Shown one piece after another: positions 1 to 56,081 of a stretch of 56,081 nt of DNA. The stretch is from positions 1-56,081 of the IMG/VR virus record IMGVR_UViG_3300007760_000615. One strand, given 5' to 3'. The notes beneath the pieces are model-generated. The model saw nothing but the letters and a program-made list of their open reading frames with translations, was not told the origin of the DNA and made no database searches. A program made the position numbers and the translations under genes. Origin of the DNA: a virus. Position 1 is the stretch's first letter; each line of letters opens with the position of its first letter.

Positions 1-94
1 GCCACCAAGTAATATTGGTGGAGGTGGTCGGTACTGCCCCGACGTCCGCAACGTTTATTTCAGATACTTCAACGTCTGCATAATATTTAAGCAT
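1..94 (-). CDS. N-terminal fragment of an unknown protein, cut by the window edge
   Basis: An open minus-strand frame starts with ATG at 94 and runs off the left edge. The 31 visible residues begin MLKYYADVEVSEINVADVGA and include a Thr/Ser-rich stretch and Trp-Trp. The fragment is too short to assign. Its strand and its divergence from the early unit to the right fit a late virion gene, but that is inference. No clear Shine-Dalgarno site precedes the start. Confidence 0.5.
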   Translation of the reverse strand, partial: MLKYYADVEVSEINVADVGAVPTTSTNITWW

Positions 95-98
95 AAAG

Positions 99-127
99 TT
101 GACAAAAAGTCAAATCTATGCTAAATT
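99..127 (+). promoter_or_regulatory. Early sigma70-like promoter
   Basis: TTGACA at 99-104 and TAAATT at 122-127 are 17 bp apart. The stretch TATGCTAAATTAATAA closely matches the promoter at 49027-49054 (TATGCTAAAATTAATAA), so it looks like a member of the same early family. It precedes the ATG at 141. The TTG at 99 is therefore read as a -35 box, not a start codon. Confidence 0.6.
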
Positions 128-140
128 AATAAGTAGATAT

Positions 141-338
141 ATGAGAACTTTTACCTTTACTGATGAAAAAGAAATTAATGTAACCAAAGAACATATGAGT
201 TACAAAAAAGCAGTGAAGTCGTTTCAAAATTCTCATAAAATACCGACAGTAAAGATTACATATACCAATAAAAAAGGGACGGCTGTTGACAGATGGATTA
301 AACTTCCAATTGGTAGGAAGAAAAAGTTAGGAAAGTAA
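141..338 (+). CDS. Small basic protein of unknown function
   Basis: This 65-aa protein is rich in Lys and Thr. It begins MRTFTFTDEKEIN and ends in a basic IGRKKKLGK tail. I chose ATG 141 over an upstream in-frame TTG because that TTG is the -35 box of the early promoter. It is the first gene of the short early unit that also encodes a 46-aa basic protein and bL12. No family is recognised. The basic tail would suit nucleic-acid or ribosome binding, but that is speculation. Confidence 0.55.
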   Translation: MRTFTFTDEKEINVTKEHMSYKKAVKSFQNSHKIPTVKITYTNKKGTAVDRWIKLPIGRKKKLGK

Positions 339-346
339 AGAGTAAA

Positions 347-487
347 GTGGCATATAGAATCAAGAGATTGATTTGTAGATTGAGAATGTGGTACGCAGAA
401 GTAAGAGGACACAAGGGGATGAGATGGAATTACGAACCTAGTGAGCACTATATGGGCAGACACAAACGCAATGACAAAGATAGATAA
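347..487 (+). CDS. Small basic protein overlapping the bL12 start
   Basis: A 46-codon frame starts at GTG 347 and ends at TAA 487, overlapping the bL12 start (471) in another frame by 17 nt. The product is basic and aromatic, with a core around MWYAEVRGHKGMRWNYEPSE and a charged end RHKRNDKDR. The overlap suggests translational coupling to bL12, which lacks a good Shine-Dalgarno site of its own. An ATG at 389 is a possible shorter start. Function unknown. Confidence 0.5.
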   Translation: MAYRIKRLICRLRMWYAEVRGHKGMRWNYEPSEHYMGRHKRNDKDR

Positions 488-836
488 TTTAATAGAAGAA
501 CTTGGTAAACTTACAGTTGTAGAAGCAGGAGAGCTTTCTAAAAGACTGGAGAAAGCATGGGGATTAAACCTAGATGCATTTACAGGTGCTCAAGTCCAAG
601 TTCAAGCACCGGTAGAGGCTAAAGCAACAGCAACCGTAATATTAACTGGTTACCCTGCTGATAAAAAAATTAGTGTACTTAAAAAAGTACGTGAGTTTAT
701 TGATATGGGTTTAATGGAGGCTAAAAACTTTGTAGAAGCATTACCTAAGCCTGTTAAAGAAGATATTGATAAAGAAGAAGCAGAAAAAGTCAAAAAAGCA
801 CTAGAAGAAGCAGGCGGAACTGTCGAATTAAAGTAA
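471..836 (+). CDS. rplL: Ribosomal protein bL12 (L7/L12), phage-encoded
   Basis: bL12 forms the flexible stalk of the large ribosomal subunit, recruiting and stimulating translational GTPases. This 121-aa protein has the usual length and both domains: an N-terminal dimerisation segment (MTKIDNLIEELGKLTVVEAG), a short Val/Ala/Pro hinge near residues 40-55, and the globular C-terminal domain. The C-terminal domain keeps the family pattern around KKISVLKKVREF, GLMEAKNFVE, LPKPVKED and KKALEEAGGTVELK. ATG 471 gives the standard N-terminus; a GTG at 441 would add ten atypical residues. It ends the early unit at the left and meets the next gene tail to tail with one base between. bL12 in marine phages is known. 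A role in replacing host bL12 on ribosomes is inferred. Confidence 0.95.
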   Translation: MTKIDNLIEELGKLTVVEAGELSKRLEKAWGLNLDAFTGAQVQVQAPVEAKATATVILTGYPADKKISVLKKVREFIDMGLMEAKNFVEALPKPVKEDIDKEEAEKVKKALEEAGGTVELK

Positions 837-837
837 T

Positions 838-2118
838 TTAACTTAAAGTATTAGAAGATTCGTTTAGGTCAAGTGCATCAGCAATTTGTTGTCGATCATG
901 ATCGTTGAGATTATTCAATAATAATTCACTTTGATTGTAAATACTATTGTTTTGTGTAGAGATACCCAATTGTGTACAGCATTCGGTGATAATTTCTTCT
1001 GTAGTTTTAAAATCAAATCCTTTAGTGTCAATTCTAGAATTTTTTATAGCCTTATTTGCGACACTAACTAAATCAACATAATCAGTAACATCAGGTAATC
1101 CTTTATTTTGTAATATATCAGCTATTACTGATTCTTTATCAAAATCAGTACTTGTGTTGTACATAGGATTTAAATTTGCTGAATTAGTTTTGTATTCATT
1201 AAAGTAAGTTTGCCAATCTGCATTTTGTGACACACGAGCTATGAGTTTGTTTAATTGCAGGTCTTCAGCTAAACTGGTATAGCTCATATTATTTGTAAGT
1301 CTTTCAATTTCAGTTCTAATACCAGACACGTTAGAAATTTCTAAATTTACTTGAGTGTTTATTTCTTCTCTGATAGCGATCAAGTCAACAGTTGGATCTC
1401 CTGGAAGAGCGGCTATTCGAGTTTGTAAGTTGGCCATATTACCTGCGGCTGTGTTTACCCTATTATCTAAAGTTGTTTGGAAGTCTGTAGAGTCAGCTAC
1501 AACGGTTGCTAAGAAATCAATCAACTGTGTGTTTGAATATCTCACCGCCGCTGTGGCAGTGGCTAGAGCACTGATTCTTCTCGAATTTGTGTCTATTAGT
1601 TCTAATGTTTGTTTTAATCTTGTAAACACAGGTTTAGAACTATCTTCAGTTTCTAAAAATTTATTGTTCAGTATGCCTAGATGATCGTTTACATCTCTGC
1701 TTTTTTCAGAAGCAGGCACTCCATATAGTTGTGGAATTAAAGATTGCATAGTTTGAACACTTTGTAATATTTCTAAAAAACTGCCTCTGCCATCATCACC
1801 TGATTCGATTTCAGGATCTCCTGGAATAATTGTACCATCAAGTATAGTAGATGTGTGTCTTATTGCATCTTTAAGATAACGTCCAATTTGTAGATGAGGC
1901 TGTGCGTTATATAAAGTTTCTAGTGCATCGTTTTTTTGTGATGTAGTTAATACGGTATTATCGTGTATTGCTGTGTCCATATCAAATGTAGATTTGATCC
2001 ACAAATAGCCATCGTCTTTATCAACATTTTTAATTTCATTAATTGCATTTTCTAAACCTTGATTTGAAAAGTTTGGATCTGCATTAACTAGTGATGTCAA
2101 GCCTTTATTAATTGCCAT
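838..2118 (-). CDS. Unknown 426-aa protein downstream of the PAAR gene
   Basis: The protein is mostly polar and helical, with no signal peptide, membrane segment or catalytic motif that I recognise. It starts MAINKGLTSLVNADPNFSNQ and has long stretches rich in Asn, Asp, Leu and Thr, typical of phage structural proteins. Its Shine-Dalgarno GGAGG lies inside the last Gly codons of the PAAR gene, which ends 2 bp before this gene's start. The two genes should be one late transcript from the TATAAATA promoter at 2443. A baseplate or tail role is inferred from this linkage only. Confidence 0.75.
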   Translation of the reverse strand: MAINKGLTSLVNADPNFSNQGLENAINEIKNVDKDDGYLWIKSTFDMDTAIHDNTVLTTSQKNDALETLYNAQPHLQIGRYLKDAIRHTSTILDGTIIPGDPEIESGDDGRGSFLEILQSVQTMQSLIPQLYGVPASEKSRDVNDHLGILNNKFLETEDSSKPVFTRLKQTLELIDTNSRRISALATATAAVRYSNTQLIDFLATVVADSTDFQTTLDNRVNTAAGNMANLQTRIAALPGDPTVDLIAIREEINTQVNLEISNVSGIRTEIERLTNNMSYTSLAEDLQLNKLIARVSQNADWQTYFNEYKTNSANLNPMYNTSTDFDKESVIADILQNKGLPDVTDYVDLVSVANKAIKNSRIDTKGFDFKTTEEIITECCTQLGISTQNNSIYNQSELLLNNLNDHDRQQIADALDLNESSNTLS

Positions 2119-2120
2119 TC

Positions 2121-2435
2121 TTATCCTCCAGCAAAAACATTAGGTGAACCTTGAAACAATGCTCCTTGATCAGTTGAGTCACCAGCTCTTGCCACTGGTA
2201 TGCCTAGAGCAAATACTGAACTAGAACCCATATTAACTTTTGCTCGGTGAGGTAAACAACAAGGATATTTGCCACACCTCCTTAATATAGTATGTGGTAA
2301 ACAACGATCACCTGGTCTAAGAACTGCTATGCCATTTGCCACAACAGAACCTTGTGTTGCTATACATCCTATTTGGAATGTACAGGGGTGACCGGTTTTT
2401 GCTAGGTCTATTCGATCTCTGCTTATTGCTGGCAT
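2121..2435 (-). CDS. PAAR-domain spike-tip protein (T4 gp5.4-like)
   Basis: PAAR proteins form a small cone that caps the central baseplate spike and helps pierce the host envelope. The 104-aa protein has the typical length and pattern: repeated short Gly/Ala/Val motifs, His and Cys residues able to hold a metal (TGHPCTFQIGCIA, PGDRCLPHTILRRCG, CCLPHRAKV), and the ending PVARAGDSTDQG plus GSPNVFAGG. It starts 7 nt after a perfect TATAAATA, so its late mRNA should be nearly leaderless. The following 426-aa gene is coupled to it. Confidence 0.85.
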   Translation of the reverse strand: MPAISRDRIDLAKTGHPCTFQIGCIATQGSVVANGIAVLRPGDRCLPHTILRRCGKYPCCLPHRAKVNMGSSSVFALGIPVARAGDSTDQGALFQGSPNVFAGG

Positions 2436-2442
2436 AATGTAT

Positions 2443-2450
2443 TATTTATA
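2443..2450 (-). promoter_or_regulatory. T4-type late promoter (TATAAATA)
   Basis: A perfect T4 late consensus on the minus strand ends 7 nt before the PAAR start codon. With T4 geometry (+1 six nt past the last A) the leader would be about 2 nt. Confidence 0.75.
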
Positions 2451-2470
2451 GTAGTAGAAAACCGCTATTA

Positions 2471-4240
2471 TTATATCGGAAATAACGTTTTATCGTTCCT
2501 GGTCCATATTTCCCACCTACCTTTTTTTGAATATATAGGATTGCTATTATATGGAGCAATCATTTTATAAGACTTAACCCATTCACGACCAAACCATGTG
2601 GGAATATGTCTATTAACAGACAAAGATTTTTTATAGAAATCAAATAGTTCTTTATTTTTCTTTTCAGTTATCCAGTTGTGTGCAGGACTGTCCCATCCTG
2701 TTTTTCTTTTATCAATAATGTAGTTGGGTAATATATTTTTGTATGCTTTCCTAGGTAAACTTTTTCTAAGTTCTAAACTGTGTATTTTGTCTTTGCTTGG
2801 AATGGATAATGCATAATTCATAAAAAGTTTTGTAGCATAAGGAAATCGTGATTCAATAGAATTTGCCATTCCAAATTTATCAGCAAATCCAAAATATTCC
2901 TCTGATGCAAAACTTAGACATTCTAGACCTATAAAAGATGCACACACGTCATCAGGATTCCACAAGCTACTATCGTTATAAATTTTAATAAACTCTTCCA
3001 GCACATCTTGTTTAGTTGGTAAGTTTTGATCAATTGGTACAGGTTCTCTAATATAAGTTAATAATTCTTTATTAATTAATTCTTTCCAACTTTTAATATT
3101 TGATGATAATAACTTGTAATGATGTTTGTATCCACATAGCATTTCATCTCCTAGATCTCCTGTCAATGCTACAACAATACCTTTATTTTTCATATAATTG
3201 CTCATTTGGTAATAAGCAGGCATACTACAATTTAATATAGGTTCTTCATAATGATATACTGCTTTTAAAAAATTATCTTTATAATCTTTAGGAGTACACA
3301 AAACAGGATTCAAATTTAAATTAAAGTCTTTAGTAAATCTTTTTGCAGTATCAAAGTCAGAATGAAAATCTTCCCAATCATTTTCTATTAAAGGATCATA
3401 GTGATGTGTAAAACAATCCATGGAACCTAAGTGCTTTTTTGCTTCATATACCATTACACTTGAATCTAATCCTCCACTTAAAAATGAACCTATTTTTCTT
3501 CTTCCAATAGTAGTCATTTTAACAGTTTTACTCATTACATCTCTATATTCTTCAGGATCAAATTTATGATTTGAGGTAGGTTTCGTATAGATTCTATAAC
3601 TATTTTTTATTTTTTTATTTTCTATATCATAAACAATACTTTCTCCGGGTAGTACTTTTTTAATATTTGTAAAAAATGTATCACGTAATGGATTAACTCC
3701 AATAAGTTCTAACGATTTCATAGCAAATGGATTAATATTATGAGCATTGGGTACTTTGTTTATTAGTCCTTTTATTTCAGAACCAAATACTAATCCTTCT
3801 TTTATTTCTGCATAGTATACAGGTTTAATTCCTGCATGGTCTCTGCTTAATGTAATTTGTTTCTTCTTTGGTTCATAGTATGCAAAGCCATGCATAGAAT
3901 CTATTTCTTCTAAAAATGCTAGTCCAAATGTATCCAGTCCCCAAGCAAGTAGTTCGGTATCGCAACCTGTAGTATCTGTAAATTGTTTGTATTTTGTTTT
4001 AAGTTCGTAGTAATTAAAAATTTCACCATTATAAACAAGTGTGTTTCCTTTGGGAGTTATCCAAGGTTGCATTGATTGTTTTGGGTTTGCCATTATACTT
4101 AAAAGATTGTGTCCAAGTGTTACGTTATAATTTGGATCACACCAAACTTTGGATCCATCTGGACCTCGATAGTTACAAGTGTCTATATAATTTTGTATAA
4201 ATTTAGGATTATGATCAGTTATTCCGTATATTCCACACAT
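2471..4240 (-). CDS. asnB: Asparagine synthase (glutamine-hydrolysing)-like amidotransferase
   Basis: AsnB-type enzymes split glutamine and transfer ammonia to an adenylated carboxylate, classically aspartate to asparagine. This 589-aa protein is near full family length. It opens with the nucleophile Cys2 (MCGIYG), has the glutaminase-domain motifs RGPDG and YNGEIFNYYEL, and carries the PP-loop SGGLDSS at about residues 255-261 followed by GDLGDEMLCGY. All key motifs are intact. It starts 3 nt after the SDR stop, so it is probably in one operon with the SDR, the beta-helix protein and possibly more. AsnB-like enzymes in such settings also amidate sugars or peptides, so true asparagine synthesis is not assured. 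Confidence 0.9.
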   Translation of the reverse strand: MCGIYGITDHNPKFIQNYIDTCNYRGPDGSKVWCDPNYNVTLGHNLLSIMANPKQSMQPWITPKGNTLVYNGEIFNYYELKTKYKQFTDTTGCDTELLAWGLDTFGLAFLEEIDSMHGFAYYEPKKKQITLSRDHAGIKPVYYAEIKEGLVFGSEIKGLINKVPNAHNINPFAMKSLELIGVNPLRDTFFTNIKKVLPGESIVYDIENKKIKNSYRIYTKPTSNHKFDPEEYRDVMSKTVKMTTIGRRKIGSFLSGGLDSSVMVYEAKKHLGSMDCFTHHYDPLIENDWEDFHSDFDTAKRFTKDFNLNLNPVLCTPKDYKDNFLKAVYHYEEPILNCSMPAYYQMSNYMKNKGIVVALTGDLGDEMLCGYKHHYKLLSSNIKSWKELINKELLTYIREPVPIDQNLPTKQDVLEEFIKIYNDSSLWNPDDVCASFIGLECLSFASEEYFGFADKFGMANSIESRFPYATKLFMNYALSIPSKDKIHSLELRKSLPRKAYKNILPNYIIDKRKTGWDSPAHNWITEKKNKELFDFYKKSLSVNRHIPTWFGREWVKSYKMIAPYNSNPIYSKKGRWEIWTRNDKTLFPI

Positions 4241-4243
4241 AAG

Positions 4244-4918
4244 TTACCATGGTATAGAGTTGCCTTGCCAATCTATAAATGTTCCGTTCATTGATTCATC
4301 CATTTTGTTAATTGACTTTATTATATTTTCTGCTGTTTCTTCTGGTGATTGATCTGCATCGGCACCACCCATATCAGTTCGAGACCAACCAGGGTTAATA
4401 CAAGTAATAACAATGTTATCATTTTTCCAATCGACTGATAAACTTTTTGCCGCGGCATTCATTGCCGCTTTTGATGTTCTATATATTGTAAATTTTCCTC
4501 TGTGTCTATGCCAACCTATACTAGCCTTTTGTGCAGATACAAATACAATTTTTTTCTTTGTTCCTGCTAGTATATTATTTTTTAATTGATGTGTTAACAA
4601 TATAGGTCCTATAGCATTAGTCATTATTTCGTCTTGCCATATCTTAACATCTACTTTAGTTTCGTGATCATACGTAAACCTTCCAGCATTATTAATTAAT
4701 ATGTCAATAGGGGTGTCCCCAACGTTATTAGAAAACTCATAGATACTATTAGGATTTAATAAATCAAGTTTATAAATTTTAACATTAGGAAGTTTCTTTA
4801 ATTCTAAAACATTATTAATATTTCTTACTCCGGTAATAACATTATAACCTAATTTTGAAAATTGTTTAGCAAATTCTAGACCAAGACCTCTGTTTCCACC
4901 TGTAATTAAAACGTTCAT
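4244..4918 (-). CDS. Short-chain dehydrogenase/reductase (SDR)
   Basis: This is a 224-aa NAD(P)-dependent oxidoreductase of the classical SDR fold. The cofactor motif TGGNRGLGLEFAKQ is at residues 7-20, followed by NNAG, a catalytic Ser in VFVSAQKAS, the YRTSK Tyr-x-x-x-Lys pair, and the INPGW motif after the active site. It lies between a double-stranded beta-helix protein and AsnB with gaps of 8 and 3 nt, so the three likely act together. The substrate cannot be told from the sequence; a sugar or a small hydroxy compound are both possible. Confidence 0.88.
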   Translation of the reverse strand: MNVLITGGNRGLGLEFAKQFSKLGYNVITGVRNINNVLELKKLPNVKIYKLDLLNPNSIYEFSNNVGDTPIDILINNAGRFTYDHETKVDVKIWQDEIMTNAIGPILLTHQLKNNILAGTKKKIVFVSAQKASIGWHRHRGKFTIYRTSKAAMNAAAKSLSVDWKNDNIVITCINPGWSRTDMGGADADQSPEETAENIIKSINKMDESMNGTFIDWQGNSIPW

Positions 4919-4926
4919 ATTTTTAA

Positions 4927-5817
4927 TTAGTTACACCCATATGCTATTAAAACTTTTCGTGAGTTATTACTATCATTTACTACAGAATGTACGTAATCAC
5001 TAGTATTAACTAACAGTAAATTATCAAGAGGAACAAGTCCTGCTTCATTAAATTTAAAATATATATTTTTGTCGGAACTAAAACTATAATAAAGTTTTTT
5101 ACAACCTTTTTTATATGGCCAAAGATTTTTATTTGTGCTGTCATCGATATGTATTGGTATGTAACTAAAAGGATCTAAAGTAGCAATAAAAATATCTAAT
5201 ATACTTGTATAGCCAACTGTTTTAAAAAGTTTAATTGCATCATTGTTATCAATTTTATTAAAGTTAATAAGAGGAAGGTCTGCTCTTGGTTTTAATGTTT
5301 GGAAAGACCACCCAGGTTCAACGTTATCATTATATTTTAATTGTGATTCAAATTTACGTAACATTTCATTTTTATTAATTGTTGGTGTAGTAAAAATTTT
5401 ATAAGGGGGATTGTCTTTCCACCAATGTGGTCCGTTTGCATTTTTAAAAAATGAGTTAATACTTTCAGAATATAATTTACTTAACGTAATTGGTCTATCG
5501 ACAGTAAGCATATAGTTGTCATATAGTTCTTTATTAAAATCGTCACTGTTAATATCTTTCCTGCAACAAGAAATCATACATCCTAAATTTGTGTGTATCC
5601 AAATATGAAAAGAATTATTTTTAATGTAACCTGTGTGTATTAACTCTCCAATTGATTCGTTGTTAATTAATATATCATTTATTTGTATATTAGATGTAGT
5701 AAGTAAATACCAACCATCTAGTCCTGAAATTTTTGTATTATTTTTTGTATAGATTTTATATCCGTCGAGGGATTCTAAAGTAATATCAGTAATACCTGCT
5801 TGTATGGAAATGTACAT
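4927..5817 (-). CDS. Unknown protein with a double-stranded beta-helix (hydroxylase-like) C-terminus
   Basis: This is a 296-aa protein. The C-terminal third contains IPIHIDDSTN, giving an H-x-D pair, then a distal His in DYVHSVVND and an Arg in SRKVLIAYG. This order resembles Fe(II)/2-oxoglutarate or aspartyl-hydroxylase-type beta-helix enzymes. The N-terminal half is not recognised; it has many Asn/Ile residues and a CMISCC cysteine cluster. The gene starts 6 nt after the late element ATTAAATA and heads the SDR-asnB series. The hydroxylase assignment is tentative, because the metal ligands are inferred by spacing only. Confidence 0.6.
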   Translation of the reverse strand: MYISIQAGITDITLESLDGYKIYTKNNTKISGLDGWYLLTTSNIQINDILINNESIGELIHTGYIKNNSFHIWIHTNLGCMISCCRKDINSDDFNKELYDNYMLTVDRPITLSKLYSESINSFFKNANGPHWWKDNPPYKIFTTPTINKNEMLRKFESQLKYNDNVEPGWSFQTLKPRADLPLINFNKIDNNDAIKLFKTVGYTSILDIFIATLDPFSYIPIHIDDSTNKNLWPYKKGCKKLYYSFSSDKNIYFKFNEAGLVPLDNLLLVNTSDYVHSVVNDSNNSRKVLIAYGCN

Positions 5818-5823
5818 TAAAGG

Positions 5824-5831
5824 TATTTAAT
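5824..5831 (-). promoter_or_regulatory. T4-type late promoter (ATTAAATA)
   Basis: This minus-strand late element ends 6 nt before the ATG at 5817. The predicted leader is 1 nt. Confidence 0.65.
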
Positions 5832-5841
5832 AATAGAGATT

Positions 5842-6942
5842 TTACAGTTTGAATTTACTGAATTGATCCTTTTCAACGTCTTGTTTGATACCACCTACAA
5901 TGTAGGATTCAACTTCTGTTTCTTGTGGTGCTACTTGTAAGCCTTTAGAACTTAACCAGTGTGTAGTCCATGGTAATGGATTTTGATTTGCTGGAACATC
6001 GTATATTGGATCAAGGTTTAATGCTCGTAGTCTTTTATTTGCTATCCATTCTACATATCTAGAAAGTAGTCGTTCATTAAGTCCAATTATAGAGCCATCT
6101 TTAAAGAGATAGTTACACCATGCTTTTTCTTCCTCAACACATTTTTTCCACATTTTAATTACATCATCTTTGCATTCTTTTATAAGTGGTTTCATTTCTT
6201 TGTCATCACCATTCATCCAATTTTTAATAATGTGTGTTGTAATTGCTAGATGCTGAGATTCATCACGTGCTATTAATGAAAGTATTTTAGCAGAACCTTC
6301 CATAAGTTTAAGTTCACCAAACGCGAAAGTACAAGCAAATGAAACATAGAATCTTAATCCTTCTAGCATATTAACGTTTACCATTGCTAGATATAATTTT
6401 TTCTTTAATACTCTTGTTGATCCTTTGCCATTAACGTCCCATTGTTTTGCGTAATCAATAAAATCATCATAATGTTTTGTAACTGATGTTGCCCTTTTTA
6501 TTATTTCTTTGTCATCAATAATTTTATCAAGTACATCACTTGGATTAGCATAAACATTTTTCATAATATGTGTGTATGCTCTAGAGTGTATAGTTTCAAA
6601 AAAATCCCAAGTAACAATACAACTTTCTAATTCAGGTAGTGAACAATATGGTAAAAATGCAATTACTGGACCACGTCCTTGTACACTATCTAGTAGTGTT
6701 TGATATTTTAAATTAGATGTAAAAATGTGTTTTTGTTCTGGACGAAACTGTGCGTAATCTGATCTATCTTTTTGTAATGATACTTCTTCAGGTCTCCAAA
6801 AGTAACCTAGTTGTGTTTGTGTTAGTTTATCAAATACAGGATATTTAAAAGTGTCAAACCTTTGAACATTTTGATCGTCACCAAAAAACATTGGTTGTTT
6901 AGTGAAGTCTATATTAGACTGATTAAAAATAGTCTTACTCAT
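5842..6942 (-). CDS. nrdB: Ribonucleotide reductase class Ia, small (radical) subunit
   Basis: NrdB holds the diiron-tyrosyl radical that NrdA uses to reduce ribonucleoside diphosphates for DNA synthesis. At 366 aa it is of normal length. Diiron and radical residues are visible in LLDSVQGR (Asp), WDFFETIHSRAYTHI (Glu, His and the radical Tyr) and ARDESQHLAITTHI (Glu, His). It lies 20 nt after nrdA, with a late-type ATTAAATA element between the genes. It can therefore be transcribed with nrdA or alone. The C-terminal tail, which normally docks on NrdA, ends FSKFKL. Confidence 0.96.
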   Translation of the reverse strand: MSKTIFNQSNIDFTKQPMFFGDDQNVQRFDTFKYPVFDKLTQTQLGYFWRPEEVSLQKDRSDYAQFRPEQKHIFTSNLKYQTLLDSVQGRGPVIAFLPYCSLPELESCIVTWDFFETIHSRAYTHIMKNVYANPSDVLDKIIDDKEIIKRATSVTKHYDDFIDYAKQWDVNGKGSTRVLKKKLYLAMVNVNMLEGLRFYVSFACTFAFGELKLMEGSAKILSLIARDESQHLAITTHIIKNWMNGDDKEMKPLIKECKDDVIKMWKKCVEEEKAWCNYLFKDGSIIGLNERLLSRYVEWIANKRLRALNLDPIYDVPANQNPLPWTTHWLSSKGLQVAPQETEVESYIVGGIKQDVEKDQFSKFKL

Positions 6943-6950
6943 TATAGTTG

Positions 6951-6958
6951 TATTTAAT
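6951..6958 (-). promoter_or_regulatory. T4-type late promoter (ATTAAATA) between nrdA and nrdB
   Basis: This minus-strand element ends 8 nt before the nrdB ATG at 6942. It would give nrdB its own late transcript with a leader of about 3 nt. Confidence 0.6.
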
Positions 6959-6962
6959 TATA

Positions 6963-9356
6963 TTATATTGTGCAGGCATCACAGTCATCTTCTTTATTAG
7001 CACTGGCAGTGACTTCTACACTAGTGTTAACTTTAGCATGACCGTTAACGATTTGTCTATCTGATAATTGTAATTCTACTTCTTCACCTTCGTCAGTTTC
7101 AACTGTATCGCCATATCCTGCTGGTTGTACATCTTCTTCTTCACCTTTAAAGTCATAAGTGTTTTGATAGTAAGAAGTTTTCCAACCATACTTGTATGTG
7201 TTAAGCATATCTGTTGCCATTACTGATAAAGGTACTTCATTATTTTCATAGTGTTTAGGATTATAAGACCAGTTACCACTAATTGCTTGATCAAAATATT
7301 TTTGCATTATTGCTACAATATTAATATATCCTTCGTTGTTTGGCATATCCCATAGTAAAGTATAATCATTTTTAAGTTTAGGATAACCTGGAACGATTTG
7401 TTTTAATGGTCCTTTTTTAGATTTTTTAATTGATAGTAATGCTCTAGGTGGTTCAATTCCGTTTGTTTCGTTACTAACTACGGAAGAACTTTCACTTGGC
7501 ATTTGAGAAGATAAAGTGGAATTTCTTAATCCATATTTTGCAATATCTTTTCTTAAACTTTCCCATGCCATTCTTTGTTTGTGTGGTATAATTTTGTCTA
7601 CTTCTTTTTTATAGTGATCAAGTGGTAAGTCACCATCTGCATATTTTGTTTTATCGAATGCAGAACATTTACCTTTTTCTTCTGCAAGGTCACATGATGC
7701 TCTTAATAGATAATATTGAAATGCTTCGGAAAGTCTATCAACTAATTCCCAAGCTCTTTCATCAGAATATTTTACACCATTTTTTGCTAGATAGTGTGCC
7801 AAACCTATATACCCAATACCTAAAGAACGTCTTGCTTTAGTGCTTATTTCTGCCGCCTTAACTGGATATCTTTGATAGTCGATAATTTGATCTAATGCTC
7901 TTACTGATATATCGCATAAGTTTTCTAATTCACTTACATCATTTAGTGTACCAACATTAACAGCGGAAAGAATACAAAGTGCAATTTCTCCCTTGTCATC
8001 GTCAATGTGTTGTATAGGTGTTGTGGGTAATGTAATTTCTTGACATAAGTTTGACATAGATACTTTGTCTTTAAAAGAAGAATGAGTATTACAGTGATCA
8101 ATATTCATAATATAGATCCGTCCTGTCTCCGCTCTTTCTTTTAATAAATCAAAAAATAAATCTTGTGCTTTAACAACTTTTTTTGGAATACTTTTGTCAT
8201 CTTCGTATTTTTCATATAAGTCATCAAAGTCTTCTGTACCAAATGCATCATATAATCCTGGTGCTACTTGTGGTGATATAAGAGTAATGTTTTCGTTATT
8301 AATAAATCTTTCATAAAACAATTTAGAAAGTTGTATAGAATAATCCATACGTCTTACTCTGTTATCTTCTGTACCTTTATTATTTTTTAAAACCAGTATA
8401 TCTTCTATTTCAGGATGCCATATTGGGAAGTGGACAGTTGCGTTACCTCCACGTACTCCGTTCTGTGTGCAACATCTTACAGTGCTTTCGAATTTTTTTA
8501 GAAACGGAATCACTCCTGTGTGTTGAACTTCTCCACCTCTAATTTTAGAATTGATTCCTCTTATACGCCCTGCATTAATTCCTATCCCTGCTCTTCTAGC
8601 AACATATAAACCAATTGCCATATCACCTGAGAAGATAGAAGGTAACGTGTCGTCTATGTCAACTAAGACACAACTTGCAAATTGTCTTACTGGTGTTCTT
8701 ACTCCAGCCATAACTGGAGTTGGAATGTTAATTTTGTGTAATGAGATTGCATCGTAATATTTTTTAATGTAGGATAGTCTTGTTTTTTCAGGATAGTTAG
8801 CGAATAGCGTGGCCGCTATCATCATATACATATCTTGTGGAGTTTCGTATAATTCTCCTGTACTTCTATCTTGTACTAGATATTTGTCACAGACTTGTCT
8901 TAACCCTGCATAGGTAAATTTTAAATCTCTTTCTCTTCGTATCCAAGAGTTTAATTTTTTAATTTCTGTTTTAGAATATTTTTCTACAATGTCTTTATCA
9001 TACACACCATTTCTAACATTTCTTAAAATTAATTTTAATAAAGGAGTATATTCATATTGTCCGTGTGCTTCTTTTCTTACATCATATAAAAGTAATCTTG
9101 CCGCGGCGTATTGGTAATTTGGAGTTTCGAGAGTTATTAAATCATTTGCTGAACGTACTAAAACATTTTGAATATCTTTTGTAGTCATGCCATCATAAAA
9201 TTGTATGTTGGCATTCATTTCTATCTGTGATGCCGAGACCCCAGGTAAATTTTCACAGGCCTCTTCAACAACGAAATGAATTTTATTAATGTCTAGAGAT
9301 TCTTTTCTGCCATCACGTTTGGTGATTGAAATGTTCATTGTACTGGCGGTTGGCAT
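6963..9356 (-). CDS. nrdA: Ribonucleotide reductase class Ia, large (catalytic) subunit
   Basis: NrdA reduces ribonucleotides to deoxyribonucleotides. The protein (797 aa from ATG 9356) follows the E. coli NrdA plan. An ATP-cone allosteric domain covers the first ~95 residues (ITKRDGRKESLDINKIH), followed by the substrate-site cysteine (RQFASCVLV), the thiyl-radical cysteine (NIDHCNTHS), its partner (SNLCQEITLP), MPSESSS, and the C-terminal redox pair CDAC in DDCDACTI. I prefer ATG 9356: the in-frame ATG at 9401 overlaps the late element, and an A/G-rich AAAGGA site precedes 9356. The frame stays open up to 9425. nrdB follows 20 nt downstream. Confidence 0.95.
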   Translation of the reverse strand: MPTASTMNISITKRDGRKESLDINKIHFVVEEACENLPGVSASQIEMNANIQFYDGMTTKDIQNVLVRSANDLITLETPNYQYAAARLLLYDVRKEAHGQYEYTPLLKLILRNVRNGVYDKDIVEKYSKTEIKKLNSWIRRERDLKFTYAGLRQVCDKYLVQDRSTGELYETPQDMYMMIAATLFANYPEKTRLSYIKKYYDAISLHKINIPTPVMAGVRTPVRQFASCVLVDIDDTLPSIFSGDMAIGLYVARRAGIGINAGRIRGINSKIRGGEVQHTGVIPFLKKFESTVRCCTQNGVRGGNATVHFPIWHPEIEDILVLKNNKGTEDNRVRRMDYSIQLSKLFYERFINNENITLISPQVAPGLYDAFGTEDFDDLYEKYEDDKSIPKKVVKAQDLFFDLLKERAETGRIYIMNIDHCNTHSSFKDKVSMSNLCQEITLPTTPIQHIDDDKGEIALCILSAVNVGTLNDVSELENLCDISVRALDQIIDYQRYPVKAAEISTKARRSLGIGYIGLAHYLAKNGVKYSDERAWELVDRLSEAFQYYLLRASCDLAEEKGKCSAFDKTKYADGDLPLDHYKKEVDKIIPHKQRMAWESLRKDIAKYGLRNSTLSSQMPSESSSVVSNETNGIEPPRALLSIKKSKKGPLKQIVPGYPKLKNDYTLLWDMPNNEGYINIVAIMQKYFDQAISGNWSYNPKHYENNEVPLSVMATDMLNTYKYGWKTSYYQNTYDFKGEEEDVQPAGYGDTVETDEGEEVELQLSDRQIVNGHAKVNTSVEVTASANKEDDCDACTI

Positions 9357-9400
9357 TGTGTAAGTTTTTTTTCCTTTTTTTGCTTTGGATTTTATATGCA

Positions 9401-9408
9401 TATTTATC
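9401..9408 (-). promoter_or_regulatory. T4-type late promoter (GATAAATA) upstream of nrdA
   Basis: The minus-strand element lies 44 nt before ATG 9356. It would give a leader of about 39 nt containing AAAGGA, so this is a leadered promoter, unlike most late promoters here. Confidence 0.5.
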
Positions 9409-9457
9409 GTATCTAGTTTTATCATGTTTGTTATAAAATTTTCAAAAATTTTTTACC

Positions 9458-9471
9458 TTTCCGTACGGAAA
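9458..9471. promoter_or_regulatory. Short perfect palindrome upstream of nrdA
   Basis: TTTCCGTACGGAAA is a 14-bp perfect inverted repeat in the 144-bp gap between the tail-protein gene and nrdA. On the minus strand it is bordered by T- and A-runs. It could be a weak terminator of the upstream gene or an operator for nrdA. Confidence 0.4.
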
Positions 9472-9569
9472 AAATCGTTCCATCGTTTTGTTCTTTTATT
9501 TTATGCTATTATATAGATGAAAAAATTTTTTGTCTATGAAATTATGTGCAACTTTCAGTTTAGTGTATG

Positions 9570-11153
9570 TTATACCATTATTGTAGTTTGGTATTCGAGT
9601 GTAGCATTCGTGCCAGTTGATGTTGTAGTATATTTTAAAGCAACTGTTTCGCTACCAGAAGTAGAGTCTTTGTCATCTAATACTGCTGAAAGAGTTACTC
9701 CAACATCTGAACCGCTTTCAGTAAACGTATCGTCATATTGTACACCGTTTGTTGATGCACTAACAATAAGTTCTCCAGTTCTGTCTAATGTTCCTCTTAC
9801 TATTTTATATTTTATAATTAACGATTTTCCTGCCAATGCTGGAAATTCATTTATTGTGGTGGCCGATTGATTGTCGAGTAAAGTTGCTTGTTTAATTGCT
9901 TTTGTTGATATTCCAATTCCTTGTAATTCTGGAGCGGCATTTAATTCTGAACTGCCGTCTGCTCTTCTTAAATCTGTTCTTTCAAAAAAGTCTAATGCTG
10001 AACTGCATTCATCTCTGTCATATTGTATTATAGGCACTTCACGAATTGATCCAACACCTTCAAAATTATTTGCTACATTTAGTCCATACCAATTACCTTG
10101 TGAAATAATATTTCTTATGTCTCCATTAGCACCTGAAACCCAAATAGCTTGTTGACTAATATTGCTCCAACTATTACCATTAAATTGAACATCTCTAGGG
10201 CCTACTGTTAAACCATTTGCAGAACCATCAGTGTCTTCTCCAATTCTAGCACCGTAGTATCCAATTGTAAAATCACAATTATGAAATCTTACACTTGTAA
10301 CATCATAATCTAAATCAACTAGTCTAGCAAATTTTGAAAATTGACATTGATCAAATACAACGTTTGAGGAACTGTAAGTATTTGTACTTCTAACTGTGAT
10401 ACCTTTTGAGTTAGGCGCATCTGTTCCTCCTGCTACATATGTTCCTACAAATTTACAATTTCGTAGATACACGTGAGTTGCACAATCAATTGACAATCCA
10501 CCGTATGCTTCACCATTTTTAAAACAAATTCCTTCTATTTGAATTTGTGTTGGTGTAGTTGTAGTAATTGATCCAAATGCATTTCCGTTATTATCTTCTG
10601 TTACTGCGACAGGTGCATTTCCACCTGACTGAGCAAATACTGTTTTGCCTGGACCTTCACCTCTTAAATGTGCATAAGGTGGAATCTTAATAGATCCTGA
10701 TACGTTATAAATTCCTGCTGGAAAGAATAAAACTCTATGTGCTCTTACATCTGCTTGATCTGTGTCTGAATATAATTCTTCAAGTGCTCTTTGTATTGCT
10801 GTTAAGTCTGCTGTTGAGCCATCTCCTACTGCTCCAAAAGCCTTAATTGAAACGTAGTCATCTAATGTTGCTTGTAATGTTCTACTAACATTACCACTAG
10901 CGCCTGTTAATATTGGAGTTGAAGCACCGAGATAGCCTTGATAAACATGAGTAAGTGCTGTTGAAAATGCAGAAGATCCTGAAGTAATAATTTCTGTATT
11001 ACCTACTGCAGGAGCACCGTCTGCCACGGTACCGTTTCCTATGTATAATTTTTGATCATCAATAGACCAGCCTATTTCTCCAGCCGCTAATTGCGGTAGA
11101 TCAGTGGCTTTTCCACGTCTGTGTTGTATTCTCGAAATTTGGACTATCGGCAT
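9570..11153 (-). CDS. Tail fibre or tailspike protein with a pectate-lyase-like beta-helix
   Basis: A 527-aa virion protein. Residues 1-45 (MPIVQISRIQHRRGKATDLP, then AAGEIGWSIDDQKLYIGNG) match the short repeat common at the N-terminus of T4-like cyanophage and marine phage tail and baseplate proteins. Residues from about 92 (YVSIKAFGAVGDGSTADLTA) begin a pectate_lyase_3-type right-handed beta-helix with FPAGIYNVSGSIKIPP and many short Asn/Gly turns. The C-terminal ~130 residues look beta-rich and may trimerise or bind receptor. It has its own late promoter at 11162. Whether the helix has enzymatic activity is unknown. Confidence 0.82.
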   Translation of the reverse strand: MPIVQISRIQHRRGKATDLPQLAAGEIGWSIDDQKLYIGNGTVADGAPAVGNTEIITSGSSAFSTALTHVYQGYLGASTPILTGASGNVSRTLQATLDDYVSIKAFGAVGDGSTADLTAIQRALEELYSDTDQADVRAHRVLFFPAGIYNVSGSIKIPPYAHLRGEGPGKTVFAQSGGNAPVAVTEDNNGNAFGSITTTTPTQIQIEGICFKNGEAYGGLSIDCATHVYLRNCKFVGTYVAGGTDAPNSKGITVRSTNTYSSSNVVFDQCQFSKFARLVDLDYDVTSVRFHNCDFTIGYYGARIGEDTDGSANGLTVGPRDVQFNGNSWSNISQQAIWVSGANGDIRNIISQGNWYGLNVANNFEGVGSIREVPIIQYDRDECSSALDFFERTDLRRADGSSELNAAPELQGIGISTKAIKQATLLDNQSATTINEFPALAGKSLIIKYKIVRGTLDRTGELIVSASTNGVQYDDTFTESGSDVGVTLSAVLDDKDSTSGSETVALKYTTTSTGTNATLEYQTTIMV

Positions 11154-11161
11154 ATTACACT

Positions 11162-11169
11162 TATTTATT
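11162..11169 (-). promoter_or_regulatory. T4-type late promoter (AATAAATA)
   Basis: The minus-strand element ends 8 nt before the tail-protein ATG at 11153. The predicted leader is about 3 nt. Confidence 0.65.
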
Positions 11170-11872
11170 AAAGGATTGACTTGTAGTATTGTTCTAATTT
11201 AGTGTACCATTGCCCTGCCCAATAGTCGTAATTGTCTATTTCAAATGTTTGGAATTTGTTGTCTTGTGTGCAAATAAAAACTCTGCCTGAACTTATATGT
11301 GTGTCATACATTTTGTTATGTGCTTCTGCATATGCAACTAATTGTAAAAAGTAATCTTCAGTCCATTCTTTCTTTTTAAGTTTTCGTGCTTGTTTAAAAT
11401 CCATAATAGCAGGTTCGTTTTTATATACACCTACAAGATCAGTTGTGCCTGCATATAGTTCTGGATAAAGTAATGAAACTTCTGATCCCCATACTTCACT
11501 AACATCGTTTAATCCATTATCAATAATGACATTGGCCATCGCGTGTGCTTTTTGATGTATAAGATTAGAGCCAGGTTTTCTTTCTTTTCCTTTTACGTGT
11601 TTTTCTAAAGATGAGTGCATAACGGTTCCAATGTTTGCAGATTCTTGTGTAATTTGTCGTGCTTTTTGTTCTCCTATTCTTTTTCGCCATGCGTTTAACT
11701 GTGTCATATCTTTTGTTGCAGATAAAACTGTTGTTACAGAAGGTACTTGTCTACCGTCGGGAGTTTCATAATGTCTTTTATGATTTTTGGTAACTTTAGC
11801 TAGTTCACCGTATGGATATTTTTGTATGTAAGGAATACCTTTACTTTTTAATACATCTTCGGATATTTTCAT
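11168..11872 (-). CDS. PD-(D/E)XK (RecB-like) nuclease
   Basis: This 234-aa protein resembles phage RecB-family exonucleases. It has an N-terminal VPSVTTVLSATK, a helical GTVMHSSLEKHV segment, then the catalytic core: a Glu in VWGSEVSLLYPELYAGTTDLVG, the Asp in TTDLVG, DFKQARK (D..K pair), and the Gln-Tyr motif QLVAYAEAHN. All expected catalytic positions are present. The stop overlaps the late promoter of the next gene. A role in DNA processing or host DNA breakdown is inferred from the family. Confidence 0.85.
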   Translation of the reverse strand: MKISEDVLKSKGIPYIQKYPYGELAKVTKNHKRHYETPDGRQVPSVTTVLSATKDMTQLNAWRKRIGEQKARQITQESANIGTVMHSSLEKHVKGKERKPGSNLIHQKAHAMANVIIDNGLNDVSEVWGSEVSLLYPELYAGTTDLVGVYKNEPAIMDFKQARKLKKKEWTEDYFLQLVAYAEAHNKMYDTHISSGRVFICTQDNKFQTFEIDNYDYWAGQWYTKLEQYYKSIL

Positions 11873-11886
11873 TATTGTATTTTATA

Positions 11887-13173
11887 TTATGCTAGGTGCT
11901 CTGTCAATGATTGTTCTAGCTCTGGCAGTAATTTTCGCCACGTTTTATTTTTTCTGTGGTTATCTTGTGTGTCATTATATCTAATAAATGATTGTTGTAG
12001 GTTTTGTTCTTCACTTGTATTTAGAAAATCTCCTCTTAAATTTTCTATTTGTTTGTTATAAAAGTTTGATATAGATTTGTATGTACTAAAATATTCTATA
12101 CTTTTTTCAAGTTTCTTAGCTACTTGTAATCTATATTGTTTTGGTGCAGTATCATAATTGCAAATACGAGGATACCAAACTTGAGACATCCATGATACAT
12201 TAAATTGTTTGCCCCAATTACCGTCAGCAAAATCTATAAACCATTTTAGCATATCATCTAATTGATGAATGTTTAATAATTGTATAGCAGGACTAAACAT
12301 TATTTTTCCATTACCACTTTCTAGTACAAGTTTTTTATAAAAATTTAAATTTTCAACTACTTTTTTAAAGCTACTAGGATATCTAATGTACTCGGTTATG
12401 TCTCCAAGACCATCTATACTTGCCCATATCGTCCAGTTCTTCATTTTTGGAAACCATTGTGTCATTTTAGGATTGGTATTAGTAAGATTAGTTACTATCG
12501 TTATGTCTTTATTTTTTAGTGTATCTTTATCGTCACAATAATCTAGTAATGCATAGAACTCTGGTATAACTGTTGGTTCACCACCAATAATAGTTAAGTG
12601 TGTGATATGTTTGCTTATATAATCTATAAGTTTATTTTTAGTTTTTTCATTTTGAAACCATGTGTATTCTACTGATAGATTGTTAGTCCAATTATTAACA
12701 TTGCCACTTTGTTTGTATACCCAATTTAAAAATTCTTTATCGTTTTTTCCTATTTCTAATAATTCTTTTCCTATTTGATTTGAATAGTCTTGTCCACACA
12801 TTTTACATTTTAGATTACACATATTACCAAAGTGTAGTTCCATTGAGTGTGGCATTATATCTATAGATCCATCGGTTTTAACTTTGTTTAAATTTTTTTC
12901 TTGACTGATTTCCTTACGCATAGATTTGTAACCACGTGCTTCTTGATCAACACATTTTGAACAGGCTTTCAACTGTTCTCCGTTTTTCATTTTAAGTCTT
13001 ACTTGTTTCATGTATTCATTATTCCATATTTTTTGTAATGAATCATTATTCATATGTACTCTATTGCCTTTTTTATCTGTAACATTTTCCATAGTGGCAC
13101 AACATAATCTTACAGAACCAGACATATGAACATATTGATGTTCGAAAGGAAAATCACAGTAAGTTTTACTCAT
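11887..13173 (-). CDS. Radical SAM protein with N-terminal twitch-like Cys region (rSAM-1)
   Basis: Radical SAM enzymes use a 4Fe-4S cluster to cleave S-adenosylmethionine and start radical chemistry. The protein (428 aa) begins with a Cys-containing domain (YCDFPF, RLCCATMENV, ACSKCVDQEARG) like the twitch/SPASM-type auxiliary region. The cluster motif CNLKCKMC follows at residues 119-126, with glycine-rich GGEPTV downstream. I use ATG 13173 because it overlaps the stop of rSAM-2 as ATGA, a coupling signal. It has the same architecture as rSAM-3 at 29029. The substrate is unknown. Confidence 0.85.
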   Translation of the reverse strand: MSKTYCDFPFEHQYVHMSGSVRLCCATMENVTDKKGNRVHMNNDSLQKIWNNEYMKQVRLKMKNGEQLKACSKCVDQEARGYKSMRKEISQEKNLNKVKTDGSIDIMPHSMELHFGNMCNLKCKMCGQDYSNQIGKELLEIGKNDKEFLNWVYKQSGNVNNWTNNLSVEYTWFQNEKTKNKLIDYISKHITHLTIIGGEPTVIPEFYALLDYCDDKDTLKNKDITIVTNLTNTNPKMTQWFPKMKNWTIWASIDGLGDITEYIRYPSSFKKVVENLNFYKKLVLESGNGKIMFSPAIQLLNIHQLDDMLKWFIDFADGNWGKQFNVSWMSQVWYPRICNYDTAPKQYRLQVAKKLEKSIEYFSTYKSISNFYNKQIENLRGDFLNTSEEQNLQQSFIRYNDTQDNHRKNKTWRKLLPELEQSLTEHLA

Positions 13174-14171
13174 GCTTGAACTCCACAGGTATGATAACAA
13201 GTTTGTAGACGGTAAGCATTTTGTTGTCCTTCAATACCGTTTGCTAATTCTTTAAAGAAGTCACCTGATAATATTTCATCGAGACTACAATGATTAATAT
13301 TAACTTTTGTATAATCGTTTATAATGTTTTTTGCTTCGTGTATTTTTAAATCACCTAACCAACAGCAAGGACTAACATCTCCGTTTGCCGCTATATAAAT
13401 TTCACTCTTATTTTTATGAAATGAAAAGCAATTAATTTTTCGTGTTGTGAAAGTATCTGTAATTTTAGACTTTTGTGTAATGGATCCACCTGGGGCCTTT
13501 GTTTTTTTAACAACTTTTTCTAATTTATAATCATCTACCTGTATTGATTCTCGTTGTATCCAATCACCATCACTGTTAAAGTCATTCCATCTTGTTGTAT
13601 ATTTTTTCCTAAAATCAATAAATCCTAATTTTTTAGATAATACTTCTGCTTGTTCTATTTGGTGTTCGTTATGTTTGAATATTAAAAAATCCCAATTTGC
13701 TTCTCCACCTGCTGATATAAAAGCTTCTACATTGTTCATTAGTTTATCCCATTTAATATTTCTACGATACAAATGATTTGTATCTTCCAATCCGTCAATT
13801 GAAAATGTCACTTCAACATTTAACTTGGCTAACTCTTTCCAAAAGTCAGTAGCTCTTGCTCCACCATTTGTGTTTAATGATAAATTAGAATTCCCACAAC
13901 GTTTTATATACTCATAAATTTCTAAACATTCAGGATTCATAGAGCCATCTCCTAATACACCACATGAGTAAAATCTTTTTAATTGAGATAATACTTTAGG
14001 TCCTATATTGTTTTTTATTGTTTCTAATGTAGTGTGTGAATTGTTGGTAATACTTTTTATTAAATTTAAATCAAAATCAAACCGTGGACACATTGGACAA
14101 GATGCATTACAATAATTGGTAAGTTCGGCGTTGATAATATTTAAATTATGAATGTTAATATATTCACTCAT
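13170..14171 (-). CDS. Radical SAM/SPASM protein (rSAM-2)
   Basis: This is a 333-aa radical SAM enzyme. The cluster motif CNASCPMC is at residues 21-28, then LNTNGGARA and FSIDGLEDTNHLYRR. A C-terminal Cys-rich SPASM-like region follows (INCFSFHKN, SPCCWLGD, final CYHTCGV) that may hold extra FeS clusters. It is translationally coupled to rSAM-1 (ATGA). It is a clear paralogue of rSAM-4 at 31425, sharing SIDGLEDTNHLYR and the HN.HQ.EQ pattern. SPASM enzymes usually act on peptides or proteins, but no substrate peptide is evident next door. Confidence 0.87.
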   Translation of the reverse strand: MSEYINIHNLNIINAELTNYCNASCPMCPRFDFDLNLIKSITNNSHTTLETIKNNIGPKVLSQLKRFYSCGVLGDGSMNPECLEIYEYIKRCGNSNLSLNTNGGARATDFWKELAKLNVEVTFSIDGLEDTNHLYRRNIKWDKLMNNVEAFISAGGEANWDFLIFKHNEHQIEQAEVLSKKLGFIDFRKKYTTRWNDFNSDGDWIQRESIQVDDYKLEKVVKKTKAPGGSITQKSKITDTFTTRKINCFSFHKNKSEIYIAANGDVSPCCWLGDLKIHEAKNIINDYTKVNINHCSLDEILSGDFFKELANGIEGQQNAYRLQTCYHTCGVQA

Positions 14172-14190
14172 AATTGTATGTATGCTTGTA

Positions 14191-14547
14191 TTATTTTCTT
14201 CGGTTCATGGCTGACTTTGCCATTTGTTTTACCTTGTCAGTAGAGCCTTGATTGTCAAAATCCATTTCTGGATCTGTTTCTGCGTCTTTTTCTGTTTTAA
14301 TTTTAATAGTGTCTTGATCAAAATCTTTTACAACATTTTTAAGAGTTTTACCATTATCATATAATTGTTTGAATAGGTCATAGCTGAATGTCGGATAACC
14401 TGTATTTCTCATTATTTCTTTTACAGCATCAAAACTTATTTCTGCAGATGTGTTTCTATCATCAGCATCACCTTGAAGATTCATTAGTGTATTAACTAAT
14501 GCACTTTCTAATTGTTTATCTGTGTTTTTGAATTCGTTAAAACGCAT
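14191..14547 (-). CDS. Unknown small acidic protein
   Basis: A 118-aa protein starting MRFNEFKNTDKQLESALVNT with a basic end MAKSAMNRRK. No membrane segment or motif is recognised. It follows the 286-aa protein by 4 nt and so belongs to its late transcript from 15418. This pair may be virion or assembly proteins, by position only. Confidence 0.65.
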   Translation of the reverse strand: MRFNEFKNTDKQLESALVNTLMNLQGDADDRNTSAEISFDAVKEIMRNTGYPTFSYDLFKQLYDNGKTLKNVVKDFDQDTIKIKTEKDAETDPEMDFDNQGSTDKVKQMAKSAMNRRK

Positions 14548-14551
14548 GGAA

Positions 14552-15412
14552 TTACTTCCCTGCTAGTTTGGAATATATTCTGTTAGATTGTTCGAATACT
14601 TCTTTGGATTCTCTAGTTTCTCTGCCTTCAGGCTCTGTTCCACCTGCTTCTGCATCTGAGGCACCAAATTCATCTGTTTCTAAATCATCTAAATCATCTA
14701 GTCCAACTTCGTCTCCGTCTGTATTCATTGTGTCGTCGCCACCTATTGTGTCTGTTGCAACTTCTTCACCTGTAAGTACTCTTACACCATTGTCAAGCTC
14801 TTGTCTTGTTTGTCCAAGTGTTGATTCTGCTTGTTCAATAGCAGGTTTAACTTTTTGTAAGAAAGCATCTGATTTTTCTGCACCCATTTCATCTCTAATT
14901 CTGTCTGCAAGTTCTAACATACTTTCTGTTTTCATTGTAGCTAAATCTTCTAGGAATGCTGTAACTTTATCCATCATATCTTTAGCCGCAAGTATTAATT
15001 CTGATTGTTCTTCTACGCCTTCTTTAACATCTTTATTTGCCATAAGTTTTGAAGCCGCTCCTCTTTCAGGAGGTGTTAGTGCTTGTCCTTTTGAAAGTTT
15101 ATCTTTAATTGGTTTACTTGCTTTAGCTAATATTGGATTATCTATTGTTGGACTTTGTTGACCATATTCTTTAATGGCTTGATTTATTATATCAAGCATC
15201 ATTTGATTTTTTTGGTAGTCATGATTTTTTAGTTCATGTCCAAAGTGTTCGTTTTGTGTAATGTTGTGAATTCTAGTTCTTACTTTGTTTGCAGTATCTT
15301 CTAATTCTTCTCTAGTAAATCTGCTTAGATCCATGGTTTGATTAAATCTAGATTCAAATTCTGTTAGTAAAGACTCGGTTGTAACTGGTTTTGTTAGCTC
15401 TATGCTCTGCAT
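14552..15412 (-). CDS. Unknown helical acidic protein
   Basis: This 286-aa protein is strongly helical and acidic in the last third (GGDDTMNTDGDEVGLDDLDD), with a basic end RIYSKLAGK. It has no signal peptide or catalytic motif. Its length, acidity and helix content are compatible with a scaffold or head-core protein, but I cannot claim homology. The late element ACTAAATA ends 5 nt before its ATG, so the first transcribed base should be the A of the ATG. Confidence 0.65.
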   Translation of the reverse strand: MQSIELTKPVTTESLLTEFESRFNQTMDLSRFTREELEDTANKVRTRIHNITQNEHFGHELKNHDYQKNQMMLDIINQAIKEYGQQSPTIDNPILAKASKPIKDKLSKGQALTPPERGAASKLMANKDVKEGVEEQSELILAAKDMMDKVTAFLEDLATMKTESMLELADRIRDEMGAEKSDAFLQKVKPAIEQAESTLGQTRQELDNGVRVLTGEEVATDTIGGDDTMNTDGDEVGLDDLDDLETDEFGASDAEAGGTEPEGRETRESKEVFEQSNRIYSKLAGK

Positions 15413-15417
15413 ATCAT

Positions 15418-15425
15418 TATTTAGT
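15418..15425 (-). promoter_or_regulatory. T4-type late promoter (ACTAAATA), predicted leaderless
   Basis: The minus-strand element ends exactly 5 nt before ATG 15412. With T4 geometry, +1 is the A of the start codon. Confidence 0.65.
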
Positions 15426-15430
15426 CGTTT

Positions 15431-15943
15431 TCACTTAAAGGTAGATTGGAAAATTCCTTGTATTTTTGCTTTGTATTGATCCGCAAGATCGTGTGCGTGT
15501 TGTAATTTTTGTAGATATACTTCTGCATCTGCTTCGTTGTTTTCGTTATAGGCTATTTTCATCATACGTTTAGCATTGGTAATATTAAATAATTGTGATG
15601 CAAAATGTGTATCATGTTCTAATACTTGCTCCGGGGCTTGATTTCCGTCTGCTATATTATGGGCTACTAGAATTGCTGTTTGTTTTAGATTAATATGATC
15701 ATATAGTATCTTTGCTTTAATCATGTCTGCAATAACGTAGATATAACGAGTACCTGTATGTTTCTTAGGTACAATAGCTATATTTCCTATTAGGATTCCT
15801 TTAGAAAATTGTTTAGGTAAATGATGAAATGGTCTTTTTGCTTCTTGTTTATGTGCCAGGTCAGCAAGTTTATCCTTGAGTCCGTAGGCCTCAATTTGCT
15901 TTACAAGTTCGCTAAACGGTTTATGTTCATTTTTTATTGGCAT
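15431..15943 (-). CDS. Unknown 170-aa protein
   Basis: I start it at ATG 15943 (MPIKNEHKPFSELVKQIEAY) rather than an upstream TTG at 15952; it overlaps the previous gene by 17 nt. It has a central beta segment (GILIGNIAIVPKKHTGTRYI) and a helical C-terminus. No motif is recognised. It is part of a run of small overlapping minus-strand genes from 16163 to 15431. Confidence 0.65.
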   Translation of the reverse strand: MPIKNEHKPFSELVKQIEAYGLKDKLADLAHKQEAKRPFHHLPKQFSKGILIGNIAIVPKKHTGTRYIYVIADMIKAKILYDHINLKQTAILVAHNIADGNQAPEQVLEHDTHFASQLFNITNAKRMMKIAYNENNEADAEVYLQKLQHAHDLADQYKAKIQGIFQSTFK

Positions 15944-16163
15944 TACTAACAAATTTTATATGTCTATTTACAGCGTATTGAACATCGTTGTCAAGTTTTT
16001 TTCTTACAAAAATACTCTTATATGCTAATATTTTAGCCGTTTCAATTTCTGTTATTTCTAATTCCGAGCTTCGGAATGATATATGGTTTTTATATTTGTT
16101 AATGAAGTTTAATTGTTCATTAGTAATCCAAACTTGAACACCTGGTGCTATTTTTATATACAT
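15927..16163 (-). CDS. Unknown 78-aa protein
   Basis: A small protein starting MYIKIAPGVQVWITNEQLNF, with a basic C-terminus (NRHIKFVSNANKK). It is followed by the 170-aa gene with a 17-nt overlap, which suggests coupled translation. No family is recognised. Confidence 0.6.
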   Translation of the reverse strand: MYIKIAPGVQVWITNEQLNFINKYKNHISFRSSELEITEIETAKILAYKSIFVRKKLDNDVQYAVNRHIKFVSNANKK

Positions 16164-16177
16164 TTGTTGTGGTAATA

Positions 16178-16477
16178 TTAGCCAGGCATTTTCATTAAAA
16201 GAACCACCATAGTTGAAAGTAGTCCTGCTATAACTGTACCTGCTGTGGCTATAATTGTTTTGGAGTGAGATTTTTGTCCTGTTTTCATGTCTTCGTTAAT
16301 TTTGCCTAGACGTTGTTCAATAGCAGATAGCCTGTCATGTAGTCCTTTATATCGTTCACTACATAAGTCAACGTGTGCTTCTAGGTTTGTTTTTTCTAAC
16401 TCAGTTGGCATAAAATTTAATTCTCTCTTTAATTCGAATATATCTCTTTTTACCGCTAGGTACTCTGCCTGTGTCAT
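16178..16477 (-). CDS. Coiled-coil protein with a C-terminal membrane helix
   Basis: In this 99-aa protein, residues 1-65 are charged and helical with heptad-like spacing (FELKRELNFMPTELEKTNLE, LHDRLSAIEQRLGKINEDM). Residues 73-95 form one membrane helix (TIIATAGTVIAGLLSTMVVL). This layout resembles XhlA-like or other lysis-accessory proteins of phages, but homology is not shown. The start codon lies inside one copy of a direct repeat (16466-16513). A late AATAAATA element at 16521 would give a ~38-nt leader. Confidence 0.6.
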   Translation of the reverse strand: MTQAEYLAVKRDIFELKRELNFMPTELEKTNLEAHVDLCSERYKGLHDRLSAIEQRLGKINEDMKTGQKSHSKTIIATAGTVIAGLLSTMVVLLMKMPG

Positions 16478-16513
16478 GCCTTAACTGCCTATGTTTGCCT
16501 GTGTATGCCTTAA
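16466..16513. repeat. Direct repeat covering the start of the coiled-coil/TM gene
   Basis: TGCCTGTGTCATGCCTTAA (16466-16484) and TGCCTGTGTATGCCTTAA (16496-16513) differ by one base. On the coding strand the first holds the start ATG. In the second a lost G turns the equivalent start into ATA. It looks like a duplicated translation-start segment. Confidence 0.6.
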
Positions 16514-16519
16514 TCATTA

Positions 16520-16990
16520 TTATTTATTAATTTCTCCTGCGTATGAAAAGTATGTGTTTATCGATTGTGGATCGTATGTAAGAAATGTATTAGTAGGAAA
16601 TGTAACCGTTTCTTTGCAAAATGATAGGATAGGTACAAGATCAAAATCTGCAGTAACAAATTCAATAGGATCGGGACTACTTCCATATACCTCACTTTGT
16701 TCTGTAAAAAATTGGAAGTGCCAACTATTTTGTTTACCTTCATAGTTAGAACCAAATCGCATATTAGCAACAGATTGATTAATTCTAGTAGGTGGTATTT
16801 CCCAAGTAATGTTTGCTCTCATCTGTAATAATTGTAGTACTGTTGCAAAATTTGAATTTTGATTTCGTGTTACGGCAAGACTTGTCTTATCATGTACTAC
16901 TTCCCCACTAATAGTTTTAAATGGAAATGCTTGTTTCAAATTACCATTTTCTGTTATATCAACTAGTGTGTGAACTTTGTATTCGTGCAT
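16520..16990 (-). CDS. Unknown 156-aa protein
   Basis: A beta-rich protein starting MHEYKVHTLVDITENGNLKQ, with WHFQFFTEQSEVYG in the middle and TYFSYAGEINK at the end. There are no membrane segments. Its size and late promoter suit a small structural protein such as a completion or neck protein, but I do not recognise a family. A terminator for the upstream 114-aa gene separates the two transcripts. Confidence 0.65.
   Translation of the reverse strand: MHEYKVHTLVDITENGNLKQAFPFKTISGEVVHDKTSLAVTRNQNSNFATVLQLLQMRANITWEIPPTRINQSVANMRFGSNYEGKQNSWHFQFFTEQSEVYGSSPDPIEFVTADFDLVPILSFCKETVTFPTNTFLTYDPQSINTYFSYAGEINK
16521..16528 (-). promoter_or_regulatory. T4-type late promoter (AATAAATA)
   Basis: This minus-strand element overlaps the stop of the 156-aa gene and precedes the coiled-coil gene by 43 nt. 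A short 38-codon frame at 16517 also starts just after it but is out of frame with the coiled-coil gene. Confidence 0.5.
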
Positions 16991-17002
16991 TATGCTTTTA
17001 GA

Positions 17003-17010
17003 TATTTAAT
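17003..17010 (-). promoter_or_regulatory. T4-type late promoter (ATTAAATA)
   Basis: The minus-strand element ends 12 nt before ATG 16990. The predicted leader is about 7 nt. Confidence 0.55.
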
Positions 17011-17011
17011 T

Positions 17012-17052
17012 AAAGAAAAAAGGGCGAACAAATAAATGTCCGCCCTTTTAAT
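17012..17052 (-). terminator. Rho-independent terminator after the 114-aa gene
   Basis: The stem AAAAGGGCG (17018-17026) / CGCCCTTTT (17041-17049) has a 14-nt loop and, read on the minus strand, is followed by TTTTTTC. It ends the strongly expressed gene at 17086-17430. Confidence 0.8.
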
Positions 17053-17085
17053 GTTTTACTAAAAACTCGTATCTAGTTGTTATTA

Positions 17086-17430
17086 TTATACAGCTATTAC
17101 TAAAGTTTTTGCTGTTACTGTGTCATCGGAATGATCAAATGAATCAACTGTTCCTAATGCACGGATAACCGCTTGTAAAGTAGCCGCTACTGTTACGTCG
17201 GAACCTTCAACCATGAACGTTTGTTCAGTGTTTGAGTTTCCTAGTGGTCCTGCCGCTAATATAGTGCAAGTCGATTGAATTGCATCTATTGCCGCTTTTT
17301 GAGCACTCAACGGTCCTGTTTTAGATGATATATCTTGGATATAATCAACTGTGAAAAATTGTAGATCTTTACCTACAACATTCATTGGTACAGTAGTTGC
17401 CGCTGGATTTACTTTTACTTGTCCTGCCAT
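17086..17430 (-). CDS. Unknown 114-aa protein with features of high expression
   Basis: A soluble Ala/Thr/Val-rich protein starting MAGQVKVNPAATTVPMNVVG and ending VTAKTLVIAV. It has its own late promoter (17493), a 57-nt leader beginning with a stable hairpin, a strong AAGGAGG Shine-Dalgarno, and a dedicated terminator. This isolated, well-equipped single-gene unit suggests an abundant product such as a capsid decoration protein. That role is inferred from expression signals, not homology. Confidence 0.75.
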   Translation of the reverse strand: MAGQVKVNPAATTVPMNVVGKDLQFFTVDYIQDISSKTGPLSAQKAAIDAIQSTCTILAAGPLGNSNTEQTFMVEGSDVTVAATLQAVIRALGTVDSFDHSDDTVTAKTLVIAV

Positions 17431-17465
17431 TTTAAATCCTCCTTATTATCTGATTTAATGACTAC

Positions 17466-17482
17466 GACACCGCTCCGGTGTC
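17466..17482 (-). promoter_or_regulatory. 5-prime leader hairpin of the 114-aa gene
   Basis: GACACCG / CGGTGTC forms a perfect 7-bp stem with a 3-nt loop. It starts about 5 nt into the mRNA predicted from the 17493 late promoter. A hairpin at the 5-prime end can protect mRNA from decay. Confidence 0.65.
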
Positions 17483-17492
17483 ATGTTGCATC

Positions 17493-17500
17493 TATTTAGT
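17493..17500 (-). promoter_or_regulatory. T4-type late promoter (ACTAAATA), leadered
   Basis: This minus-strand element would start transcription near 17487, giving a ~57-nt leader with hairpin and strong Shine-Dalgarno. Confidence 0.6.
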
Positions 17501-17531
17501 AAAAGATTTGGTAAATTTAGTGTTTATATAA

Positions 17532-18164
17532 CTATTTTGTCCAGATTATGTCAGATCTAGTTCTTTTTCGAGGATAGTAGCTTAAATGACTGAGGATTTT
17601 TCTTATCTCTATACAAGTTGCTGGCCTTTTTTCTTTTTTCATTTCAATATTAATAGCTGGTTTGTTTCTTGTAATAGTTTCAATTGCACCGTTTAAAACT
17701 CTAACTTCAAAACCATCGACATCAATTTTAATAAAGTCTATGTTGTTTAAATTAAAACTATCAAGTGTTCGACATTGTATACTGCCAGGCTCTTCAGTCA
17801 TCATTGTGGAATTGGTTTCTTTCATTGATGTTGTATGTTCTTTATTAGACAATCCATATTGAAATAATTGTACGTTAGTTTCAGTTATATTTTTTTTAAA
17901 ACATTCTATAAAGATTGGATTAGGTTCAAAACAATATACTTGTTCAAATATTGATGCAAGTTCGCGAGTCCATAGGCCTACATGACTGCCTATGTCTATA
18001 CAATTTCTTTTACTTTTAACATATCTTAATGCGTTTGTTCTTTGTCGTTCTTGTCTATATCGTCCAGTGGTATCGTTTATTAGTGTTGGTTGAGAATGAT
18101 TTCCGTCTACTGTCCAAAACTCAGATGGATGCATTTTACGTTCTTCTAGATTTTGCTCTGGCAT
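17532..18164 (-). CDS. FkbM-family methyltransferase
   Basis: FkbM-type enzymes transfer a methyl group from S-adenosylmethionine, often to sugar hydroxyls. The 210-aa protein has the SAM-binding motif CIDIGSHVGLWTRELA, then VYCFEPNP (acidic residue binding the SAM ribose), the family hallmark FIKIDVDGFEVRVLNGA, and NIEMKK. It overlaps the previous gene by 29 nt from ATG 18164; an in-frame ATG at 18134 (MHPSEFW) would remove the overlap. A glycan or small-molecule target is likely. Confidence 0.87.
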   Translation of the reverse strand: MPEQNLEERKMHPSEFWTVDGNHSQPTLINDTTGRYRQERQRTNALRYVKSKRNCIDIGSHVGLWTRELASIFEQVYCFEPNPIFIECFKKNITETNVQLFQYGLSNKEHTTSMKETNSTMMTEEPGSIQCRTLDSFNLNNIDFIKIDVDGFEVRVLNGAIETITRNKPAINIEMKKEKRPATCIEIRKILSHLSYYPRKRTRSDIIWTK

Positions 18165-18987
18165 GAATTACTTGTAATAGTTTAACAAAGGAATAACCAC
18201 CTTTAGCTATGTCATCTATCATTGTTACGATAGGTGCATAAGCAACCATTACAGGAGCGGGTACTGCCTTACCTTGTCTAATCATATCAGCGGCAACTTT
18301 TGCCCGTCTAACATTAGATGATCCAACAAGGAGTCTATATGCCTGCATTTCATTTGGAGTAAGTTCTACACCAGGTACTGTTCTTTCTGCATCAACTACA
18401 TCATCTAATTCTAAATGATGTTTGTTAGCAAATGCCTGTGCTTGTCTTTGTAAGTCAGTTCCTGGTAGTTTAGCCTTTAGTGCTTGTAGTAATCTTGTAG
18501 CAGTAACTTTTTTTCGTTTAATATCTAAAGAAATATAATCAGTAATGGCACGTCTTAAATTTTTATAGTCAGGATTGCTAATACCCAATGCTACTTCTAA
18601 TTGTGTTAAAAATTTATAGTCATTTTTAAAATCTCTGAGATATCTTTTTATAGATGTTACAGGAACAGTTTGTCTTTGTCTTAAGGCCATTGCGGCATTT
18701 TTGTTTGCTAGTTTTTGAACAATAGCTGGATCACCTGCTACTATGGCTAACATATTATGAAGGTCATTTGCTGTACCTCGTACTCTATCAAATGAACCAT
18801 ATGTTAGTGTTTGGCCAGCATAAGATTTTACAAAACTTGCTGTTTGCGAAAAGTTTTTTAATAGTGCCAATGTAAGAAAACTAAGATATATTCTCTCTGT
18901 AATTTCTTGGAATGTATATCTTGCAAGGTCACTTTGTCTTCGTACGACCCTACCCTCGGCTACATACTGTAAAAAGGATGTTATCAT
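18136..18987 (-). CDS. Unknown 283-aa basic helical protein
   Basis: Helical, Arg/Lys/Ala-rich protein starting MITSFLQYVAEGRVVRRQSD and ending HARAKSRRT. No catalytic motif is recognised. The start choice is informative: the perfect late promoter TATAAATA (18993-19000) ends exactly 5 nt before ATG 18987. Upstream in-frame starts at 18993 and 19011 would overlap the promoter. A virion or DNA-associated role is possible. Confidence 0.68.
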   Translation of the reverse strand: MITSFLQYVAEGRVVRRQSDLARYTFQEITERIYLSFLTLALLKNFSQTASFVKSYAGQTLTYGSFDRVRGTANDLHNMLAIVAGDPAIVQKLANKNAAMALRQRQTVPVTSIKRYLRDFKNDYKFLTQLEVALGISNPDYKNLRRAITDYISLDIKRKKVTATRLLQALKAKLPGTDLQRQAQAFANKHHLELDDVVDAERTVPGVELTPNEMQAYRLLVGSSNVRRAKVAADMIRQGKAVPAPVMVAYAPIVTMIDDIAKGGYSFVKLLQVIHARAKSRRT

Positions 18988-18992
18988 ACACA

Positions 18993-19000
18993 TATTTATA
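18993..19000 (-). promoter_or_regulatory. T4-type late promoter (TATAAATA), predicted leaderless
   Basis: A perfect consensus on the minus strand. With T4 geometry, +1 falls on the A of ATG 18987. It lies between divergent genes, 6 bp from the plus-strand ATG at 19006. Confidence 0.75.
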
Positions 19001-19005
19001 GATAG

Positions 19006-20082
19006 ATGCAACGTAATTTTTTCCTAACTGATCTAATGAAAACTGGTAATCATCAGTCTTATGAACGGTTTTTAGATGCACACTCTTTACCAGATCAAAA
19101 GATAGATTATACAGGAGAGTACTACACTCTACACAATTATGATTTAGATTCATATAATAGACGGTTTGCTTTTATTGATAGAACTATTGCTAATAATAGA
19201 ATATGTGCTAATTCAGAATATCAAGTAGAGTTATTAAAAAGAGTTAAGCTATTGCATAGTCAAGGGTTTAAATTTATAATGGCGTCACCTTGGGAATCAC
19301 AAGAAAATATTAATGCTGGTAATATATATCCAAACGATATAGAAGGAGTAACGTCATTTAATTGGACAGGTGGCGTTAGTTGGTTCTGGTGGTATATGTA
19401 TGATAAGCATTTAAACAATAAGTTTAAATTTACTCATGATCACTTTGGTAGTTACTGGTATAAAAAACACGACTTCTTATATTTGAATAAAGAACCAAGA
19501 AAGCATAGAGTTAAACTTTACAATAAATTGTTGGAACAAGGTGTATTAGATAATAGTATATACACGTTTGTTGAAGGAGAACCAAAACGTAGATTGGAAA
19601 AGAAGTATGAGTTACCAGGTATAGATCCTAAAGACTATCCACGTTGGGGCAAGGATCAAGACATAACAGAAATGCCATATGTTGATACAGTCTGTTCAAT
19701 AGTTTCTGAAACTAACGATAATGATACAGACGTTTTTATGACTGAGAAAATATGGAAACCTATTATGGCTCAACACGTATTTGTAGTCCATGGTAATCAT
19801 TTGTATCTACAAAAATTAAGAGAGATAGGATTTAAAACATTTGGTTCTTATTTTGATGAATCGTATGATTTAGAAAACGATAAAGATAAAAAAATTGATA
19901 AGATTGTTTCGTTGTGTAAAGATTTAAGAACAAAAGATTGGCAAGATATATATCGTCAGACAATTGCATTAAGACAACATAATTATGATACACTTTTTAA
20001 TAAAGAAAAGTTAAGTGAGGAAGTTAATAAAACTTTAATTAGTTTTTTGGAATTTTTTGACAACAGCCAAGTTTCTTCTTGA
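19006..20082 (+). CDS. Glycosyltransferase-like protein (fucosyltransferase/GT10-like C-terminus)
   Basis: In this 358-aa protein, the C-terminal part has VSETNDNDTDVFMTEKIWKP followed by VFVVHGNHLYLQKLREIGFKTF. This is the donor-binding layout of GT10/GT-B-like enzymes (E-K-I-x-K-P, then a Gly and L..L...GF.TF). The N-terminal half (WYMYDKHLNNKFKF, FGSYWYKKHDF) is not recognised. It is divergent from the gene on its left, and its 3-prime end overlaps the convergent gene by 48 bp. Sugar donor and acceptor are unknown. Confidence 0.65.
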   Translation: MQRNFFLTDLMKTGNHQSYERFLDAHSLPDQKIDYTGEYYTLHNYDLDSYNRRFAFIDRTIANNRICANSEYQVELLKRVKLLHSQGFKFIMASPWESQENINAGNIYPNDIEGVTSFNWTGGVSWFWWYMYDKHLNNKFKFTHDHFGSYWYKKHDFLYLNKEPRKHRVKLYNKLLEQGVLDNSIYTFVEGEPKRRLEKKYELPGIDPKDYPRWGKDQDITEMPYVDTVCSIVSETNDNDTDVFMTEKIWKPIMAQHVFVVHGNHLYLQKLREIGFKTFGSYFDESYDLENDKDKKIDKIVSLCKDLRTKDWQDIYRQTIALRQHNYDTLFNKEKLSEEVNKTLISFLEFFDNSQVSS

Positions 20083-21255
20083 GAACCCTAATCTATCTAC
20101 AAGTTTAACAGCATTACCAGTTTTATCAACAGCAACAAATCCTTCTGGATCAGTTACTTCTAGTCCATTGTTAGTTTGTGCAAAAGAGCCAATAGCCATT
20201 GCTTGGTTCATTTTTTTAAGTACAAAGCCTTTTAATAGTTGTACTGACTTATAAAATGTTAGCATCGCTTGTAAAGGTTTTTTAATTCTAGCCATGAATA
20301 CTGGCATTTGTTTCATTTTATCTTGTCTTAATTGTAATGCCTTTTGTGCTTTTAATCCTGCAATTTGTTGTTGCATTCTTTCTGCATAAAACTTTTTAAA
20401 ACCTTGTAAAAATTGATTTATATTGTTTGGTAGTTGTCCTTGTTTAACCATTGCATTAATATATAATTGGAAGTAACCCACAAAGTCATTGTTTTGTCCT
20501 AACAAGTCTGAAAGATTACGTGGTACATTATTAAGTAGTCCTTCTAACTTTTCAATACCACTCATAAATTTTTGTGTCTCTTCTGCTGTAAATTTAGCAG
20601 AGCCTGACACATCTTTGTATGTTGCATTGTCAAAAAATACATCGGGTAATTTTGAAAATGATTCAGTGTCTGCTCCTGCGGATGCTGTCATATCAGCAAG
20701 TACTTCACCATTGTATGTTGTATGAAATATAATTCCTACTTTAGCAGTATCTATTTGTCTACCAATATCAGAATCTTCTGGTACTGCGTATGTAATGGTG
20801 TTAGGTTTAAATGTTAAATGTGGAACATTATTAAAGTTTTTTCTTACAATGTCATTGTCAGTAAACAGTAGGTCTCCTTGTACTACTCCTTGTATGTTTA
20901 ATTTTTTTAAGTGTACAAGACATTTTAATAGTTTTTGTCCTAAATCTTCTGTTCCATGATTGTTTGCTATATCTTTTTTAGTGTAGTTTACTTTGGCATT
21001 TTGAGCAAATACTGATTTAGTACCTACAAAGAATTTTCCAGTTTCAGGATGAGTACCACATACAACGGCAGGTGCTCCATCCCATTTAACTGAAACAGAC
21101 ATAGCTTCAGACGACGTGCCTTGAAGTGTTACTAATAATCCACGGAAGTAATCTATTACAGCTTTGCCTCCATTGTAGCCATCTGTAATAATAATATCTT
21201 CTATATGTTCTAGGTGGGTCCTTTTAAATTCTAATAGGACATCTTCTATCAACAT
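20035..21255 (-). CDS. KxDG-motif nucleotidyltransferase-like phage protein
   Basis: The 406-aa protein contains VSVKWDGAPAVVCG near residue 58, where K-W-D-G resembles the adenylation motif I of DNA/RNA ligases and capping enzymes. Further matches are FVGTKSVF, GVVQGDLLFTD (like motif III) and AKVGIIFHTTYNG. The C-terminal ~150 residues are helical and basic. It may be an ATP-dependent nucleotidyltransferase or a diverged relative. It differs clearly from the true DNA ligase at 45086. It is preceded by the 99-aa gene with 2 nt between them. Confidence 0.6.
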   Translation of the reverse strand: MLIEDVLLEFKRTHLEHIEDIIITDGYNGGKAVIDYFRGLLVTLQGTSSEAMSVSVKWDGAPAVVCGTHPETGKFFVGTKSVFAQNAKVNYTKKDIANNHGTEDLGQKLLKCLVHLKKLNIQGVVQGDLLFTDNDIVRKNFNNVPHLTFKPNTITYAVPEDSDIGRQIDTAKVGIIFHTTYNGEVLADMTASAGADTESFSKLPDVFFDNATYKDVSGSAKFTAEETQKFMSGIEKLEGLLNNVPRNLSDLLGQNNDFVGYFQLYINAMVKQGQLPNNINQFLQGFKKFYAERMQQQIAGLKAQKALQLRQDKMKQMPVFMARIKKPLQAMLTFYKSVQLLKGFVLKKMNQAMAIGSFAQTNNGLEVTDPEGFVAVDKTGNAVKLVDRLGFSRRNLAVVKKFQKTN

Positions 21256-21257
21256 GG

Positions 21258-21557
21258 TTAGTCCTCTTTGTATTCACCATCTTTAATTTTTAGAACATTA
21301 TCTTTAATGTCTCTATTTTCTTTAATGCGAGCAACACCTTTTGAAAATTTGTTACTATCCATATTTTTAATAGATGAATGAAATCGTTTTTCTAGTTTAT
21401 ATGCAGTCTCGGGATCAAAGTTTTCTCTAATGAAGGATATAAGTCTTATAGCAGATTCAATAATGTGAGATGCTCTGCTTTCTACTACATTTTCCTTGTC
21501 TTTTGACAAGGGCATATTAGTTAATTCTTCCAGTAAACTTCTAGTTTCATTCTGCAT
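21258..21557 (-). CDS. Unknown 99-aa helical protein
   Basis: A charged helical protein, MQNETRSLLEELTNMPLSKD to IKDGEYKED. It is the first gene of a late unit with the KxDG protein. Its ATG lies 6 nt after the late element CTTAAATA. No family is recognised. Confidence 0.62.
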   Translation of the reverse strand: MQNETRSLLEELTNMPLSKDKENVVESRASHIIESAIRLISFIRENFDPETAYKLEKRFHSSIKNMDSNKFSKGVARIKENRDIKDNVLKIKDGEYKED

Positions 21558-21563
21558 ATATGG

Positions 21564-21571
21564 TATTTAAG
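21564..21571 (-). promoter_or_regulatory. T4-type late promoter (CTTAAATA)
   Basis: The minus-strand element ends 6 nt before ATG 21557. The predicted leader is 1 nt. Confidence 0.6.
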
Positions 21572-21616
21572 TAATATTATAGCAGAATTATATTAAAAGT
21601 CTATTGGAAATACTGT

Positions 21617-21817
21617 TTATTTGTCTCTTCCCCACTTAATTTTATCCCAAACACGTTCATGAACGTAGTACATTAAAGTCATAAACAAGTATGCTCCTGT
21701 TAGTATTCCTGTTTCAGCCCAATTACCTGTCACTGCGTAACTAACCGTTGGCCATACTATTAACCCAATTAATCTCCATGAAACGACTTTAGCTAGTGAT
21801 CTCTTTTTTTCATCCAT
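21617..21817 (-). CDS. DUF2061-family membrane protein
   Basis: A 66-aa protein with the DUF2061 pattern: basic N-terminus MDEKKRSLAKVVSWRLIGL, a first membrane helix (LIGLIVWPTVSYAVTG), a second helix (ETGILTGAYLFMTLMYYV) and a HERVW end. The function of the family is unknown. It overlaps the oxygenase-like gene by 8 nt and should be co-transcribed with it. Confidence 0.82.
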   Translation of the reverse strand: MDEKKRSLAKVVSWRLIGLIVWPTVSYAVTGNWAETGILTGAYLFMTLMYYVHERVWDKIKWGRDK

Positions 21818-22676
21818 TATGAATGTCTAAAGTATGCTTGGAATCTTTATTAGTTCCTTCAATAAATTTCCAAGTTTTGTCTGTTGTTCTACCTGTGTAC
21901 TGCAAAATATATCTTGTGTCCCAACCCATATTTGCTGTACCGTGTGGAAAGTCTTGCCAATGCCAACTAATAATATCTCCTGCTTTCCAATGTGTATGTG
22001 TTGCTGTACCTTGATGCCATATTTGTCCCATACTCCAATCGTTTAAGAATACTACAAACCTATGTACTTTTTTTGGATCAACATCGTAATCAAGCTCGTC
22101 AAACGTATTTTGTCTGTCTAGCCTTGCCGCAAAGTTGTCCATGTGCATATGTAATAATTGACCACATACCTGAGAGTGTAATTTTAATTCGTAATCATAG
22201 AGCCCTAGAAGTCCTTCAGCAAGTGCAATCGCTTTTGGATCAGTAAACATATTCGCTCTACCATATATTTTACTTTCTGGATCACCACCTGATCTAACTA
22301 TATCATATACTTCTTGATCTATTGCATAGTTTCCGCCAACACTTTTGTTTCGTGTTGCCCAATGCACTGCGTTGTCTAATGCGGCGTCACCGTATGTTTT
22401 GATAAAGTAATCACAATCCATATCAATGTTACCGTGGAACATTAACACATCTTCAATATTATCTTTTTTGCTCCAGTCAAAATGATATGCACCTCTTTCT
22501 AATGCTCTTTTCTTTTCATAGTCCCAACGACTTTTTCCGTACTCTAGTTTCTTACCTGTTTTGAGTGCATTAACTTCTGTGTGTGCTTTTAAGTTTTTAA
22601 TTGTTTGATCTGAATCTTGTAAATCGTCATCAATTTTTTTTAATATTTTTTCTGAATAATCTTTGCTGTGTTCCAT
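21810..22676 (-). CDS. 2OG-Fe(II) oxygenase-like protein
   Basis: In this 288-aa protein the C-terminal half looks like a double-stranded beta-helix: HMHMDNF gives a likely H178-x-D180 pair, PHGTANMG gives a distal His near 245, and TRYILQYTG an Arg near 255 for 2-oxoglutarate. The N-terminal ~90 residues are charged and helical. Such phage enzymes hydroxylate proteins, nucleic acids or small molecules; the target here is unknown. The late element CTTAAATA ends exactly 5 nt before its ATG. DUF2061 follows with an overlap. Confidence 0.75.
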   Translation of the reverse strand: MEHSKDYSEKILKKIDDDLQDSDQTIKNLKAHTEVNALKTGKKLEYGKSRWDYEKKRALERGAYHFDWSKKDNIEDVLMFHGNIDMDCDYFIKTYGDAALDNAVHWATRNKSVGGNYAIDQEVYDIVRSGGDPESKIYGRANMFTDPKAIALAEGLLGLYDYELKLHSQVCGQLLHMHMDNFAARLDRQNTFDELDYDVDPKKVHRFVVFLNDWSMGQIWHQGTATHTHWKAGDIISWHWQDFPHGTANMGWDTRYILQYTGRTTDKTWKFIEGTNKDSKHTLDIHNG

Positions 22677-22681
22677 ACTGA

Positions 22682-22689
22682 TATTTAAG
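22682..22689 (-). promoter_or_regulatory. T4-type late promoter (CTTAAATA), predicted leaderless
   Basis: The minus-strand element ends 5 nt before ATG 22676. It lies directly beyond the terminator of the ferritin-like gene. Confidence 0.62.
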
Positions 22690-22693
22690 TCAT

Positions 22694-22725
22694 AAAAAAA
22701 GGGCGATAAAATTACCGCCCTTTAG
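22694..22725 (-). terminator. Rho-independent terminator after the ferritin-like gene
   Basis: The stem AAAGGGCG (22698-22705) / CGCCCTTT (22716-22723), read on the minus strand, is followed by a run of seven T. Its stem is almost the same as the terminator at 17012-17052. Confidence 0.82.
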
Positions 22726-22746
22726 TCTTAAGAATTTAAATTCTTA

Positions 22747-23439
22747 TTATGCGTATGTTTCCATTAACTGAACAGATTCTTTTACTGTTCCAGTTTTTGA
22801 AGATGTTATTGCAAATAAGTCTTTTCTGAAGTTGTTGATAACTGAATTGATTTCATCTTGAGCTTCTTGTGTATTACAAAGTTTCTCAAGTTCCATTCTT
22901 CCAATAGAAGCGTGGAATTTTTCATCTTTAGCAATTTTGGCATATCTAGAAGATATAAATTTATCTTCAATTGTTTCTGCCATCATAGCCCAGTTTCTAG
23001 CCGCTCTGCCTTCTGCAAGTAATTGATACAATGCTAACATCAAAGGATTGCTGTTGCAGTTGTATTTCTTGATTAGTGCCGCGCCTTTTTGTTCTAGTCT
23101 ATCTTGGTGGCTTTCTACTGCTTTTTGCATATCCAGTTTATTGCCAGTTAGATATTCTACAACTTCTCTAACGAATTGAAAGTGCTTCGCTTCGTCGTGT
23201 GCTTGTTTTGAAAGTAAAACAAGTTTTTCAGGATCAGTACCAGCTGGTAGAGCCGATATTTCTCTTGAAATTTCTTCCATGTTCATTCTTTCATTAACCA
23301 TACGACCAGTAAAGTTGTCAACCAACTCGTCCTTGTCTGTTACGTTTTCGTAATAGTGCTTGATCTGTAACTCAGATGCTCTGAAAAGAGCTTCATTGTC
23401 TTGCTCAAGTTTCTTTACGAATTGTTTTCCTGATAACAT
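22747..23439 (-). CDS. Ferritin-like diiron protein
   Basis: This 230-aa four-helix-type protein has two ExxH motifs: DEAKHF near residue 82 and DEKFH near 194. Extra Glu residues lie in NERMNMEE and AEGRAARNW, the usual set for a carboxylate-bridged diiron site. Family members are oxygenases, hydroxylases or iron-storage proteins, and the exact reaction is not visible. It forms its own unit: late promoter at 23481, ~36-nt leader with AAAGGAG, and a strong terminator. That suggests high late expression. It is unrelated in sequence to NrdB. Confidence 0.78.
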   Translation of the reverse strand: MLSGKQFVKKLEQDNEALFRASELQIKHYYENVTDKDELVDNFTGRMVNERMNMEEISREISALPAGTDPEKLVLLSKQAHDEAKHFQFVREVVEYLTGNKLDMQKAVESHQDRLEQKGAALIKKYNCNSNPLMLALYQLLAEGRAARNWAMMAETIEDKFISSRYAKIAKDEKFHASIGRMELEKLCNTQEAQDEINSVINNFRKDLFAITSSKTGTVKESVQLMETYA

Positions 23440-23480
23440 ATGTTTCTCCTTTTACGTATTTTTGCGTTTAAACGTAACAG

Positions 23481-23488
23481 TATTTACC
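23481..23488 (-). promoter_or_regulatory. T4-type late promoter (GGTAAATA), leadered
   Basis: The minus-strand element lies 41 nt before ATG 23439. The leader would contain the Shine-Dalgarno AAAGGAG. Confidence 0.58.
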
Positions 23489-23532
23489 AAATACCATGAT
23501 GCAGTGAACGATATTCGGTATATATTAACAAA

Positions 23533-24078
23533 ATGAACATTATTATTAGCCAAATAGAGTATATTAAACCACCCAGACTATTTGTTTTTGATGCGTTAGA
23601 ACGTGCTTATTACACATTATTATCTAAACATAACTTAATACCTGTTCCTAATTCCAATATAGTACCAGATAATGATTATGATTGTTTAGTATTGACAGGT
23701 GGTCCGGATAGTATTGCAAGAAATAAAACAGAGAACTTATTGTATGAAGATGCATTTAAAAAAGGCAAACCTATTGTTGGTATATGCCATGGTGCTTTTG
23801 TTATTAATGATATTTGTGGAGGAGTAAACGGATATATTGATAATCATGTAGACAAAGAACATACAATTAAAATGTACGATAAAGAATATAATGTAAGATG
23901 TTATCATACACAACGTATAGAAAAATTGCCTAAAGATTTTATTGCAATAGCATATGACTTAGAAGGTAACCCAGAAGCATTTAAACATAATACACTTCCA
24001 ATTTATGGAATGGTTTGGCATCCAGAAAGAATGGATGAACCAGTTCTACCTCCAGAAGTTAAAAAATTACTTGATTAG
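23533..24078 (+). CDS. Class I glutamine amidotransferase-like protein
   Basis: This 181-aa protein has the class I GATase triad pattern: nucleophile Cys in VGICHGAFV, and the His/Glu pair in MVWHPERMD. LVLTGGPDS precedes the nucleophile, as in gamma-glutamyl hydrolase-type enzymes. It is a stand-alone glutaminase domain that could feed ammonia to a partner or hydrolyse gamma-glutamyl compounds. Its 3-prime end overlaps the convergent methyltransferase gene by 12 bp. No promoter of the early or late class is clear upstream. Confidence 0.82.
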   Translation: MNIIISQIEYIKPPRLFVFDALERAYYTLLSKHNLIPVPNSNIVPDNDYDCLVLTGGPDSIARNKTENLLYEDAFKKGKPIVGICHGAFVINDICGGVNGYIDNHVDKEHTIKMYDKEYNVRCYHTQRIEKLPKDFIAIAYDLEGNPEAFKHNTLPIYGMVWHPERMDEPVLPPEVKKLLD

Positions 24079-24639
24079 TTTTCTACGATAAAGCCAAACG
24101 TATCTATGTGGCCATAGTCTTTCTGGAAGTGTGCCACCATCAGGACCTGTTGTATTATATTCTAGTTCACACCACTCAACATCAAAGTCCATTAGTCTAG
24201 CAAATTCATGCACTTGTTTTAGTCCCCACTGGAACCATTGTAATCCTCTATCACTTTTGTATCCGCCTGGTGCACCTCGCATATAAAGTCTACCACCCGG
24301 CTTTAACCAAGACTTTATTTTGATTAGCATACTGGCTATGTCATCATGATTGCCCCAATTAATAGAACCTAATGCTAGTATTACATCAGCACATTCAGGT
24401 TTAAAGGGTGCATCAAAATGTCCACAAACTATATCTGCTTCTTTGAATACAGGATCGTAGCCTACAAGATTATTGATCTTGCCTTTGAAAAAGTTTAAGG
24501 CACAACCGGCATCTATTACTAATTTTGGTTTAAGTTTATTAATTTCTTTTACTAAATTGTCTCCTGAGTATTTGAACAAATGTATGTTTGATTGCCATAT
24601 GTTTCTATAGAAATAGTCTTGTGCTTTTTGGTCTATCAT
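24067..24639 (-). CDS. SAM-dependent methyltransferase-like protein, paralogue A
   Basis: In this 190-aa class I methyltransferase-like protein, the SAM motif is LVIDAGCALNFFKGKI, followed by LVGYDPVFKEAD and ALGSINWGNHDD, then WLKPGGRLYMRGAPGG. It is a tandem paralogue of the next gene, sharing the DYF...W and FKYSG start and the GC..NFFK / GC.YNLFK motif. The genes are 1 nt apart. Substrate unknown. Confidence 0.75.
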   Translation of the reverse strand: MIDQKAQDYFYRNIWQSNIHLFKYSGDNLVKEINKLKPKLVIDAGCALNFFKGKINNLVGYDPVFKEADIVCGHFDAPFKPECADVILALGSINWGNHDDIASMLIKIKSWLKPGGRLYMRGAPGGYKSDRGLQWFQWGLKQVHEFARLMDFDVEWCELEYNTTGPDGGTLPERLWPHRYVWLYRRKLIK

Positions 24640-24640
24640 A

Positions 24641-25162
24641 TTAATTTTTAATCCACTCTGCGTAAAGTCTATTAGTAGCGTCGTCTTGTATATCGTTTAA
24701 TGTAAAATTATATTTTTTGCAATAATAAGCATTTTTTTCAGGAGACCATAAAAAGAATCTAACCTTTTTAGAATCATCATGGAATGGATGATCATTTCCA
24801 AATGTATTTTGTCTCCAATATACCCTATCACCTGTTTTTGTAATGTCTGCTAGTTTCTGAAGTTGTGTTTCTATTTCTTTTTGATCACCAAAGTTTAATG
24901 AACCTAATATAAAATATACATTAGAGTTTCTTTGAGGTGTATAGTTTTCTAATGATACCATCTCGTCTGCTTTATCATTTGCAGGATCAATTCCCCAAAG
25001 TCTATCACCTAGCTTTTCTTTAAAGAGATTATAGCCACAACCTATATCTAGTATAGTATCGTCTTCTTTAATTTTATCTAGTAATGCCCAACCTGAGTAT
25101 TTGAATTTAGAATAGTTAGGTTTCCAATGATGTTTAAAATAATCTGTTTCTAGTTCGTTCAT
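24641..25162 (-). CDS. SAM-dependent methyltransferase-like protein, paralogue B
   Basis: A 173-aa protein from ATG 25162 (MNELETDYFKHHWKPNYSKF); an in-frame TTG two codons upstream is less likely. SAM motif TILDIGCGYNLFKEKLG, then LWGIDPANDKADE and ILGSLNFGDQ. It aligns along most of its length with paralogue A, indicating a tandem gene duplication. It lies just downstream of tctA in the same direction. Confidence 0.73.
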   Translation of the reverse strand: MNELETDYFKHHWKPNYSKFKYSGWALLDKIKEDDTILDIGCGYNLFKEKLGDRLWGIDPANDKADEMVSLENYTPQRNSNVYFILGSLNFGDQKEIETQLQKLADITKTGDRVYWRQNTFGNDHPFHDDSKKVRFFLWSPEKNAYYCKKYNFTLNDIQDDATNRLYAEWIKN

Positions 25163-25174
25163 ATGCAATAGTTA

Positions 25175-26611
25175 TTAGGCGTAGTCTATGCCTCTATTTT
25201 TTTGTGTGATACTTCTATATACTAAGAACAACACACCTGCTAACAATACAAGGAACAAAGGCCTTACCATCATTTCTTGAATTGTGTACATGGTGTTTAA
25301 TTGTTGTCCTAGGTTTTGCCATTTGTCTATAATGATATAAGTTAAAAGTATTGCTGGTCTGCTTATTTTAAATTTGAAACAGAATAAACCTAACATACTA
25401 CAACAAGCCAAAGTAACATAGTCCATATATAAACCTGTGTATGATTGACAAGTGTATATTATAATAGCAAAAATTATTCCAGCATATATCCAATAAGGTA
25501 TTTCTAATATTTTAACAAGTAGTTTAGAAGTAAAGATACAAATTATAAAAGTTAATATTGTCGCACCAACAAAACCATAACCTAGTAATGATAAAAACTT
25601 TTTGTCTTCAAGCATAAAAGGATTACCTACATCTAATCCAAATGTAATACACATAGCCATAAAGATTGCGGCAAATGGAGATGCTGGTATTCCAAATAGT
25701 ACAGTAGGAATTAAACTGCCAGCCTTTTGTGCGTTGTTGGCTCCTTCACAACCTGCAAGTCCTTTTGGATTACCTACTCCAAACTTATCATTAGGGTGTG
25801 CTTTTACTGTGGCACCATAGGCTAACATATCTCCTACAGGTCCTACACCTGGAAGTAAACCTGCAATAAATCCTATCCATCCACCTCTAAAAGAATCTCT
25901 CCATAATCTTAGTGTAGTTTTAAATCCATCAAATAGTTGTGCAAAATAATTGTTAATAGGTGCTGGGCGATTCTGTCCCCATTTGAATCCTGATATTAAT
26001 TCAGGAATACCAAATAGTCCAGCAATCATCATTATAATTGGAACACCGTCTTGCAAATATAGTGTGCCAAATGTTAATCTAGGTCCTCCAGTTTGTGGGT
26101 CTATTCCTATCAGTCCTATAAATGCACCTATGCCGACTGCACAAACACTTAACCAAAAGTTTTTTGAAATTATAAATGCCACACAGGCAATTGATAATGT
26201 CATGAACATAAACAGTTCAGGTACACCAAACTTGTATATTATAGGAGCATAAAAAGGTAACAAAGCAAATGCAAGTATGCCAAAGAAGACTCCATTGAAA
26301 GTACTGTCTGCCATTGCAATTCCTATGGCCCGTCCAGCTTCACCATTCTTACTCATCTTGTATCCGTCTATGATAGATGCCGCAGTCGTTGAAGCACCTG
26401 GTATACCTGTGAGTAGAGATGTATAAGAGTCTGCGGTACTAGATGCCGCGATAACACTTATTAAAAATATTAAACCGTAATAGGGATTTGGATCAAAGTA
26501 TCCTGCAAATGAGAATACAAGGAGCATTGCCGTTCCGGCGCCTGCCATTGGTATAACACCTAATAGTATTCCGTATAGTGTTCCAATGAGGCACCAGAGT
26601 GCATAGTCCAT
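25175..26611 (-). CDS. tctA: TctA-like permease of a tripartite tricarboxylate transporter
   Basis: TctA is the large membrane subunit of the tripartite tricarboxylate transporter (TTT) family, which imports organic acids with a periplasmic binding protein. At 478 aa it has full family length and about 10-12 membrane helices. It shows the family motifs YGILLGVIPMAGAGTAM near the N-terminus, GIPGASTTAAS, and GLLPGVGPVGDMLAYG in the middle. It starts 1 nt after the TctC-like stop. No TctB-like small subunit is found next to it. A phage copy suggests altered carbon uptake during infection, which is inference. Confidence 0.92.
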   Translation of the reverse strand: MDYALWCLIGTLYGILLGVIPMAGAGTAMLLVFSFAGYFDPNPYYGLIFLISVIAASSTADSYTSLLTGIPGASTTAASIIDGYKMSKNGEAGRAIGIAMADSTFNGVFFGILAFALLPFYAPIIYKFGVPELFMFMTLSIACVAFIISKNFWLSVCAVGIGAFIGLIGIDPQTGGPRLTFGTLYLQDGVPIIMMIAGLFGIPELISGFKWGQNRPAPINNYFAQLFDGFKTTLRLWRDSFRGGWIGFIAGLLPGVGPVGDMLAYGATVKAHPNDKFGVGNPKGLAGCEGANNAQKAGSLIPTVLFGIPASPFAAIFMAMCITFGLDVGNPFMLEDKKFLSLLGYGFVGATILTFIICIFTSKLLVKILEIPYWIYAGIIFAIIIYTCQSYTGLYMDYVTLACCSMLGLFCFKFKISRPAILLTYIIIDKWQNLGQQLNTMYTIQEMMVRPLFLVLLAGVLFLVYRSITQKNRGIDYA

Positions 26612-26612
26612 T

Positions 26613-27671
26613 TTATTTCAATAGGTGTGGTTTGAATTCAGCTTTCCAACCAAATATGTTGTTAAACCACCAAACAAGATCCTTAAGTTTCTTTTCTGTA
26701 TAAAGGGATCGTTGATACTTAACAATCTCATCTGCTTCTTCACCAATTGCCCAGTTGTAATTTCCGCCTGATGCTTTGGCAATTATCGCTCTTGATTCTG
26801 GATCTGCTAACATTTTCTTTAATGCCGCAACAAGTTTATCTCTGTGAGGAGCATCTTTGTTTACCCATAAACCTTTTTGTAGAGAGTCGTTTTGGAATTG
26901 TACTAATTTGTATGCATCATACAATTCACCACTTGGCTTTTCACCCCAAGTTTTTTCAAACACAGTATCAAAGTCATATCCTTTTGCGTTAGGGTTTGTT
27001 ACAATTTGTTTCTTTTCAGGATCATAAACTCCTTGTGTAAACCAAATTTCACCATGCTCGAACTTACTAATTTTTTTAGTCCATGCAGTTGGATTACCTC
27101 TGAATACATTAAACTCGCCTCTGGCAAACATTAATGTTCCTTGTTTGTCATTTACTCCTTTAACGTATGTCATATCTTCATCAACACATTTTTTGTATGA
27201 TTCAATTTTGCCGTCAAGGTTTCCACAGTACATCAGTACCATTCCTGTAACGTCACCAGCCGCGTGATCGTTTCCGAATACCATACCACCATCTCTTGGA
27301 TTCCAATCTTTTCTTTTACCTACAAATATGTCAAGTAATTGTACTCCAATTGCGTCCCAATTCATGTAGTCGTATTCGACACCAGTTTTAACTAGTGTGT
27401 TTACAGAAGTCGTACCACCTGTAACTGTGATTGCTTTTTCTTTAAACCTATTATCTTTGTTCCATTTGTTCATACCAATTAAGTGTCTTGCACCTGGGAT
27501 ATGTACTGAAACAATAGGTTCATCGACGTGCTTCTTTAGTTCCTTGATTACTACCTGTGCCCATTGATCTAACCCTGACCCTGGTTTAGTAGGAAGGTAG
27601 ATAGTATAATCAGCCATAGCTGATACAGATGTAAACAAAAATAGAAATGTCGCTAATATTAATTTTTTCAT
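26613..27671 (-). CDS. tctC: TctC-like periplasmic substrate-binding protein
   Basis: A 352-aa secreted protein. It has a signal peptide (MKKLILATFLFLFTSVSAMA) with likely cleavage before DYTIYLP, then the TTT binding-protein opening TKPGSGLDQWAQVV and ...IPGARHLIGMNKW. Family members bind dicarboxylates or tricarboxylates and deliver them to TctA/TctB. It is a little longer than the usual ~320 aa and has two Cys (MYCGNL, YKKCVDE). A Shine-Dalgarno AAAGGA precedes the ATG, unlike the leaderless late genes. It forms a two-gene operon with tctA. Confidence 0.85.
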   Translation of the reverse strand: MKKLILATFLFLFTSVSAMADYTIYLPTKPGSGLDQWAQVVIKELKKHVDEPIVSVHIPGARHLIGMNKWNKDNRFKEKAITVTGGTTSVNTLVKTGVEYDYMNWDAIGVQLLDIFVGKRKDWNPRDGGMVFGNDHAAGDVTGMVLMYCGNLDGKIESYKKCVDEDMTYVKGVNDKQGTLMFARGEFNVFRGNPTAWTKKISKFEHGEIWFTQGVYDPEKKQIVTNPNAKGYDFDTVFEKTWGEKPSGELYDAYKLVQFQNDSLQKGLWVNKDAPHRDKLVAALKKMLADPESRAIIAKASGGNYNWAIGEEADEIVKYQRSLYTEKKLKDLVWWFNNIFGWKAEFKPHLLK

Positions 27672-27735
27672 TTATTTGTTCCTTTGTTTATTAGTTTTAT
27701 TAGCAATACTTAATTCTGCTAATAATTACTAGTAT

Positions 27736-28197
27736 ATGAAAATGAGTCGAAAAAAGCAACGGAAATATCCTACAAAATACATTCAATATAGAACCCATCA
27801 TGAGATCAATATAGATGATGATGAGGAACTGAGTTTAGTAGTAGGAATTTTGATATTCATAATAGGTGCTTGGTGGGGTTTAGTACATTTAGTTGATATG
27901 TTTTTCGATAAACTTACGTGGTGGCAAGAGCCATTAACTATTATTCCTGTGTTGCTTGTTGGTTTGCCATGGGCTATGATGGCAGAGTTATATGGTAAAA
28001 ACCCAGTGCATTGGTGGCCTGCTGTATGGGGATATAAAATTAGTATACCTGAACGAGAACCCTTCCATGCATACGATCCAAAGTTAGAAAAAGTACTAAA
28101 AAAGTTTGGTCCAACTAGAGTTTATTCTGTAAACTATACAACTTTAAAGTTTAGATGTAAAAAAGATGCTGTTATTTTTTCTCTTCAGAACTTCTAA
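27736..28197 (+). CDS. Unknown membrane protein with two helices
   Basis: A 153-aa protein. It has a basic start (MKMSRKKQRKYPTKYIQYRT), an acidic patch (DDDEE), a first helix (LSLVVGILIFIIGAWWGLVH), an amphipathic Trp-rich link, and a second helix (LTIIPVLLVGLPWAMMAELY). A soluble tail of ~60 residues follows. It is divergent from the TctC-like gene. It is not recognisably TctB, which usually has four helices. The 3-prime end overlaps the convergent coiled-coil gene by 26 bp. ATG 27742 is an alternative start. Confidence 0.62.
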   Translation: MKMSRKKQRKYPTKYIQYRTHHEINIDDDEELSLVVGILIFIIGAWWGLVHLVDMFFDKLTWWQEPLTIIPVLLVGLPWAMMAELYGKNPVHWWPAVWGYKISIPEREPFHAYDPKLEKVLKKFGPTRVYSVNYTTLKFRCKKDAVIFSLQNF

Positions 28198-28381
28198 AAA
28201 CTGTGCCGTGTAGTGTTTCGTAGTTGCGTAACTTGTCTGATAGTTCTTTTACAATTTGTTGATAATCTGTTATTTGAAATTCTAAATTACCAATTTCAGC
28301 ACAAAGTTTTTTAATTTGTGCATCTTTGTCTTCTATTTGTCTTGTAAGATCTAATGGTCCTCTGTCGTCCATTTCAATCAT
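28172..28381 (-). CDS. Small coiled-coil protein
   Basis: A 69-aa protein whose residues 12-60 form a likely coiled coil (DLTRQIEDKDAQIKKLCAEI, VKELSDKLRNYE). Its ATG overlaps the stop of the upstream 47-aa gene by one base (TAATG), a coupling signal that supports the start. Function unknown. Confidence 0.62.
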   Translation of the reverse strand: MIEMDDRGPLDLTRQIEDKDAQIKKLCAEIGNLEFQITDYQQIVKELSDKLRNYETLHGTVFRSSEEKK

Positions 28382-28524
28382 TAGTGTCCTTGTCCTCTGT
28401 ATGGTTTAAACGATCGTTTTCTACTTTTGTTCATAGATGCCTTTTTAGCATTTTTTCTATTCCCTTGTGAAGTACGTTTTCTTGTACCTTCTCTGTGAAC
28501 GAATGCTGTTAGTCTTTGTACCAT
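28381..28524 (-). CDS. 47-aa very basic protein
   Basis: The product starts MVQRLTAFVHREGTRKRTSQ and is rich in Arg and Lys to the end (KKASMNKSRKRSFKPYRGQG). It ends in a TAATG overlap with the coiled-coil gene. The charge suggests nucleic-acid binding, perhaps DNA condensation in the head. No family is recognised. No late element is seen immediately upstream. Confidence 0.6.
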   Translation of the reverse strand: MVQRLTAFVHREGTRKRTSQGNRKNAKKASMNKSRKRSFKPYRGQGH

Positions 28525-28560
28525 AATATAGTAGACATTTATTTTTGTCAATGTTAAACT

Positions 28561-28568
28561 ATTAAATA
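28561..28568 (+). promoter_or_regulatory. T4-type late promoter (ATTAAATA), plus strand, predicted leaderless
   Basis: The element ends exactly 5 nt before ATG 28574. It shows that the late-promoter spacing rule holds on the plus strand too. Confidence 0.65.
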
Positions 28569-28573
28569 GTTAT

Positions 28574-29032
28574 ATGATCAAGTATCAACTCACCTGTGAT
28601 TGTGATGCCAAATTTGAGGGCTGGTTCCCTAGTATAAAAGAGTTTGAATTACAACAAAAGAAAAAGCAATTACTATGTCCAATGTGTGATAGTGTAAATG
28701 TTAGAAGAGATATAATGTCTCCTAATGTTAAAAAGAAAAGTACAGAAGTTAAGTTAAAGACTGCTAGAGTGCGTGGTAAAAAAGCTATGATAGATATGGC
28801 AGGAGGACAAATGGTATTAGGTGGGCGAGCAAGAACATTAATCAAAAAGATAGAAACACACGTTAAAGAGAACTTTGAGAATGTTGGTAAAAACTTTGCC
28901 AGAGAGGCACGTAAGGCACAAGTAGGTGAGAGGAACGAAGAATTCTACGGTACTGCTACAAAGAAAGAAGCAAAAGAATTACTAGATGACGGCGTTGATT
29001 TATTTCATATTCCTAGTATTAAAGACAATTAA
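28574..29032 (+). CDS. DUF1178-family protein
   Basis: This 152-aa protein matches the DUF1178 family, common in alphaproteobacteria. It begins MIKYQLTCDCDAKFEGWFPS, followed by QLLCPMCDSVNVRRDIMSPNV. The Cys residues (CDC, CPMC) form a likely zinc ribbon. The C-terminal part keeps the ...REARKAQVG.R.EEFYGTAT..EAKELLDDG pattern typical of the family. Function of the family is unknown. It may have been acquired from an alphaproteobacterial host. It overlaps the convergent radical-SAM gene by 4 bp. Confidence 0.87.
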   Translation: MIKYQLTCDCDAKFEGWFPSIKEFELQQKKKQLLCPMCDSVNVRRDIMSPNVKKKSTEVKLKTARVRGKKAMIDMAGGQMVLGGRARTLIKKIETHVKENFENVGKNFAREARKAQVGERNEEFYGTATKKEAKELLDDGVDLFHIPSIKDN

Positions 29033-30183
29033 TTTATATTCAGCCAATTAAGAAAACTAGTAGGAAATGTTTTTAAACTTATATTTCTAATTTCTGATAA
29101 TCTTTTTAGGTAATTTGCACAACCTACTCTGTCATGTTCCGAACATTCTAACGAAACCAAATCAATAAATCTTTTTTGTAAAGGATCATTTGAATGTTCT
29201 TTAATAAACTTTTCTTTAGACTCTGGATCAAGCACACATGGTTTAAGATAGTAAGGATCAGTTATAAAGTTTGGAGATAGTTTTTTGTGTCCAAACAGAT
29301 TTAAAAATTCTTTATATTTAAATGTACTTAAATTATTATGAGTGGTAGCAAATTCATAGTTAATGTTATATTGATCTAACATCTTAAGTCTATCATGAAA
29401 CCTTTCCCATGGCATTCCTTTATCATAACGTATAAATTCATGATCAGTTCCAACAGTTTCAGCACTGACGGCAACGTCTATGTTTAAACGACTAGCTAAT
29501 TCTAAGAATTTTTGGAATATAGTATTAGGTGTACCAAGTCCTGTTACCACTTGTATTTTTACTTTGTTATAAAACTTTTCAATAAATTTAAAGAAATTTT
29601 TGTTCAGTAATGGTTCACCACCGGAAAGAACTATTCTGTTTATACCATCAATATTATTTTCAATTGCAATCATTAGTAAATTAAAAAACTTAGAGTGTGA
29701 ACGTTGATGTTGTTTTAATTTTATTTGTACTTTGTTCATTGAAGTTAATTCATTTAATCCAACAGGGCCATGTTCAGCAACAGTGTGCCTCCATGAGCTT
29801 GAAAGTCTAGGAGAACAATAAGCACAGGCCATATTGCAATCAGTTGATATACTAATGGTTATTGTACGTGGAATCATATGTGGATCGTATGGTTCAGTTC
29901 CAGGCTCATACATATCTTCTTTATTGACATATTGTCTATAAGATACTTCGCCGCGATCCTCTGCCTCGAAACAAACTTTACAACTTTTATATCTTTTATT
30001 TTCCAACATTAATTTTCTATCTTTTACCATTTGATCACTTAATATAATTTTTGTTGGATCTTTTTCACACTCGGCGAGGTTTAGTCTTTCTGGATATGCA
30101 TGACAGCAATTGTATAGAAATCGATTTTCTACATCTACAAGTATTTGATTGAACTTATCATAACAGTACAGATTTTTTGTCAT
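29029..30183 (-). CDS. Radical SAM protein with N-terminal twitch-like Cys region (rSAM-3)
   Basis: A 384-aa protein from ATG 30183, which lies exactly 5 nt after the late element ATTAAATA; in-frame sequence further upstream would overlap the promoter. It has N-terminal cysteines (FLYNCCHAYPERLN, YKSCKVCFEAEDRG), then the cluster motif CNMACAYC (residues 116-123), then LSGGEPLLN. The architecture matches rSAM-1: Cys-rich twitch region before the radical SAM core. It is divergent from a small early unit with rSAM-4. Substrate unknown. Confidence 0.85.
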   Translation of the reverse strand: MTKNLYCYDKFNQILVDVENRFLYNCCHAYPERLNLAECEKDPTKIILSDQMVKDRKLMLENKRYKSCKVCFEAEDRGEVSYRQYVNKEDMYEPGTEPYDPHMIPRTITISISTDCNMACAYCSPRLSSSWRHTVAEHGPVGLNELTSMNKVQIKLKQHQRSHSKFFNLLMIAIENNIDGINRIVLSGGEPLLNKNFFKFIEKFYNKVKIQVVTGLGTPNTIFQKFLELASRLNIDVAVSAETVGTDHEFIRYDKGMPWERFHDRLKMLDQYNINYEFATTHNNLSTFKYKEFLNLFGHKKLSPNFITDPYYLKPCVLDPESKEKFIKEHSNDPLQKRFIDLVSLECSEHDRVGCANYLKRLSEIRNISLKTFPTSFLNWLNIN

Positions 30184-30188
30184 ACTGA

Positions 30189-30196
30189 TATTTAAT
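30189..30196 (-). promoter_or_regulatory. T4-type late promoter (ATTAAATA), predicted leaderless
   Basis: The minus-strand element ends 5 nt before ATG 30183 of rSAM-3. Confidence 0.65.
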
Positions 30197-30242
30197 ACGG
30201 TAAACTGTAGGACGAATAATTTACCATTACCACACAAAAGAC

Positions 30243-30270
30243 TTGACTTTTTTTAAAAAGAGTGTAAAAT
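30243..30270 (+). promoter_or_regulatory. Early sigma70-like promoter
   Basis: TTGACT (30243-30248) and TAAAAT (30265-30270) are 16 bp apart, the same spacer as the early family to the right. It drives the 104-aa gene at 30350 with a structured leader. Confidence 0.7.
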
Positions 30271-30283
30271 ATATTTTTATATG

Positions 30284-30320
30284 ACATTAAGAACAGTTCT
30301 ATCGAGACTATCCTTAATGT
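30284..30320 (+). promoter_or_regulatory. Leader stem-loop before the 104-aa gene
   Basis: ACATTAAG (30284-30291) pairs with CTTAATGT (30313-30320). A smaller GAAC/GTTC hairpin lies inside. It ends 29 nt before the ATG at 30350. It could stabilise the mRNA or regulate translation. Confidence 0.5.
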
Positions 30321-30349
30321 TTAAATTAACTACTAAAAAGGAAACAATC

Positions 30350-30664
30350 ATGGGACAATCAACACCATACGTTATCTATACTAGAAACTTCAAAACTAGA
30401 GCAAAACAAATCGGAGTATTTGCAGAGCCTACTAGAAAGTATCTTGTAGATGGCGAAGTTAACGGCGGAAAAATCAAATATAAGAATTTAGCCGTGGCTA
30501 AAACTGCTAGAAAAACAGCTACTAATAAGTTGTTATCTAAAGGTTTAGATTTCACTGTAAATGTTTTAGGCGTAGCGCCTCAATCATCTGCATTAACAAT
30601 GAAAGCAAATATAATTTCATTGCTAAGAAAATCTGGCAGAAAAGTAATTAATTACTCTGCGTAA
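30350..30664 (+). CDS. Unknown 104-aa basic protein, single-gene early unit
   Basis: ATG 30350 follows AAAAGGAAAC, a good Shine-Dalgarno. An upstream in-frame ATG at 30281 falls within the leader hairpin and is not preferred. The product starts MGQSTPYVIYTRNFKTRAKQ and is basic throughout (KTARKTATNKLLSK, SLLRKSGRKVINYSA), without Cys or membrane helix. The unit has its own early promoter, structured leader and strong terminator, so it is probably abundant. A DNA-binding role is a guess. Confidence 0.72.
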   Translation: MGQSTPYVIYTRNFKTRAKQIGVFAEPTRKYLVDGEVNGGKIKYKNLAVAKTARKTATNKLLSKGLDFTVNVLGVAPQSSALTMKANIISLLRKSGRKVINYSA

Positions 30665-30681
30665 TTAATATTTGTTAGTTC

Positions 30682-30711
30682 AGGGCGATGCTTTCGGGTG
30701 TCGCCCTTTTT
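30682..30711 (+). terminator. Rho-independent terminator after the 104-aa gene
   Basis: The stem AGGGCGA / TCGCCCT has a 12-nt loop and is followed by TTTTT on the plus strand. Confidence 0.85.
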
Positions 30712-30732
30712 CTATATACAACTACAAGTTAA

Positions 30733-30761
30733 TTGACAATTTAAAAAAAATAACATATAAT
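30733..30761 (+). promoter_or_regulatory. Perfect-consensus sigma70 promoter
   Basis: TTGACA (30733-30738), a 17-bp spacer, and TATAAT (30756-30761). The ATG follows 7 nt after the -10 box, so the transcript should be leaderless or nearly so. Confidence 0.85.
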
Positions 30762-30768
30762 AAACACA

Positions 30769-31416
30769 ATGGCTTACCATAATGCAAATATACCTGTCAT
30801 TGAATGTTATGTTCGCGGAAACTATTTGCGAGATCAAAAAGATTCATTTGACAAATATTTTGAATGTAGAGTATTTGGCGTCATGAGCTTACCAGGACAG
30901 GTTCCGTTATTTCATTTTATGATGGAAGACGGAGGTTTATGGTGGAAGGCTCCTATCTCTGCATTTTGTAAAAAAGAAGGTGTAAAAGAACTGCCTTTAA
31001 ATGAATTAATGTTGTGGGATTCATTTAGTTATAATATATCAGTCACAACTTTTTTCCATTTAGCAGATATTAAAATGACTTACTTCTCAAGACGTAAAGT
31101 AAAAAGGTCAGGCAAATATTTGTTTACATTAGATTGGACAATAGGAGACTTTAATGAATTAAACTTTGGCTATGCAGATGTACCAGGCCAACATAAGTGT
31201 GGACACGTTATTGAATTAGATGATGGTAATTATGCAATCCAACCTAATAATAGATTAAAAGTATTTGAAACAGAATTTATAGATAAGCCAGATGAAAATA
31301 TTATAGACCGTTTAGTTAATACACACAAATACTCTGTTGAGTCAGGTGAAAAATGGATAGTCACAGAAAAAGAACAAGGTAGTTTTGATTATGATATTGA
31401 AGAAACTAAAGAGTAA
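30769..31416 (+). CDS. Unknown 215-aa early protein
   Basis: A soluble beta-rich protein starting MAYHNANIPVIECYVRGNYL, with an acidic end (SFDYDIEETKE). No motif is recognised. It has the strongest-looking promoter in the window and almost no leader. rSAM-4 follows 8 nt downstream in the same transcript. Early high expression suggests a host-takeover role, but no target is suggested by the sequence. Confidence 0.7.
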   Translation: MAYHNANIPVIECYVRGNYLRDQKDSFDKYFECRVFGVMSLPGQVPLFHFMMEDGGLWWKAPISAFCKKEGVKELPLNELMLWDSFSYNISVTTFFHLADIKMTYFSRRKVKRSGKYLFTLDWTIGDFNELNFGYADVPGQHKCGHVIELDDGNYAIQPNNRLKVFETEFIDKPDENIIDRLVNTHKYSVESGEKWIVTEKEQGSFDYDIEETKE

Positions 31417-31424
31417 ATATATGC

Positions 31425-32306
31425 ATGAAGATAATTCATGTAGAAGCCAGCACATTTTGTAATGCTCGTTGCCCATTATGTCCTAGAAGTTTGTATGGAT
31501 ATAAGGTAGAGGGAGTATATCCAGAAGTACATTTACAAGTAGACAAGTTCAAAGAGGCTCTTAAAAAAATACCAGGTTATGAGTTTGTATATTTTAATGG
31601 TCACCTAGGTGATCCTATGATGAATCCAAATATTTTAGAACTTGCATTGATGACCAAATGTCAAACATCTATTACTACTAACGGTAGTATAGGATCTAAA
31701 AATACGTGGCAACAGTTAGCTAAAAATAATATAAAGTTTATCTTTAGTATTGATGGGCTAGAAGATACTAATCATCTGTACAGACAAGATGTTGAATGGA
31801 ATAAAATTATGGATAGAGTTAAATGGTTTATTGATGCTGGTGGTTATGCTACATGGAAATTTATATTATTTCGTCATAATATGCATCAAGTTGAACAAGT
31901 AAAAGAATTGTCTAAAGAATTAGGGTTTAAAGATATTTGGATAGAAGATGATGGACGAAGCTATGGTCCTGCATTAGATAAAAATGCAAATATCACTCAC
32001 TGGATCTTACCACACAATAAACCTTTAGAACCGCACCCTTATTATGTTAAAGAAGGAATTGAAAGATATAAAGAGACACACCAAAACTTTCAAGTAGAGC
32101 CTAAGCTGTATAATATCCAATGTGAATACTTAAAGAATGATGATACCTACATTAATGCTAAAGGTGAGGTAGGACCTTGTTGTTATCACGGATATGATAT
32201 GCCGGGTAGACCGTTTGTAAAATTAGAAGATCACTATAAATTAAGAGCGACTTGGACTACAAAGAAATGTAATCCTGTATGTGCAATGAGTTGTGGAAAT
32301 AATTAG
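31425..32306 (+). CDS. Radical SAM/SPASM protein (rSAM-4)
   Basis: A 293-aa radical SAM enzyme with cluster motif CNARCPLC (residues 12-19), TTNGSIGS, and FSIDGLEDTNHLYRQ. It ends with a Cys-rich SPASM-like part (NIQCEYLKN, GPCCYHGYD, CNPVCAMSCG). It is a paralogue of rSAM-2. Unlike rSAM-1 to 3 it lies in an early transcript. Its 3-prime end overlaps the convergent gene by 4 bp. Substrate unknown; a peptide or protein target is the usual SPASM case. Confidence 0.87.
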   Translation: MKIIHVEASTFCNARCPLCPRSLYGYKVEGVYPEVHLQVDKFKEALKKIPGYEFVYFNGHLGDPMMNPNILELALMTKCQTSITTNGSIGSKNTWQQLAKNNIKFIFSIDGLEDTNHLYRQDVEWNKIMDRVKWFIDAGGYATWKFILFRHNMHQVEQVKELSKELGFKDIWIEDDGRSYGPALDKNANITHWILPHNKPLEPHPYYVKEGIERYKETHQNFQVEPKLYNIQCEYLKNDDTYINAKGEVGPCCYHGYDMPGRPFVKLEDHYKLRATWTTKKCNPVCAMSCGNN

Positions 32307-32728
32307 ATAACGTTCCAAGAACTGCCGTCGAATTCTTTTCCTCTTCCGTCACCTGTAGTGTAAGGAACACTCATTATATTAGCTCTAGCAAAAAATCTGC
32401 CAGCATTAATTAATGTAGTTTTATCTGCACTAAAGTGATCTGCCCAGTCATCTCCTGCCGCTGTGCCTGGACCTTTTGTTCCAAAACCACGTGCCATTAT
32501 TAATGAACCGTTTACACCAGCGTCGACACCATCTTGTGGAAGTCTCCAACCTAACCATGTGCAATTTTTTTCGAACATAGCCAATGCGTCTGCATGAAAG
32601 AAGTATGCTTTTGCTTCTTCAACATTTGCAAATCTGTTTGTTTTTATTACGTCGCTGGCACCATCATGTTCCATATACAAGTGGTATGCAACGTTATGTA
32701 CTCCATATGCTGTATCACTATTTGTCAT
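32303..32728 (-). CDS. Unknown 141-aa protein with a leadered late promoter
   Basis: A soluble protein starting MTNSDTAYGVHNVAYHLYME, rich in Gly, Ala, Asp and aromatic residues (WLGWRLPQDGVDAG). A Shine-Dalgarno AGGAG precedes the ATG, and the late element GGTAAATA lies 26 nt upstream. This leadered layout, shared with the ferritin-like and 114-aa genes, suggests high late expression and perhaps a virion protein. No family is recognised. Confidence 0.68.
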   Translation of the reverse strand: MTNSDTAYGVHNVAYHLYMEHDGASDVIKTNRFANVEEAKAYFFHADALAMFEKNCTWLGWRLPQDGVDAGVNGSLIMARGFGTKGPGTAAGDDWADHFSADKTTLINAGRFFARANIMSVPYTTGDGRGKEFDGSSWNVI

Positions 32729-32753
32729 GTTTTAAATTCTCCTATAACTGTAC

Positions 32754-33905
32754 TTATTTACCATAGTAAACAACATTATCAGCTTTAGGATATGTTCTCC
32801 ATGGATCAAATATGATAGTATTATGATCAGCTTCTACGATATCTGTTTCATGCACTCGTACGATAACATCAATGTTTTCGTTATATCTATTAATTGCTAT
32901 ACTATCTATAATAGATCCACCGTGCCATACGATCCAATGTTGTACAAGCAACGAATAAGAGCCATCAATTAATGTTGTATTAGGCTTGTAAGTATCTGAT
33001 GTAAAGTGTATGTTTTTACCGTGCTTTAGTATTGCAAGTGCCATGTTTTCTGCTTGTCGTTCTCTTGTAGTCATTATAGATGCAAATGGATCGTAGCCTA
33101 ATTTAAGTTCTTTAGCCAACCAACGTAAAGCAATATTATCTCGTGGATGACAAGCACCACCATCTCCCATACCTGCTTTCATATATGCTGAGCTATTAAT
33201 TCTTTGTGTACTTTTTGCTAATGCTTTGGTAACAACATCAACATTCATATTGCCTAGTTGTCCAGCAACATCTTGTATCATATTAACAAATGCAATTTTG
33301 CTACTGATAAAAGTATTGTAAAATATTTTAATTGCTTCTGCTTCTTCCCATGTACCAAATTCAACACGTGGATTGTTATTACAAACCATTGTATAAAAGT
33401 TTAATAAATTTTGTGCTCTAGTGGCAGTAGCTTTAACGCCTTTCATTGTTCCAACAATAATCATTTCAGGATTCATCATATCCCAACCTACAGATCCCAT
33501 AGCTATTAGATAGGGATTATAAATTAGTTTTGTATTAGTAACTAGTGGAGCAAGTTCTCTTCTAATAGTTCCTGGTAATACTGTTGATATCAATGCAAGA
33601 GTTTGTTTTTGTCTAACATATTTGTTGCACTCTGTTAAAACTTCTTTTACTGAATCGTAGTTAAAATCTTTAGGAGGAAGATGGCTTGTAGGTGTTCGTC
33701 CATCATATCCTTCTTCGTGTGGAGTAGGTGTTGCAACAAATATAATATCTGATTGTTCAACTACTTCCTGTATTGAATCTTTTATATCTACCTTTGTACT
33801 TTGTTTAGGCAGTATATCATATCCATTTACATGATAGCCTTTGTCAACAGTTGCTTCTGCACAAGGCATACCTAGTTTACCTAATCCTATAAATCCTATT
33901 AACAT
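32754..33905 (-). CDS. UDP-glucose/GDP-mannose dehydrogenase family protein
   Basis: These NAD-dependent enzymes oxidise a nucleotide-sugar twice to a uronic acid. The 383-aa protein has the Rossmann motif GFIGLGKLGMPCAEA, VATPTPHEE, STVLPGT, the catalytic-loop KIFYNTFISSKIAF and the nucleophile Cys in GGACHPRDN. A C-terminal nucleotide-sugar binding domain follows. It overlaps the glycosyltransferase-like gene by 7 nt, last in an operon with a DegT-type aminotransferase. This set fits amino-uronic sugar synthesis for a surface or virion glycan, which is inference. Confidence 0.9.
   Translation of the reverse strand: MLIGFIGLGKLGMPCAEATVDKGYHVNGYDILPKQSTKVDIKDSIQEVVEQSDIIFVATPTPHEEGYDGRTPTSHLPPKDFNYDSVKEVLTECNKYVRQKQTLALISTVLPGTIRRELAPLVTNTKLIYNPYLIAMGSVGWDMMNPEMIIVGTMKGVKATATRAQNLLNFYTMVCNNNPRVEFGTWEEAEAIKIFYNTFISSKIAFVNMIQDVAGQLGNMNVDVVTKALAKSTQRINSSAYMKAGMGDGGACHPRDNIALRWLAKELKLGYDPFASIMTTRERQAENMALAILKHGKNIHFTSDTYKPNTTLIDGSYSLLVQHWIVWHGGSIIDSIAINRYNENIDVIVRVHETDIVEADHNTIIFDPWRTYPKADNVVYYGK
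32755..32762 (-). promoter_or_regulatory. T4-type late promoter (GGTAAATA), leadered
   Basis: The minus-strand element overlaps the stop of the dehydrogenase gene. It would give a ~21-nt leader with AGGAG. Confidence 0.58.
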
Positions 33906-34858
33906 TTAAAAGTTTCCTTATATAATTTTGTAACAGGAGTGTTAATTCCTTGGTTTAATTTATATTGAAGAGAAGGATGATATTTAGTTATTGTATAATT
34001 TTGATGTTTTACTTGTCCAGTTTTAACGTTAAAATACCAATTCTCTACCTTGAACCAGTTTTCGGTATTAATTCTTATATGTTCTGTACCCTTTGGCCAA
34101 TCTTCAATGTTGCTTTTTTCTTTAAGCATTAAACTATCTATTATTTTAATTGTATCAAAATCTTGAAAATGATTATGTAAATCTCTTAGATGCAACATAT
34201 TATCATTCCTTTTCTCAGTGTTTGCTGGTAGTATCGAATTATCTAATACTGCTTGAATAGATGGGTGTTGAACAACTGTGTCATTAGTTTTCCATAACCC
34301 TTTTACAATTATGTGTGGACCTTTGTATTCTCTATTGTAAGTTATTATGCCGTGTTTAAATTTAATGTTATTAAAAGTTAGTGCAAGTTCAAGGAACAAT
34401 TCATTTGGTACATAAACTTTATCTTTAATATTACTAACGTCAGTTGAAACTTTTAGCCACCATTGCATCCATTCTAGATCCTCTTTGCCACAAAAAAAAG
34501 GTTGCATCAATATTCTATTAGGTAAAGTATATCCATATTCATAATTTAAAACTTCTTGATCACCGTGTTGTATTTTATATGCACACCATGGTACTCCGGG
34601 TTCAGTCCATTCTTTAGGAAATCTTTTTAAAATTCTACATTCAGGATCCATAAAGCAAATTCTTTTTGCTTCTGTTTTGCTAACATAATCAATCATTTGA
34701 GATTGTATGTAAAAGTTTATTTCGCTAATTGATTTAAAATCTGGAATAGTAATTATATCGTATTCATAATTAAATTTTTTACAGTCGTCTTTGAGTCCTT
34801 GTGAATATGTTTCTACAAAGTTTTTTGTGCCATAAGCAACGATTTTAAGATTCGTCAT
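33899..34858 (-). CDS. Glycosyltransferase-like protein
   Basis: A 319-aa protein from ATG 34858 (MTNLKIVAYGTKNFVETYSQ), overlapping the aminotransferase gene by 14 nt; an in-frame ATG lies at 34879. It has a GT-A-like start and the segment AKRICFMDPECRILKRFP, where an acidic pair after a hydrophobic strand resembles a DxD-type metal site. It sits between a sugar aminotransferase and a nucleotide-sugar dehydrogenase. The context supports transfer of a sugar, but the assignment is tentative. Confidence 0.55.
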   Translation of the reverse strand: MTNLKIVAYGTKNFVETYSQGLKDDCKKFNYEYDIITIPDFKSISEINFYIQSQMIDYVSKTEAKRICFMDPECRILKRFPKEWTEPGVPWCAYKIQHGDQEVLNYEYGYTLPNRILMQPFFCGKEDLEWMQWWLKVSTDVSNIKDKVYVPNELFLELALTFNNIKFKHGIITYNREYKGPHIIVKGLWKTNDTVVQHPSIQAVLDNSILPANTEKRNDNMLHLRDLHNHFQDFDTIKIIDSLMLKEKSNIEDWPKGTEHIRINTENWFKVENWYFNVKTGQVKHQNYTITKYHPSLQYKLNQGINTPVTKLYKETFKC

Positions 34859-36008
34859 AAAATTTTTTAATATGTTCAATTATATAATCTTGTTCGTCTT
34901 CTCGCAAGAAAGGATGACATGGCAATGAAAGTATTTGTTCTGATATCTGTTTTGCAATATATGGATACTCAGACTTACTATCAATTTGAGTTAAAAACGG
35001 ATATTCATTTATTGGTATTTTCCAATGGATTAAACTTTCGATATTAACATCATTAAGGTATTCACGTAACTCTTCTCGTCTACTAGATAGTATAGAATAT
35101 AAATGATATACATGATGTCTGTCTGTTAGTTCTTCTGGAATATGTTCTACTACATCTTTTAAATGTTTGTTATATTTAAATGCGTGTTTTCTTTTCATTT
35201 CGTTAAGTTCATTTAAGTAAGGTAGTTTAGCAGATAAGAATCCTGCTTGTAATGAGTGTATGTTTCTATTCCATCCTATGTGTTCTCCTATTGAATCTCT
35301 TTGAGTTCTAGGTATTTTGGATAAGTCTGCACAGTAAGATCCATCAACTATTCCAACACTTCGTCCATGGTTACGTATTTCTCTAGCTCTTCTACATACT
35401 TCTTGTGATCCAGTAATTGCACCTGCACCTCCTATTGCTCCTAAAGGTTTAACAGGGCCAAAACTAAAACAAGTAATATCTGCATTGGTTCCAGTCATTC
35501 TTTTTTTATAAGTTGCACCATGAGCCATTGCGGCATCATCAATTGTAGTAATGTTATGTTTCTTTGCTACTGCTACAATCTTATCTACGTCAGGTGTTTG
35601 TCCATTTATATCTGTCCAAACTATTGCTTTTGTTTTGTTAGTAATTTGTTCTTCAATCTTGTCTTCATTAATGCCATAGTCAGATACTTTAACATCAACA
35701 TACTTTAGTGTTGCTCCTAGATTCATAAATGCTTCAGCGGTTGATATAAATGTATGAGCAGGAATAATAACTTCGTCACCTGGCTTTATGTTTGCAATCA
35801 TACCTGCAGTATGTAATGCATCAGTTCCACTTGTTAATGTGGCACATTCTTCTGTTCCAGTAAACTTTATCCACTCCTCTTCAAACTTTCTAACTTGTGG
35901 ACCACGAAGATATTTTGCTTCGTTCATACAATCCATGTATGCGTTGTTTAAATCTTCTTGTATGTAATCAGACACACGTTTAAGATCATGTAATTTAATT
36001 TTATCCAT
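34845..36008 (-). CDS. DegT/DnrJ/EryC1/StrS-family sugar aminotransferase
   Basis: PLP-dependent enzymes of this family put an amino group on keto-sugar nucleotides. The 387-aa protein is of full length: TSGTDALHTAG, GDEVIIPAHTFISTAEA, an Asp in TIDDAAMAHG, and the PLP lysine in FSFGPVKPLGAIGGAG, followed by the NHGR region. All catalytic positions look intact. It heads the three-gene operon with the glycosyltransferase-like protein and the dehydrogenase. No late element was found right upstream. Confidence 0.93.
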   Translation of the reverse strand: MDKIKLHDLKRVSDYIQEDLNNAYMDCMNEAKYLRGPQVRKFEEEWIKFTGTEECATLTSGTDALHTAGMIANIKPGDEVIIPAHTFISTAEAFMNLGATLKYVDVKVSDYGINEDKIEEQITNKTKAIVWTDINGQTPDVDKIVAVAKKHNITTIDDAAMAHGATYKKRMTGTNADITCFSFGPVKPLGAIGGAGAITGSQEVCRRAREIRNHGRSVGIVDGSYCADLSKIPRTQRDSIGEHIGWNRNIHSLQAGFLSAKLPYLNELNEMKRKHAFKYNKHLKDVVEHIPEELTDRHHVYHLYSILSSRREELREYLNDVNIESLIHWKIPINEYPFLTQIDSKSEYPYIAKQISEQILSLPCHPFLREDEQDYIIEHIKKFYDES

Positions 36009-36037
36009 TGTTGCTTATAGATATAGTTATATACAGA

Positions 36038-36073
36038 AATGGCTCGCTATTAGCCATAATGGCTCGCTATTAG
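36038..36073. repeat. Tandem direct repeat with embedded hairpin
   Basis: AATGGCTCGCTATTAG occurs at 36038-36053 and 36058-36073. ATGGCT (36039-36044) pairs with AGCCAT (36052-36057) around a 7-nt loop. It lies between two minus-strand genes and may be a weak terminator or mRNA-processing site. Confidence 0.65.
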
Positions 36074-36090
36074 GTTTGTGGTTTATTTGG

Positions 36091-36327
36091 TTATGCTGAA
36101 TAATCTGGTAAAGGTCCGCCGTATTTCTTGCCTTTAATTTTTTTACCAGCTACTTTTTTGGTCTTACCACCGAGCTTGGCTACACGATTTCCGGTACGTT
36201 TTCGTCTACCTTGTGACTTGCATGAAGCTACCCAAGATGAAGGTAAGTCTTTAGTAGGTCTACTGCATACACCTTTTGGTGCTGGACCTATGTTCTCATC
36301 TGTGCCTATTACTTCAAATATTCTCAT
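36091..36327 (-). CDS. Small basic Gly/Lys-rich protein
   Basis: A 78-aa protein starting MRIFEVIGTDENIGPAPKGV. It then has two Cys (GVCSRPTKD, VASCKSQGRRKR) and a very basic tail (GGKTKKVAGKKIKGKKYGG). It resembles the basic 167-aa protein on the other side of the intergenic repeats in composition and in the ...GP.KG...RP pattern. It may be an internal head or DNA-binding protein. Its late element AGTAAATA is 8 nt upstream. Confidence 0.62.
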   Translation of the reverse strand: MRIFEVIGTDENIGPAPKGVCSRPTKDLPSSWVASCKSQGRRKRTGNRVAKLGGKTKKVAGKKIKGKKYGGPLPDYSA

Positions 36328-36335
36328 TGTGCTTG

Positions 36336-36343
36336 TATTTACT
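36336..36343 (-). promoter_or_regulatory. T4-type late promoter (AGTAAATA)
   Basis: The minus-strand element ends 8 nt before ATG 36327. The predicted leader is about 3 nt. Confidence 0.58.
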
Positions 36344-36413
36344 CAATTTACAGTACGAAGTAGATCTTGTTAAAATGTAGCACCCTGTAATATATTGTTA
36401 TTAAGTAATTGTT

Positions 36414-36479
36414 TCAGCTATAAAATGCCATCAGCTCTAATACATCAGCTCAAAAACCGTCAGCTCTGACCTGTCAGTT
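36414..36479. repeat. Iteron-like TCAGCT repeats
   Basis: TCAGCT occurs at 36414, 36431, 36445 and 36460, and the variant TCAGTT at 36474. Steps are 17, 14, 15 and 14 nt. They fill the gap between two divergent late genes. They could be protein-binding iterons or remnants of slippage. Confidence 0.65.
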
Positions 36480-36493
36480 CTGTAAACACGAAC

Positions 36494-36501
36494 AATAAAT
36501 A
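36494..36501 (+). promoter_or_regulatory. T4-type late promoter (AATAAATA), plus strand, predicted leaderless
   Basis: The element ends exactly 5 nt before ATG 36507. Confidence 0.65.
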
Positions 36502-36506
36502 CTGAT

Positions 36507-37010
36507 ATGAAGATCAAAGAAATCGCCATTGTGGGTTCAAAAATTTCAGATACTACATCTAGTGGCACTACATCTAGTGGTCAACCGGTGGGGTCACCAC
36601 AAGATATAGTACCTGATATGGTTGACAATAAGGTTTTATGTCAACCAGACCATTCAGCGATAGCGGAAGGCGTGAGCCAAATTTTTAGAAGAAAGAAAGG
36701 TGGAATGCCTACGAAAGGTTTTAGATGCACGACAGGTCCAAGAAAAGGTCGTATCGTTGCCAAGCCATCAACCTGTTTTCAAAAAACAGATCCGCAACGG
36801 TCAGCAAAGATAAGAAAGGTAAGACAACGAAAGGCCAGAATCGCAGGTAAGAAACTAGGCATCACAAAAAGATCTGGAGCAGGTTCAAGAAGATTACAAG
36901 GAATTCAAATAGGTGGGAAGAAACAAGGCAAAGGTGGTAAGTCAACGGCACCAAGAATGAAATCCACGGCACCAAGAAAATCAAAAACAATCAAGCCAAG
37001 AAAATCATAG
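36507..37010 (+). CDS. Basic 167-aa late protein with TTSSG repeats
   Basis: The N-terminus (MKIKEIAIVGSKISD) is followed by TTSSGTTSSG, encoded by two copies of a DNA repeat found elsewhere in the window. Then come a conserved-looking core (MPTKGFRCTTGPRKGRIVAK) and a long Lys/Arg/Gly tail with an APRMKSTAPRKSK repeat. Such basic proteins suggest DNA or head association. It has a leaderless late promoter, an exception among plus-strand genes, which are mostly early. The repeat-coded insert is missing from no obvious domain and may be tolerated filler. Confidence 0.68.
   Translation: MKIKEIAIVGSKISDTTSSGTTSSGQPVGSPQDIVPDMVDNKVLCQPDHSAIAEGVSQIFRRKKGGMPTKGFRCTTGPRKGRIVAKPSTCFQKTDPQRSAKIRKVRQRKARIAGKKLGITKRSGAGSRRLQGIQIGGKKQGKGGKSTAPRMKSTAPRKSKTIKPRKS
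36552..36582 (+). repeat. Dispersed hairpin repeat ACTACATCTAGTGG, copies 1 and 2
   Basis: ACTACATCTAGTGG (36552-36565) and ACTACATCTAGTGGTC (36567-36582) are in tandem inside a gene. The unit folds as ACTA-CATC-TAGT. Further copies are at 37296, 37328 and 43662. Confidence 0.75.
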
Positions 37011-37018
37011 AAGAAATT

Positions 37019-37026
37019 TTTAAATA
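37019..37026 (+). promoter_or_regulatory. T4-type late promoter (TTTAAATA), plus strand
   Basis: The element lies 8 nt before an ATG at 37035 (45-codon frame) and 37 nt before ATG 37064 (67-codon frame with A/G-rich Shine-Dalgarno). Either could be the served gene. Confidence 0.45.
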
Positions 37027-37063
37027 ATGTTAATATGAAGAATGAAAAAGGAAAAAGAAAAGA

Positions 37064-37267
37064 ATGTTTCAACGAAACAAAAAGAAATCATGGTCAAAAG
37101 AAGAAGGCCAATTTTTTAGAAGAAGAAGACAGACAAAAAACAATTCAACATTTGACCCTAAAATACATAAGATGAGTCCACACGGGCTCGGATATCAAAT
37201 GAAGGATGATGTTAAGCCTAACCCAAAAGAATCAACGGGTGCGGTATTAAAAAATATACTAAAATAA
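37064..37267 (+). CDS. Small basic protein of unknown function
   Basis: A 67-aa protein with a Lys/Arg/Gln-rich first half (MFQRNKKKSWSKEEGQFFRR) and a second half PKIHKMSPHGLGYQMKDD. AAGGA precedes the ATG by 11 nt. A competing 45-codon frame starts at 37035 (MKNEKGKRKECFNETKRN) and fits the late-promoter spacing. I prefer the longer frame, but both have plausible codon use. Confidence 0.5.
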   Translation: MFQRNKKKSWSKEEGQFFRRRRQTKNNSTFDPKIHKMSPHGLGYQMKDDVKPNPKESTGAVLKNILK

Positions 37268-37295
37268 GTTAAAAAAGTTGGTTTTCACCCATGGC

Positions 37296-37338
37296 ACTAC
37301 ATCTAGTGGTCACCAGGTGAAGCCACTACTACATCTAG
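37296..37338 (+). repeat. Dispersed hairpin repeat, copies 3 and 4
   Basis: ACTACATCTAGTGGTC at 37296-37311, flanked by GGC and CACCAGG so that CACTA-CATC-TAGTG can pair, and a partial copy ACTACATCTAG at 37328-37338. They lie in the 193-bp gap before the early region. Confidence 0.7.
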
Positions 37339-37427
37339 TCTTTCACAACCCCGTGTAAGTCATTGAAATCATTAGACATTTTCCTGGACTTTATATATAC
37401 GGATTTTTTCACGGTCATTTTACCAGG

Positions 37428-37455
37428 TTGACGGTATTAAGACCTATGTTATTAT
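37428..37455 (+). promoter_or_regulatory. Early promoter of the GGTTGAC family (P1)
   Basis: TTGACG (37428-37433), a 16-bp spacer and TATTAT (37450-37455), preceded by GG and followed by ATG at 37461. It opens the early region. Confidence 0.75.
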
Positions 37456-37460
37456 AAAGC

Positions 37461-37745
37461 ATGGATTTGAAAGAGAAAATTTTAGAAAAAACATCAGCAG
37501 ACCTAATAGAAGAGCTGTATGAAGATTTCATAGACCAATACCAAAAAGGAAAATTCGTAGAAGGTATTTGTGAATGGAATGGTGACGATGCTTTAATGGG
37601 ACCAGAATCAGTTGCTCATAAATTTAAAAAGAAAGCAATTGAATTAGGATATGGTTCTAATATGAAAGGCATTTTATATTGGGCAGAAGAATTAGAACAA
37701 TGGGTAGATGGCCATTTAGGACATTTAGAAAGTAAATTTAGATAA
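37461..37745 (+). CDS. Unknown 94-aa early protein
   Basis: An acidic helical protein, MDLKEKILEKTSADLIEELY to LGHLESKFR. The ATG is 5 nt after the P1 -10 box, so the mRNA may be leaderless. It ends in TAATG with the next gene. No family is recognised. Confidence 0.62.
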   Translation: MDLKEKILEKTSADLIEELYEDFIDQYQKGKFVEGICEWNGDDALMGPESVAHKFKKKAIELGYGSNMKGILYWAEELEQWVDGHLGHLESKFR

Positions 37746-37936
37746 TGAGTTTAAAAAATAAAAAACAATATTATATCACAGAAGGACATATTGATGAAGA
37801 TGGAAATGAATATGAAAAAGATTATAGTGGACCTTTTACTTTGAACAAGGCAAGAAGACTTATGGAAGGTTATTTTAAAAGTTCTTATCATTTTAGAAAT
37901 CCTTACAATATGAATATCAGAGGACCAGGATTATGA
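37745..37936 (+). CDS. Small early protein, GPF..AR..IRGP family
   Basis: A 63-aa protein containing SGPFTLNKARRLMEG and ending MNIRGPGL. It shares the GPF-x-x-L-x-x-AR and (N/D)IRGP layout with the 99-aa protein at 38614, so the two are probably paralogues. It is coupled to its neighbours by TAATG and ATGA overlaps. Confidence 0.6.
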   Translation: MSLKNKKQYYITEGHIDEDGNEYEKDYSGPFTLNKARRLMEGYFKSSYHFRNPYNMNIRGPGL

Positions 37937-38061
37937 AAAAGAAAAGAAATTATTTAGAAAGAAAATTAGACGAATATAATCATACAATGGAATTGATTAG
38001 AACAATCCTTCCGGTTGCGATTATAGTTCTACAAATTATTATATTGGTGAAAATTATATGA
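37933..38061 (+). CDS. 42-aa membrane microprotein
   Basis: A basic start (MKKKRNYLERKLDEYNHTME) and one membrane helix (TILPVAIIVLQIIILVKII). It overlaps both neighbours as ATGA. Confidence 0.62.
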   Translation: MKKKRNYLERKLDEYNHTMELIRTILPVAIIVLQIIILVKII

Positions 38062-38267
38062 ACATACTAGGAGCAATCACAGGATTTTTTATGTTATTCA
38101 TACCAGTTGAAAGTGAAGTGGCTGTGACAAAGAATATTTATAATGCAACGGTATTGGCAGGCAAGATTATAGAAAAAACAGAACAAGATAATTGGGGAGC
38201 ATCAGCTCACGAAGAAGGGTACCAAATAATAAAAGATACAATTTTAAGAATAGGAGAGTTAAAATAA
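38058..38267 (+). CDS. 69-aa early protein with hydrophobic N-terminus
   Basis: Starts MNILGAITGFFMLFIPVESE, a membrane or signal-like segment, then a soluble polar part (NWGASAHEEGYQIIKDTILR). ATGA overlap at the start and TAATG at the end. Function unknown. Confidence 0.6.
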   Translation: MNILGAITGFFMLFIPVESEVAVTKNIYNATVLAGKIIEKTEQDNWGASAHEEGYQIIKDTILRIGELK

Positions 38268-38518
38268 TGAGTACAGGATACGAAGGACAAGTAGAAACTC
38301 ATATGCACACCTTTCAGGTAGCAGATTTGGGTGACTTTGATTTAGACGAAGATAGAAGTATTACATCATCTATAGAGTTCGCTTTAAAAGGAGCAGGCAT
38401 AGATGCCGTAGTAGATGGTGAAGAACATAATGCTTCGGTCTTTTATGTTCATACCAAAGCAAGTAGACAAGCGATAATAGATGCTTTGGAATTTAATGAT
38501 ATTTGGTTAGAAGACTAA
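38267..38518 (+). CDS. Unknown 83-aa acidic early protein
   Basis: ATG 38267 overlaps the previous stop (TAATG), which decides the start over an upstream in-frame ATG at 38192. It starts MSTGYEGQVETHMHTFQVAD, with GIDAVVDGEEHNASVFYVHT later. It is the last gene of the P1 unit before promoter P2. Confidence 0.6.
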   Translation: MSTGYEGQVETHMHTFQVADLGDFDLDEDRSITSSIEFALKGAGIDAVVDGEEHNASVFYVHTKASRQAIIDALEFNDIWLED

Positions 38519-38561
38519 AAATAAATGAAATTTATGCCAGTTTATGGAAGGTTTTAGTAGG

Positions 38562-38589
38562 TTGACGGTATTACCATCTATGTTATACT
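38562..38589 (+). promoter_or_regulatory. Early promoter of the GGTTGAC family (P2)
   Basis: TTGACG, a 16-bp spacer and TATACT (38584-38589). The spacer holds the short palindrome GGTATTACC and is nearly identical to those of P3 and P5. Confidence 0.82.
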
Positions 38590-38613
38590 GAAAATATAAA
38601 GAAGAAAGTTGAA

Positions 38614-38913
38614 ATGATAAAAACAGAAACAAAAACAGAAAAAAGATATAAAGCAAGTCCAAATCCATATCTTTGTAAGTCAGGTTATTATGTGACTGAA
38701 TTGCATATGGGTGATGTTCCGGGTGATGGATACGAATTAATGTCTACAACGGACCTAGCAGGACCTTTTAAAACTTTAGACAGAGCAAGAAAAGTTTTTA
38801 AAGAAAAAGTTATTAAAGATCCATTTTTAAATGAATGGGACTTTGACATTAGAGGTCCAGCAGATTCAACAGGCAGTATATGGTATGCCGGAAGGGAGAG
38901 ACCAGGTGAATAG
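38614..38913 (+). CDS. Early protein, GPF..AR..IRGP family
   Basis: A 99-aa protein starting MIKTETKTEKRYKASPNPYL, with LAGPFKTLDRARKVFKEK and WDFDIRGPAD. Probable paralogue of the 63-aa protein at 37745. It overlaps the following GTG-started gene by 8 nt. Confidence 0.62.
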   Translation: MIKTETKTEKRYKASPNPYLCKSGYYVTELHMGDVPGDGYELMSTTDLAGPFKTLDRARKVFKEKVIKDPFLNEWDFDIRGPADSTGSIWYAGRERPGE

Positions 38914-39190
38914 TAAATTAATAAAAATAATAGAAGACATTTACAAAATGAATGGAGCAGATATTCAATCAGTTGTAGATGCGGTTAAGATGAGAAGAAA
39001 TCAATTACATCTTCAAAATGCTCAATCATTTAAAGTAGGCGACAAGGTTTTCTTTAGAGGTCGTAGAAATACACTTTGTGAAGCAAAGGTTGAGAAAATC
39101 AAAATAAAAAATGTATTGGTTAGAACATTAGATGGAACTAGATGGAATGTTCCGGGTTCACATTTACACACGGAGGCCGTTAATGCCTAA
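38906..39190 (+). CDS. Early protein with an SH3/KOW-like segment
   Basis: I start it at GTG 38906, about 9 nt after GGGAG; an in-frame ATG at 38885 is possible. The 94-aa product is basic with a beta-rich part (SFKVGDKVFFRGRRNTLCEA, then VLVRTLDGTRWNVPGSHL), like small SH3-type barrels. It is coupled to the next gene by an 8-nt overlap. Function unknown. Confidence 0.58.
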   Translation: MNSKLIKIIEDIYKMNGADIQSVVDAVKMRRNQLHLQNAQSFKVGDKVFFRGRRNTLCEAKVEKIKIKNVLVRTLDGTRWNVPGSHLHTEAVNA

Positions 39191-39839
39191 TTGGTGCAAT
39201 AATAATATCAAAATCACAGGACCAAATTCTGTAATTGATAAAATTGAGAAGATTGTTAAGAACGGAAAATATGAAAAACCAGAAGATGGGTTGTTAGAAT
39301 ATTTTCATCCAATGCCTGCGGAGTTAAGAGACACGGTGGCAGACGGTTCTAAAAGAAAGAAACTACAAAAGAAATATGGTTTTGACGACTGGTATGGTTG
39401 GGCGACAGAAAACTGGTCTACGAAATGGGACATTCATGAATTCTACGGAGACCATTACGATAGAAATTATATTAATGATGATGAATCAGAAATATCATTT
39501 GGATTTGATTCTGCTTGGGCACCACCAATTGGTGCTTATGAAAATTTCATAGCTGAAAATTCTAATGTCGGTATCAGAGCAACCTATTATGAAGGTGGCT
39601 GTGACTTTATGGGAATATGGGATAATGGAGACGACCAATGTTGGAATATATCTGATACGGCACCTAAAGGGTCTACAGATAAATTTTGGAAGACTCCGGA
39701 AGGTAAAGAGTTAGATGACTTATATGGTATATCAGAGAATATGGCTGAATACGAAGCTCAACAAGAAGAAGAAAGAATAGGCGACAATAAAGAAATCATA
39801 GATTACTCAAAGGGAGAAAAAGTAAATGTGGACGGATGA
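39183..39839 (+). CDS. Api92/YubB-like protein with ferredoxin-like domain
   Basis: A 218-aa protein from ATG 39183, 8 nt after GGAGG; longer in-frame starts overlap the previous gene. It opens MPNWCNNNIKITGP and contains DWYGWATENWSTKWD and FGFDSAWAPPIGAYENF. This is the hallmark pattern of the Api92/YubB-like (DUF1281) proteins of phages and plasmids. Their function is unknown. An acidic tail follows. Confidence 0.8.
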   Translation: MPNWCNNNIKITGPNSVIDKIEKIVKNGKYEKPEDGLLEYFHPMPAELRDTVADGSKRKKLQKKYGFDDWYGWATENWSTKWDIHEFYGDHYDRNYINDDESEISFGFDSAWAPPIGAYENFIAENSNVGIRATYYEGGCDFMGIWDNGDDQCWNISDTAPKGSTDKFWKTPEGKELDDLYGISENMAEYEAQQEEERIGDNKEIIDYSKGEKVNVDG

Positions 39840-40071
39840 ATGTTATATGGAAATCCGTAAAGGCGATAGAGTTTATTATCAAAATAAACAAGGTCAAACT
39901 CATTCCGGTAAGGCTGTATTATACGGACCTGCAGGTTGGGTTATAAAATGTGATCACGGTGCTCAAGTAGTTGAAGAGCATAAAAATTATTTAGGTCATA
40001 AACCTGCAAAAGGTAAAAGAGAAGACGACTATTTTGGAAAATTTTTAAATCAACCTTATTTTGGAAAATGA
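39826..40071 (+). CDS. Unknown 81-aa early protein
   Basis: MWTDECYMEIRKGDRVYYQN, with a small beta domain (GKAVLYGPAGWVIKCDHGAQ). It overlaps the Api92-like gene by 14 nt and the next gene as ATGA. An in-frame ATG at 39847 is an alternative start. Confidence 0.6.
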   Translation: MWTDECYMEIRKGDRVYYQNKQGQTHSGKAVLYGPAGWVIKCDHGAQVVEEHKNYLGHKPAKGKREDDYFGKFLNQPYFGK

Positions 40072-40286
40072 CAATAGATTCAGAAATATACGGAAATCCA
40101 AATAAACTTTATCAAGTTAAACTTTTAAGAACTGGTAAGAATGGTGGATTTTTTAAAACATTAAAAGAAGCATTATTAAAACAAAAAGAATATGAAACGA
40201 AGGATTGGTATGCCACTATAATTAGGGTTGATCCTGAGAACAGAAATCCTTTGTATGGTCAAGATGGGTGGCCAATGCCATTATAA
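40068..40286 (+). CDS. Unknown 72-aa early protein
   Basis: MTIDSEIYGNPNKLYQVKLL with FFKTLKEALLKQKEYETKDW. It is similar in size and layout to other small proteins here that carry a T-L-x-x-A helix. Start by ATGA overlap. Confidence 0.58.
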   Translation: MTIDSEIYGNPNKLYQVKLLRTGKNGGFFKTLKEALLKQKEYETKDWYATIIRVDPENRNPLYGQDGWPMPL

Positions 40287-40288
40287 TT

Positions 40289-40543
40289 ATGGATAAATTT
40301 ATTAAATTCTGTTTGCCTTTAGAACTTCAAAATTGGTTGAACCAATATAAGGCACCAGGTTATGAATATGCCTTTGCAAAGGATATTCCGAATACATTAT
40401 ACAATCACCAAATGACAAATAGGATTGCAAAGATAATTCCTATTAGAAGAAAGTATAGGGGGTCATCTACAGAACTTTATAGAAGACCAGGTGCTTTTTG
40501 TCATAAGGATTATGCAGATAGGTTTGCCTTATATTACAGATGA
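40289..40543 (+). CDS. Unknown 84-aa early protein
   Basis: ATG 40289 follows the previous stop by 2 nt. It starts MDKFIKFCLPLELQNWLNQY and has a basic middle (RIAKIIPIRRKYRGSS). ATGA overlap with the next gene. Confidence 0.55.
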   Translation: MDKFIKFCLPLELQNWLNQYKAPGYEYAFAKDIPNTLYNHQMTNRIAKIIPIRRKYRGSSTELYRRPGAFCHKDYADRFALYYR

Positions 40544-40719
40544 GACAATTCCACTTTCACTTAAAGAATGCAGGTTTTGAAAATTCATATTTTCATGTTG
40601 GAAGTGATAGAGAATTGGCACTTCAATCTTGTGTAGAAGATTTTAAAAAAGATTGTAAAGAATTAGGAATTTTGGCGATTTCATTTATTATAGACTATGA
40701 AACCGTCCATGAAATATAG
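40540..40719 (+). CDS. Unknown 59-aa early protein
   Basis: MRQFHFHLKNAGFENSYFHV to IDYETVHEI; two Cys. It starts in an ATGA overlap and ends just before promoter P3. No family is recognised. Confidence 0.55.
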   Translation: MRQFHFHLKNAGFENSYFHVGSDRELALQSCVEDFKKDCKELGILAISFIIDYETVHEI

Positions 40720-40731
40720 CATTTTAGGTGG

Positions 40732-40759
40732 TTGACCATATTACCATCAATGTTATACT
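40732..40759 (+). promoter_or_regulatory. Early promoter of the GGTTGAC family (P3)
   Basis: TTGACC, a 16-bp spacer and TATACT (40754-40759). ATTACCATC.ATGT is shared with P2. Confidence 0.82.
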
Positions 40760-40784
40760 GAATACAACAAGGAGAAATGAAAAT

Positions 40785-41168
40785 ATGTTAGAAAATGAAA
40801 CAAAACCAATATTAAAATTTAATGCAGAAGGAGTTCATCCAGCAGATATGTGGACAGAAGCCAAAAAGGCTTGTCTAAAGGCTGTTGATGAATATGTAGC
40901 CAAACACGGTGAACCTTTATATTGTGGTTTCGCGAATGTTAAAATCACACCAGCAAGGGGCAGACTTGTTAAATTCCTAAAAGAAATGGGAATTGGGTCA
41001 AATGGATACCAAGGTGGTTGGAGAATTTCATATTATGATATGATGCCAAAAGGCCACAGATATGGACATACTCAATCAATGGATATTAAAGAAGAAGGCT
41101 GTAATGCTTTCGCAGATGCTTTAGAAAAATATGGGATTGATGCCTATATGGAAAGTAGAGCAGACTAA
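40785..41168 (+). CDS. Unknown 127-aa early protein
   Basis: ATG 40785 has AAGGAG 10 nt upstream; earlier in-frame codons lie within the promoter. The protein MLENETKPILKFNAEGVHPA has VKITPARGRLVKFLKEMGIG and YDMMPKGHRYGHTQSMDIK. Mixed alpha/beta, soluble. TAATG with the next gene. Confidence 0.62.
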   Translation: MLENETKPILKFNAEGVHPADMWTEAKKACLKAVDEYVAKHGEPLYCGFANVKITPARGRLVKFLKEMGIGSNGYQGGWRISYYDMMPKGHRYGHTQSMDIKEEGCNAFADALEKYGIDAYMESRAD

Positions 41169-41434
41169 TGGTAGATAAAAGTATATTGACAGCTCAAGAG
41201 CAAGAAGAATTATTTAGATTAGGAGACGATATCCAAAAAGGTTTGTCTTGTGATGCGAATGGTACTGGAATACCTTGTAGAACAGATAGATTAGATGCCG
41301 TTGAGAATATGAAAAGGTATTTAGAAATTCACGGAATGAAAGTTATCCGTGATCCAAAAATTTGGATTGAACCAAGTAAGACAGAAGAAGCAGAAGGCAA
41401 AAAAAGTAAATTGTCAGAATGGGAAGGTGCTTAA
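41168..41434 (+). CDS. Unknown 88-aa early protein
   Basis: Acidic and helical, MVDKSILTAQEQEELFRLGD, with two Cys (GLSCDANGTGIPCRTD). TAATG overlaps at both ends. Confidence 0.58.
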   Translation: MVDKSILTAQEQEELFRLGDDIQKGLSCDANGTGIPCRTDRLDAVENMKRYLEIHGMKVIRDPKIWIEPSKTEEAEGKKSKLSEWEGA

Positions 41435-41820
41435 TGGAAAGAATTTGGGAGAAAGACTACGGGCCTTTTAGAGTGTTTGGTTATGTCGCACCAGAAGAAA
41501 TGGATGTAGAAGAAATATTTGAAAATGATGCGGATAATGTAGATGAGATAAGAGCCGATATTAGAATGGGCGACAAGGTTTGGGTCTATGCCACAGCCAG
41601 AGTATTCTGTAAAGGAGTTGAACTAGGTGATGCATCAATAGGTGGACTTTTATATAAAGATTATGATGGAATTAAAAAAGAAATATTTGACGAAGACACT
41701 CATGATATTGTTCATGATGCTTTAAAAGAAGCAAGAGCGTCTTTAAATTATTTAAAAGATGTCAAAGCACCCCCAAGAGAACAATTGACATCACAATTTA
41801 TGGAAGGACAGGTATATTAA
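41434..41820 (+). CDS. Unknown 128-aa acidic early protein
   Basis: Start set by TAATG at 41434. MERIWEKDYGPFRVFGYVAP, then IRADIRMGDKVWVYATARVF. Soluble. TAATG with the next gene. Confidence 0.6.
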   Translation: MERIWEKDYGPFRVFGYVAPEEMDVEEIFENDADNVDEIRADIRMGDKVWVYATARVFCKGVELGDASIGGLLYKDYDGIKKEIFDEDTHDIVHDALKEARASLNYLKDVKAPPREQLTSQFMEGQVY

Positions 41821-42371
41821 TGTCAACAAGAGCAATGATAGGGTATCTTAATAAAGATACAGATAGAGTGACAGGAATTTACAGCCATTGGGATGGTTAT
41901 CCAACAGGCGTAGGATTGAACCTATTAAAATTTTATGGCAATCCTCAAAGAGTATTACATTTAATTGATGCCGGAGATGTTAGTGCCATTGATTGGGACA
42001 CAGGTCAGCCACTTCATTATGCTTTCAGAAGCACTTGGGTCAGATGGAATCCAATTGATAAGAAATTTGATAATGAATGGGACAGAGGCGGATTAGATGA
42101 AAAATGGGATGATGTCAAACCAAGGCTGTATAAAAATATAGAACAATATCTAGATGAATCATTAAGTGGAAAATCTATGATTGCTTATGCTTATCTTTTT
42201 GATACTTCATTAGGGAACTCTCCAAGATGGAGATGTTTCAAATCTATATATGGTGAAGACAAGATAGTAGAAGTGAGTATGGATAGAAAACTTTTAGAAA
42301 AAGGTAGAAAGTCTAAAAAACATCCAGACGATAAAGTTATTGGTGAAATGAAAATAAGGAAGGTGGCGTAA
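41820..42371 (+). CDS. Conserved phage protein, MSTRAMIGY...SHWDGYP type
   Basis: A 183-aa protein starting MSTRAMIGYLNKDTDRVTGI, followed by YSHWDGYPTGVGLNLLKFYG. This opening is widespread among phage and plasmid hypothetical proteins. The rest contains WDRGGLDEKWDDV and a basic end. No catalytic role is known to me. TAATG overlaps at both ends. Confidence 0.7.
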   Translation: MSTRAMIGYLNKDTDRVTGIYSHWDGYPTGVGLNLLKFYGNPQRVLHLIDAGDVSAIDWDTGQPLHYAFRSTWVRWNPIDKKFDNEWDRGGLDEKWDDVKPRLYKNIEQYLDESLSGKSMIAYAYLFDTSLGNSPRWRCFKSIYGEDKIVEVSMDRKLLEKGRKSKKHPDDKVIGEMKIRKVA

Positions 42372-42544
42372 TGGCGAATATGAAATGTCTACAATGTGGA
42401 ACAGATATTCTAAGTTCAACAGATCACTCAACAGATGAACCTTATATGTTTGTCTGTAATGATTGCCGAGATGAAATAGGTAATGGCGGAGAGTATGACC
42501 CAAATGGATTACCTAAAGACTTTACGGATAGATATCATGACTGA
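42371..42544 (+). CDS. Small zinc-ribbon protein
   Basis: A 57-aa protein with two Cys pairs (MKCLQCGTD and VCNDCRDE), a typical zinc ribbon. It starts in TAATG and overlaps the next gene by 8 nt. Such small proteins often bind RNA polymerase or nucleic acid; the target here is unknown. Confidence 0.62.
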   Translation: MANMKCLQCGTDILSSTDHSTDEPYMFVCNDCRDEIGNGGEYDPNGLPKDFTDRYHD

Positions 42545-42797
42545 TGTTAGAGAAGCAACGAATAAGATTTTAGATATGGTTGATGAAGGTATCTTAGATA
42601 AAGATATGGTTATAATGGCTTGCCTAAAATATATGTCAGAAGATGATGTGGCAGATATGGCACATTGTAATGAATTCTTTTTAAATGAAGAAAATGAATC
42701 AGAATTTACAGATGATGATGGCAATCCTATTAGTGAAGAAGAACAGGAGAGAGCGAACCATATTGCTAAATCACAAGACAGGGGGGAGATGGCATAA
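42537..42797 (+). CDS. Unknown acidic early protein with a duplicated C-terminal tail
   Basis: An 86-aa protein from ATG 42537 (MTDVREATNKILDMVDEGIL). The tail EEEQERANHIAKSQDRGEM also ends the unrelated protein at 49543. The DNA of the two tails differs at one base in 57. The tail was probably copied by recombination or gene conversion. Confidence 0.6.
   Translation: MTDVREATNKILDMVDEGILDKDMVIMACLKYMSEDDVADMAHCNEFFLNEENESEFTDDDGNPISEEEQERANHIAKSQDRGEMA
42735..42791 (+). repeat. 57-bp near-identical repeat, copy A
   Basis: Matches 49867-49923 with a single mismatch. It encodes the shared EEEQERANHIAKSQDRGEM tail and carries the GGGGGGAG Shine-Dalgarno of the next gene. Confidence 0.85.
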
Positions 42798-43036
42798 TGG
42801 ATATTTGGGTTAGTGATAAGATAGAAAACAATTTAAGAAAAGAAGGTTGGACTATTCCTAAAAGACCTTTAGAAGGACCAATATATTTTAAAGATGAAAA
42901 AGTAGGATTCAGCGATAACTTTATAGGATTAAGAGTAGAAGATGACAAGACAGAAGCAATTACATTTCTTGTAGATAATGAAGATAGATTGAATTTATGT
43001 TTATGGAACATACCAAAAAAGGAGAGAATGTGGTAA
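42797..43036 (+). CDS. Unknown 79-aa early protein
   Basis: MDIWVSDKIENNLRKEGWTI to NIPKKERMW. The start overlaps the previous stop (TAATG) and is preceded by a strong GGGGGGAG. Soluble, no motif. Confidence 0.58.
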   Translation: MDIWVSDKIENNLRKEGWTIPKRPLEGPIYFKDEKVGFSDNFIGLRVEDDKTEAITFLVDNEDRLNLCLWNIPKKERMW

Positions 43037-43272
43037 AGAAAAAACATAAAGAAAAAGAAATAAAATTTAAAACTCTATACGATAAGAATTGGAGAGCGAT
43101 AGAAAAATTATGCGAATCAAATGACCCACTGATAGTTGCAGGTGTTATATTGGCACAGGCATTGAAGCTATACAAGACGGCACTATCAGATGAAGACTTT
43201 GAACGGATGATGCAGACTATTTTAGATTCAAGAACAGAAATAAGACCTTTACAAGGTCCAACAATGCACTAG
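43030..43272 (+). CDS. Unknown 80-aa basic helical early protein
   Basis: GTG 43030 follows AGGAG and overlaps the previous stop; an in-frame ATG at 42997 is possible. It begins (M)VKKKHKEKEIKFKTLYDK and has two amphipathic helices (LIVAGVILAQALKLYKTALS). Confidence 0.55.
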   Translation: MVKKKHKEKEIKFKTLYDKNWRAIEKLCESNDPLIVAGVILAQALKLYKTALSDEDFERMMQTILDSRTEIRPLQGPTMH

Positions 43273-43280
43273 GAGGAAAT

Positions 43281-43493
43281 ATGGATGATTGGGATGATTT
43301 AATAAGTGGAGCAGAAGCGGAAGAAAAAAACGAGTGGGATGGCGAATGGTTTTGTCAGGCTTGTGAAGCTGGTCCGTGGCCAGAAGAAATGAAGAGCTGT
43401 GACAGATGTGGAGAGAAAAAAGATATCAAATATTCTGAAGATGATTATGATGCAGATGGTTATCTAATTGAGAAACCTGAAGAAATTTATTAA
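43281..43493 (+). CDS. Small zinc-ribbon protein, acidic
   Basis: A 70-aa protein with Cys pairs FCQACEAG and CDRCGEKK, in an acidic background (MDDWDDLISGAEAEEKNEWD). A strong AGGAGG precedes its ATG. It ends in TAATG. Second zinc-ribbon microprotein in this operon. Confidence 0.62.
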   Translation: MDDWDDLISGAEAEEKNEWDGEWFCQACEAGPWPEEMKSCDRCGEKKDIKYSEDDYDADGYLIEKPEEIY

Positions 43494-43603
43494 TGGTAAA
43501 AAGAATAGCAAAAAATATAATTGAGACTACTATATTTGGTGGAGTCGTAGTTGGTGGAGCAATAGGATTCTTAATGTTAGTAGGTATAGTTTCGATTACC
43601 TAA
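43493..43603 (+). CDS. 36-aa membrane microprotein
   Basis: MVKRIAKNIIETTIFGGVVV, then a Gly-rich helix (GGAIGFLMLVGIVSIT). Starts in TAATG. After its stop a Lys-rich frame without a start codon continues to 43725. Confidence 0.58.
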   Translation: MVKRIAKNIIETTIFGGVVVGGAIGFLMLVGIVSIT

Positions 43604-43661
43604 AAAAAAGCAAAAAAAGTTAAAAAAATCAGTTAAAAAGTCTAAGAAAAAAGTCAAAAAG

Positions 43662-43725
43662 ACTACATCTAGTGGTCGCCAGGAGAGATCAACACAAGAT
43701 ATAGTATCTAATATATGGTTTCCAT
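43662..43725 (+). repeat. Dispersed hairpin repeat copy 5, with extended similarity to the 36.5-kb gene
   Basis: ACTACATCTAGTGGTC plus downstream CAACACAAGATATAGTA matches 36567-36615. In frame it reads TTSSGRQERSTQDIVSNIW, like TTSSGQPVGSPQDIVPDMV of the 167-aa protein. It looks like a partial gene copy before promoter P4. Confidence 0.7.
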
Positions 43726-43728
43726 AGG

Positions 43729-43756
43729 TTGACGGTATAGGATGTCGTGTTATTAT
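43729..43756 (+). promoter_or_regulatory. Early promoter of the GGTTGAC family (P4)
   Basis: TTGACG (43729-43734), a 16-bp spacer and TATTAT (43751-43756). Confidence 0.8.
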
Positions 43757-43777
43757 TAATAATAAATGAAAGGTGAT

Positions 43778-44188
43778 ATGATTATACAAGAAGCAATATC
43801 AAAATACCTAGATGCGATAAGAGAAGATTATCGTAGATGGACATATCCAAAAACTAACGGAAAGCCTACAGAACATTATACAGATGATTCTGTTAAGCAT
43901 AATATGACAGACGAATTCTGTAAGGGATTAGAAGTCAAATTATTAAGAAAATGGTACAAGGTTATCACTAATGATAGAGGTGGCCACCGTTCAGTTCATT
44001 CTTTTATAATGAAAGAAGATATGACAGACACTAAAGGCAAGAGCTGGAAAAAGGGAGACATCCTTAAAGCAAGTGGATGGAATGCACCGGCACTTAATAA
44101 GCCAAGAGGAAATATTTTTGGTGATTATAAAGTTGCCTGGACAGGAGCACTTTATTTGACTAACCCAGATGGTTGGAGAAAAAGATAA
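43778..44188 (+). CDS. Unknown 136-aa early protein
   Basis: ATG 43778 follows GAAAGGTGAT; the same AATGAAAGGTTGATATG layout is used at 49076, which decides this start over ATG 43766. It begins MIIQEAISKYLDAIREDYRR and contains LRKWYKVITNDRGGHRSVHS. Basic, soluble. It precedes a cell-wall hydrolase directly. Confidence 0.65.
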   Translation: MIIQEAISKYLDAIREDYRRWTYPKTNGKPTEHYTDDSVKHNMTDEFCKGLEVKLLRKWYKVITNDRGGHRSVHSFIMKEDMTDTKGKSWKKGDILKASGWNAPALNKPRGNIFGDYKVAWTGALYLTNPDGWRKR

Positions 44189-44782
44189 ATGGTTGTTGGA
44201 ACATTAGAATCCGTAATGCAGACAGCGAGAGCGGTTATGGCCTCGCTGGCATTATCATATGAAGTTGAAACAGGTACTCCACAAAATTTAGATGAAGTTT
44301 ATTGTATGTCACAGAACATATATTTTGAAGCAAGGCACGAGTCAATGGTAGGTAAGATTGCCGTTGCTCATGTCGTAATGAATAGAATTAAAAGTAAAGA
44401 TTTTCCAGATACGGTTTGTAAGGTTGTTAAGCAAGGACCAGTCCGTGAATCATGGAAGACAAAGAAAGACCCGACACTTGCTAAAGAAGATAGAAAATAT
44501 TATCCACGAAGAGATAGATGTCAATTCAGTTGGTATTGTGATGGTCATAGAGATATGCTTTGGGTGACTTATAAAGATGGAACGGTTATAGAACAGAATA
44601 TGACGGCGTGGCGAGATAGTATTCATACCGCTTTATTTGTAATGAATGACAAGTGGTCAATGGACCCAACAGATGGAGCGACATTTTATTATAATCCAAA
44701 TATTGCCAATCCGGCTTGGGCAGGAAAATATAAAGAGACGGCAGTTTTTGGAAACCATAGGTTTATGATTCATGAAAATTAA
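44189..44782 (+). CDS. SleB/CwlJ-type cell wall hydrolase
   Basis: A 197-aa protein of the Hydrolase_2 family, which cleaves peptidoglycan (lytic amidase or transglycosylase type). The family signature is visible: CMSQNIYFEARHESMVGKI with the catalytic Glu47, AHVVMNRI, and CQFSWYCDG. Its N-terminus is moderately hydrophobic but not a clear signal peptide. It is in the P4 early unit, unlike a classical late endolysin. The next gene overlaps it by 11 nt and is secreted. Confidence 0.87.
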   Translation: MVVGTLESVMQTARAVMASLALSYEVETGTPQNLDEVYCMSQNIYFEARHESMVGKIAVAHVVMNRIKSKDFPDTVCKVVKQGPVRESWKTKKDPTLAKEDRKYYPRRDRCQFSWYCDGHRDMLWVTYKDGTVIEQNMTAWRDSIHTALFVMNDKWSMDPTDGATFYYNPNIANPAWAGKYKETAVFGNHRFMIHEN

Positions 44783-45089
44783 AGCAGGACCAATAATATT
44801 ATTTTTTATAATCTATATTTGGGCATATTCTATATTCAATGCCGTAAATGCTAGAGCAGATGAACCAACAATAACGATTCCTTACACTGAAAAAGAAATG
44901 TGTAAGGCATTTTTAAAAGCAGAAATATGTGATATGACACGAGTTGAACAAGAACAATATTTTTTAGAAATGTTTAAAGGAATGTTAGATAGAGAATTTA
45001 AAAGAGAACAAGAAATAGAGTCAATGGATATATGTTTTAAAGAAACAGAAGAAGGAAAACTTATACCTTGTAAGGGAATGGATATATGA
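44772..45089 (+). CDS. Secreted small early protein
   Basis: A 105-aa protein with a signal peptide (MKIKAGPIILFFIIYIWAYS) and likely cleavage after ARA, before DEP. The mature part is acidic and helical with four Cys (MCKAFLKAEICD, DICFKETE, IPCKG). It overlaps the hydrolase upstream and DNA ligase downstream (ATGA). A periplasmic partner of the hydrolase is possible but inferred. Confidence 0.65.
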   Translation: MKIKAGPIILFFIIYIWAYSIFNAVNARADEPTITIPYTEKEMCKAFLKAEICDMTRVEQEQYFLEMFKGMLDREFKREQEIESMDICFKETEEGKLIPCKGMDI

Positions 45090-46402
45090 TGCAACCTTGG
45101 AAAATTATACAAGAATTAGAAGCTGATAACAGCCGATTAAAGAAAGAAGCCATTATCAAGCGAGAGAGCGACGCAGACAACCAAAGATTTTTTGATGGTG
45201 TGTGTATGGCGTTAGATAATTTTAGAACATTTGGTGTTCAAAAGGTACCACTTGCGACAAAAGATAATGCAATTGGACCAAGAGTGTTTGATGATAGCGA
45301 ATTTAAAGATGTGATAAGCAGATTAGAAGACAGAACTCTTACAGGTAATGAAATGAAAAATACTATCCATAATCTTGCTGGAAGATGTAAGATGGAGCAT
45401 TGGAACGATTGGTATAGAAGAATTTTAATTAAAGATTTAAGATGTGGAGTCACACATAAGACAATCAATAAGCACTCTAAATATAAGGTGCCTGTGTTTG
45501 AATGTATGTTAGCCACAGATTCAGCTAAACATGAAAAGAAAATGGTTGGCAATGTAATTGTAGAACCTAAACTAGATGGCGTTAGAGTGGTAGTCATATG
45601 TGATGTAGACAAAGACGAAGTGAAATTATTCAGTAGGAACGGTAAAGAGTTATCTAACTTTCCTGAAATCAATAAGACGTTTGATGATATGTTAGATCAA
45701 ATGTCAGAGTCTATGGTATTTGATGGAGAAGTAATGAGTGATGACTTCCAAACATTAATGAGAGAGATACACAGAAAAGCAGGAGCAAAGACTAAAGATG
45801 CCAAACTTAATCTGTTTGATTGTTTACCTTTAGCAGAATTTAAGAACGGTGGTAGCAATTCAGTCAATGATGGTATCCTAAAAAGAAAAGAAATGTTAGA
45901 GAGTTTCAAGTTTCATTTAAAATCAAATATTCATTTGGTTGAGTATGTGAAGATGAATTTAAGTGATGAAGATGGACAGAAGCAATTCGCAGATTATAAT
46001 AAGATGTGTATAGATAGAGGCTTTGAAGGTATAATGGTTAAGCCTGTTAATGGAATTTATGAATGTAAGAGATCTACATTATGGTTAAAGGTTAAACCAT
46101 TTATAGAAGTATCTTTAACGGTTAAAGCGACAGAAGAAGGTACAGGTCGTAATGTAGGCAAGTTAGGAGCCTTAATAGTAGAAGGCAAAGACGATGGCAA
46201 GTTTATTAAAACGAATGTAGGATCTGGATTAAGCGATAGTGATAGAGATTCATTTTGGAAAGCAAAAGACAAATTAATAGGACAAATTGTAGAAGTTAGA
46301 GCAGATCAAATTACACAGAATCAAGATGCTAAAGATGTATGGAGTTTAAGATTTCCTAGATTTTTAAGATTTAGAGGTTTTAAAGTAGGAGAAAAATTAT
46401 AA
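45086..46402 (+). CDS. ATP-dependent DNA ligase
   Basis: Seals DNA nicks through a ligase-adenylate. This 438-aa protein is comparable to T4 gp30 (487 aa). The adenylated Lys162 is in EPKLDGVRVV (motif I), followed by SRNGKE, FDGEVM (motif III), EGIMVKP (motif IV) and LWLKVKP (motif V), then an OB-fold C-terminus. The N-terminal ~100 residues are helical. The two Met codons at the start (45086, 45089) cannot be separated. Coupled to neighbours by ATGA and TAATG. Confidence 0.94.
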   Translation: MMQPWKIIQELEADNSRLKKEAIIKRESDADNQRFFDGVCMALDNFRTFGVQKVPLATKDNAIGPRVFDDSEFKDVISRLEDRTLTGNEMKNTIHNLAGRCKMEHWNDWYRRILIKDLRCGVTHKTINKHSKYKVPVFECMLATDSAKHEKKMVGNVIVEPKLDGVRVVVICDVDKDEVKLFSRNGKELSNFPEINKTFDDMLDQMSESMVFDGEVMSDDFQTLMREIHRKAGAKTKDAKLNLFDCLPLAEFKNGGSNSVNDGILKRKEMLESFKFHLKSNIHLVEYVKMNLSDEDGQKQFADYNKMCIDRGFEGIMVKPVNGIYECKRSTLWLKVKPFIEVSLTVKATEEGTGRNVGKLGALIVEGKDDGKFIKTNVGSGLSDSDRDSFWKAKDKLIGQIVEVRADQITQNQDAKDVWSLRFPRFLRFRGFKVGEKL

Positions 46403-46713
46403 TGAGACTAAAATGGAAAATTAAAATGTCTGCGATAGTCATTATTGCTTTGGCAATAATATTTTTGGCATATAGCAGAGCAGATGTTTTCAAAATGGCA
46501 TCTGCTGAAGAGAAGGTTGTAGAAAAGAAAGAAGAACCTACATTAAAAGGATGGGGTAGTAAGTTCTTTGAAGCATTAGATCAAGAAGTTGAAGACACTA
46601 AATCTTATCAAAAGAAACAATGGGAAAAGATGAAAAAACAATTTGGAGATTTATTTAATAGAGATGAGAAAGAGTGGGAAGAAGTAGATAAAACAATAAA
46701 AGAAAAAGAATAA
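46402..46713 (+). CDS. Secreted or membrane-anchored helical early protein
   Basis: 103 aa; an N-terminal hydrophobic segment (MSAIVIIALAIIFLAYSRAD) followed by a charged helix with ALDQEVEDTKSYQKKQWEKM. Paralogue of the 89-aa protein at 51489, which has FIEREVAKTKEYQ in the same place. TAATG overlaps at both ends. Confidence 0.62.
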   Translation: MRLKWKIKMSAIVIIALAIIFLAYSRADVFKMASAEEKVVEKKEEPTLKGWGSKFFEALDQEVEDTKSYQKKQWEKMKKQFGDLFNRDEKEWEEVDKTIKEKE

Positions 46714-47015
46714 TGGTAAAAGAAGAACATACACATCCAGCCATGGGGAGAAAAGAAGATAAGGTACAGACTTTAGAAGAACAGAAACAAGAATTAGAAG
46801 ATAGTTTGGTTCAATCTAGACATCAAGAATATGTTAGAATAGAAATGGACAAGATTAGAAAAGAATGGAAAGCAAAAGGATTGAAAGAAAAAGGCGTCAC
46901 GGATGTTCATAAGATAGTCCATGAAGCAGAAAGACGAGTAAGCCAAATGGCTAAGAAAGATATAAACAAATACAAAAAAGATTCACACGAAATAATAGGA
47001 GGAAACGATGAATAG
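46713..47015 (+). CDS. Unknown 100-aa charged coiled-coil early protein
   Basis: MVKEEHTHPAMGRKEDKVQT and long charged helices (LEEQKQELEDSLVQSRHQEY). Ends overlapping the next gene. No family is recognised. Confidence 0.58.
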   Translation: MVKEEHTHPAMGRKEDKVQTLEEQKQELEDSLVQSRHQEYVRIEMDKIRKEWKAKGLKEKGVTDVHKIVHEAERRVSQMAKKDINKYKKDSHEIIGGNDE

Positions 47016-47262
47016 AATATTTTGGATAATCAAAGAAATGTATAAAGACCTTATCAAGAATTATAAATGGGTTCTTAAAGGAGCAGGATTGATGATGGCA
47101 ATAATAGCCATTATGAAAGTCTTAATATTTTTTGATATGAGTGATATATTTTTACCTTTGATGTTAATCATTATGCCAATTGCGATGTTAGGTTATTGGT
47201 ATTCAAGGGAATATGATATTGAACAGAAGAAGATTATAGACAAATTAAAGGAGCAGAAGTAA
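47008..47262 (+). CDS. 84-aa membrane protein with two helices
   Basis: Helix 1 is about residues 26-45 (GAGLMMAIIAIMKVLIFF) and helix 2 about 48-67 (IFLPLMLIIMPIAMLGYWYS); the ends are basic. AGGAGG precedes the ATG. Could be an inhibitor of host membrane functions, but no homologue is recognised. Confidence 0.62.
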   Translation: MNRIFWIIKEMYKDLIKNYKWVLKGAGLMMAIIAIMKVLIFFDMSDIFLPLMLIIMPIAMLGYWYSREYDIEQKKIIDKLKEQK

Positions 47263-47564
47263 TGAATAAAAAGTTTGATAAAAATGGATTACCACTTAAA
47301 ATAAAAGCCGAGTGGACTAATGATACCTATCATTATAGAACACATAAGAATTCAGATGATTTACAAGCTGAAACCGTAGAAGGTTGGCTGATTAGAATTA
47401 ATGGATGGAAGTTTCCGAGACCTAGATGGAATAATGATGTCGATGGTGAATTTTTTGATTACTCATATAGATATACACCAAAAGAAGGCAATACAGAATA
47501 CGGAAAACAGGTAGCCATTACTGATGCCTTAAAAGATTACGATAAGGAGATAATAAGACTATGA
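47262..47564 (+). CDS. Unknown 100-aa early protein
   Basis: MNKKFDKNGLPLKIKAEWTN with a Trp-rich middle (GWLIRINGWKFPRPRWNNDV). TAATG at the start, ATGA at the end. Confidence 0.58.
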   Translation: MNKKFDKNGLPLKIKAEWTNDTYHYRTHKNSDDLQAETVEGWLIRINGWKFPRPRWNNDVDGEFFDYSYRYTPKEGNTEYGKQVAITDALKDYDKEIIRL

Positions 47565-47731
47565 CAATTAAATTAATGACACAGGCAACCAAAGATCAAA
47601 TAGCTGATCTAGAACGACAGAAGATAATGTTAGAAGAAGAGCTAGAATTATGCAATTCTCCAGCAGAAATGGCATTAATTGACGAGAAATTGTATGAAAT
47701 TAAGGATACTTTGGCGAAATTAACCGCATAA
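47561..47731 (+). CDS. 56-aa coiled-coil microprotein
   Basis: MTIKLMTQATKDQIADLERQ, then KIMLEEELELCNSPAEMALI; a helical hairpin is likely. Starts in ATGA and ends 20 nt before promoter P5. Confidence 0.55.
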   Translation: MTIKLMTQATKDQIADLERQKIMLEEELELCNSPAEMALIDEKLYEIKDTLAKLTA

Positions 47732-47750
47732 AATGGAAGGTTTTAAGTGG

Positions 47751-47778
47751 TTGACGGTATTACCATATATGCTATACT
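47751..47778 (+). promoter_or_regulatory. Early promoter of the GGTTGAC family (P5)
   Basis: TTGACG (47751-47756), a 16-bp spacer and TATACT (47773-47778). Similarity to P2 extends upstream (TGGAAGGTTTTA). Confidence 0.82.
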
Positions 47779-47799
47779 GAATATATAAGGAGAAATGAA

Positions 47800-48108
47800 A
47801 TGAAAAAAAATATAAAAAGACAAATACTCATTTTCACAGAAGCCCTAGGTTATGTAGAAAATGCTCACATAGACCACGGTACGGTTTATGCTAATTTCTC
47901 ATCTCAAAAAGATGCCAAATCTTATAAACAAGATTTACAAAATTTCATGAACGACTTTTATGTTGGTGATACCAAAGTTAAAGAATGGAAACTTTGGAAA
48001 GCTAATGACAAGGATGTTTATGCTTTCGACATTATGGAAGACACTTATATTCCACACGATGTTGATGTAGCAATTAATCTAGAAAACGAAAGTAGACTAG
48101 GAAAATAA
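47800..48108 (+). CDS. Unknown 102-aa early protein
   Basis: MKKNIKRQILIFTEALGYVE, with SSQKDAKSYKQDLQNFMNDF. Preceded by AAGGAG. TAATG to the next gene. Soluble alpha/beta; no motif. Confidence 0.6.
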   Translation: MKKNIKRQILIFTEALGYVENAHIDHGTVYANFSSQKDAKSYKQDLQNFMNDFYVGDTKVKEWKLWKANDKDVYAFDIMEDTYIPHDVDVAINLENESRLGK

Positions 48109-48416
48109 TGAAGAAGAGACCATACACATTAAACAGACTAGAAACACATTTAAAAGAACACGATTGGACATATGAAATGAGCGATGACCATAGAGTTTGG
48201 ACAGGTGGTACGGCTCACAGAAAACAAATGAAGAATCAAATTGAAACTTTATATGCGTCAGGATTGGGTAAGAAAGTAGAAGTTTTATTCTACAAGTATT
48301 ACCCAGTTGAAGGTTGCCACGAAGTTAGTGGATACGGAATTCAAAAAACTTGGCAAGAACATTTAGACAGAATGGCTTTAGAAGGAATCCAAGTTAAGAA
48401 AGCGGTATTACAATAA
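48108..48416 (+). CDS. Unknown 102-aa early protein
   Basis: MKKRPYTLNRLETHLKEHDW, with KVEVLFYKYYPVEGCHEVSG. TAATG overlaps at both ends. No family. Confidence 0.6.
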   Translation: MKKRPYTLNRLETHLKEHDWTYEMSDDHRVWTGGTAHRKQMKNQIETLYASGLGKKVEVLFYKYYPVEGCHEVSGYGIQKTWQEHLDRMALEGIQVKKAVLQ

Positions 48417-48550
48417 TGAAACCAAAAAAGAAAGATAAAAAGAAATTAAGAAAGAAAAAGAAAAGAAAAATAGAAGGTTATTATTTTGATGGTACGAAGA
48501 CTCATATACTTTATGAAGACAATCGTCCATTGAAAGGATGGGTTAGATAA
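48416..48550 (+). CDS. 44-aa very basic microprotein
   Basis: MKPKKKDKKKLRKKKKRKIE, then GYYFDGTKTHILYEDNRPLK. An extreme Lys/Arg run followed by a small folded-looking part. TAATG overlaps at both ends. Confidence 0.55.
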   Translation: MKPKKKDKKKLRKKKKRKIEGYYFDGTKTHILYEDNRPLKGWVR

Positions 48551-48636
48551 TGTGGAAAATTAATGCAATTTGTATCACAGGAATTATAGTCCTATTATAT
48601 TGTAATCATCTATTGAATGGATGGGGAATTAATTAA
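48550..48636 (+). CDS. 28-aa membrane microprotein
   Basis: MWKINAICITGIIVLLYCNH then LLNGWGIN; a single helix. TAATG overlaps at both ends support translation. Confidence 0.45.
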   Translation: MWKINAICITGIIVLLYCNHLLNGWGIN

Positions 48637-48746
48637 TGAAAAAAGAAACTAAAAAATTGATATTAGAATTATTAGACTTTTATCCAGCGACAATAGTAGT
48701 GCCAGCGATGATACTTTTAATTTTATTTGAAGGAGTATTATTTTAA
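48636..48746 (+). CDS. 36-aa membrane microprotein
   Basis: MKKETKKLILELLDFYPATI then VVPAMILLILFEGVLF; charged start and one C-terminal helix. TAATG overlaps at both ends. Confidence 0.5.
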   Translation: MKKETKKLILELLDFYPATIVVPAMILLILFEGVLF

Positions 48747-48922
48747 TGCCTAGAATTACATACAGCCACGGTGATCATATGGCTCAATTAGGTAAGGTGA
48801 CAGGCCTATTAGAAGCCCAAACTAAAATTCAAGAACAATTGATTAAAGAAAAAAAGAAATTAAAAATATTAGAACAGAAACACTTAATAGAAAAAATTAA
48901 AGATGAAAAAAATAATGACTAG
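48746..48922 (+). CDS. 58-aa coiled-coil microprotein
   Basis: MPRITYSHGDHMAQLGKVTG, then a Lys-rich helix (EQLIKEKKKLKILEQKHLIE). Overlaps the next gene by 20 nt. Confidence 0.52.
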   Translation: MPRITYSHGDHMAQLGKVTGLLEAQTKIQEQLIKEKKKLKILEQKHLIEKIKDEKNND

Positions 48923-49025
48923 ATTTATTGAAATAGGAATTAAGGCAATTTTATTCGTGATATGTACGATTTATGTATTATGGGTGACAGATACAATTCA
49001 TATTATGATGGGATGGCCATACTAG
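48903..49025 (+). CDS. 40-aa membrane microprotein
   Basis: MKKIMTRFIEIGIKAILFVI then CTIYVLWVTDTIHIMM; one helix with a basic start. ATG 48915 is an alternative start. The stop touches promoter P6. Confidence 0.5.
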   Translation: MKKIMTRFIEIGIKAILFVICTIYVLWVTDTIHIMMGWPY

Positions 49026-49026
49026 G

Positions 49027-49054
49027 TTGACGATATAGAAAGATATGCTAAAAT
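49027..49054 (+). promoter_or_regulatory. Early promoter of the GGTTGAC family (P6)
   Basis: TTGACG (49027-49032), a 16-bp spacer and TAAAAT (49049-49054). Confidence 0.78.
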
Positions 49055-49075
49055 TAATAATAATGAAAGGTTGAT

Positions 49076-49543
49076 ATGAAAGAAGAAATAAAAATAATAG
49101 ACGGAACATACAAAAAAGATAATCCACATCAGGATATCGGTAAGCAGAAATTCAGAGTTAAGAAATTCTACAATGTAGAAATTGATTATGAAGTGGTTGC
49201 CAATTCAAAAGAAGAAGCGGAAGATGCCGTACAAGAACACGGTGGAATAGACAAGATTGAATGTCTAGATGGCTACTATGGTGATGAACCAGTTGAAATG
49301 ACATACAACGATCATAATTGGGATCAACAAGCAGAATCAGATTATGAAAAATATGGTAGAGAACCTAGAGTTCAAAAGATAGAAGAATGTGTACCATATG
49401 AAGATTGGGATAGTGACACAGATGTTCATTTTGAAAATTATGAAGACCCAGAGTGGACTACTGATTCTTATAGATGGAAAAAAGAAGAATTAGAAACATC
49501 TGATGAGAAAGTTAAAACGAAAGAAAGTGAGATACCATTTTAA
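49076..49543 (+). CDS. Unknown 155-aa acidic early protein
   Basis: MKEEIKIIDGTYKKDNPHQD, with KFYNVEIDYEVVANSKEEAE and a strongly acidic C-terminal half rich in Trp, Tyr, Asp and Glu. GAAAGGTTGAT precedes the ATG. High acidity could mimic DNA, but this is only a possibility. TAATG with the next gene. Confidence 0.6.
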   Translation: MKEEIKIIDGTYKKDNPHQDIGKQKFRVKKFYNVEIDYEVVANSKEEAEDAVQEHGGIDKIECLDGYYGDEPVEMTYNDHNWDQQAESDYEKYGREPRVQKIEECVPYEDWDSDTDVHFENYEDPEWTTDSYRWKKEELETSDEKVKTKESEIPF

Positions 49544-49926
49544 TGTCAATAATAATCAAAACAGAACTAGACGATATTAGAGAAATAGTTGCCAAACATC
49601 CAGAAGCCTGGAAAAAGGTTTTAGATGATGGTGACATTTATGATGATACAGATTTATATGAAGATTTATATGAATATTATTCTTCAGATCCAGATTATAT
49701 GCCATACGGTACTCAGAAAGCCAGAGATGGTGATCCGGTACAATGGATAACAGAAAGATTAGACGACCTAGGAGCATTTAATCCGGCGGAGTGGCCAGAA
49801 TTTTCAGATAAGCATCAAGGAAGAGAAGATGCTCACAGCCATTTAGATTATGAAGATGAGATATCAGAAGAAGAACAAGAGAGAGCGAACCATATTGCTA
49901 AATCACAAGACAGGGGGGAGATGTAA
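49543..49926 (+). CDS. Unknown 127-aa acidic early protein with the duplicated tail
   Basis: MSIIIKTELDDIREIVAKHP, a Tyr/Asp-rich middle (DIYDDTDLYEDLYEYYSSDP), and the tail EEEQERANHIAKSQDRGEM shared with the protein at 42537. Very acidic. TAATG overlaps at both ends. Confidence 0.6.
   Translation: MSIIIKTELDDIREIVAKHPEAWKKVLDDGDIYDDTDLYEDLYEYYSSDPDYMPYGTQKARDGDPVQWITERLDDLGAFNPAEWPEFSDKHQGREDAHSHLDYEDEISEEEQERANHIAKSQDRGEM
49867..49923 (+). repeat. 57-bp near-identical repeat, copy B
   Basis: One mismatch to 42735-42791. The surrounding genes are otherwise different, so the tail and the following ribosome-binding site moved together. Confidence 0.85.
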
Positions 49927-50243
49927 TGGATAAAGGTAAACCAGAACCAGGTAAAGAATATGCTTTAACAGGCAAGACAGGCGACAAATGTATTGCGAAT
50001 GGAAATACTTGGGCAGAATCAGAAGTTAAAAAACCTAAGATGAGAACATTTAGAGTGACATCATATGAAACTTGTCATTTTGAACAGATTGTAAAGGTTC
50101 CAGAAGTTTATACTGATGGAGAATATGATCAAGGAGAGACTGAAGGTAAAGCAATTGAAAAAGCAGGAGAGATTGGAGATTGGGGAAATGCTGAATATGG
50201 AGAAGTTCAGGATCAAGAAGCACAGGAAATAAATGGGAACTAG
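49926..50243 (+). CDS. Unknown 105-aa acidic early protein
   Basis: MDKGKPEPGKEYALTGKTGD, with KMRTFRVTSYETCHFEQIVK and an acidic Glu/Gln-rich end. TAATG start after the strong GGGGGGAG. Confidence 0.58.
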   Translation: MDKGKPEPGKEYALTGKTGDKCIANGNTWAESEVKKPKMRTFRVTSYETCHFEQIVKVPEVYTDGEYDQGETEGKAIEKAGEIGDWGNAEYGEVQDQEAQEINGN

Positions 50244-50340
50244 ATTAAAAGATATTATATTTGATAAGCACGAAGATCTTTTATATGAAGATGAAAGAGC
50301 TAATCACGAGCAAGACAGAATTAATAAAGGAGAAATATAA
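50233..50340 (+). CDS. 35-aa microprotein related to the duplicated tail
   Basis: MGTRLKDIIFDKHEDLLYED ending ERANHEQDRINKGEI, a diverged form of the ERANHIAKSQDRGEM tail. It overlaps the previous gene by 11 nt and the next by TAATG. Confidence 0.5.
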   Translation: MGTRLKDIIFDKHEDLLYEDERANHEQDRINKGEI

Positions 50341-50513
50341 TGACTAGAACATTAATATTAATATCATTACTAGCAGGATTCGTACTAGCATTCTTAGGAG
50401 TCATTATTATGATTCACTCAGGTGAAGTATGGTTAGGACTTGGAATTACTTTAGTAGGATTCTATGCAGTAATAAGAGCGACACACAGAACGGTTGATTC
50501 AAGTTATGATTAA
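50340..50513 (+). CDS. 57-aa membrane microprotein with two helices
   Basis: MTRTLILISLLAGFVLAFLG, then VWLGLGITLVGFYAVIRATH. Two short helices. TAATG start, overlap with the next gene. Confidence 0.58.
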   Translation: MTRTLILISLLAGFVLAFLGVIIMIHSGEVWLGLGITLVGFYAVIRATHRTVDSSYD

Positions 50514-50778
50514 AAGTTGGGAAGAAGCAAAAAAAGTAGATGACAAGATTGAAAAGACGAAGAAAAGACCATTGCCATTTCCTTGTATAGTTTTAGAACA
50601 TCCAGAAGAGATTACTAATAAATTTTCAGGCGAGAAAGTTATGTTAGAACCAGATGCGGTTGCGGTTTATGATACTATTAAAGGAGCAGAATTGCTTGGC
50701 AACGATGACCATCTTAGAAAAGGCTTAGATTGGTTTATCAAATATGAACCAGAAGCCTATATGAAATTATTAGACTAA
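50506..50778 (+). CDS. Unknown 90-aa early protein
   Basis: ATG 50506 overlaps the previous stop. MIKSWEEAKKVDDKIEKTKK, then PLPFPCIVLEHPEEITNKFS. Soluble. TAATG with the next gene. Confidence 0.57.
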   Translation: MIKSWEEAKKVDDKIEKTKKRPLPFPCIVLEHPEEITNKFSGEKVMLEPDAVAVYDTIKGAELLGNDDHLRKGLDWFIKYEPEAYMKLLD

Positions 50779-50912
50779 TGGATGCCTTTATTTTATTTGT
50801 AATATTACCCGTACTAGGATATGGAATTTATTATGTTAAAGAAAACGACTTCTTCCAATTTATGATTGGATACATTAAGAAGAGAATAGGAGAAAAGAAA
50901 GATGGAAGTTAA
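50778..50912 (+). CDS. 44-aa membrane microprotein
   Basis: MDAFILFVILPVLGYGIYYV then a basic tail (GYIKKRIGEKKDGS). One helix at the N-terminus. Overlaps the next gene by 11 nt. Confidence 0.52.
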   Translation: MDAFILFVILPVLGYGIYYVKENDFFQFMIGYIKKRIGEKKDGS

Positions 50913-51477
50913 TAGATACTTAATTAGATTGACGAAGTGGACACTCTTGGCACTTGCCATAGTAGTGACATTATCAATAGTCGCAAAGGCTGAAGTAAAT
51001 TCAGGATATGAAGATGCATTTGACCAATATGGCCAAGATGCAGGTATGATGGATTATGATGGACGAAATCCAGGCGAAGATAAACGATGTCTGAAATATG
51101 AAGATTGTCCTGAATGGGATGGTAATCCAGATACGAAAGTTTATTTCGATTTAATGAAATTAAGCAACGGCACAGGTGTCATTGCTAAATCAGATTTCAA
51201 TTGGAATGTTCATTTATATACCTGTCATATTAATAAGGAATTAGATAGCATTAATGGTGAAGGAGCATTTGAAAGGTTGGCAATCTTGTCAGCAAAAAAC
51301 GGAATGATACCTTGTCCAATTAATGTTAATCCACATTGGACTTATGATTGGGAATTACATATATTGAAAGCAAGATTAACAAGACTTACAAAGTTATGGC
51401 CTAGATCATATGACCCAGGACCAATGGCTCCAAGTGGACAACAAGGTTTGACAAATTCAACCGATATGGTTGAGTAG
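50902..51477 (+). CDS. Secreted 191-aa early protein
   Basis: A signal peptide (KWTLLALAIVVTLSIVAKA) with likely cleavage before EVNSGY. The mature protein has four Cys (RCLKYEDCPEW, YTCHINKE, IPCPINVN), probably two disulfides, and a Trp-rich part. A periplasmic function is likely. No family is recognised. Confidence 0.65.
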   Translation: MEVNRYLIRLTKWTLLALAIVVTLSIVAKAEVNSGYEDAFDQYGQDAGMMDYDGRNPGEDKRCLKYEDCPEWDGNPDTKVYFDLMKLSNGTGVIAKSDFNWNVHLYTCHINKELDSINGEGAFERLAILSAKNGMIPCPINVNPHWTYDWELHILKARLTRLTKLWPRSYDPGPMAPSGQQGLTNSTDMVE

Positions 51478-51488
51478 AAGGGAAAGTT

Positions 51489-51758
51489 ATGTTCAAATAT
51501 CTTTCTAACACGATGAAGATGACATTGATAGCTGGAATTCTATTTTTCGGATTGGCAGTTAGCTCTAAATCAGAACCGTTATCTATCGACCAGATCAAAA
51601 ATGTACCTGGTAAGGTAGTAGGTTTTATTGAGAGAGAAGTTGCTAAAACAAAGGAATATCAGACAGCGAACAAAAACGAAATGAAGTATCAGATTAAAGA
51701 TACGAAAGAAGATCTTAAAGATCTATTCGCTTCTATTAAAAGTCTTTTCATTAAGTAA
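51489..51758 (+). CDS. Secreted helical early protein
   Basis: 89 aa, a signal-like start (MKMTLIAGILFFGLAVSSKS) and a charged helical rest with FIEREVAKTKEYQ. Paralogue of the 103-aa protein at 46402. Last gene of the P6 unit, followed by a bidirectional terminator. Confidence 0.62.
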   Translation: MFKYLSNTMKMTLIAGILFFGLAVSSKSEPLSIDQIKNVPGKVVGFIEREVAKTKEYQTANKNEMKYQIKDTKEDLKDLFASIKSLFIK

Positions 51759-51761
51759 AAA

Positions 51762-51786
51762 CAGAATTCTTCGGTAAACGAAGAAT
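51762..51786 (-). terminator. Terminator for the convergent minus-strand gene
   Basis: ATTCTTCG (51766-51773) pairs with CGAAGAAT (51779-51786); read on the minus strand, CTGTTTTTA follows. Confidence 0.68.
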
Positions 51787-51790
51787 ATAG

Positions 51791-51836
51791 ACAGGCGGAG
51801 TACCTTTCATTTCATTTCAACTACTTCGCCTGTTTT
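51791..51836 (+). terminator. Terminator of the P6 early unit
   Basis: ACAGGCGGAGTA (51791-51802) pairs with TACTTCGCCTGT (51822-51833), with one G-U pair, followed by TTTT. Confidence 0.75.
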
Positions 51837-51859
51837 CATGAACAGGAAAGGAATTAAAA

Positions 51860-52156
51860 TTATTCAGGTATGAGAGTTAGAGCTTCTTGCATCAATGTTT
51901 CGCACTCTTCATTTCTGCCAGTTAGTCTTAAAGATACCGCTTCATCTCTTTTTGTCAAAGCAGATGCCTTATCTTCATCACTAGCAGATGTGATTGCTAA
52001 TAGTCTGTCATATTCAGTTAATTCATCTTCACATTTACCATCATCGGCTAATACCGCTTTTGATTGGGCATCAGATCCTTTGGTAAAATCAACTTCGACA
52101 GCCCAAGCAGGCGATAAGAACATAAGAAATATTAATGTCAATAAAAGTTGTTTCAT
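51860..52156 (-). CDS. Secreted 98-aa late protein
   Basis: ATG 52156 lies exactly 5 nt after the late element GGTAAATA, which decides the start over one at 52171. A signal peptide (MKQLLLTLIFLMFLSPAWA) is followed by an acidic helical part with two Cys (GKCEDELTEY, NEECETLMQEA). It is the only late gene inside the early region. A periplasmic role, perhaps in lysis, is possible but not shown. Confidence 0.7.
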   Translation of the reverse strand: MKQLLLTLIFLMFLSPAWAVEVDFTKGSDAQSKAVLADDGKCEDELTEYDRLLAITSASDEDKASALTKRDEAVSLRLTGRNEECETLMQEALTLIPE

Positions 52157-52161
52157 ACTAC

Positions 52162-52169
52162 TATTTACC
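52162..52169 (-). promoter_or_regulatory. T4-type late promoter (GGTAAATA), predicted leaderless
   Basis: The minus-strand element ends 5 nt before ATG 52156. Confidence 0.65.
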
Positions 52170-52218
52170 AAATATAGTCATATTACCAGAATACCATACC
52201 CGTTTTTTCCGTATTCGG

Positions 52219-52246
52219 TTGACTTTTTTAGGAAAGGTATTATAAT
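52219..52246 (+). promoter_or_regulatory. Early promoter of the GGTTGAC family (P7)
   Basis: TTGACT (52219-52224), a 16-bp spacer and TATAAT (52241-52246). The spacer sequence differs from P2, P3 and P5. Confidence 0.82.
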
Positions 52247-52272
52247 AAAAGAACAATGAGGGAGGAAAATAA

Positions 52273-53355
52273 TTGAAAAAATACATTAAAATCGAGCAAG
52301 GTTCATATCGTGGTAAAGATATGTCTGGTCGTATATTTCCTATCCTTAAAGATTATCAAAAATTTGGCGGCGGAAAAGAAGGTGGCTTTGTCACGGTAGA
52401 TACTACTGAATTGGCAGGTTTCACTGAGAAGGAAAAGGTACGAATTAATGTTCCAGGGATCAGCAGTTTAACGATAGTTCAAGAAGGACAATATATCACT
52501 CACAGAGACGAACTAAAACAAGATGCCAAAACAGATTCAAATAAAGAAACAGATGAAGAAGCAATAGAAAGAATAGGAAATAGATTTGCCATTCTAGATG
52601 AGATGGCTGAAGCAGTTGCGACAAGTAAAGTTAGAGCAATGATAGTATCCGGCCCTCCAGGGATAGGTAAATCATATGGAGTTGAGAAAGCACTTGAAAA
52701 ACAAAATATGTTTCAAGACATAGCAGGCGATAAAAGAAAATTTGAAATGGTTAAAGGTGCGATGAGTGCCATAGGTTTATATAAAAAGCTCTACGAATTT
52801 AAAGACAAAGGTTGTGTTTGTTGTTTTGATGACTGTGACGCAATTCTTTATGACGACTTGGCTTTGAACTTGCTTAAGGCGGCCTTAGATACAACGCCTA
52901 AGAGATCTTTGCACTGGAACACAGAATCTAGAACATTACAGAACGAAGGTATGCCTAATTCATTTGAATTCTCAGGTGGAGTTATTTTTATTACCAATAT
53001 CAAGTTTGATAATGTTAAATCTAAAAAATTACAAGATCACCTAGCGGCATTACAAAGTAGATGTCACTATTTAGACCTAACGATTGATAGTATGAGAGAT
53101 CGTATGTTAAGAATTAGACAAATATGTGGTATAGGTATGCTTAAGAAATATGCTATGCCAAAAGAAACAGAAGAAGAATTAATCCAATTCATTTATAATC
53201 ATAAACATAAATTAAGAGAGATATCATTGAGAATGGTATTAAAGATAGCAGACTTATGGAAGATGGCACCAGACAAGTATCAGCAGTTGGCAGAACAGAC
53301 TTGTATGAAGCCTGAACGAGAATTATACGACTTACGAACAGGAGCAAGATTATGA
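52273..53355 (+). CDS. AAA-family ATPase
   Basis: A 360-aa ATPase. Walker A GPPGIGKS is at residues 127-134, Walker B CCFDDCDAI comes later, and a sensor-like Asn is in FITNIKFDN. The first ~100 residues are a beta-rich domain with no recognised match, then a helical linker. It starts with TTG 52273, 8 nt after a strong GGGAGG; no ATG is near. An early motor or remodelling role on DNA or protein is likely from the family; the partner is unknown. Confidence 0.87.
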   Translation: MKKYIKIEQGSYRGKDMSGRIFPILKDYQKFGGGKEGGFVTVDTTELAGFTEKEKVRINVPGISSLTIVQEGQYITHRDELKQDAKTDSNKETDEEAIERIGNRFAILDEMAEAVATSKVRAMIVSGPPGIGKSYGVEKALEKQNMFQDIAGDKRKFEMVKGAMSAIGLYKKLYEFKDKGCVCCFDDCDAILYDDLALNLLKAALDTTPKRSLHWNTESRTLQNEGMPNSFEFSGGVIFITNIKFDNVKSKKLQDHLAALQSRCHYLDLTIDSMRDRMLRIRQICGIGMLKKYAMPKETEEELIQFIYNHKHKLREISLRMVLKIADLWKMAPDKYQQLAEQTCMKPERELYDLRTGARL

Positions 53356-53513
53356 TACACGATTTAGGCTTCTTCGCTGAAATAACTTGGGCTCTTTTTC
53401 CTTATCTGTTAATCGTAGCAGTTGTCGTAGCGACAGGATGGATGATAATAACAATGATTCCTACTTGGATTAAACGATGGAAAGAATTAGGCGATGATTG
53501 GTGGTCAAAATAA
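53352..53513 (+). CDS. 53-aa membrane microprotein
   Basis: MIHDLGFFAEITWALFPYLL, then IVAVVVATGWMIITMIPTWI; a Trp-rich tail ends KELGDDWWSK. ATGA overlap with the ATPase gene. Confidence 0.58.
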   Translation: MIHDLGFFAEITWALFPYLLIVAVVVATGWMIITMIPTWIKRWKELGDDWWSK

Positions 53514-53514
53514 G

Positions 53515-53619
53515 ATGGAAGTTCTAACCTTTATATTCATTTCAAATGATGCTTGGATATGGTGGTTAGCAGGTATATTTGGATTCAACTTATGGTTATG
53601 GACTAAAAAAAATGACTAA
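53515..53619 (+). CDS. 34-aa membrane microprotein
   Basis: MEVLTFIFISNDAWIWWLAG then IFGFNLWLWTKKND; one Trp-rich helix. It begins 1 nt after the previous stop and overlaps the next start. Confidence 0.48.
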   Translation: MEVLTFIFISNDAWIWWLAGIFGFNLWLWTKKND

Positions 53620-53737
53620 GACTTTACTCATAATATTATTGATAGGTTTCTTTGTATTGGTTTATCTTGGTTATCGTAAGATTAATCGTAAATTAGAAGC
53701 ACTAATTAGATTGAATAATAGGAAGTATAAACAATGA
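53612..53737 (+). CDS. 41-aa membrane microprotein
   Basis: MTKTLLIILLIGFFVLVYLG, then a basic tail (YRKINRKLEALIRLNNRK). ATGA overlap with the next gene. Confidence 0.53.
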   Translation: MTKTLLIILLIGFFVLVYLGYRKINRKLEALIRLNNRKYKQ

Positions 53738-53856
53738 AAGATTGGTTATTATATATCAGCACTAAAATATTTCAATTCAGAAGTGTATTGACATTGTTAG
53801 GCGTTATCCTTATAATAATAATATATTTGATGTTAAGATTTAAAGGAGTTATATGA
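53734..53856 (+). CDS. 40-aa membrane microprotein
   Basis: MKDWLLYISTKIFQFRSVLT, then LLGVILIIIIYLMLRFKGVI. One strong helix. ATGA overlap with the glucosaminidase gene. Confidence 0.53.
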   Translation: MKDWLLYISTKIFQFRSVLTLLGVILIIIIYLMLRFKGVI

Positions 53857-54521
53857 GAAAAGAAAATAAAAAAGGAAGATTTAGAATAGGTAACTTATAT
53901 CAAGGGTTATGGTTTGCATTAATCATAATGGGAATGGTAGGAGCGTCATATTTGTTTGGCCAGTACCATCCTAATAAGAAAACGATACAAGAATTACAAG
54001 AATTATTTCATAAAGCAGAATTAAATGAAGCGACATCACTAGGGTTAGTTCAACCAGAGTTTATGTATAGTGACGCCAACTCATTCGTAGTTGCCACAGG
54101 TAAATGTGTAGATTATTTGAACTTCACAACCGACAGAAGAAGCAGAGTACCTACATCTATTATCATAGCAATGGCAGGGATTGAATCAGGATGGGGAACA
54201 AGCAGATTCTCACTAGAAGGCAATAACTTATTTGGCATACGGACTTGGGACTTGAAGAAACCACATATGAAGCCTAAGGAAGTTCCAGATGCGAAATTTG
54301 GCCTTAAGATGTATGCCACAAAGTGTGATTCAATAAAAGATATGATTAGAATCCTTAATACTCATACAGCCTATACAGATTTTAGAGTAGAACGAAGCAG
54401 TCAGATCAAAAACGGTAAGTGGAATTATCCTAGGTTGATATCATTGCTAAATCGTTGGAGTACCAACCCAGATTACGGTAAAATCATATTAAGAACCATT
54501 AAAGAAAGAGAATTACCATAG
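53853..54521 (+). CDS. Membrane-anchored glucosaminidase-domain peptidoglycan hydrolase
   Basis: A 222-aa protein with one N-terminal membrane helix (residues ~17-37) and a glucosaminidase domain of the Bax/FlgJ type. SIIIAMAGIESGWGTSRFS places the catalytic Glu near residue 111, with NNLFGIRTW and KMYATKCDSIKDMIRILN after it. It should cleave glycan strands from the periplasmic side of the inner membrane. Like the SleB-type enzyme it is in an early operon. It is flanked by membrane microproteins. Confidence 0.85.
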   Translation: MRKENKKGRFRIGNLYQGLWFALIIMGMVGASYLFGQYHPNKKTIQELQELFHKAELNEATSLGLVQPEFMYSDANSFVVATGKCVDYLNFTTDRRSRVPTSIIIAMAGIESGWGTSRFSLEGNNLFGIRTWDLKKPHMKPKEVPDAKFGLKMYATKCDSIKDMIRILNTHTAYTDFRVERSSQIKNGKWNYPRLISLLNRWSTNPDYGKIILRTIKERELP

Positions 54522-54610
54522 TGAAATTTTATATCTATATTACAATATTTTTAGTCTGTGTGATAGCATTCTTTTGGATGTTATGGTTGCAAGGGACACC
54601 AGTTCAATGA
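54521..54610 (+). CDS. 29-aa membrane microprotein (GTG start)
   Basis: (M)KFYIYITIFLVCVIAFFWML then WLQGTPVQ. GTG overlaps the previous TAG by one base; the end overlaps the next ATG as ATGA. Confidence 0.45.
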   Translation: MKFYIYITIFLVCVIAFFWMLWLQGTPVQ

Positions 54611-54681
54611 CAGGATTTTTAGTCTTTGCAACGGTATTCACATTGTTAGTATTACTCACAGGAATGCCTCCCAGAATTTAA
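54607..54681 (+). CDS. 24-aa membrane microprotein
   Basis: MTGFLVFATVFTLLVLLTGM then PPRI. It is the last and shortest of the membrane series. Support is the ATGA overlap only. Confidence 0.4.
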   Translation: MTGFLVFATVFTLLVLLTGMPPRI

Positions 54682-54683
54682 GA

Positions 54684-54712
54684 ATTCTTACTGGACCTCC
54701 CTTCAGTAGAAT
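54684..54712 (+). terminator. Hairpin at the end of the early operon
   Basis: ATTCTTACTG (54684-54693) pairs with CAGTAGAAT (54704-54712) with one bulged T. No long T-run follows, so it may be a weak or factor-dependent terminator or a processing site. Confidence 0.5.
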
Positions 54713-55078
54713 AGCATAGGATCAGCAGTTAATTCAGTTGGTCCTATTGCCTTGATTATAATAGACATTGTAGACACCTCCCCTCTTACGGTAAGACAGA
54801 GCTCCTGCCCGAGTGACCCGAAGCAGATGCGCCGCGATTTTTTTCGTCGAGCGACCTTGGCCGGAGGCCCGGCGTACGATATTTTTTGACCAGGCTCTCC
54901 TTAGCCTAATCGTCTTATAAGTTCTATTGTTCTACACCTTTAGGCTATCGCCATTTAAGGTATCCCAAGCAGGCTAGCCCGCCTGCTGTCTCTTTGAGTT
55001 CGAACAATTAGTACGGTAGACTAGAGTAATGAGTAGATGCATCTACTCTTCTGTCACAATATGCAATTATGATGGAGA
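54713..55078. other. GC-richer non-coding stretch
   Basis: No convincing gene on either strand. Base composition shifts to higher GC around 54780-55000 (for example GGCCGGAGGCCCGGCG), unlike the coding parts. Two GC-rich blocks are each followed by T-runs (54838-54844 and 54891-54896), as in terminators or structured RNAs. It contains an 18-bp palindrome at 55031. Confidence 0.6.
55031..55048. repeat. 18-bp perfect palindrome
   Basis: GAGTAGATGCATCTACTC reads the same on both strands. It lies just downstream of the small late gene at 55079-55264 and could be a protein-binding site or hairpin. Confidence 0.75.
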
Positions 55079-55264
55079 TTAAATTAGGATGATGTATAGT
55101 CCTATAATGAAACAAGCTAGAACAATATACCTTATAATGGAACAGACTGGACAGAATAGATGTAGCTTGGCAAGGTGATTGCTAATGGCAGACGGTGCGG
55201 GGTTATCCGTATCCTTTATTTCCGGCTCCTTGTTATACTGAGCTCGTTCTCTCTCTGTTGGCAT
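55079..55264 (-). CDS. 61-aa late membrane protein
   Basis: MPTERERAQYNKEPEIKDTD, a soluble Pro/Asn-rich part, two Cys (LFCPVCSII), and a C-terminal membrane helix (YIVLACFIIGLYIILI). The late element ATTAAATA ends 6 nt before its ATG, strong support that this is a real gene in an otherwise non-coding area. A C-terminal anchor fits a tail-anchored lysis or envelope protein, but that is inference. Confidence 0.65.
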   Translation of the reverse strand: MPTERERAQYNKEPEIKDTDNPAPSAISNHLAKLHLFCPVCSIIRYIVLACFIIGLYIILI

Positions 55265-55270
55265 TGTGAG

Positions 55271-55278
55271 TATTTAAT
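55271..55278 (-). promoter_or_regulatory. T4-type late promoter (ATTAAATA)
   Basis: The minus-strand element ends 6 nt before ATG 55264. The predicted leader is 1 nt. Confidence 0.62.
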
Positions 55279-55422
55279 ATCTAATCGTTATACGGTTTAA
55301 TAAGCGATCGCATTTTAGCATAGCCGGCCATCCTAAGGATTTTTATTTGGAAATAGTTTGCTTTGGTAAACTATATCTACTCGTATGAGTCGAACCACGC
55401 TGTCATGGCTCCTGACCATCGT

Positions 55423-55815
55423 TAGCGTATGAGTAGGCTATTGACAGGCGCTAGACTCGAAACATTATAGCCTTATCATACGGCGACGGTAGGAGATGGT
55501 AATGTTTGGTAAGCCATGGTAGGCCATTACTCGCTTCCTGAGCAACTCGACTTGGTGGATTAGGTTTGGTCTCACGCTGTGGTAGGTGATGGTAAGGATT
55601 GGTAATGCTCGTCTCCCCTAGGTAATCTTTTGAATGTCAATTGGCCTCCTCCGGAGGCCTGATTAATGCAGTTAATCAATATCATATCCGCCTAGTATGA
55701 ATAAGCCTAGCGACACACGTCAATGACAAGCGTATAGTCAAGGCAATAGCGTATTGATGACAGCAATTCATATAAGTGAGTTGCCATAGCGTATGTCCAA
55801 GGTGGGGTAGCGTAT
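55423..55815 (+). repeat. AGCGTAT repeats
   Basis: TAGCGTAT occurs at 55423, 55747, 55787 and 55808, and AAGCGTAT at 55728. All are in the same orientation; the last four fall within 90 bp. Confidence 0.7.
55643..55677. promoter_or_regulatory. Two adjacent hairpins
   Basis: GGCCTCC/GGAGGCC (55643-55659) has a 3-nt loop, and GATTAA/TTAATC (55661-55677) has a 5-nt loop. The first is very stable for this AT-rich genome. Confidence 0.65.
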
Positions 55816-56051
55816 GGGTGGTCGGGTTAGTGTAGGATCTATAAGGCCCATATGGCACGGTGGAGAAGGTGGGGTGGCTCAAACTCAAAAGATTTTTTGG
55901 TGGGGTGGCCAGGCTTATAAAACTTTTTTACTTTTTTAATTTGGTAAAAGGCAACGGACCCATGGTGGAAGAAAGTCCTGGTGGCCTATAAAATACCCCC
56001 ATATTTAAAAAAATAGCAAAATTTTATAAAACTCTTGTGTTACCATTTCGG

Positions 56052-56079
56052 TTGCTTTTTAATTGCTTTATGTTATAAT
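56052..56079 (+). promoter_or_regulatory. Early-type promoter at the window edge
   Basis: GG then TTGCTT (56052-56057), a 16-bp spacer and TATAAT (56074-56079). The GGTTG and 16-bp spacer match the early family. The gene it serves is outside the window. Confidence 0.6.
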
Positions 56080-56081
56080 AA

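Follow-up and report, generated by a model that had tools for sequence, protein, structure and literature searches.

In a 56,081-nt stretch of viral DNA (IMG/VR record IMGVR_UViG_3300007760_000615, 67% AT; the window), the hexamer TAAATA stands at a fixed short distance before start codons, and this spacing is conserved in related phages. The window virus, from the ocean, and its relatives probably infect SAR11 bacteria, a very abundant group. We consider it very likely, judging from sequence, that late mRNAs of SAR11 T4-type phages are leaderless or carry a leader of 0-3 nt, set by the spacing of the late promoter.

A fixed distance from TAAATA to ATG

The gap is counted here as the nucleotides between the last A of TAAATA and the start codon. 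TAAATA is the core of a TATAAATA-like octamer, N-A/T-TAAATA, and ATAATTA is a minor variant; among TAAATA and its one-letter variants, TAATTA is the runner-up in gap-5 enrichment across the clade (16 vs 1.6). The window holds 43 copies of TAAATA where shuffles predict about 127. Rearranging the letters of TAAATA gives 14 other hexamers, each with 88-201 copies, so it is TAAATA itself that is depleted, and none of the 14 shows the effect near ATG. Fifteen of the 43 copies lie at gap 5-8 from an ATG that opens an ORF of 60 aa or longer (0.61 expected, Poisson P 2e-16), with eight at gap 5 exactly (0.15 expected, P 6e-12), none at gaps 0-4 or 9-11, and one at gap 12. A scan of some 184,000 combinations of hexamer and distance across the window ranked TAAATA at 5 first for enrichment. 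The spacing is tighter than in shuffled sequence: when each upstream 45-mer was shuffled with its dinucleotides kept (500 trials), no trial exceeded 3 elements at gap 5 or 6 at gap 5-8, whereas first-ATG starts in the real sequence give 7 and 14.

The sites are listed in Table 1. A first-pass annotation of the window had reported seven of the gap-5 starts, the three gap-6 starts and several at gap 7-8, and all are as described, the last group comprising one start at gap 7 and three at gap 8. It had overlooked an eighth gap-5 case on the plus strand (31425) and the variant TAATTA-N5-ATG on the minus strand (4918). Window virion genes behind elements are those for phrog_14154, phrog_11854, the PAAR-type protein and the tail-spike-like protein. 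The position of the element marks the ATG at 18987, rather than the upstream TTG at 19011, as the likely start of that gene. The ORF beginning at 55264 lies in the gene-poor, GC-richer end of the window and may not be a real gene; a search for its orthologs found none.

Table 1. Promoter-like elements and the start codons that follow them (window coordinates, except the last two rows)
Element	Position (strand)	Gap (nt)	Start codon	Gene	Gap in orthologs
TAAATA	2443..2448 (-)	7	ATG 2435	PAAR-type protein, 2121-2435	5 in 3/4
TAATTA (variant)	4924..4929 (-)	5	ATG 4918	4244-4918	
TAAATA	5824..5829 (-)	6	ATG 5817	4927-5817	
TAAATA	6951..6956 (-)	8	ATG 6942	ribonucleotide reductase small subunit	conserved in 2/5
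TAAATA	11162..11167 (-)	8	ATG 11153	tail-spike-like protein	8, 7, 6
TAAATA	15418..15423 (-)	5	ATG 15412	virion structural protein, phrog_14154	5 in 7, 7 in 4, 8 in 3
TAAATA	18993..18998 (-)	5	ATG 18987		5 in 22/22 distinct
TAAATA	21564..21569 (-)	6	ATG 21557	virion structural protein, phrog_11854	6 in 15, 5 in 2, 7 in 1, 8 in 3
TAAATA	22682..22687 (-)	5	ATG 22676		5 in 17/17 distinct
TAAATA	28563..28568 (+)	5	ATG 28574		5 in 11/12
TAAATA	30189..30194 (-)	5	ATG 30183	radical SAM family	no ortholog aligned
TAAATA	31414..31419 (+)	5	ATG 31425	radical SAM family	5 in two close orthologs
TAAATA	36336..36341 (-)	8	ATG 36327		8 in 3/3
TAAATA	36496..36501 (+)	5	ATG 36507		5 in 2/2
TAAATA	52162..52167 (-)	5	ATG 52156		8 in sole ortholog
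TAAATA	55271..55276 (-)	6	ATG 55264	doubtful gene	
TAAATA	23481..23486 (-)	41	ATG 23439	leadered contrast, Shine-Dalgarno motif AAAAGGAG	drifts 26-41
TAAATA	32755..32760 (-)	26	ATG 32728	leadered contrast, AGGAG	
TTGACA-N17-TATAAT (sigma70-type, without TAAATA)	30733..30761 (+)	7	ATG 30769	ferredoxin-like	
TTGACA-N17-TAAAAT (sigma70-type)	11879..11907 (-)	6	ATG 11872	exonuclease	
		5	ATG 18916	gp2 of HTVC008M (NC_020484)	
		5	ATG 75830	gp3 of HTVC008M (NC_020484)	

Spacing in related phages

The related genomes show the same gap-5 excess, with observed and expected counts of 9 and 0.16 in contig G001, 9 and 0.21 in G002, 9 and 0.40 in G006 (G002 and G006 overlap, so part of the clade sites is counted twice) and 12 and 0.66 in the cultured SAR11 phage HTVC008M. 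An independent scan of HTVC008M again places TAAATA at 5 first among hexamer-distance pairs. The letters of the spacer vary among orthologs while gap 5 stays (22/22, 17/17 and 11/12, ortholog counts not being independent observations). At 80 HTVC008M-type gp23 loci from metagenomes, 67 cases fall at gap 5, 3 at gap 4 and none at gap 6, beside a broad hump at 15-35.

Late genes downstream of elements in HTVC008M include gp2, gp3, gp25, gp48 and the tape measure gene. Of the known T4 late genes, gp2 is found at gap 5 in HTVC008M, a 177-kb contig and Melnitz, and gp3 in HTVC008M, the 177-kb contig and 37 of 59 gp3 orthologs. The gp4 gene of HTVC008M was set aside as a secure case: its annotated start would place it at gap 5, whereas its orthologs begin 12-14 codons later. 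The gap-5 architecture occurs in HTVC008M and its metagenome kin, and also in one or a few genes of Melnitz. It is not a general T4-like trait, as RB49, Syn9, P-SSM4 and S-PRM1 show no peak and T4 a weak one (3 vs 0.77). In HTVC008M and related phages no more than a part of the late genes would be leaderless, apparently those of low copy (gp2, gp3); gp23 and gp18 keep leaders.

The label 'T4-like' given to the window virus is loose, in that nrdA is the only T4 core gene that 34 profiles found in it; in its favor, the sister contig G006 encodes a T4-type gp43 (2e-120) and baseplate-wedge PHROGs, although a search of G006 for capsid genes found none. The late-transcription proteins gp55, gp33 and gp45 are present in HTVC008M and contig G003. 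Profiles of these three and of gp23, built from eight genomes, gave no match in the window clade, whose contigs are incomplete, so for these contigs we infer the use of a gp55-type sigma from the element.

Predicted initiation site and leaders

Of the leadered clade promoters, 83% have a purine at position 6 past TAAATA (67% an A), compared with 51% (32% an A) for TAAATA far from starts; the corresponding values in cyanophages are 82% and 56%, and leadered promoters of T4/RB49 have the purine peak at this position as well. The signal in the leadered clade promoters places +1 at position 6, so that at gap 5 the +1 base would be the A of the ATG. Position 5 is a pyrimidine in 96% of gap-5 sites. 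In T4, TATAAATA covers -13 to -6, and the first two positions of the octamer are loose in RB49 and KVP40 (PMC1524935). A +1 at position 6 is supported by both the T4 literature and the clade initiator signal. The start codons at gap 5 are ATG in 44 cases (1.16 expected), GTG in 3 (0.51) and TTG in none (0.68). A Shine-Dalgarno (SD) motif occurs in the leader of 29 of 37 clade genes at gap 15-42 and in none of 78 at gap 5-8, an absence that partly follows from geometry, since a gap of 5-8 has no space for the motif.

We propose that the NNTAAATA elements act as T4-type late promoters and that the phage RNA polymerase complex initiates at the sixth nucleotide after TAAATA. Selection would keep the ATG exactly at +1 (gap 5) or at most three bases beyond it (gaps 6-8), and the late mRNA would begin with AUG or with a leader of 1-3 nt, too short for a ribosome-binding site. 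Ribosomes, probably as 70S or as 30S with IF2 and fMet-tRNA, would then recognize the 5'-terminal AUG, and late genes with a promoter 15-42 nt upstream would be translated from SD leaders. The elements, their distance from the ATG and its conservation are direct observations; leaderless translation itself we infer from this arrangement. Longer transcripts from upstream promoters could also run across the gap 5-8 genes.

The interpretation in the first-pass annotation is supported in part and has to be broadened and corrected. Leaderless late mRNAs remain the best reading, given the T4 coordinates and the position-6 purine, but gaps 6-8 would give leaders of 1-3 nt that are not strictly leaderless. 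Use across the whole genome, as it had proposed, does not hold, because some late genes retain leaders of 15-42 nt with SD motifs. Its rule of late-promoter geometry is not strictly late-specific: sigma70-type promoters of the window clade (TTGACA-N16..18-TATAAT) have leaderless spacing too, with 21 of 146 motifs 5-7 nt from an ATG. Host sigma70 spacing was considered as an explanation and dropped; in 400 kb of contiguous sequence from one SAR11 genome, -10-like hexamers gave a mere hint (13 at gap 6) and full sigma70 promoters no clear gap peak.

The elements might be real late promoters and the mRNAs nevertheless leadered, with initiation further upstream or earlier promoters mattering, and with the spacing a product of genome compaction. 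Genes are indeed tightly packed, and divergent phages might choose other start sites. Compaction, however, predicts a spread of short gaps rather than a spike at 5 with gaps 0-4 empty, and it sits badly with the near-empty gaps on either side of 5 at the gp23 loci, with the freely spaced leadered genes that occur alongside, and with the initiator purine peak in leadered promoters of clade phages, cyanophages and T4/RB49; we regard it as improbable. We give still less credence to the idea that TAAATA-N5 is a translational signal, such as an AU-rich standby or S1-binding site, and no promoter. TAAATA is also found 15-42 nt upstream, leaving an SD in between, its depletion elsewhere is expected of an active promoter, other AT hexamers have no comparable peak, and the element corresponds to the known late promoter of T4-type phages and precedes T4 late-gene orthologs; these points outweigh the help that AU-rich stretches by start codons can give to ribosome binding and the near absence of SD motifs from SAR11 genes. 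Chance, or AT-rich sequence combined with start-codon choice, has next to no likelihood left. The AT content of the window and the flexible choice of ATG would favor it, but it is already refuted by the shuffles, the all-hexamer scan, the same-composition hexamers and the independent repeat in HTVC008M and the 80 metagenome loci, and T4, equally AT-rich, is without such a peak.

Known systems and consequences of predicted leaderless late messages

Late transcription in T4-type phages is a textbook case in which messages have leaders and ribosome-binding sites. The T4-type late promoters of T4, RB49, KVP40 and cyanophages (gp55/gp33/gp45) share with those described here the element, the lack of a conserved -35, the position-6 purine and the location before T4 late-gene orthologs. 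They differ in distance, the element being about 15-40 nt from the ATG in T4, RB49, Syn9, P-SSM4 and S-PRM1, and the leaders of T4 and RB49 mostly contain an SD. Many middle and late mRNAs of the lytic Thermus phage phiYS40 are leaderless (PMC3594737); this phage and its host are unrelated to those considered here, and it lacks the fixed T4-type late-promoter spacing. Whereas phiYS40 alters IF2/IF3 levels, searches of the window-clade and related phages turned up neither an IF3_C nor an eIF-1a-type (IF1) domain. In Deinococcus-Thermus, leaderless mRNA arises from a -10 element placed some 6-7 bp ahead of the start codon (PMC12340547). That geometry matches the sigma70-type promoters of the window clade, but it belongs to host genes of another phylum and involves no phage late sigma.

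The closest phages are the pelagimyophages (HTVC008M, Mosig) and the OM43 phage Melnitz, with gap 5 in HTVC008M and in one or a few Melnitz genes. Pelagimyophage late promoters were reported to be unpredictable by the cyanophage method (PMC7029224), for which the gap-5 spacing accounts; in Melnitz, 15 late promoters were reported and their spacing left unremarked (PMC9004378). Our literature search found no paper linking TATAAATA late promoters to leaderless mRNA. The spacing gives a simple rule for annotating start codons and promoters, and a direct test is feasible in the cultured pair HTVC008M and Candidatus Pelagibacter ubique. It also raises the question of how SAR11 ribosomes, with a host SD signal near nil, pick leaderless or SD messages during infection. 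A more speculative reading, which we hold to be rather unlikely, is that in SAR11 T4-type phages promoter-ATG distance sorts late genes into leaderless ones of low copy (gp2, gp3, gp25, tape measure) and SD-leader ones of high copy (gp23, gp18, gp19), and that a phage S21 may set the balance between the two modes where the host makes hardly any use of SD. A phage-encoded ribosomal protein S21 is present in leaderless-using relatives and absent from T4 and Syn9.

Spacing of TAAATA in the window and among orthologs

In the window, a 56-kb IMG/VR virus record, TAAATA, the T4-type late-promoter element, is specifically depleted on both strands: it occurs 43 times, where shuffles predict about 127 and other orderings of the same letters occur 88-201 times each, which suggests selection against stray late promoters. 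Fifteen of the 43 end 5-8 nt ahead of an ATG opening at least 60 codons (0.61 expected), and eight end exactly 5 nt ahead (0.15 expected); this distance is called the gap below. No other of about 184,000 hexamer-distance pairs is as enriched as TAAATA at 5 (log10 P -11.2, assuming site independence), and none of the 14 other arrangements of its letters has the same effect. The first-pass annotation had proposed that fixed TAAATA-to-ATG spacing predicts leaderless late mRNAs. Its coordinates were correct on re-check, and near-ATG sites are more numerous than in shuffled sequence: in 500 trials, shuffled upstream regions reached at most 3 sites at gap 5 and 6 at gaps 5-8, against 7 and 14 real first-ATG starts. 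An eighth gap-5 case at 31425 and a TAATTA variant at 4918 had been overlooked; ORF calling was mechanical.

Gap 5 occurs in 22/22 distinct (de-duplicated) orthologs of gene 18987, 17/17 of 22676 and 11/12 of 28574, with the five spacer letters differing, whereas at the leadered gene 23439 (distant ATG) the distance drifts from 26 to 41 nt. Length is thus fixed near the ATG and free where there is a leader.

Transcription start and mode of translation

The T4 TATAAATA octamer covers -13 to -6 (PMC1524935), which places +1 at position 6 past the last A. Leadered late promoters of the window clade give an independent reading, because no ATG lies at position 6: after de-duplication, purines make up 83% at this base, and A alone 67%, compared with 51% and 32% at TAAATA far from genes. 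The purine peak also appears in cyanophages (82%) and T4/RB49 (69%). It is kept at gap-7 (92%) and gap-8 sites (85%), so +1 seems constant across gaps, the leader growing by 2-3 nt. At gap 5, position 6 would make the A of the ATG itself +1. The base before this A is a pyrimidine in 96% of gap-5 sites, and -1 pyrimidine/+1 purine is the usual initiation step.

Counted without de-duplication, 78 window-clade genes lie at gaps 5-8, where an SD is impossible within the transcript, 11 at gaps 9-14, and 37 at gaps 15-42, with an SD in 29/37. Gap-5 start codons, likewise not de-duplicated, are ATG (44) and GTG (3), with no TTG, in keeping with the preference of leaderless initiation for AUG. Leaderless translation of these late genes would be expected from such features.

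Leaderless phage transcripts are known in phiYS40 (PMC3594737), -10 elements abut ORFs in Deinococcus-Thermus (PMC12340547), and pelagimyophage late promoters were reported not to be predictable (PMC7029224). No report of a start codon tied to the T4-type late +1 was found in the literature searched. The first-pass annotation held that such an arrangement would be unusual for a T4-like phage. T4, RB49, Syn9, P-SSM4 and S-PRM1, unlike the window clade, have the distant hump only.

Relatives, lineage and host

The gap-5 excess recurs in related genomes. In 29 loci with one window gene in common (85-100% identity at that protein; not de-duplicated), TAAATA stands at gap 5 in 94 cases and at gap 6 in 29. 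The sister contigs G001 (84 kb), G002 (93 kb) and G006 (138 kb) have nine gap-5 copies apiece (0.16-0.40 expected, not de-duplicated); the end of G002 is shared with G006 (100% across the query protein). In HTVC008M (NC_020484), which was cultured on Candidatus Pelagibacter ubique and has a protein match of just 40% identity, TAAATA at 5 again ranks first of all hexamer-distance pairs, independently of the window (12 vs 0.66 expected, not de-duplicated). The HTVC008M cases mostly read TAAATAGTANY-ATG and include gp2, gp3, gp25 (start codon uncertain), gp48, the tape measure and another baseplate protein. At 18914-18945 of this phage, gp2 and gp4 (annotated start, uncertain) diverge with ATGs 26 bp apart; the interval holds two back-to-back late promoter elements, and an SD leader cannot fit. 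Melnitz, an OM43 phage, has an intermediate profile, with gp2 at gap 5.

In HTVC008M-type phages, leaderless spacing is restricted to some late genes. Around gp23 in 80 metagenome loci there are two humps, one sharp (67 at gap 5, 3 at gap 4, 0 at gap 6) and one broad (gaps 15-35). After de-duplication gp3 has gap 5 in 37/59 distinct orthologs; gap 5 is not among the commonest distances listed for gp23, gp18 and gp19. By T4 stoichiometry known from the literature, the contrast may be one of low-copy (leaderless) and high-copy (leadered) genes.

The window clade is a large, AMG-rich lineage, kin to T4-type marine phages. G006 encodes a T4-type DNA polymerase (2e-120) and matches baseplate-wedge PHROG families; the available (incomplete) contigs yielded neither a capsid gene nor a late sigma factor, so the kinship rests on few genes. 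The host is likely SAR11, judging from the G002 DnaK, which is 79% identical to SAR11 DnaK and has Pelagibacteraceae as nearly all of its best 50 hits. The lineage (G002 60-93 kb; G006) also carries DnaJ, Hsp20, a ClpX-like ATPase, SufB, ThyX, a TonB-dependent-receptor plug domain and several radical SAM proteins.

Over 400 kb of a Pelagibacteraceae genome, SD frequency is 11% vs 8% at internal ATG controls, almost no signal, against 30-50% in SAR11 phages; the phage imports SD-type starts into a host with hardly any SD use. Genes for ribosomal protein S21 are present in relatives with leaderless spacing (HTVC008M, Melnitz, G002, the further contigs G003, with gp55, gp33 and gp45, and G008, and weakly G001) and absent from T4 and Syn9. 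S21, located near the anti-SD, may influence the choice of initiation mode.

Promoters of the sigma70 type

Late elements close to an ATG are spaced as the first-pass rule had it, but the spacing is not theirs alone. In the window, G001, G002 and G006-G008, the host sigma70-type TTGACA-N16..18-TATAAT also peaks 5-7 nt ahead of ATG (21/146 motifs, de-duplicated); no such peak was found in HTVC008M, G003, Melnitz, T4 or cyanophages. Leaderless initiation in the window clade is thus wider than the late programme, and leaderless mRNAs are predicted from non-late promoters as well.

Sigma70-type promoters with leaderless spacing in the window
Feature	Coordinates	Strand	Spacing
Sigma70-type promoter to ATG 30769	30733-30769	+	leaderless
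Sigma70-type promoter to ATG 11872	11872-11907	-	leaderless

The right end of the window (54700-56081) is gene-poor and higher in GC (about 42%), with the short words GGTAGG/GGTAATG repeated and no clear ORFs.
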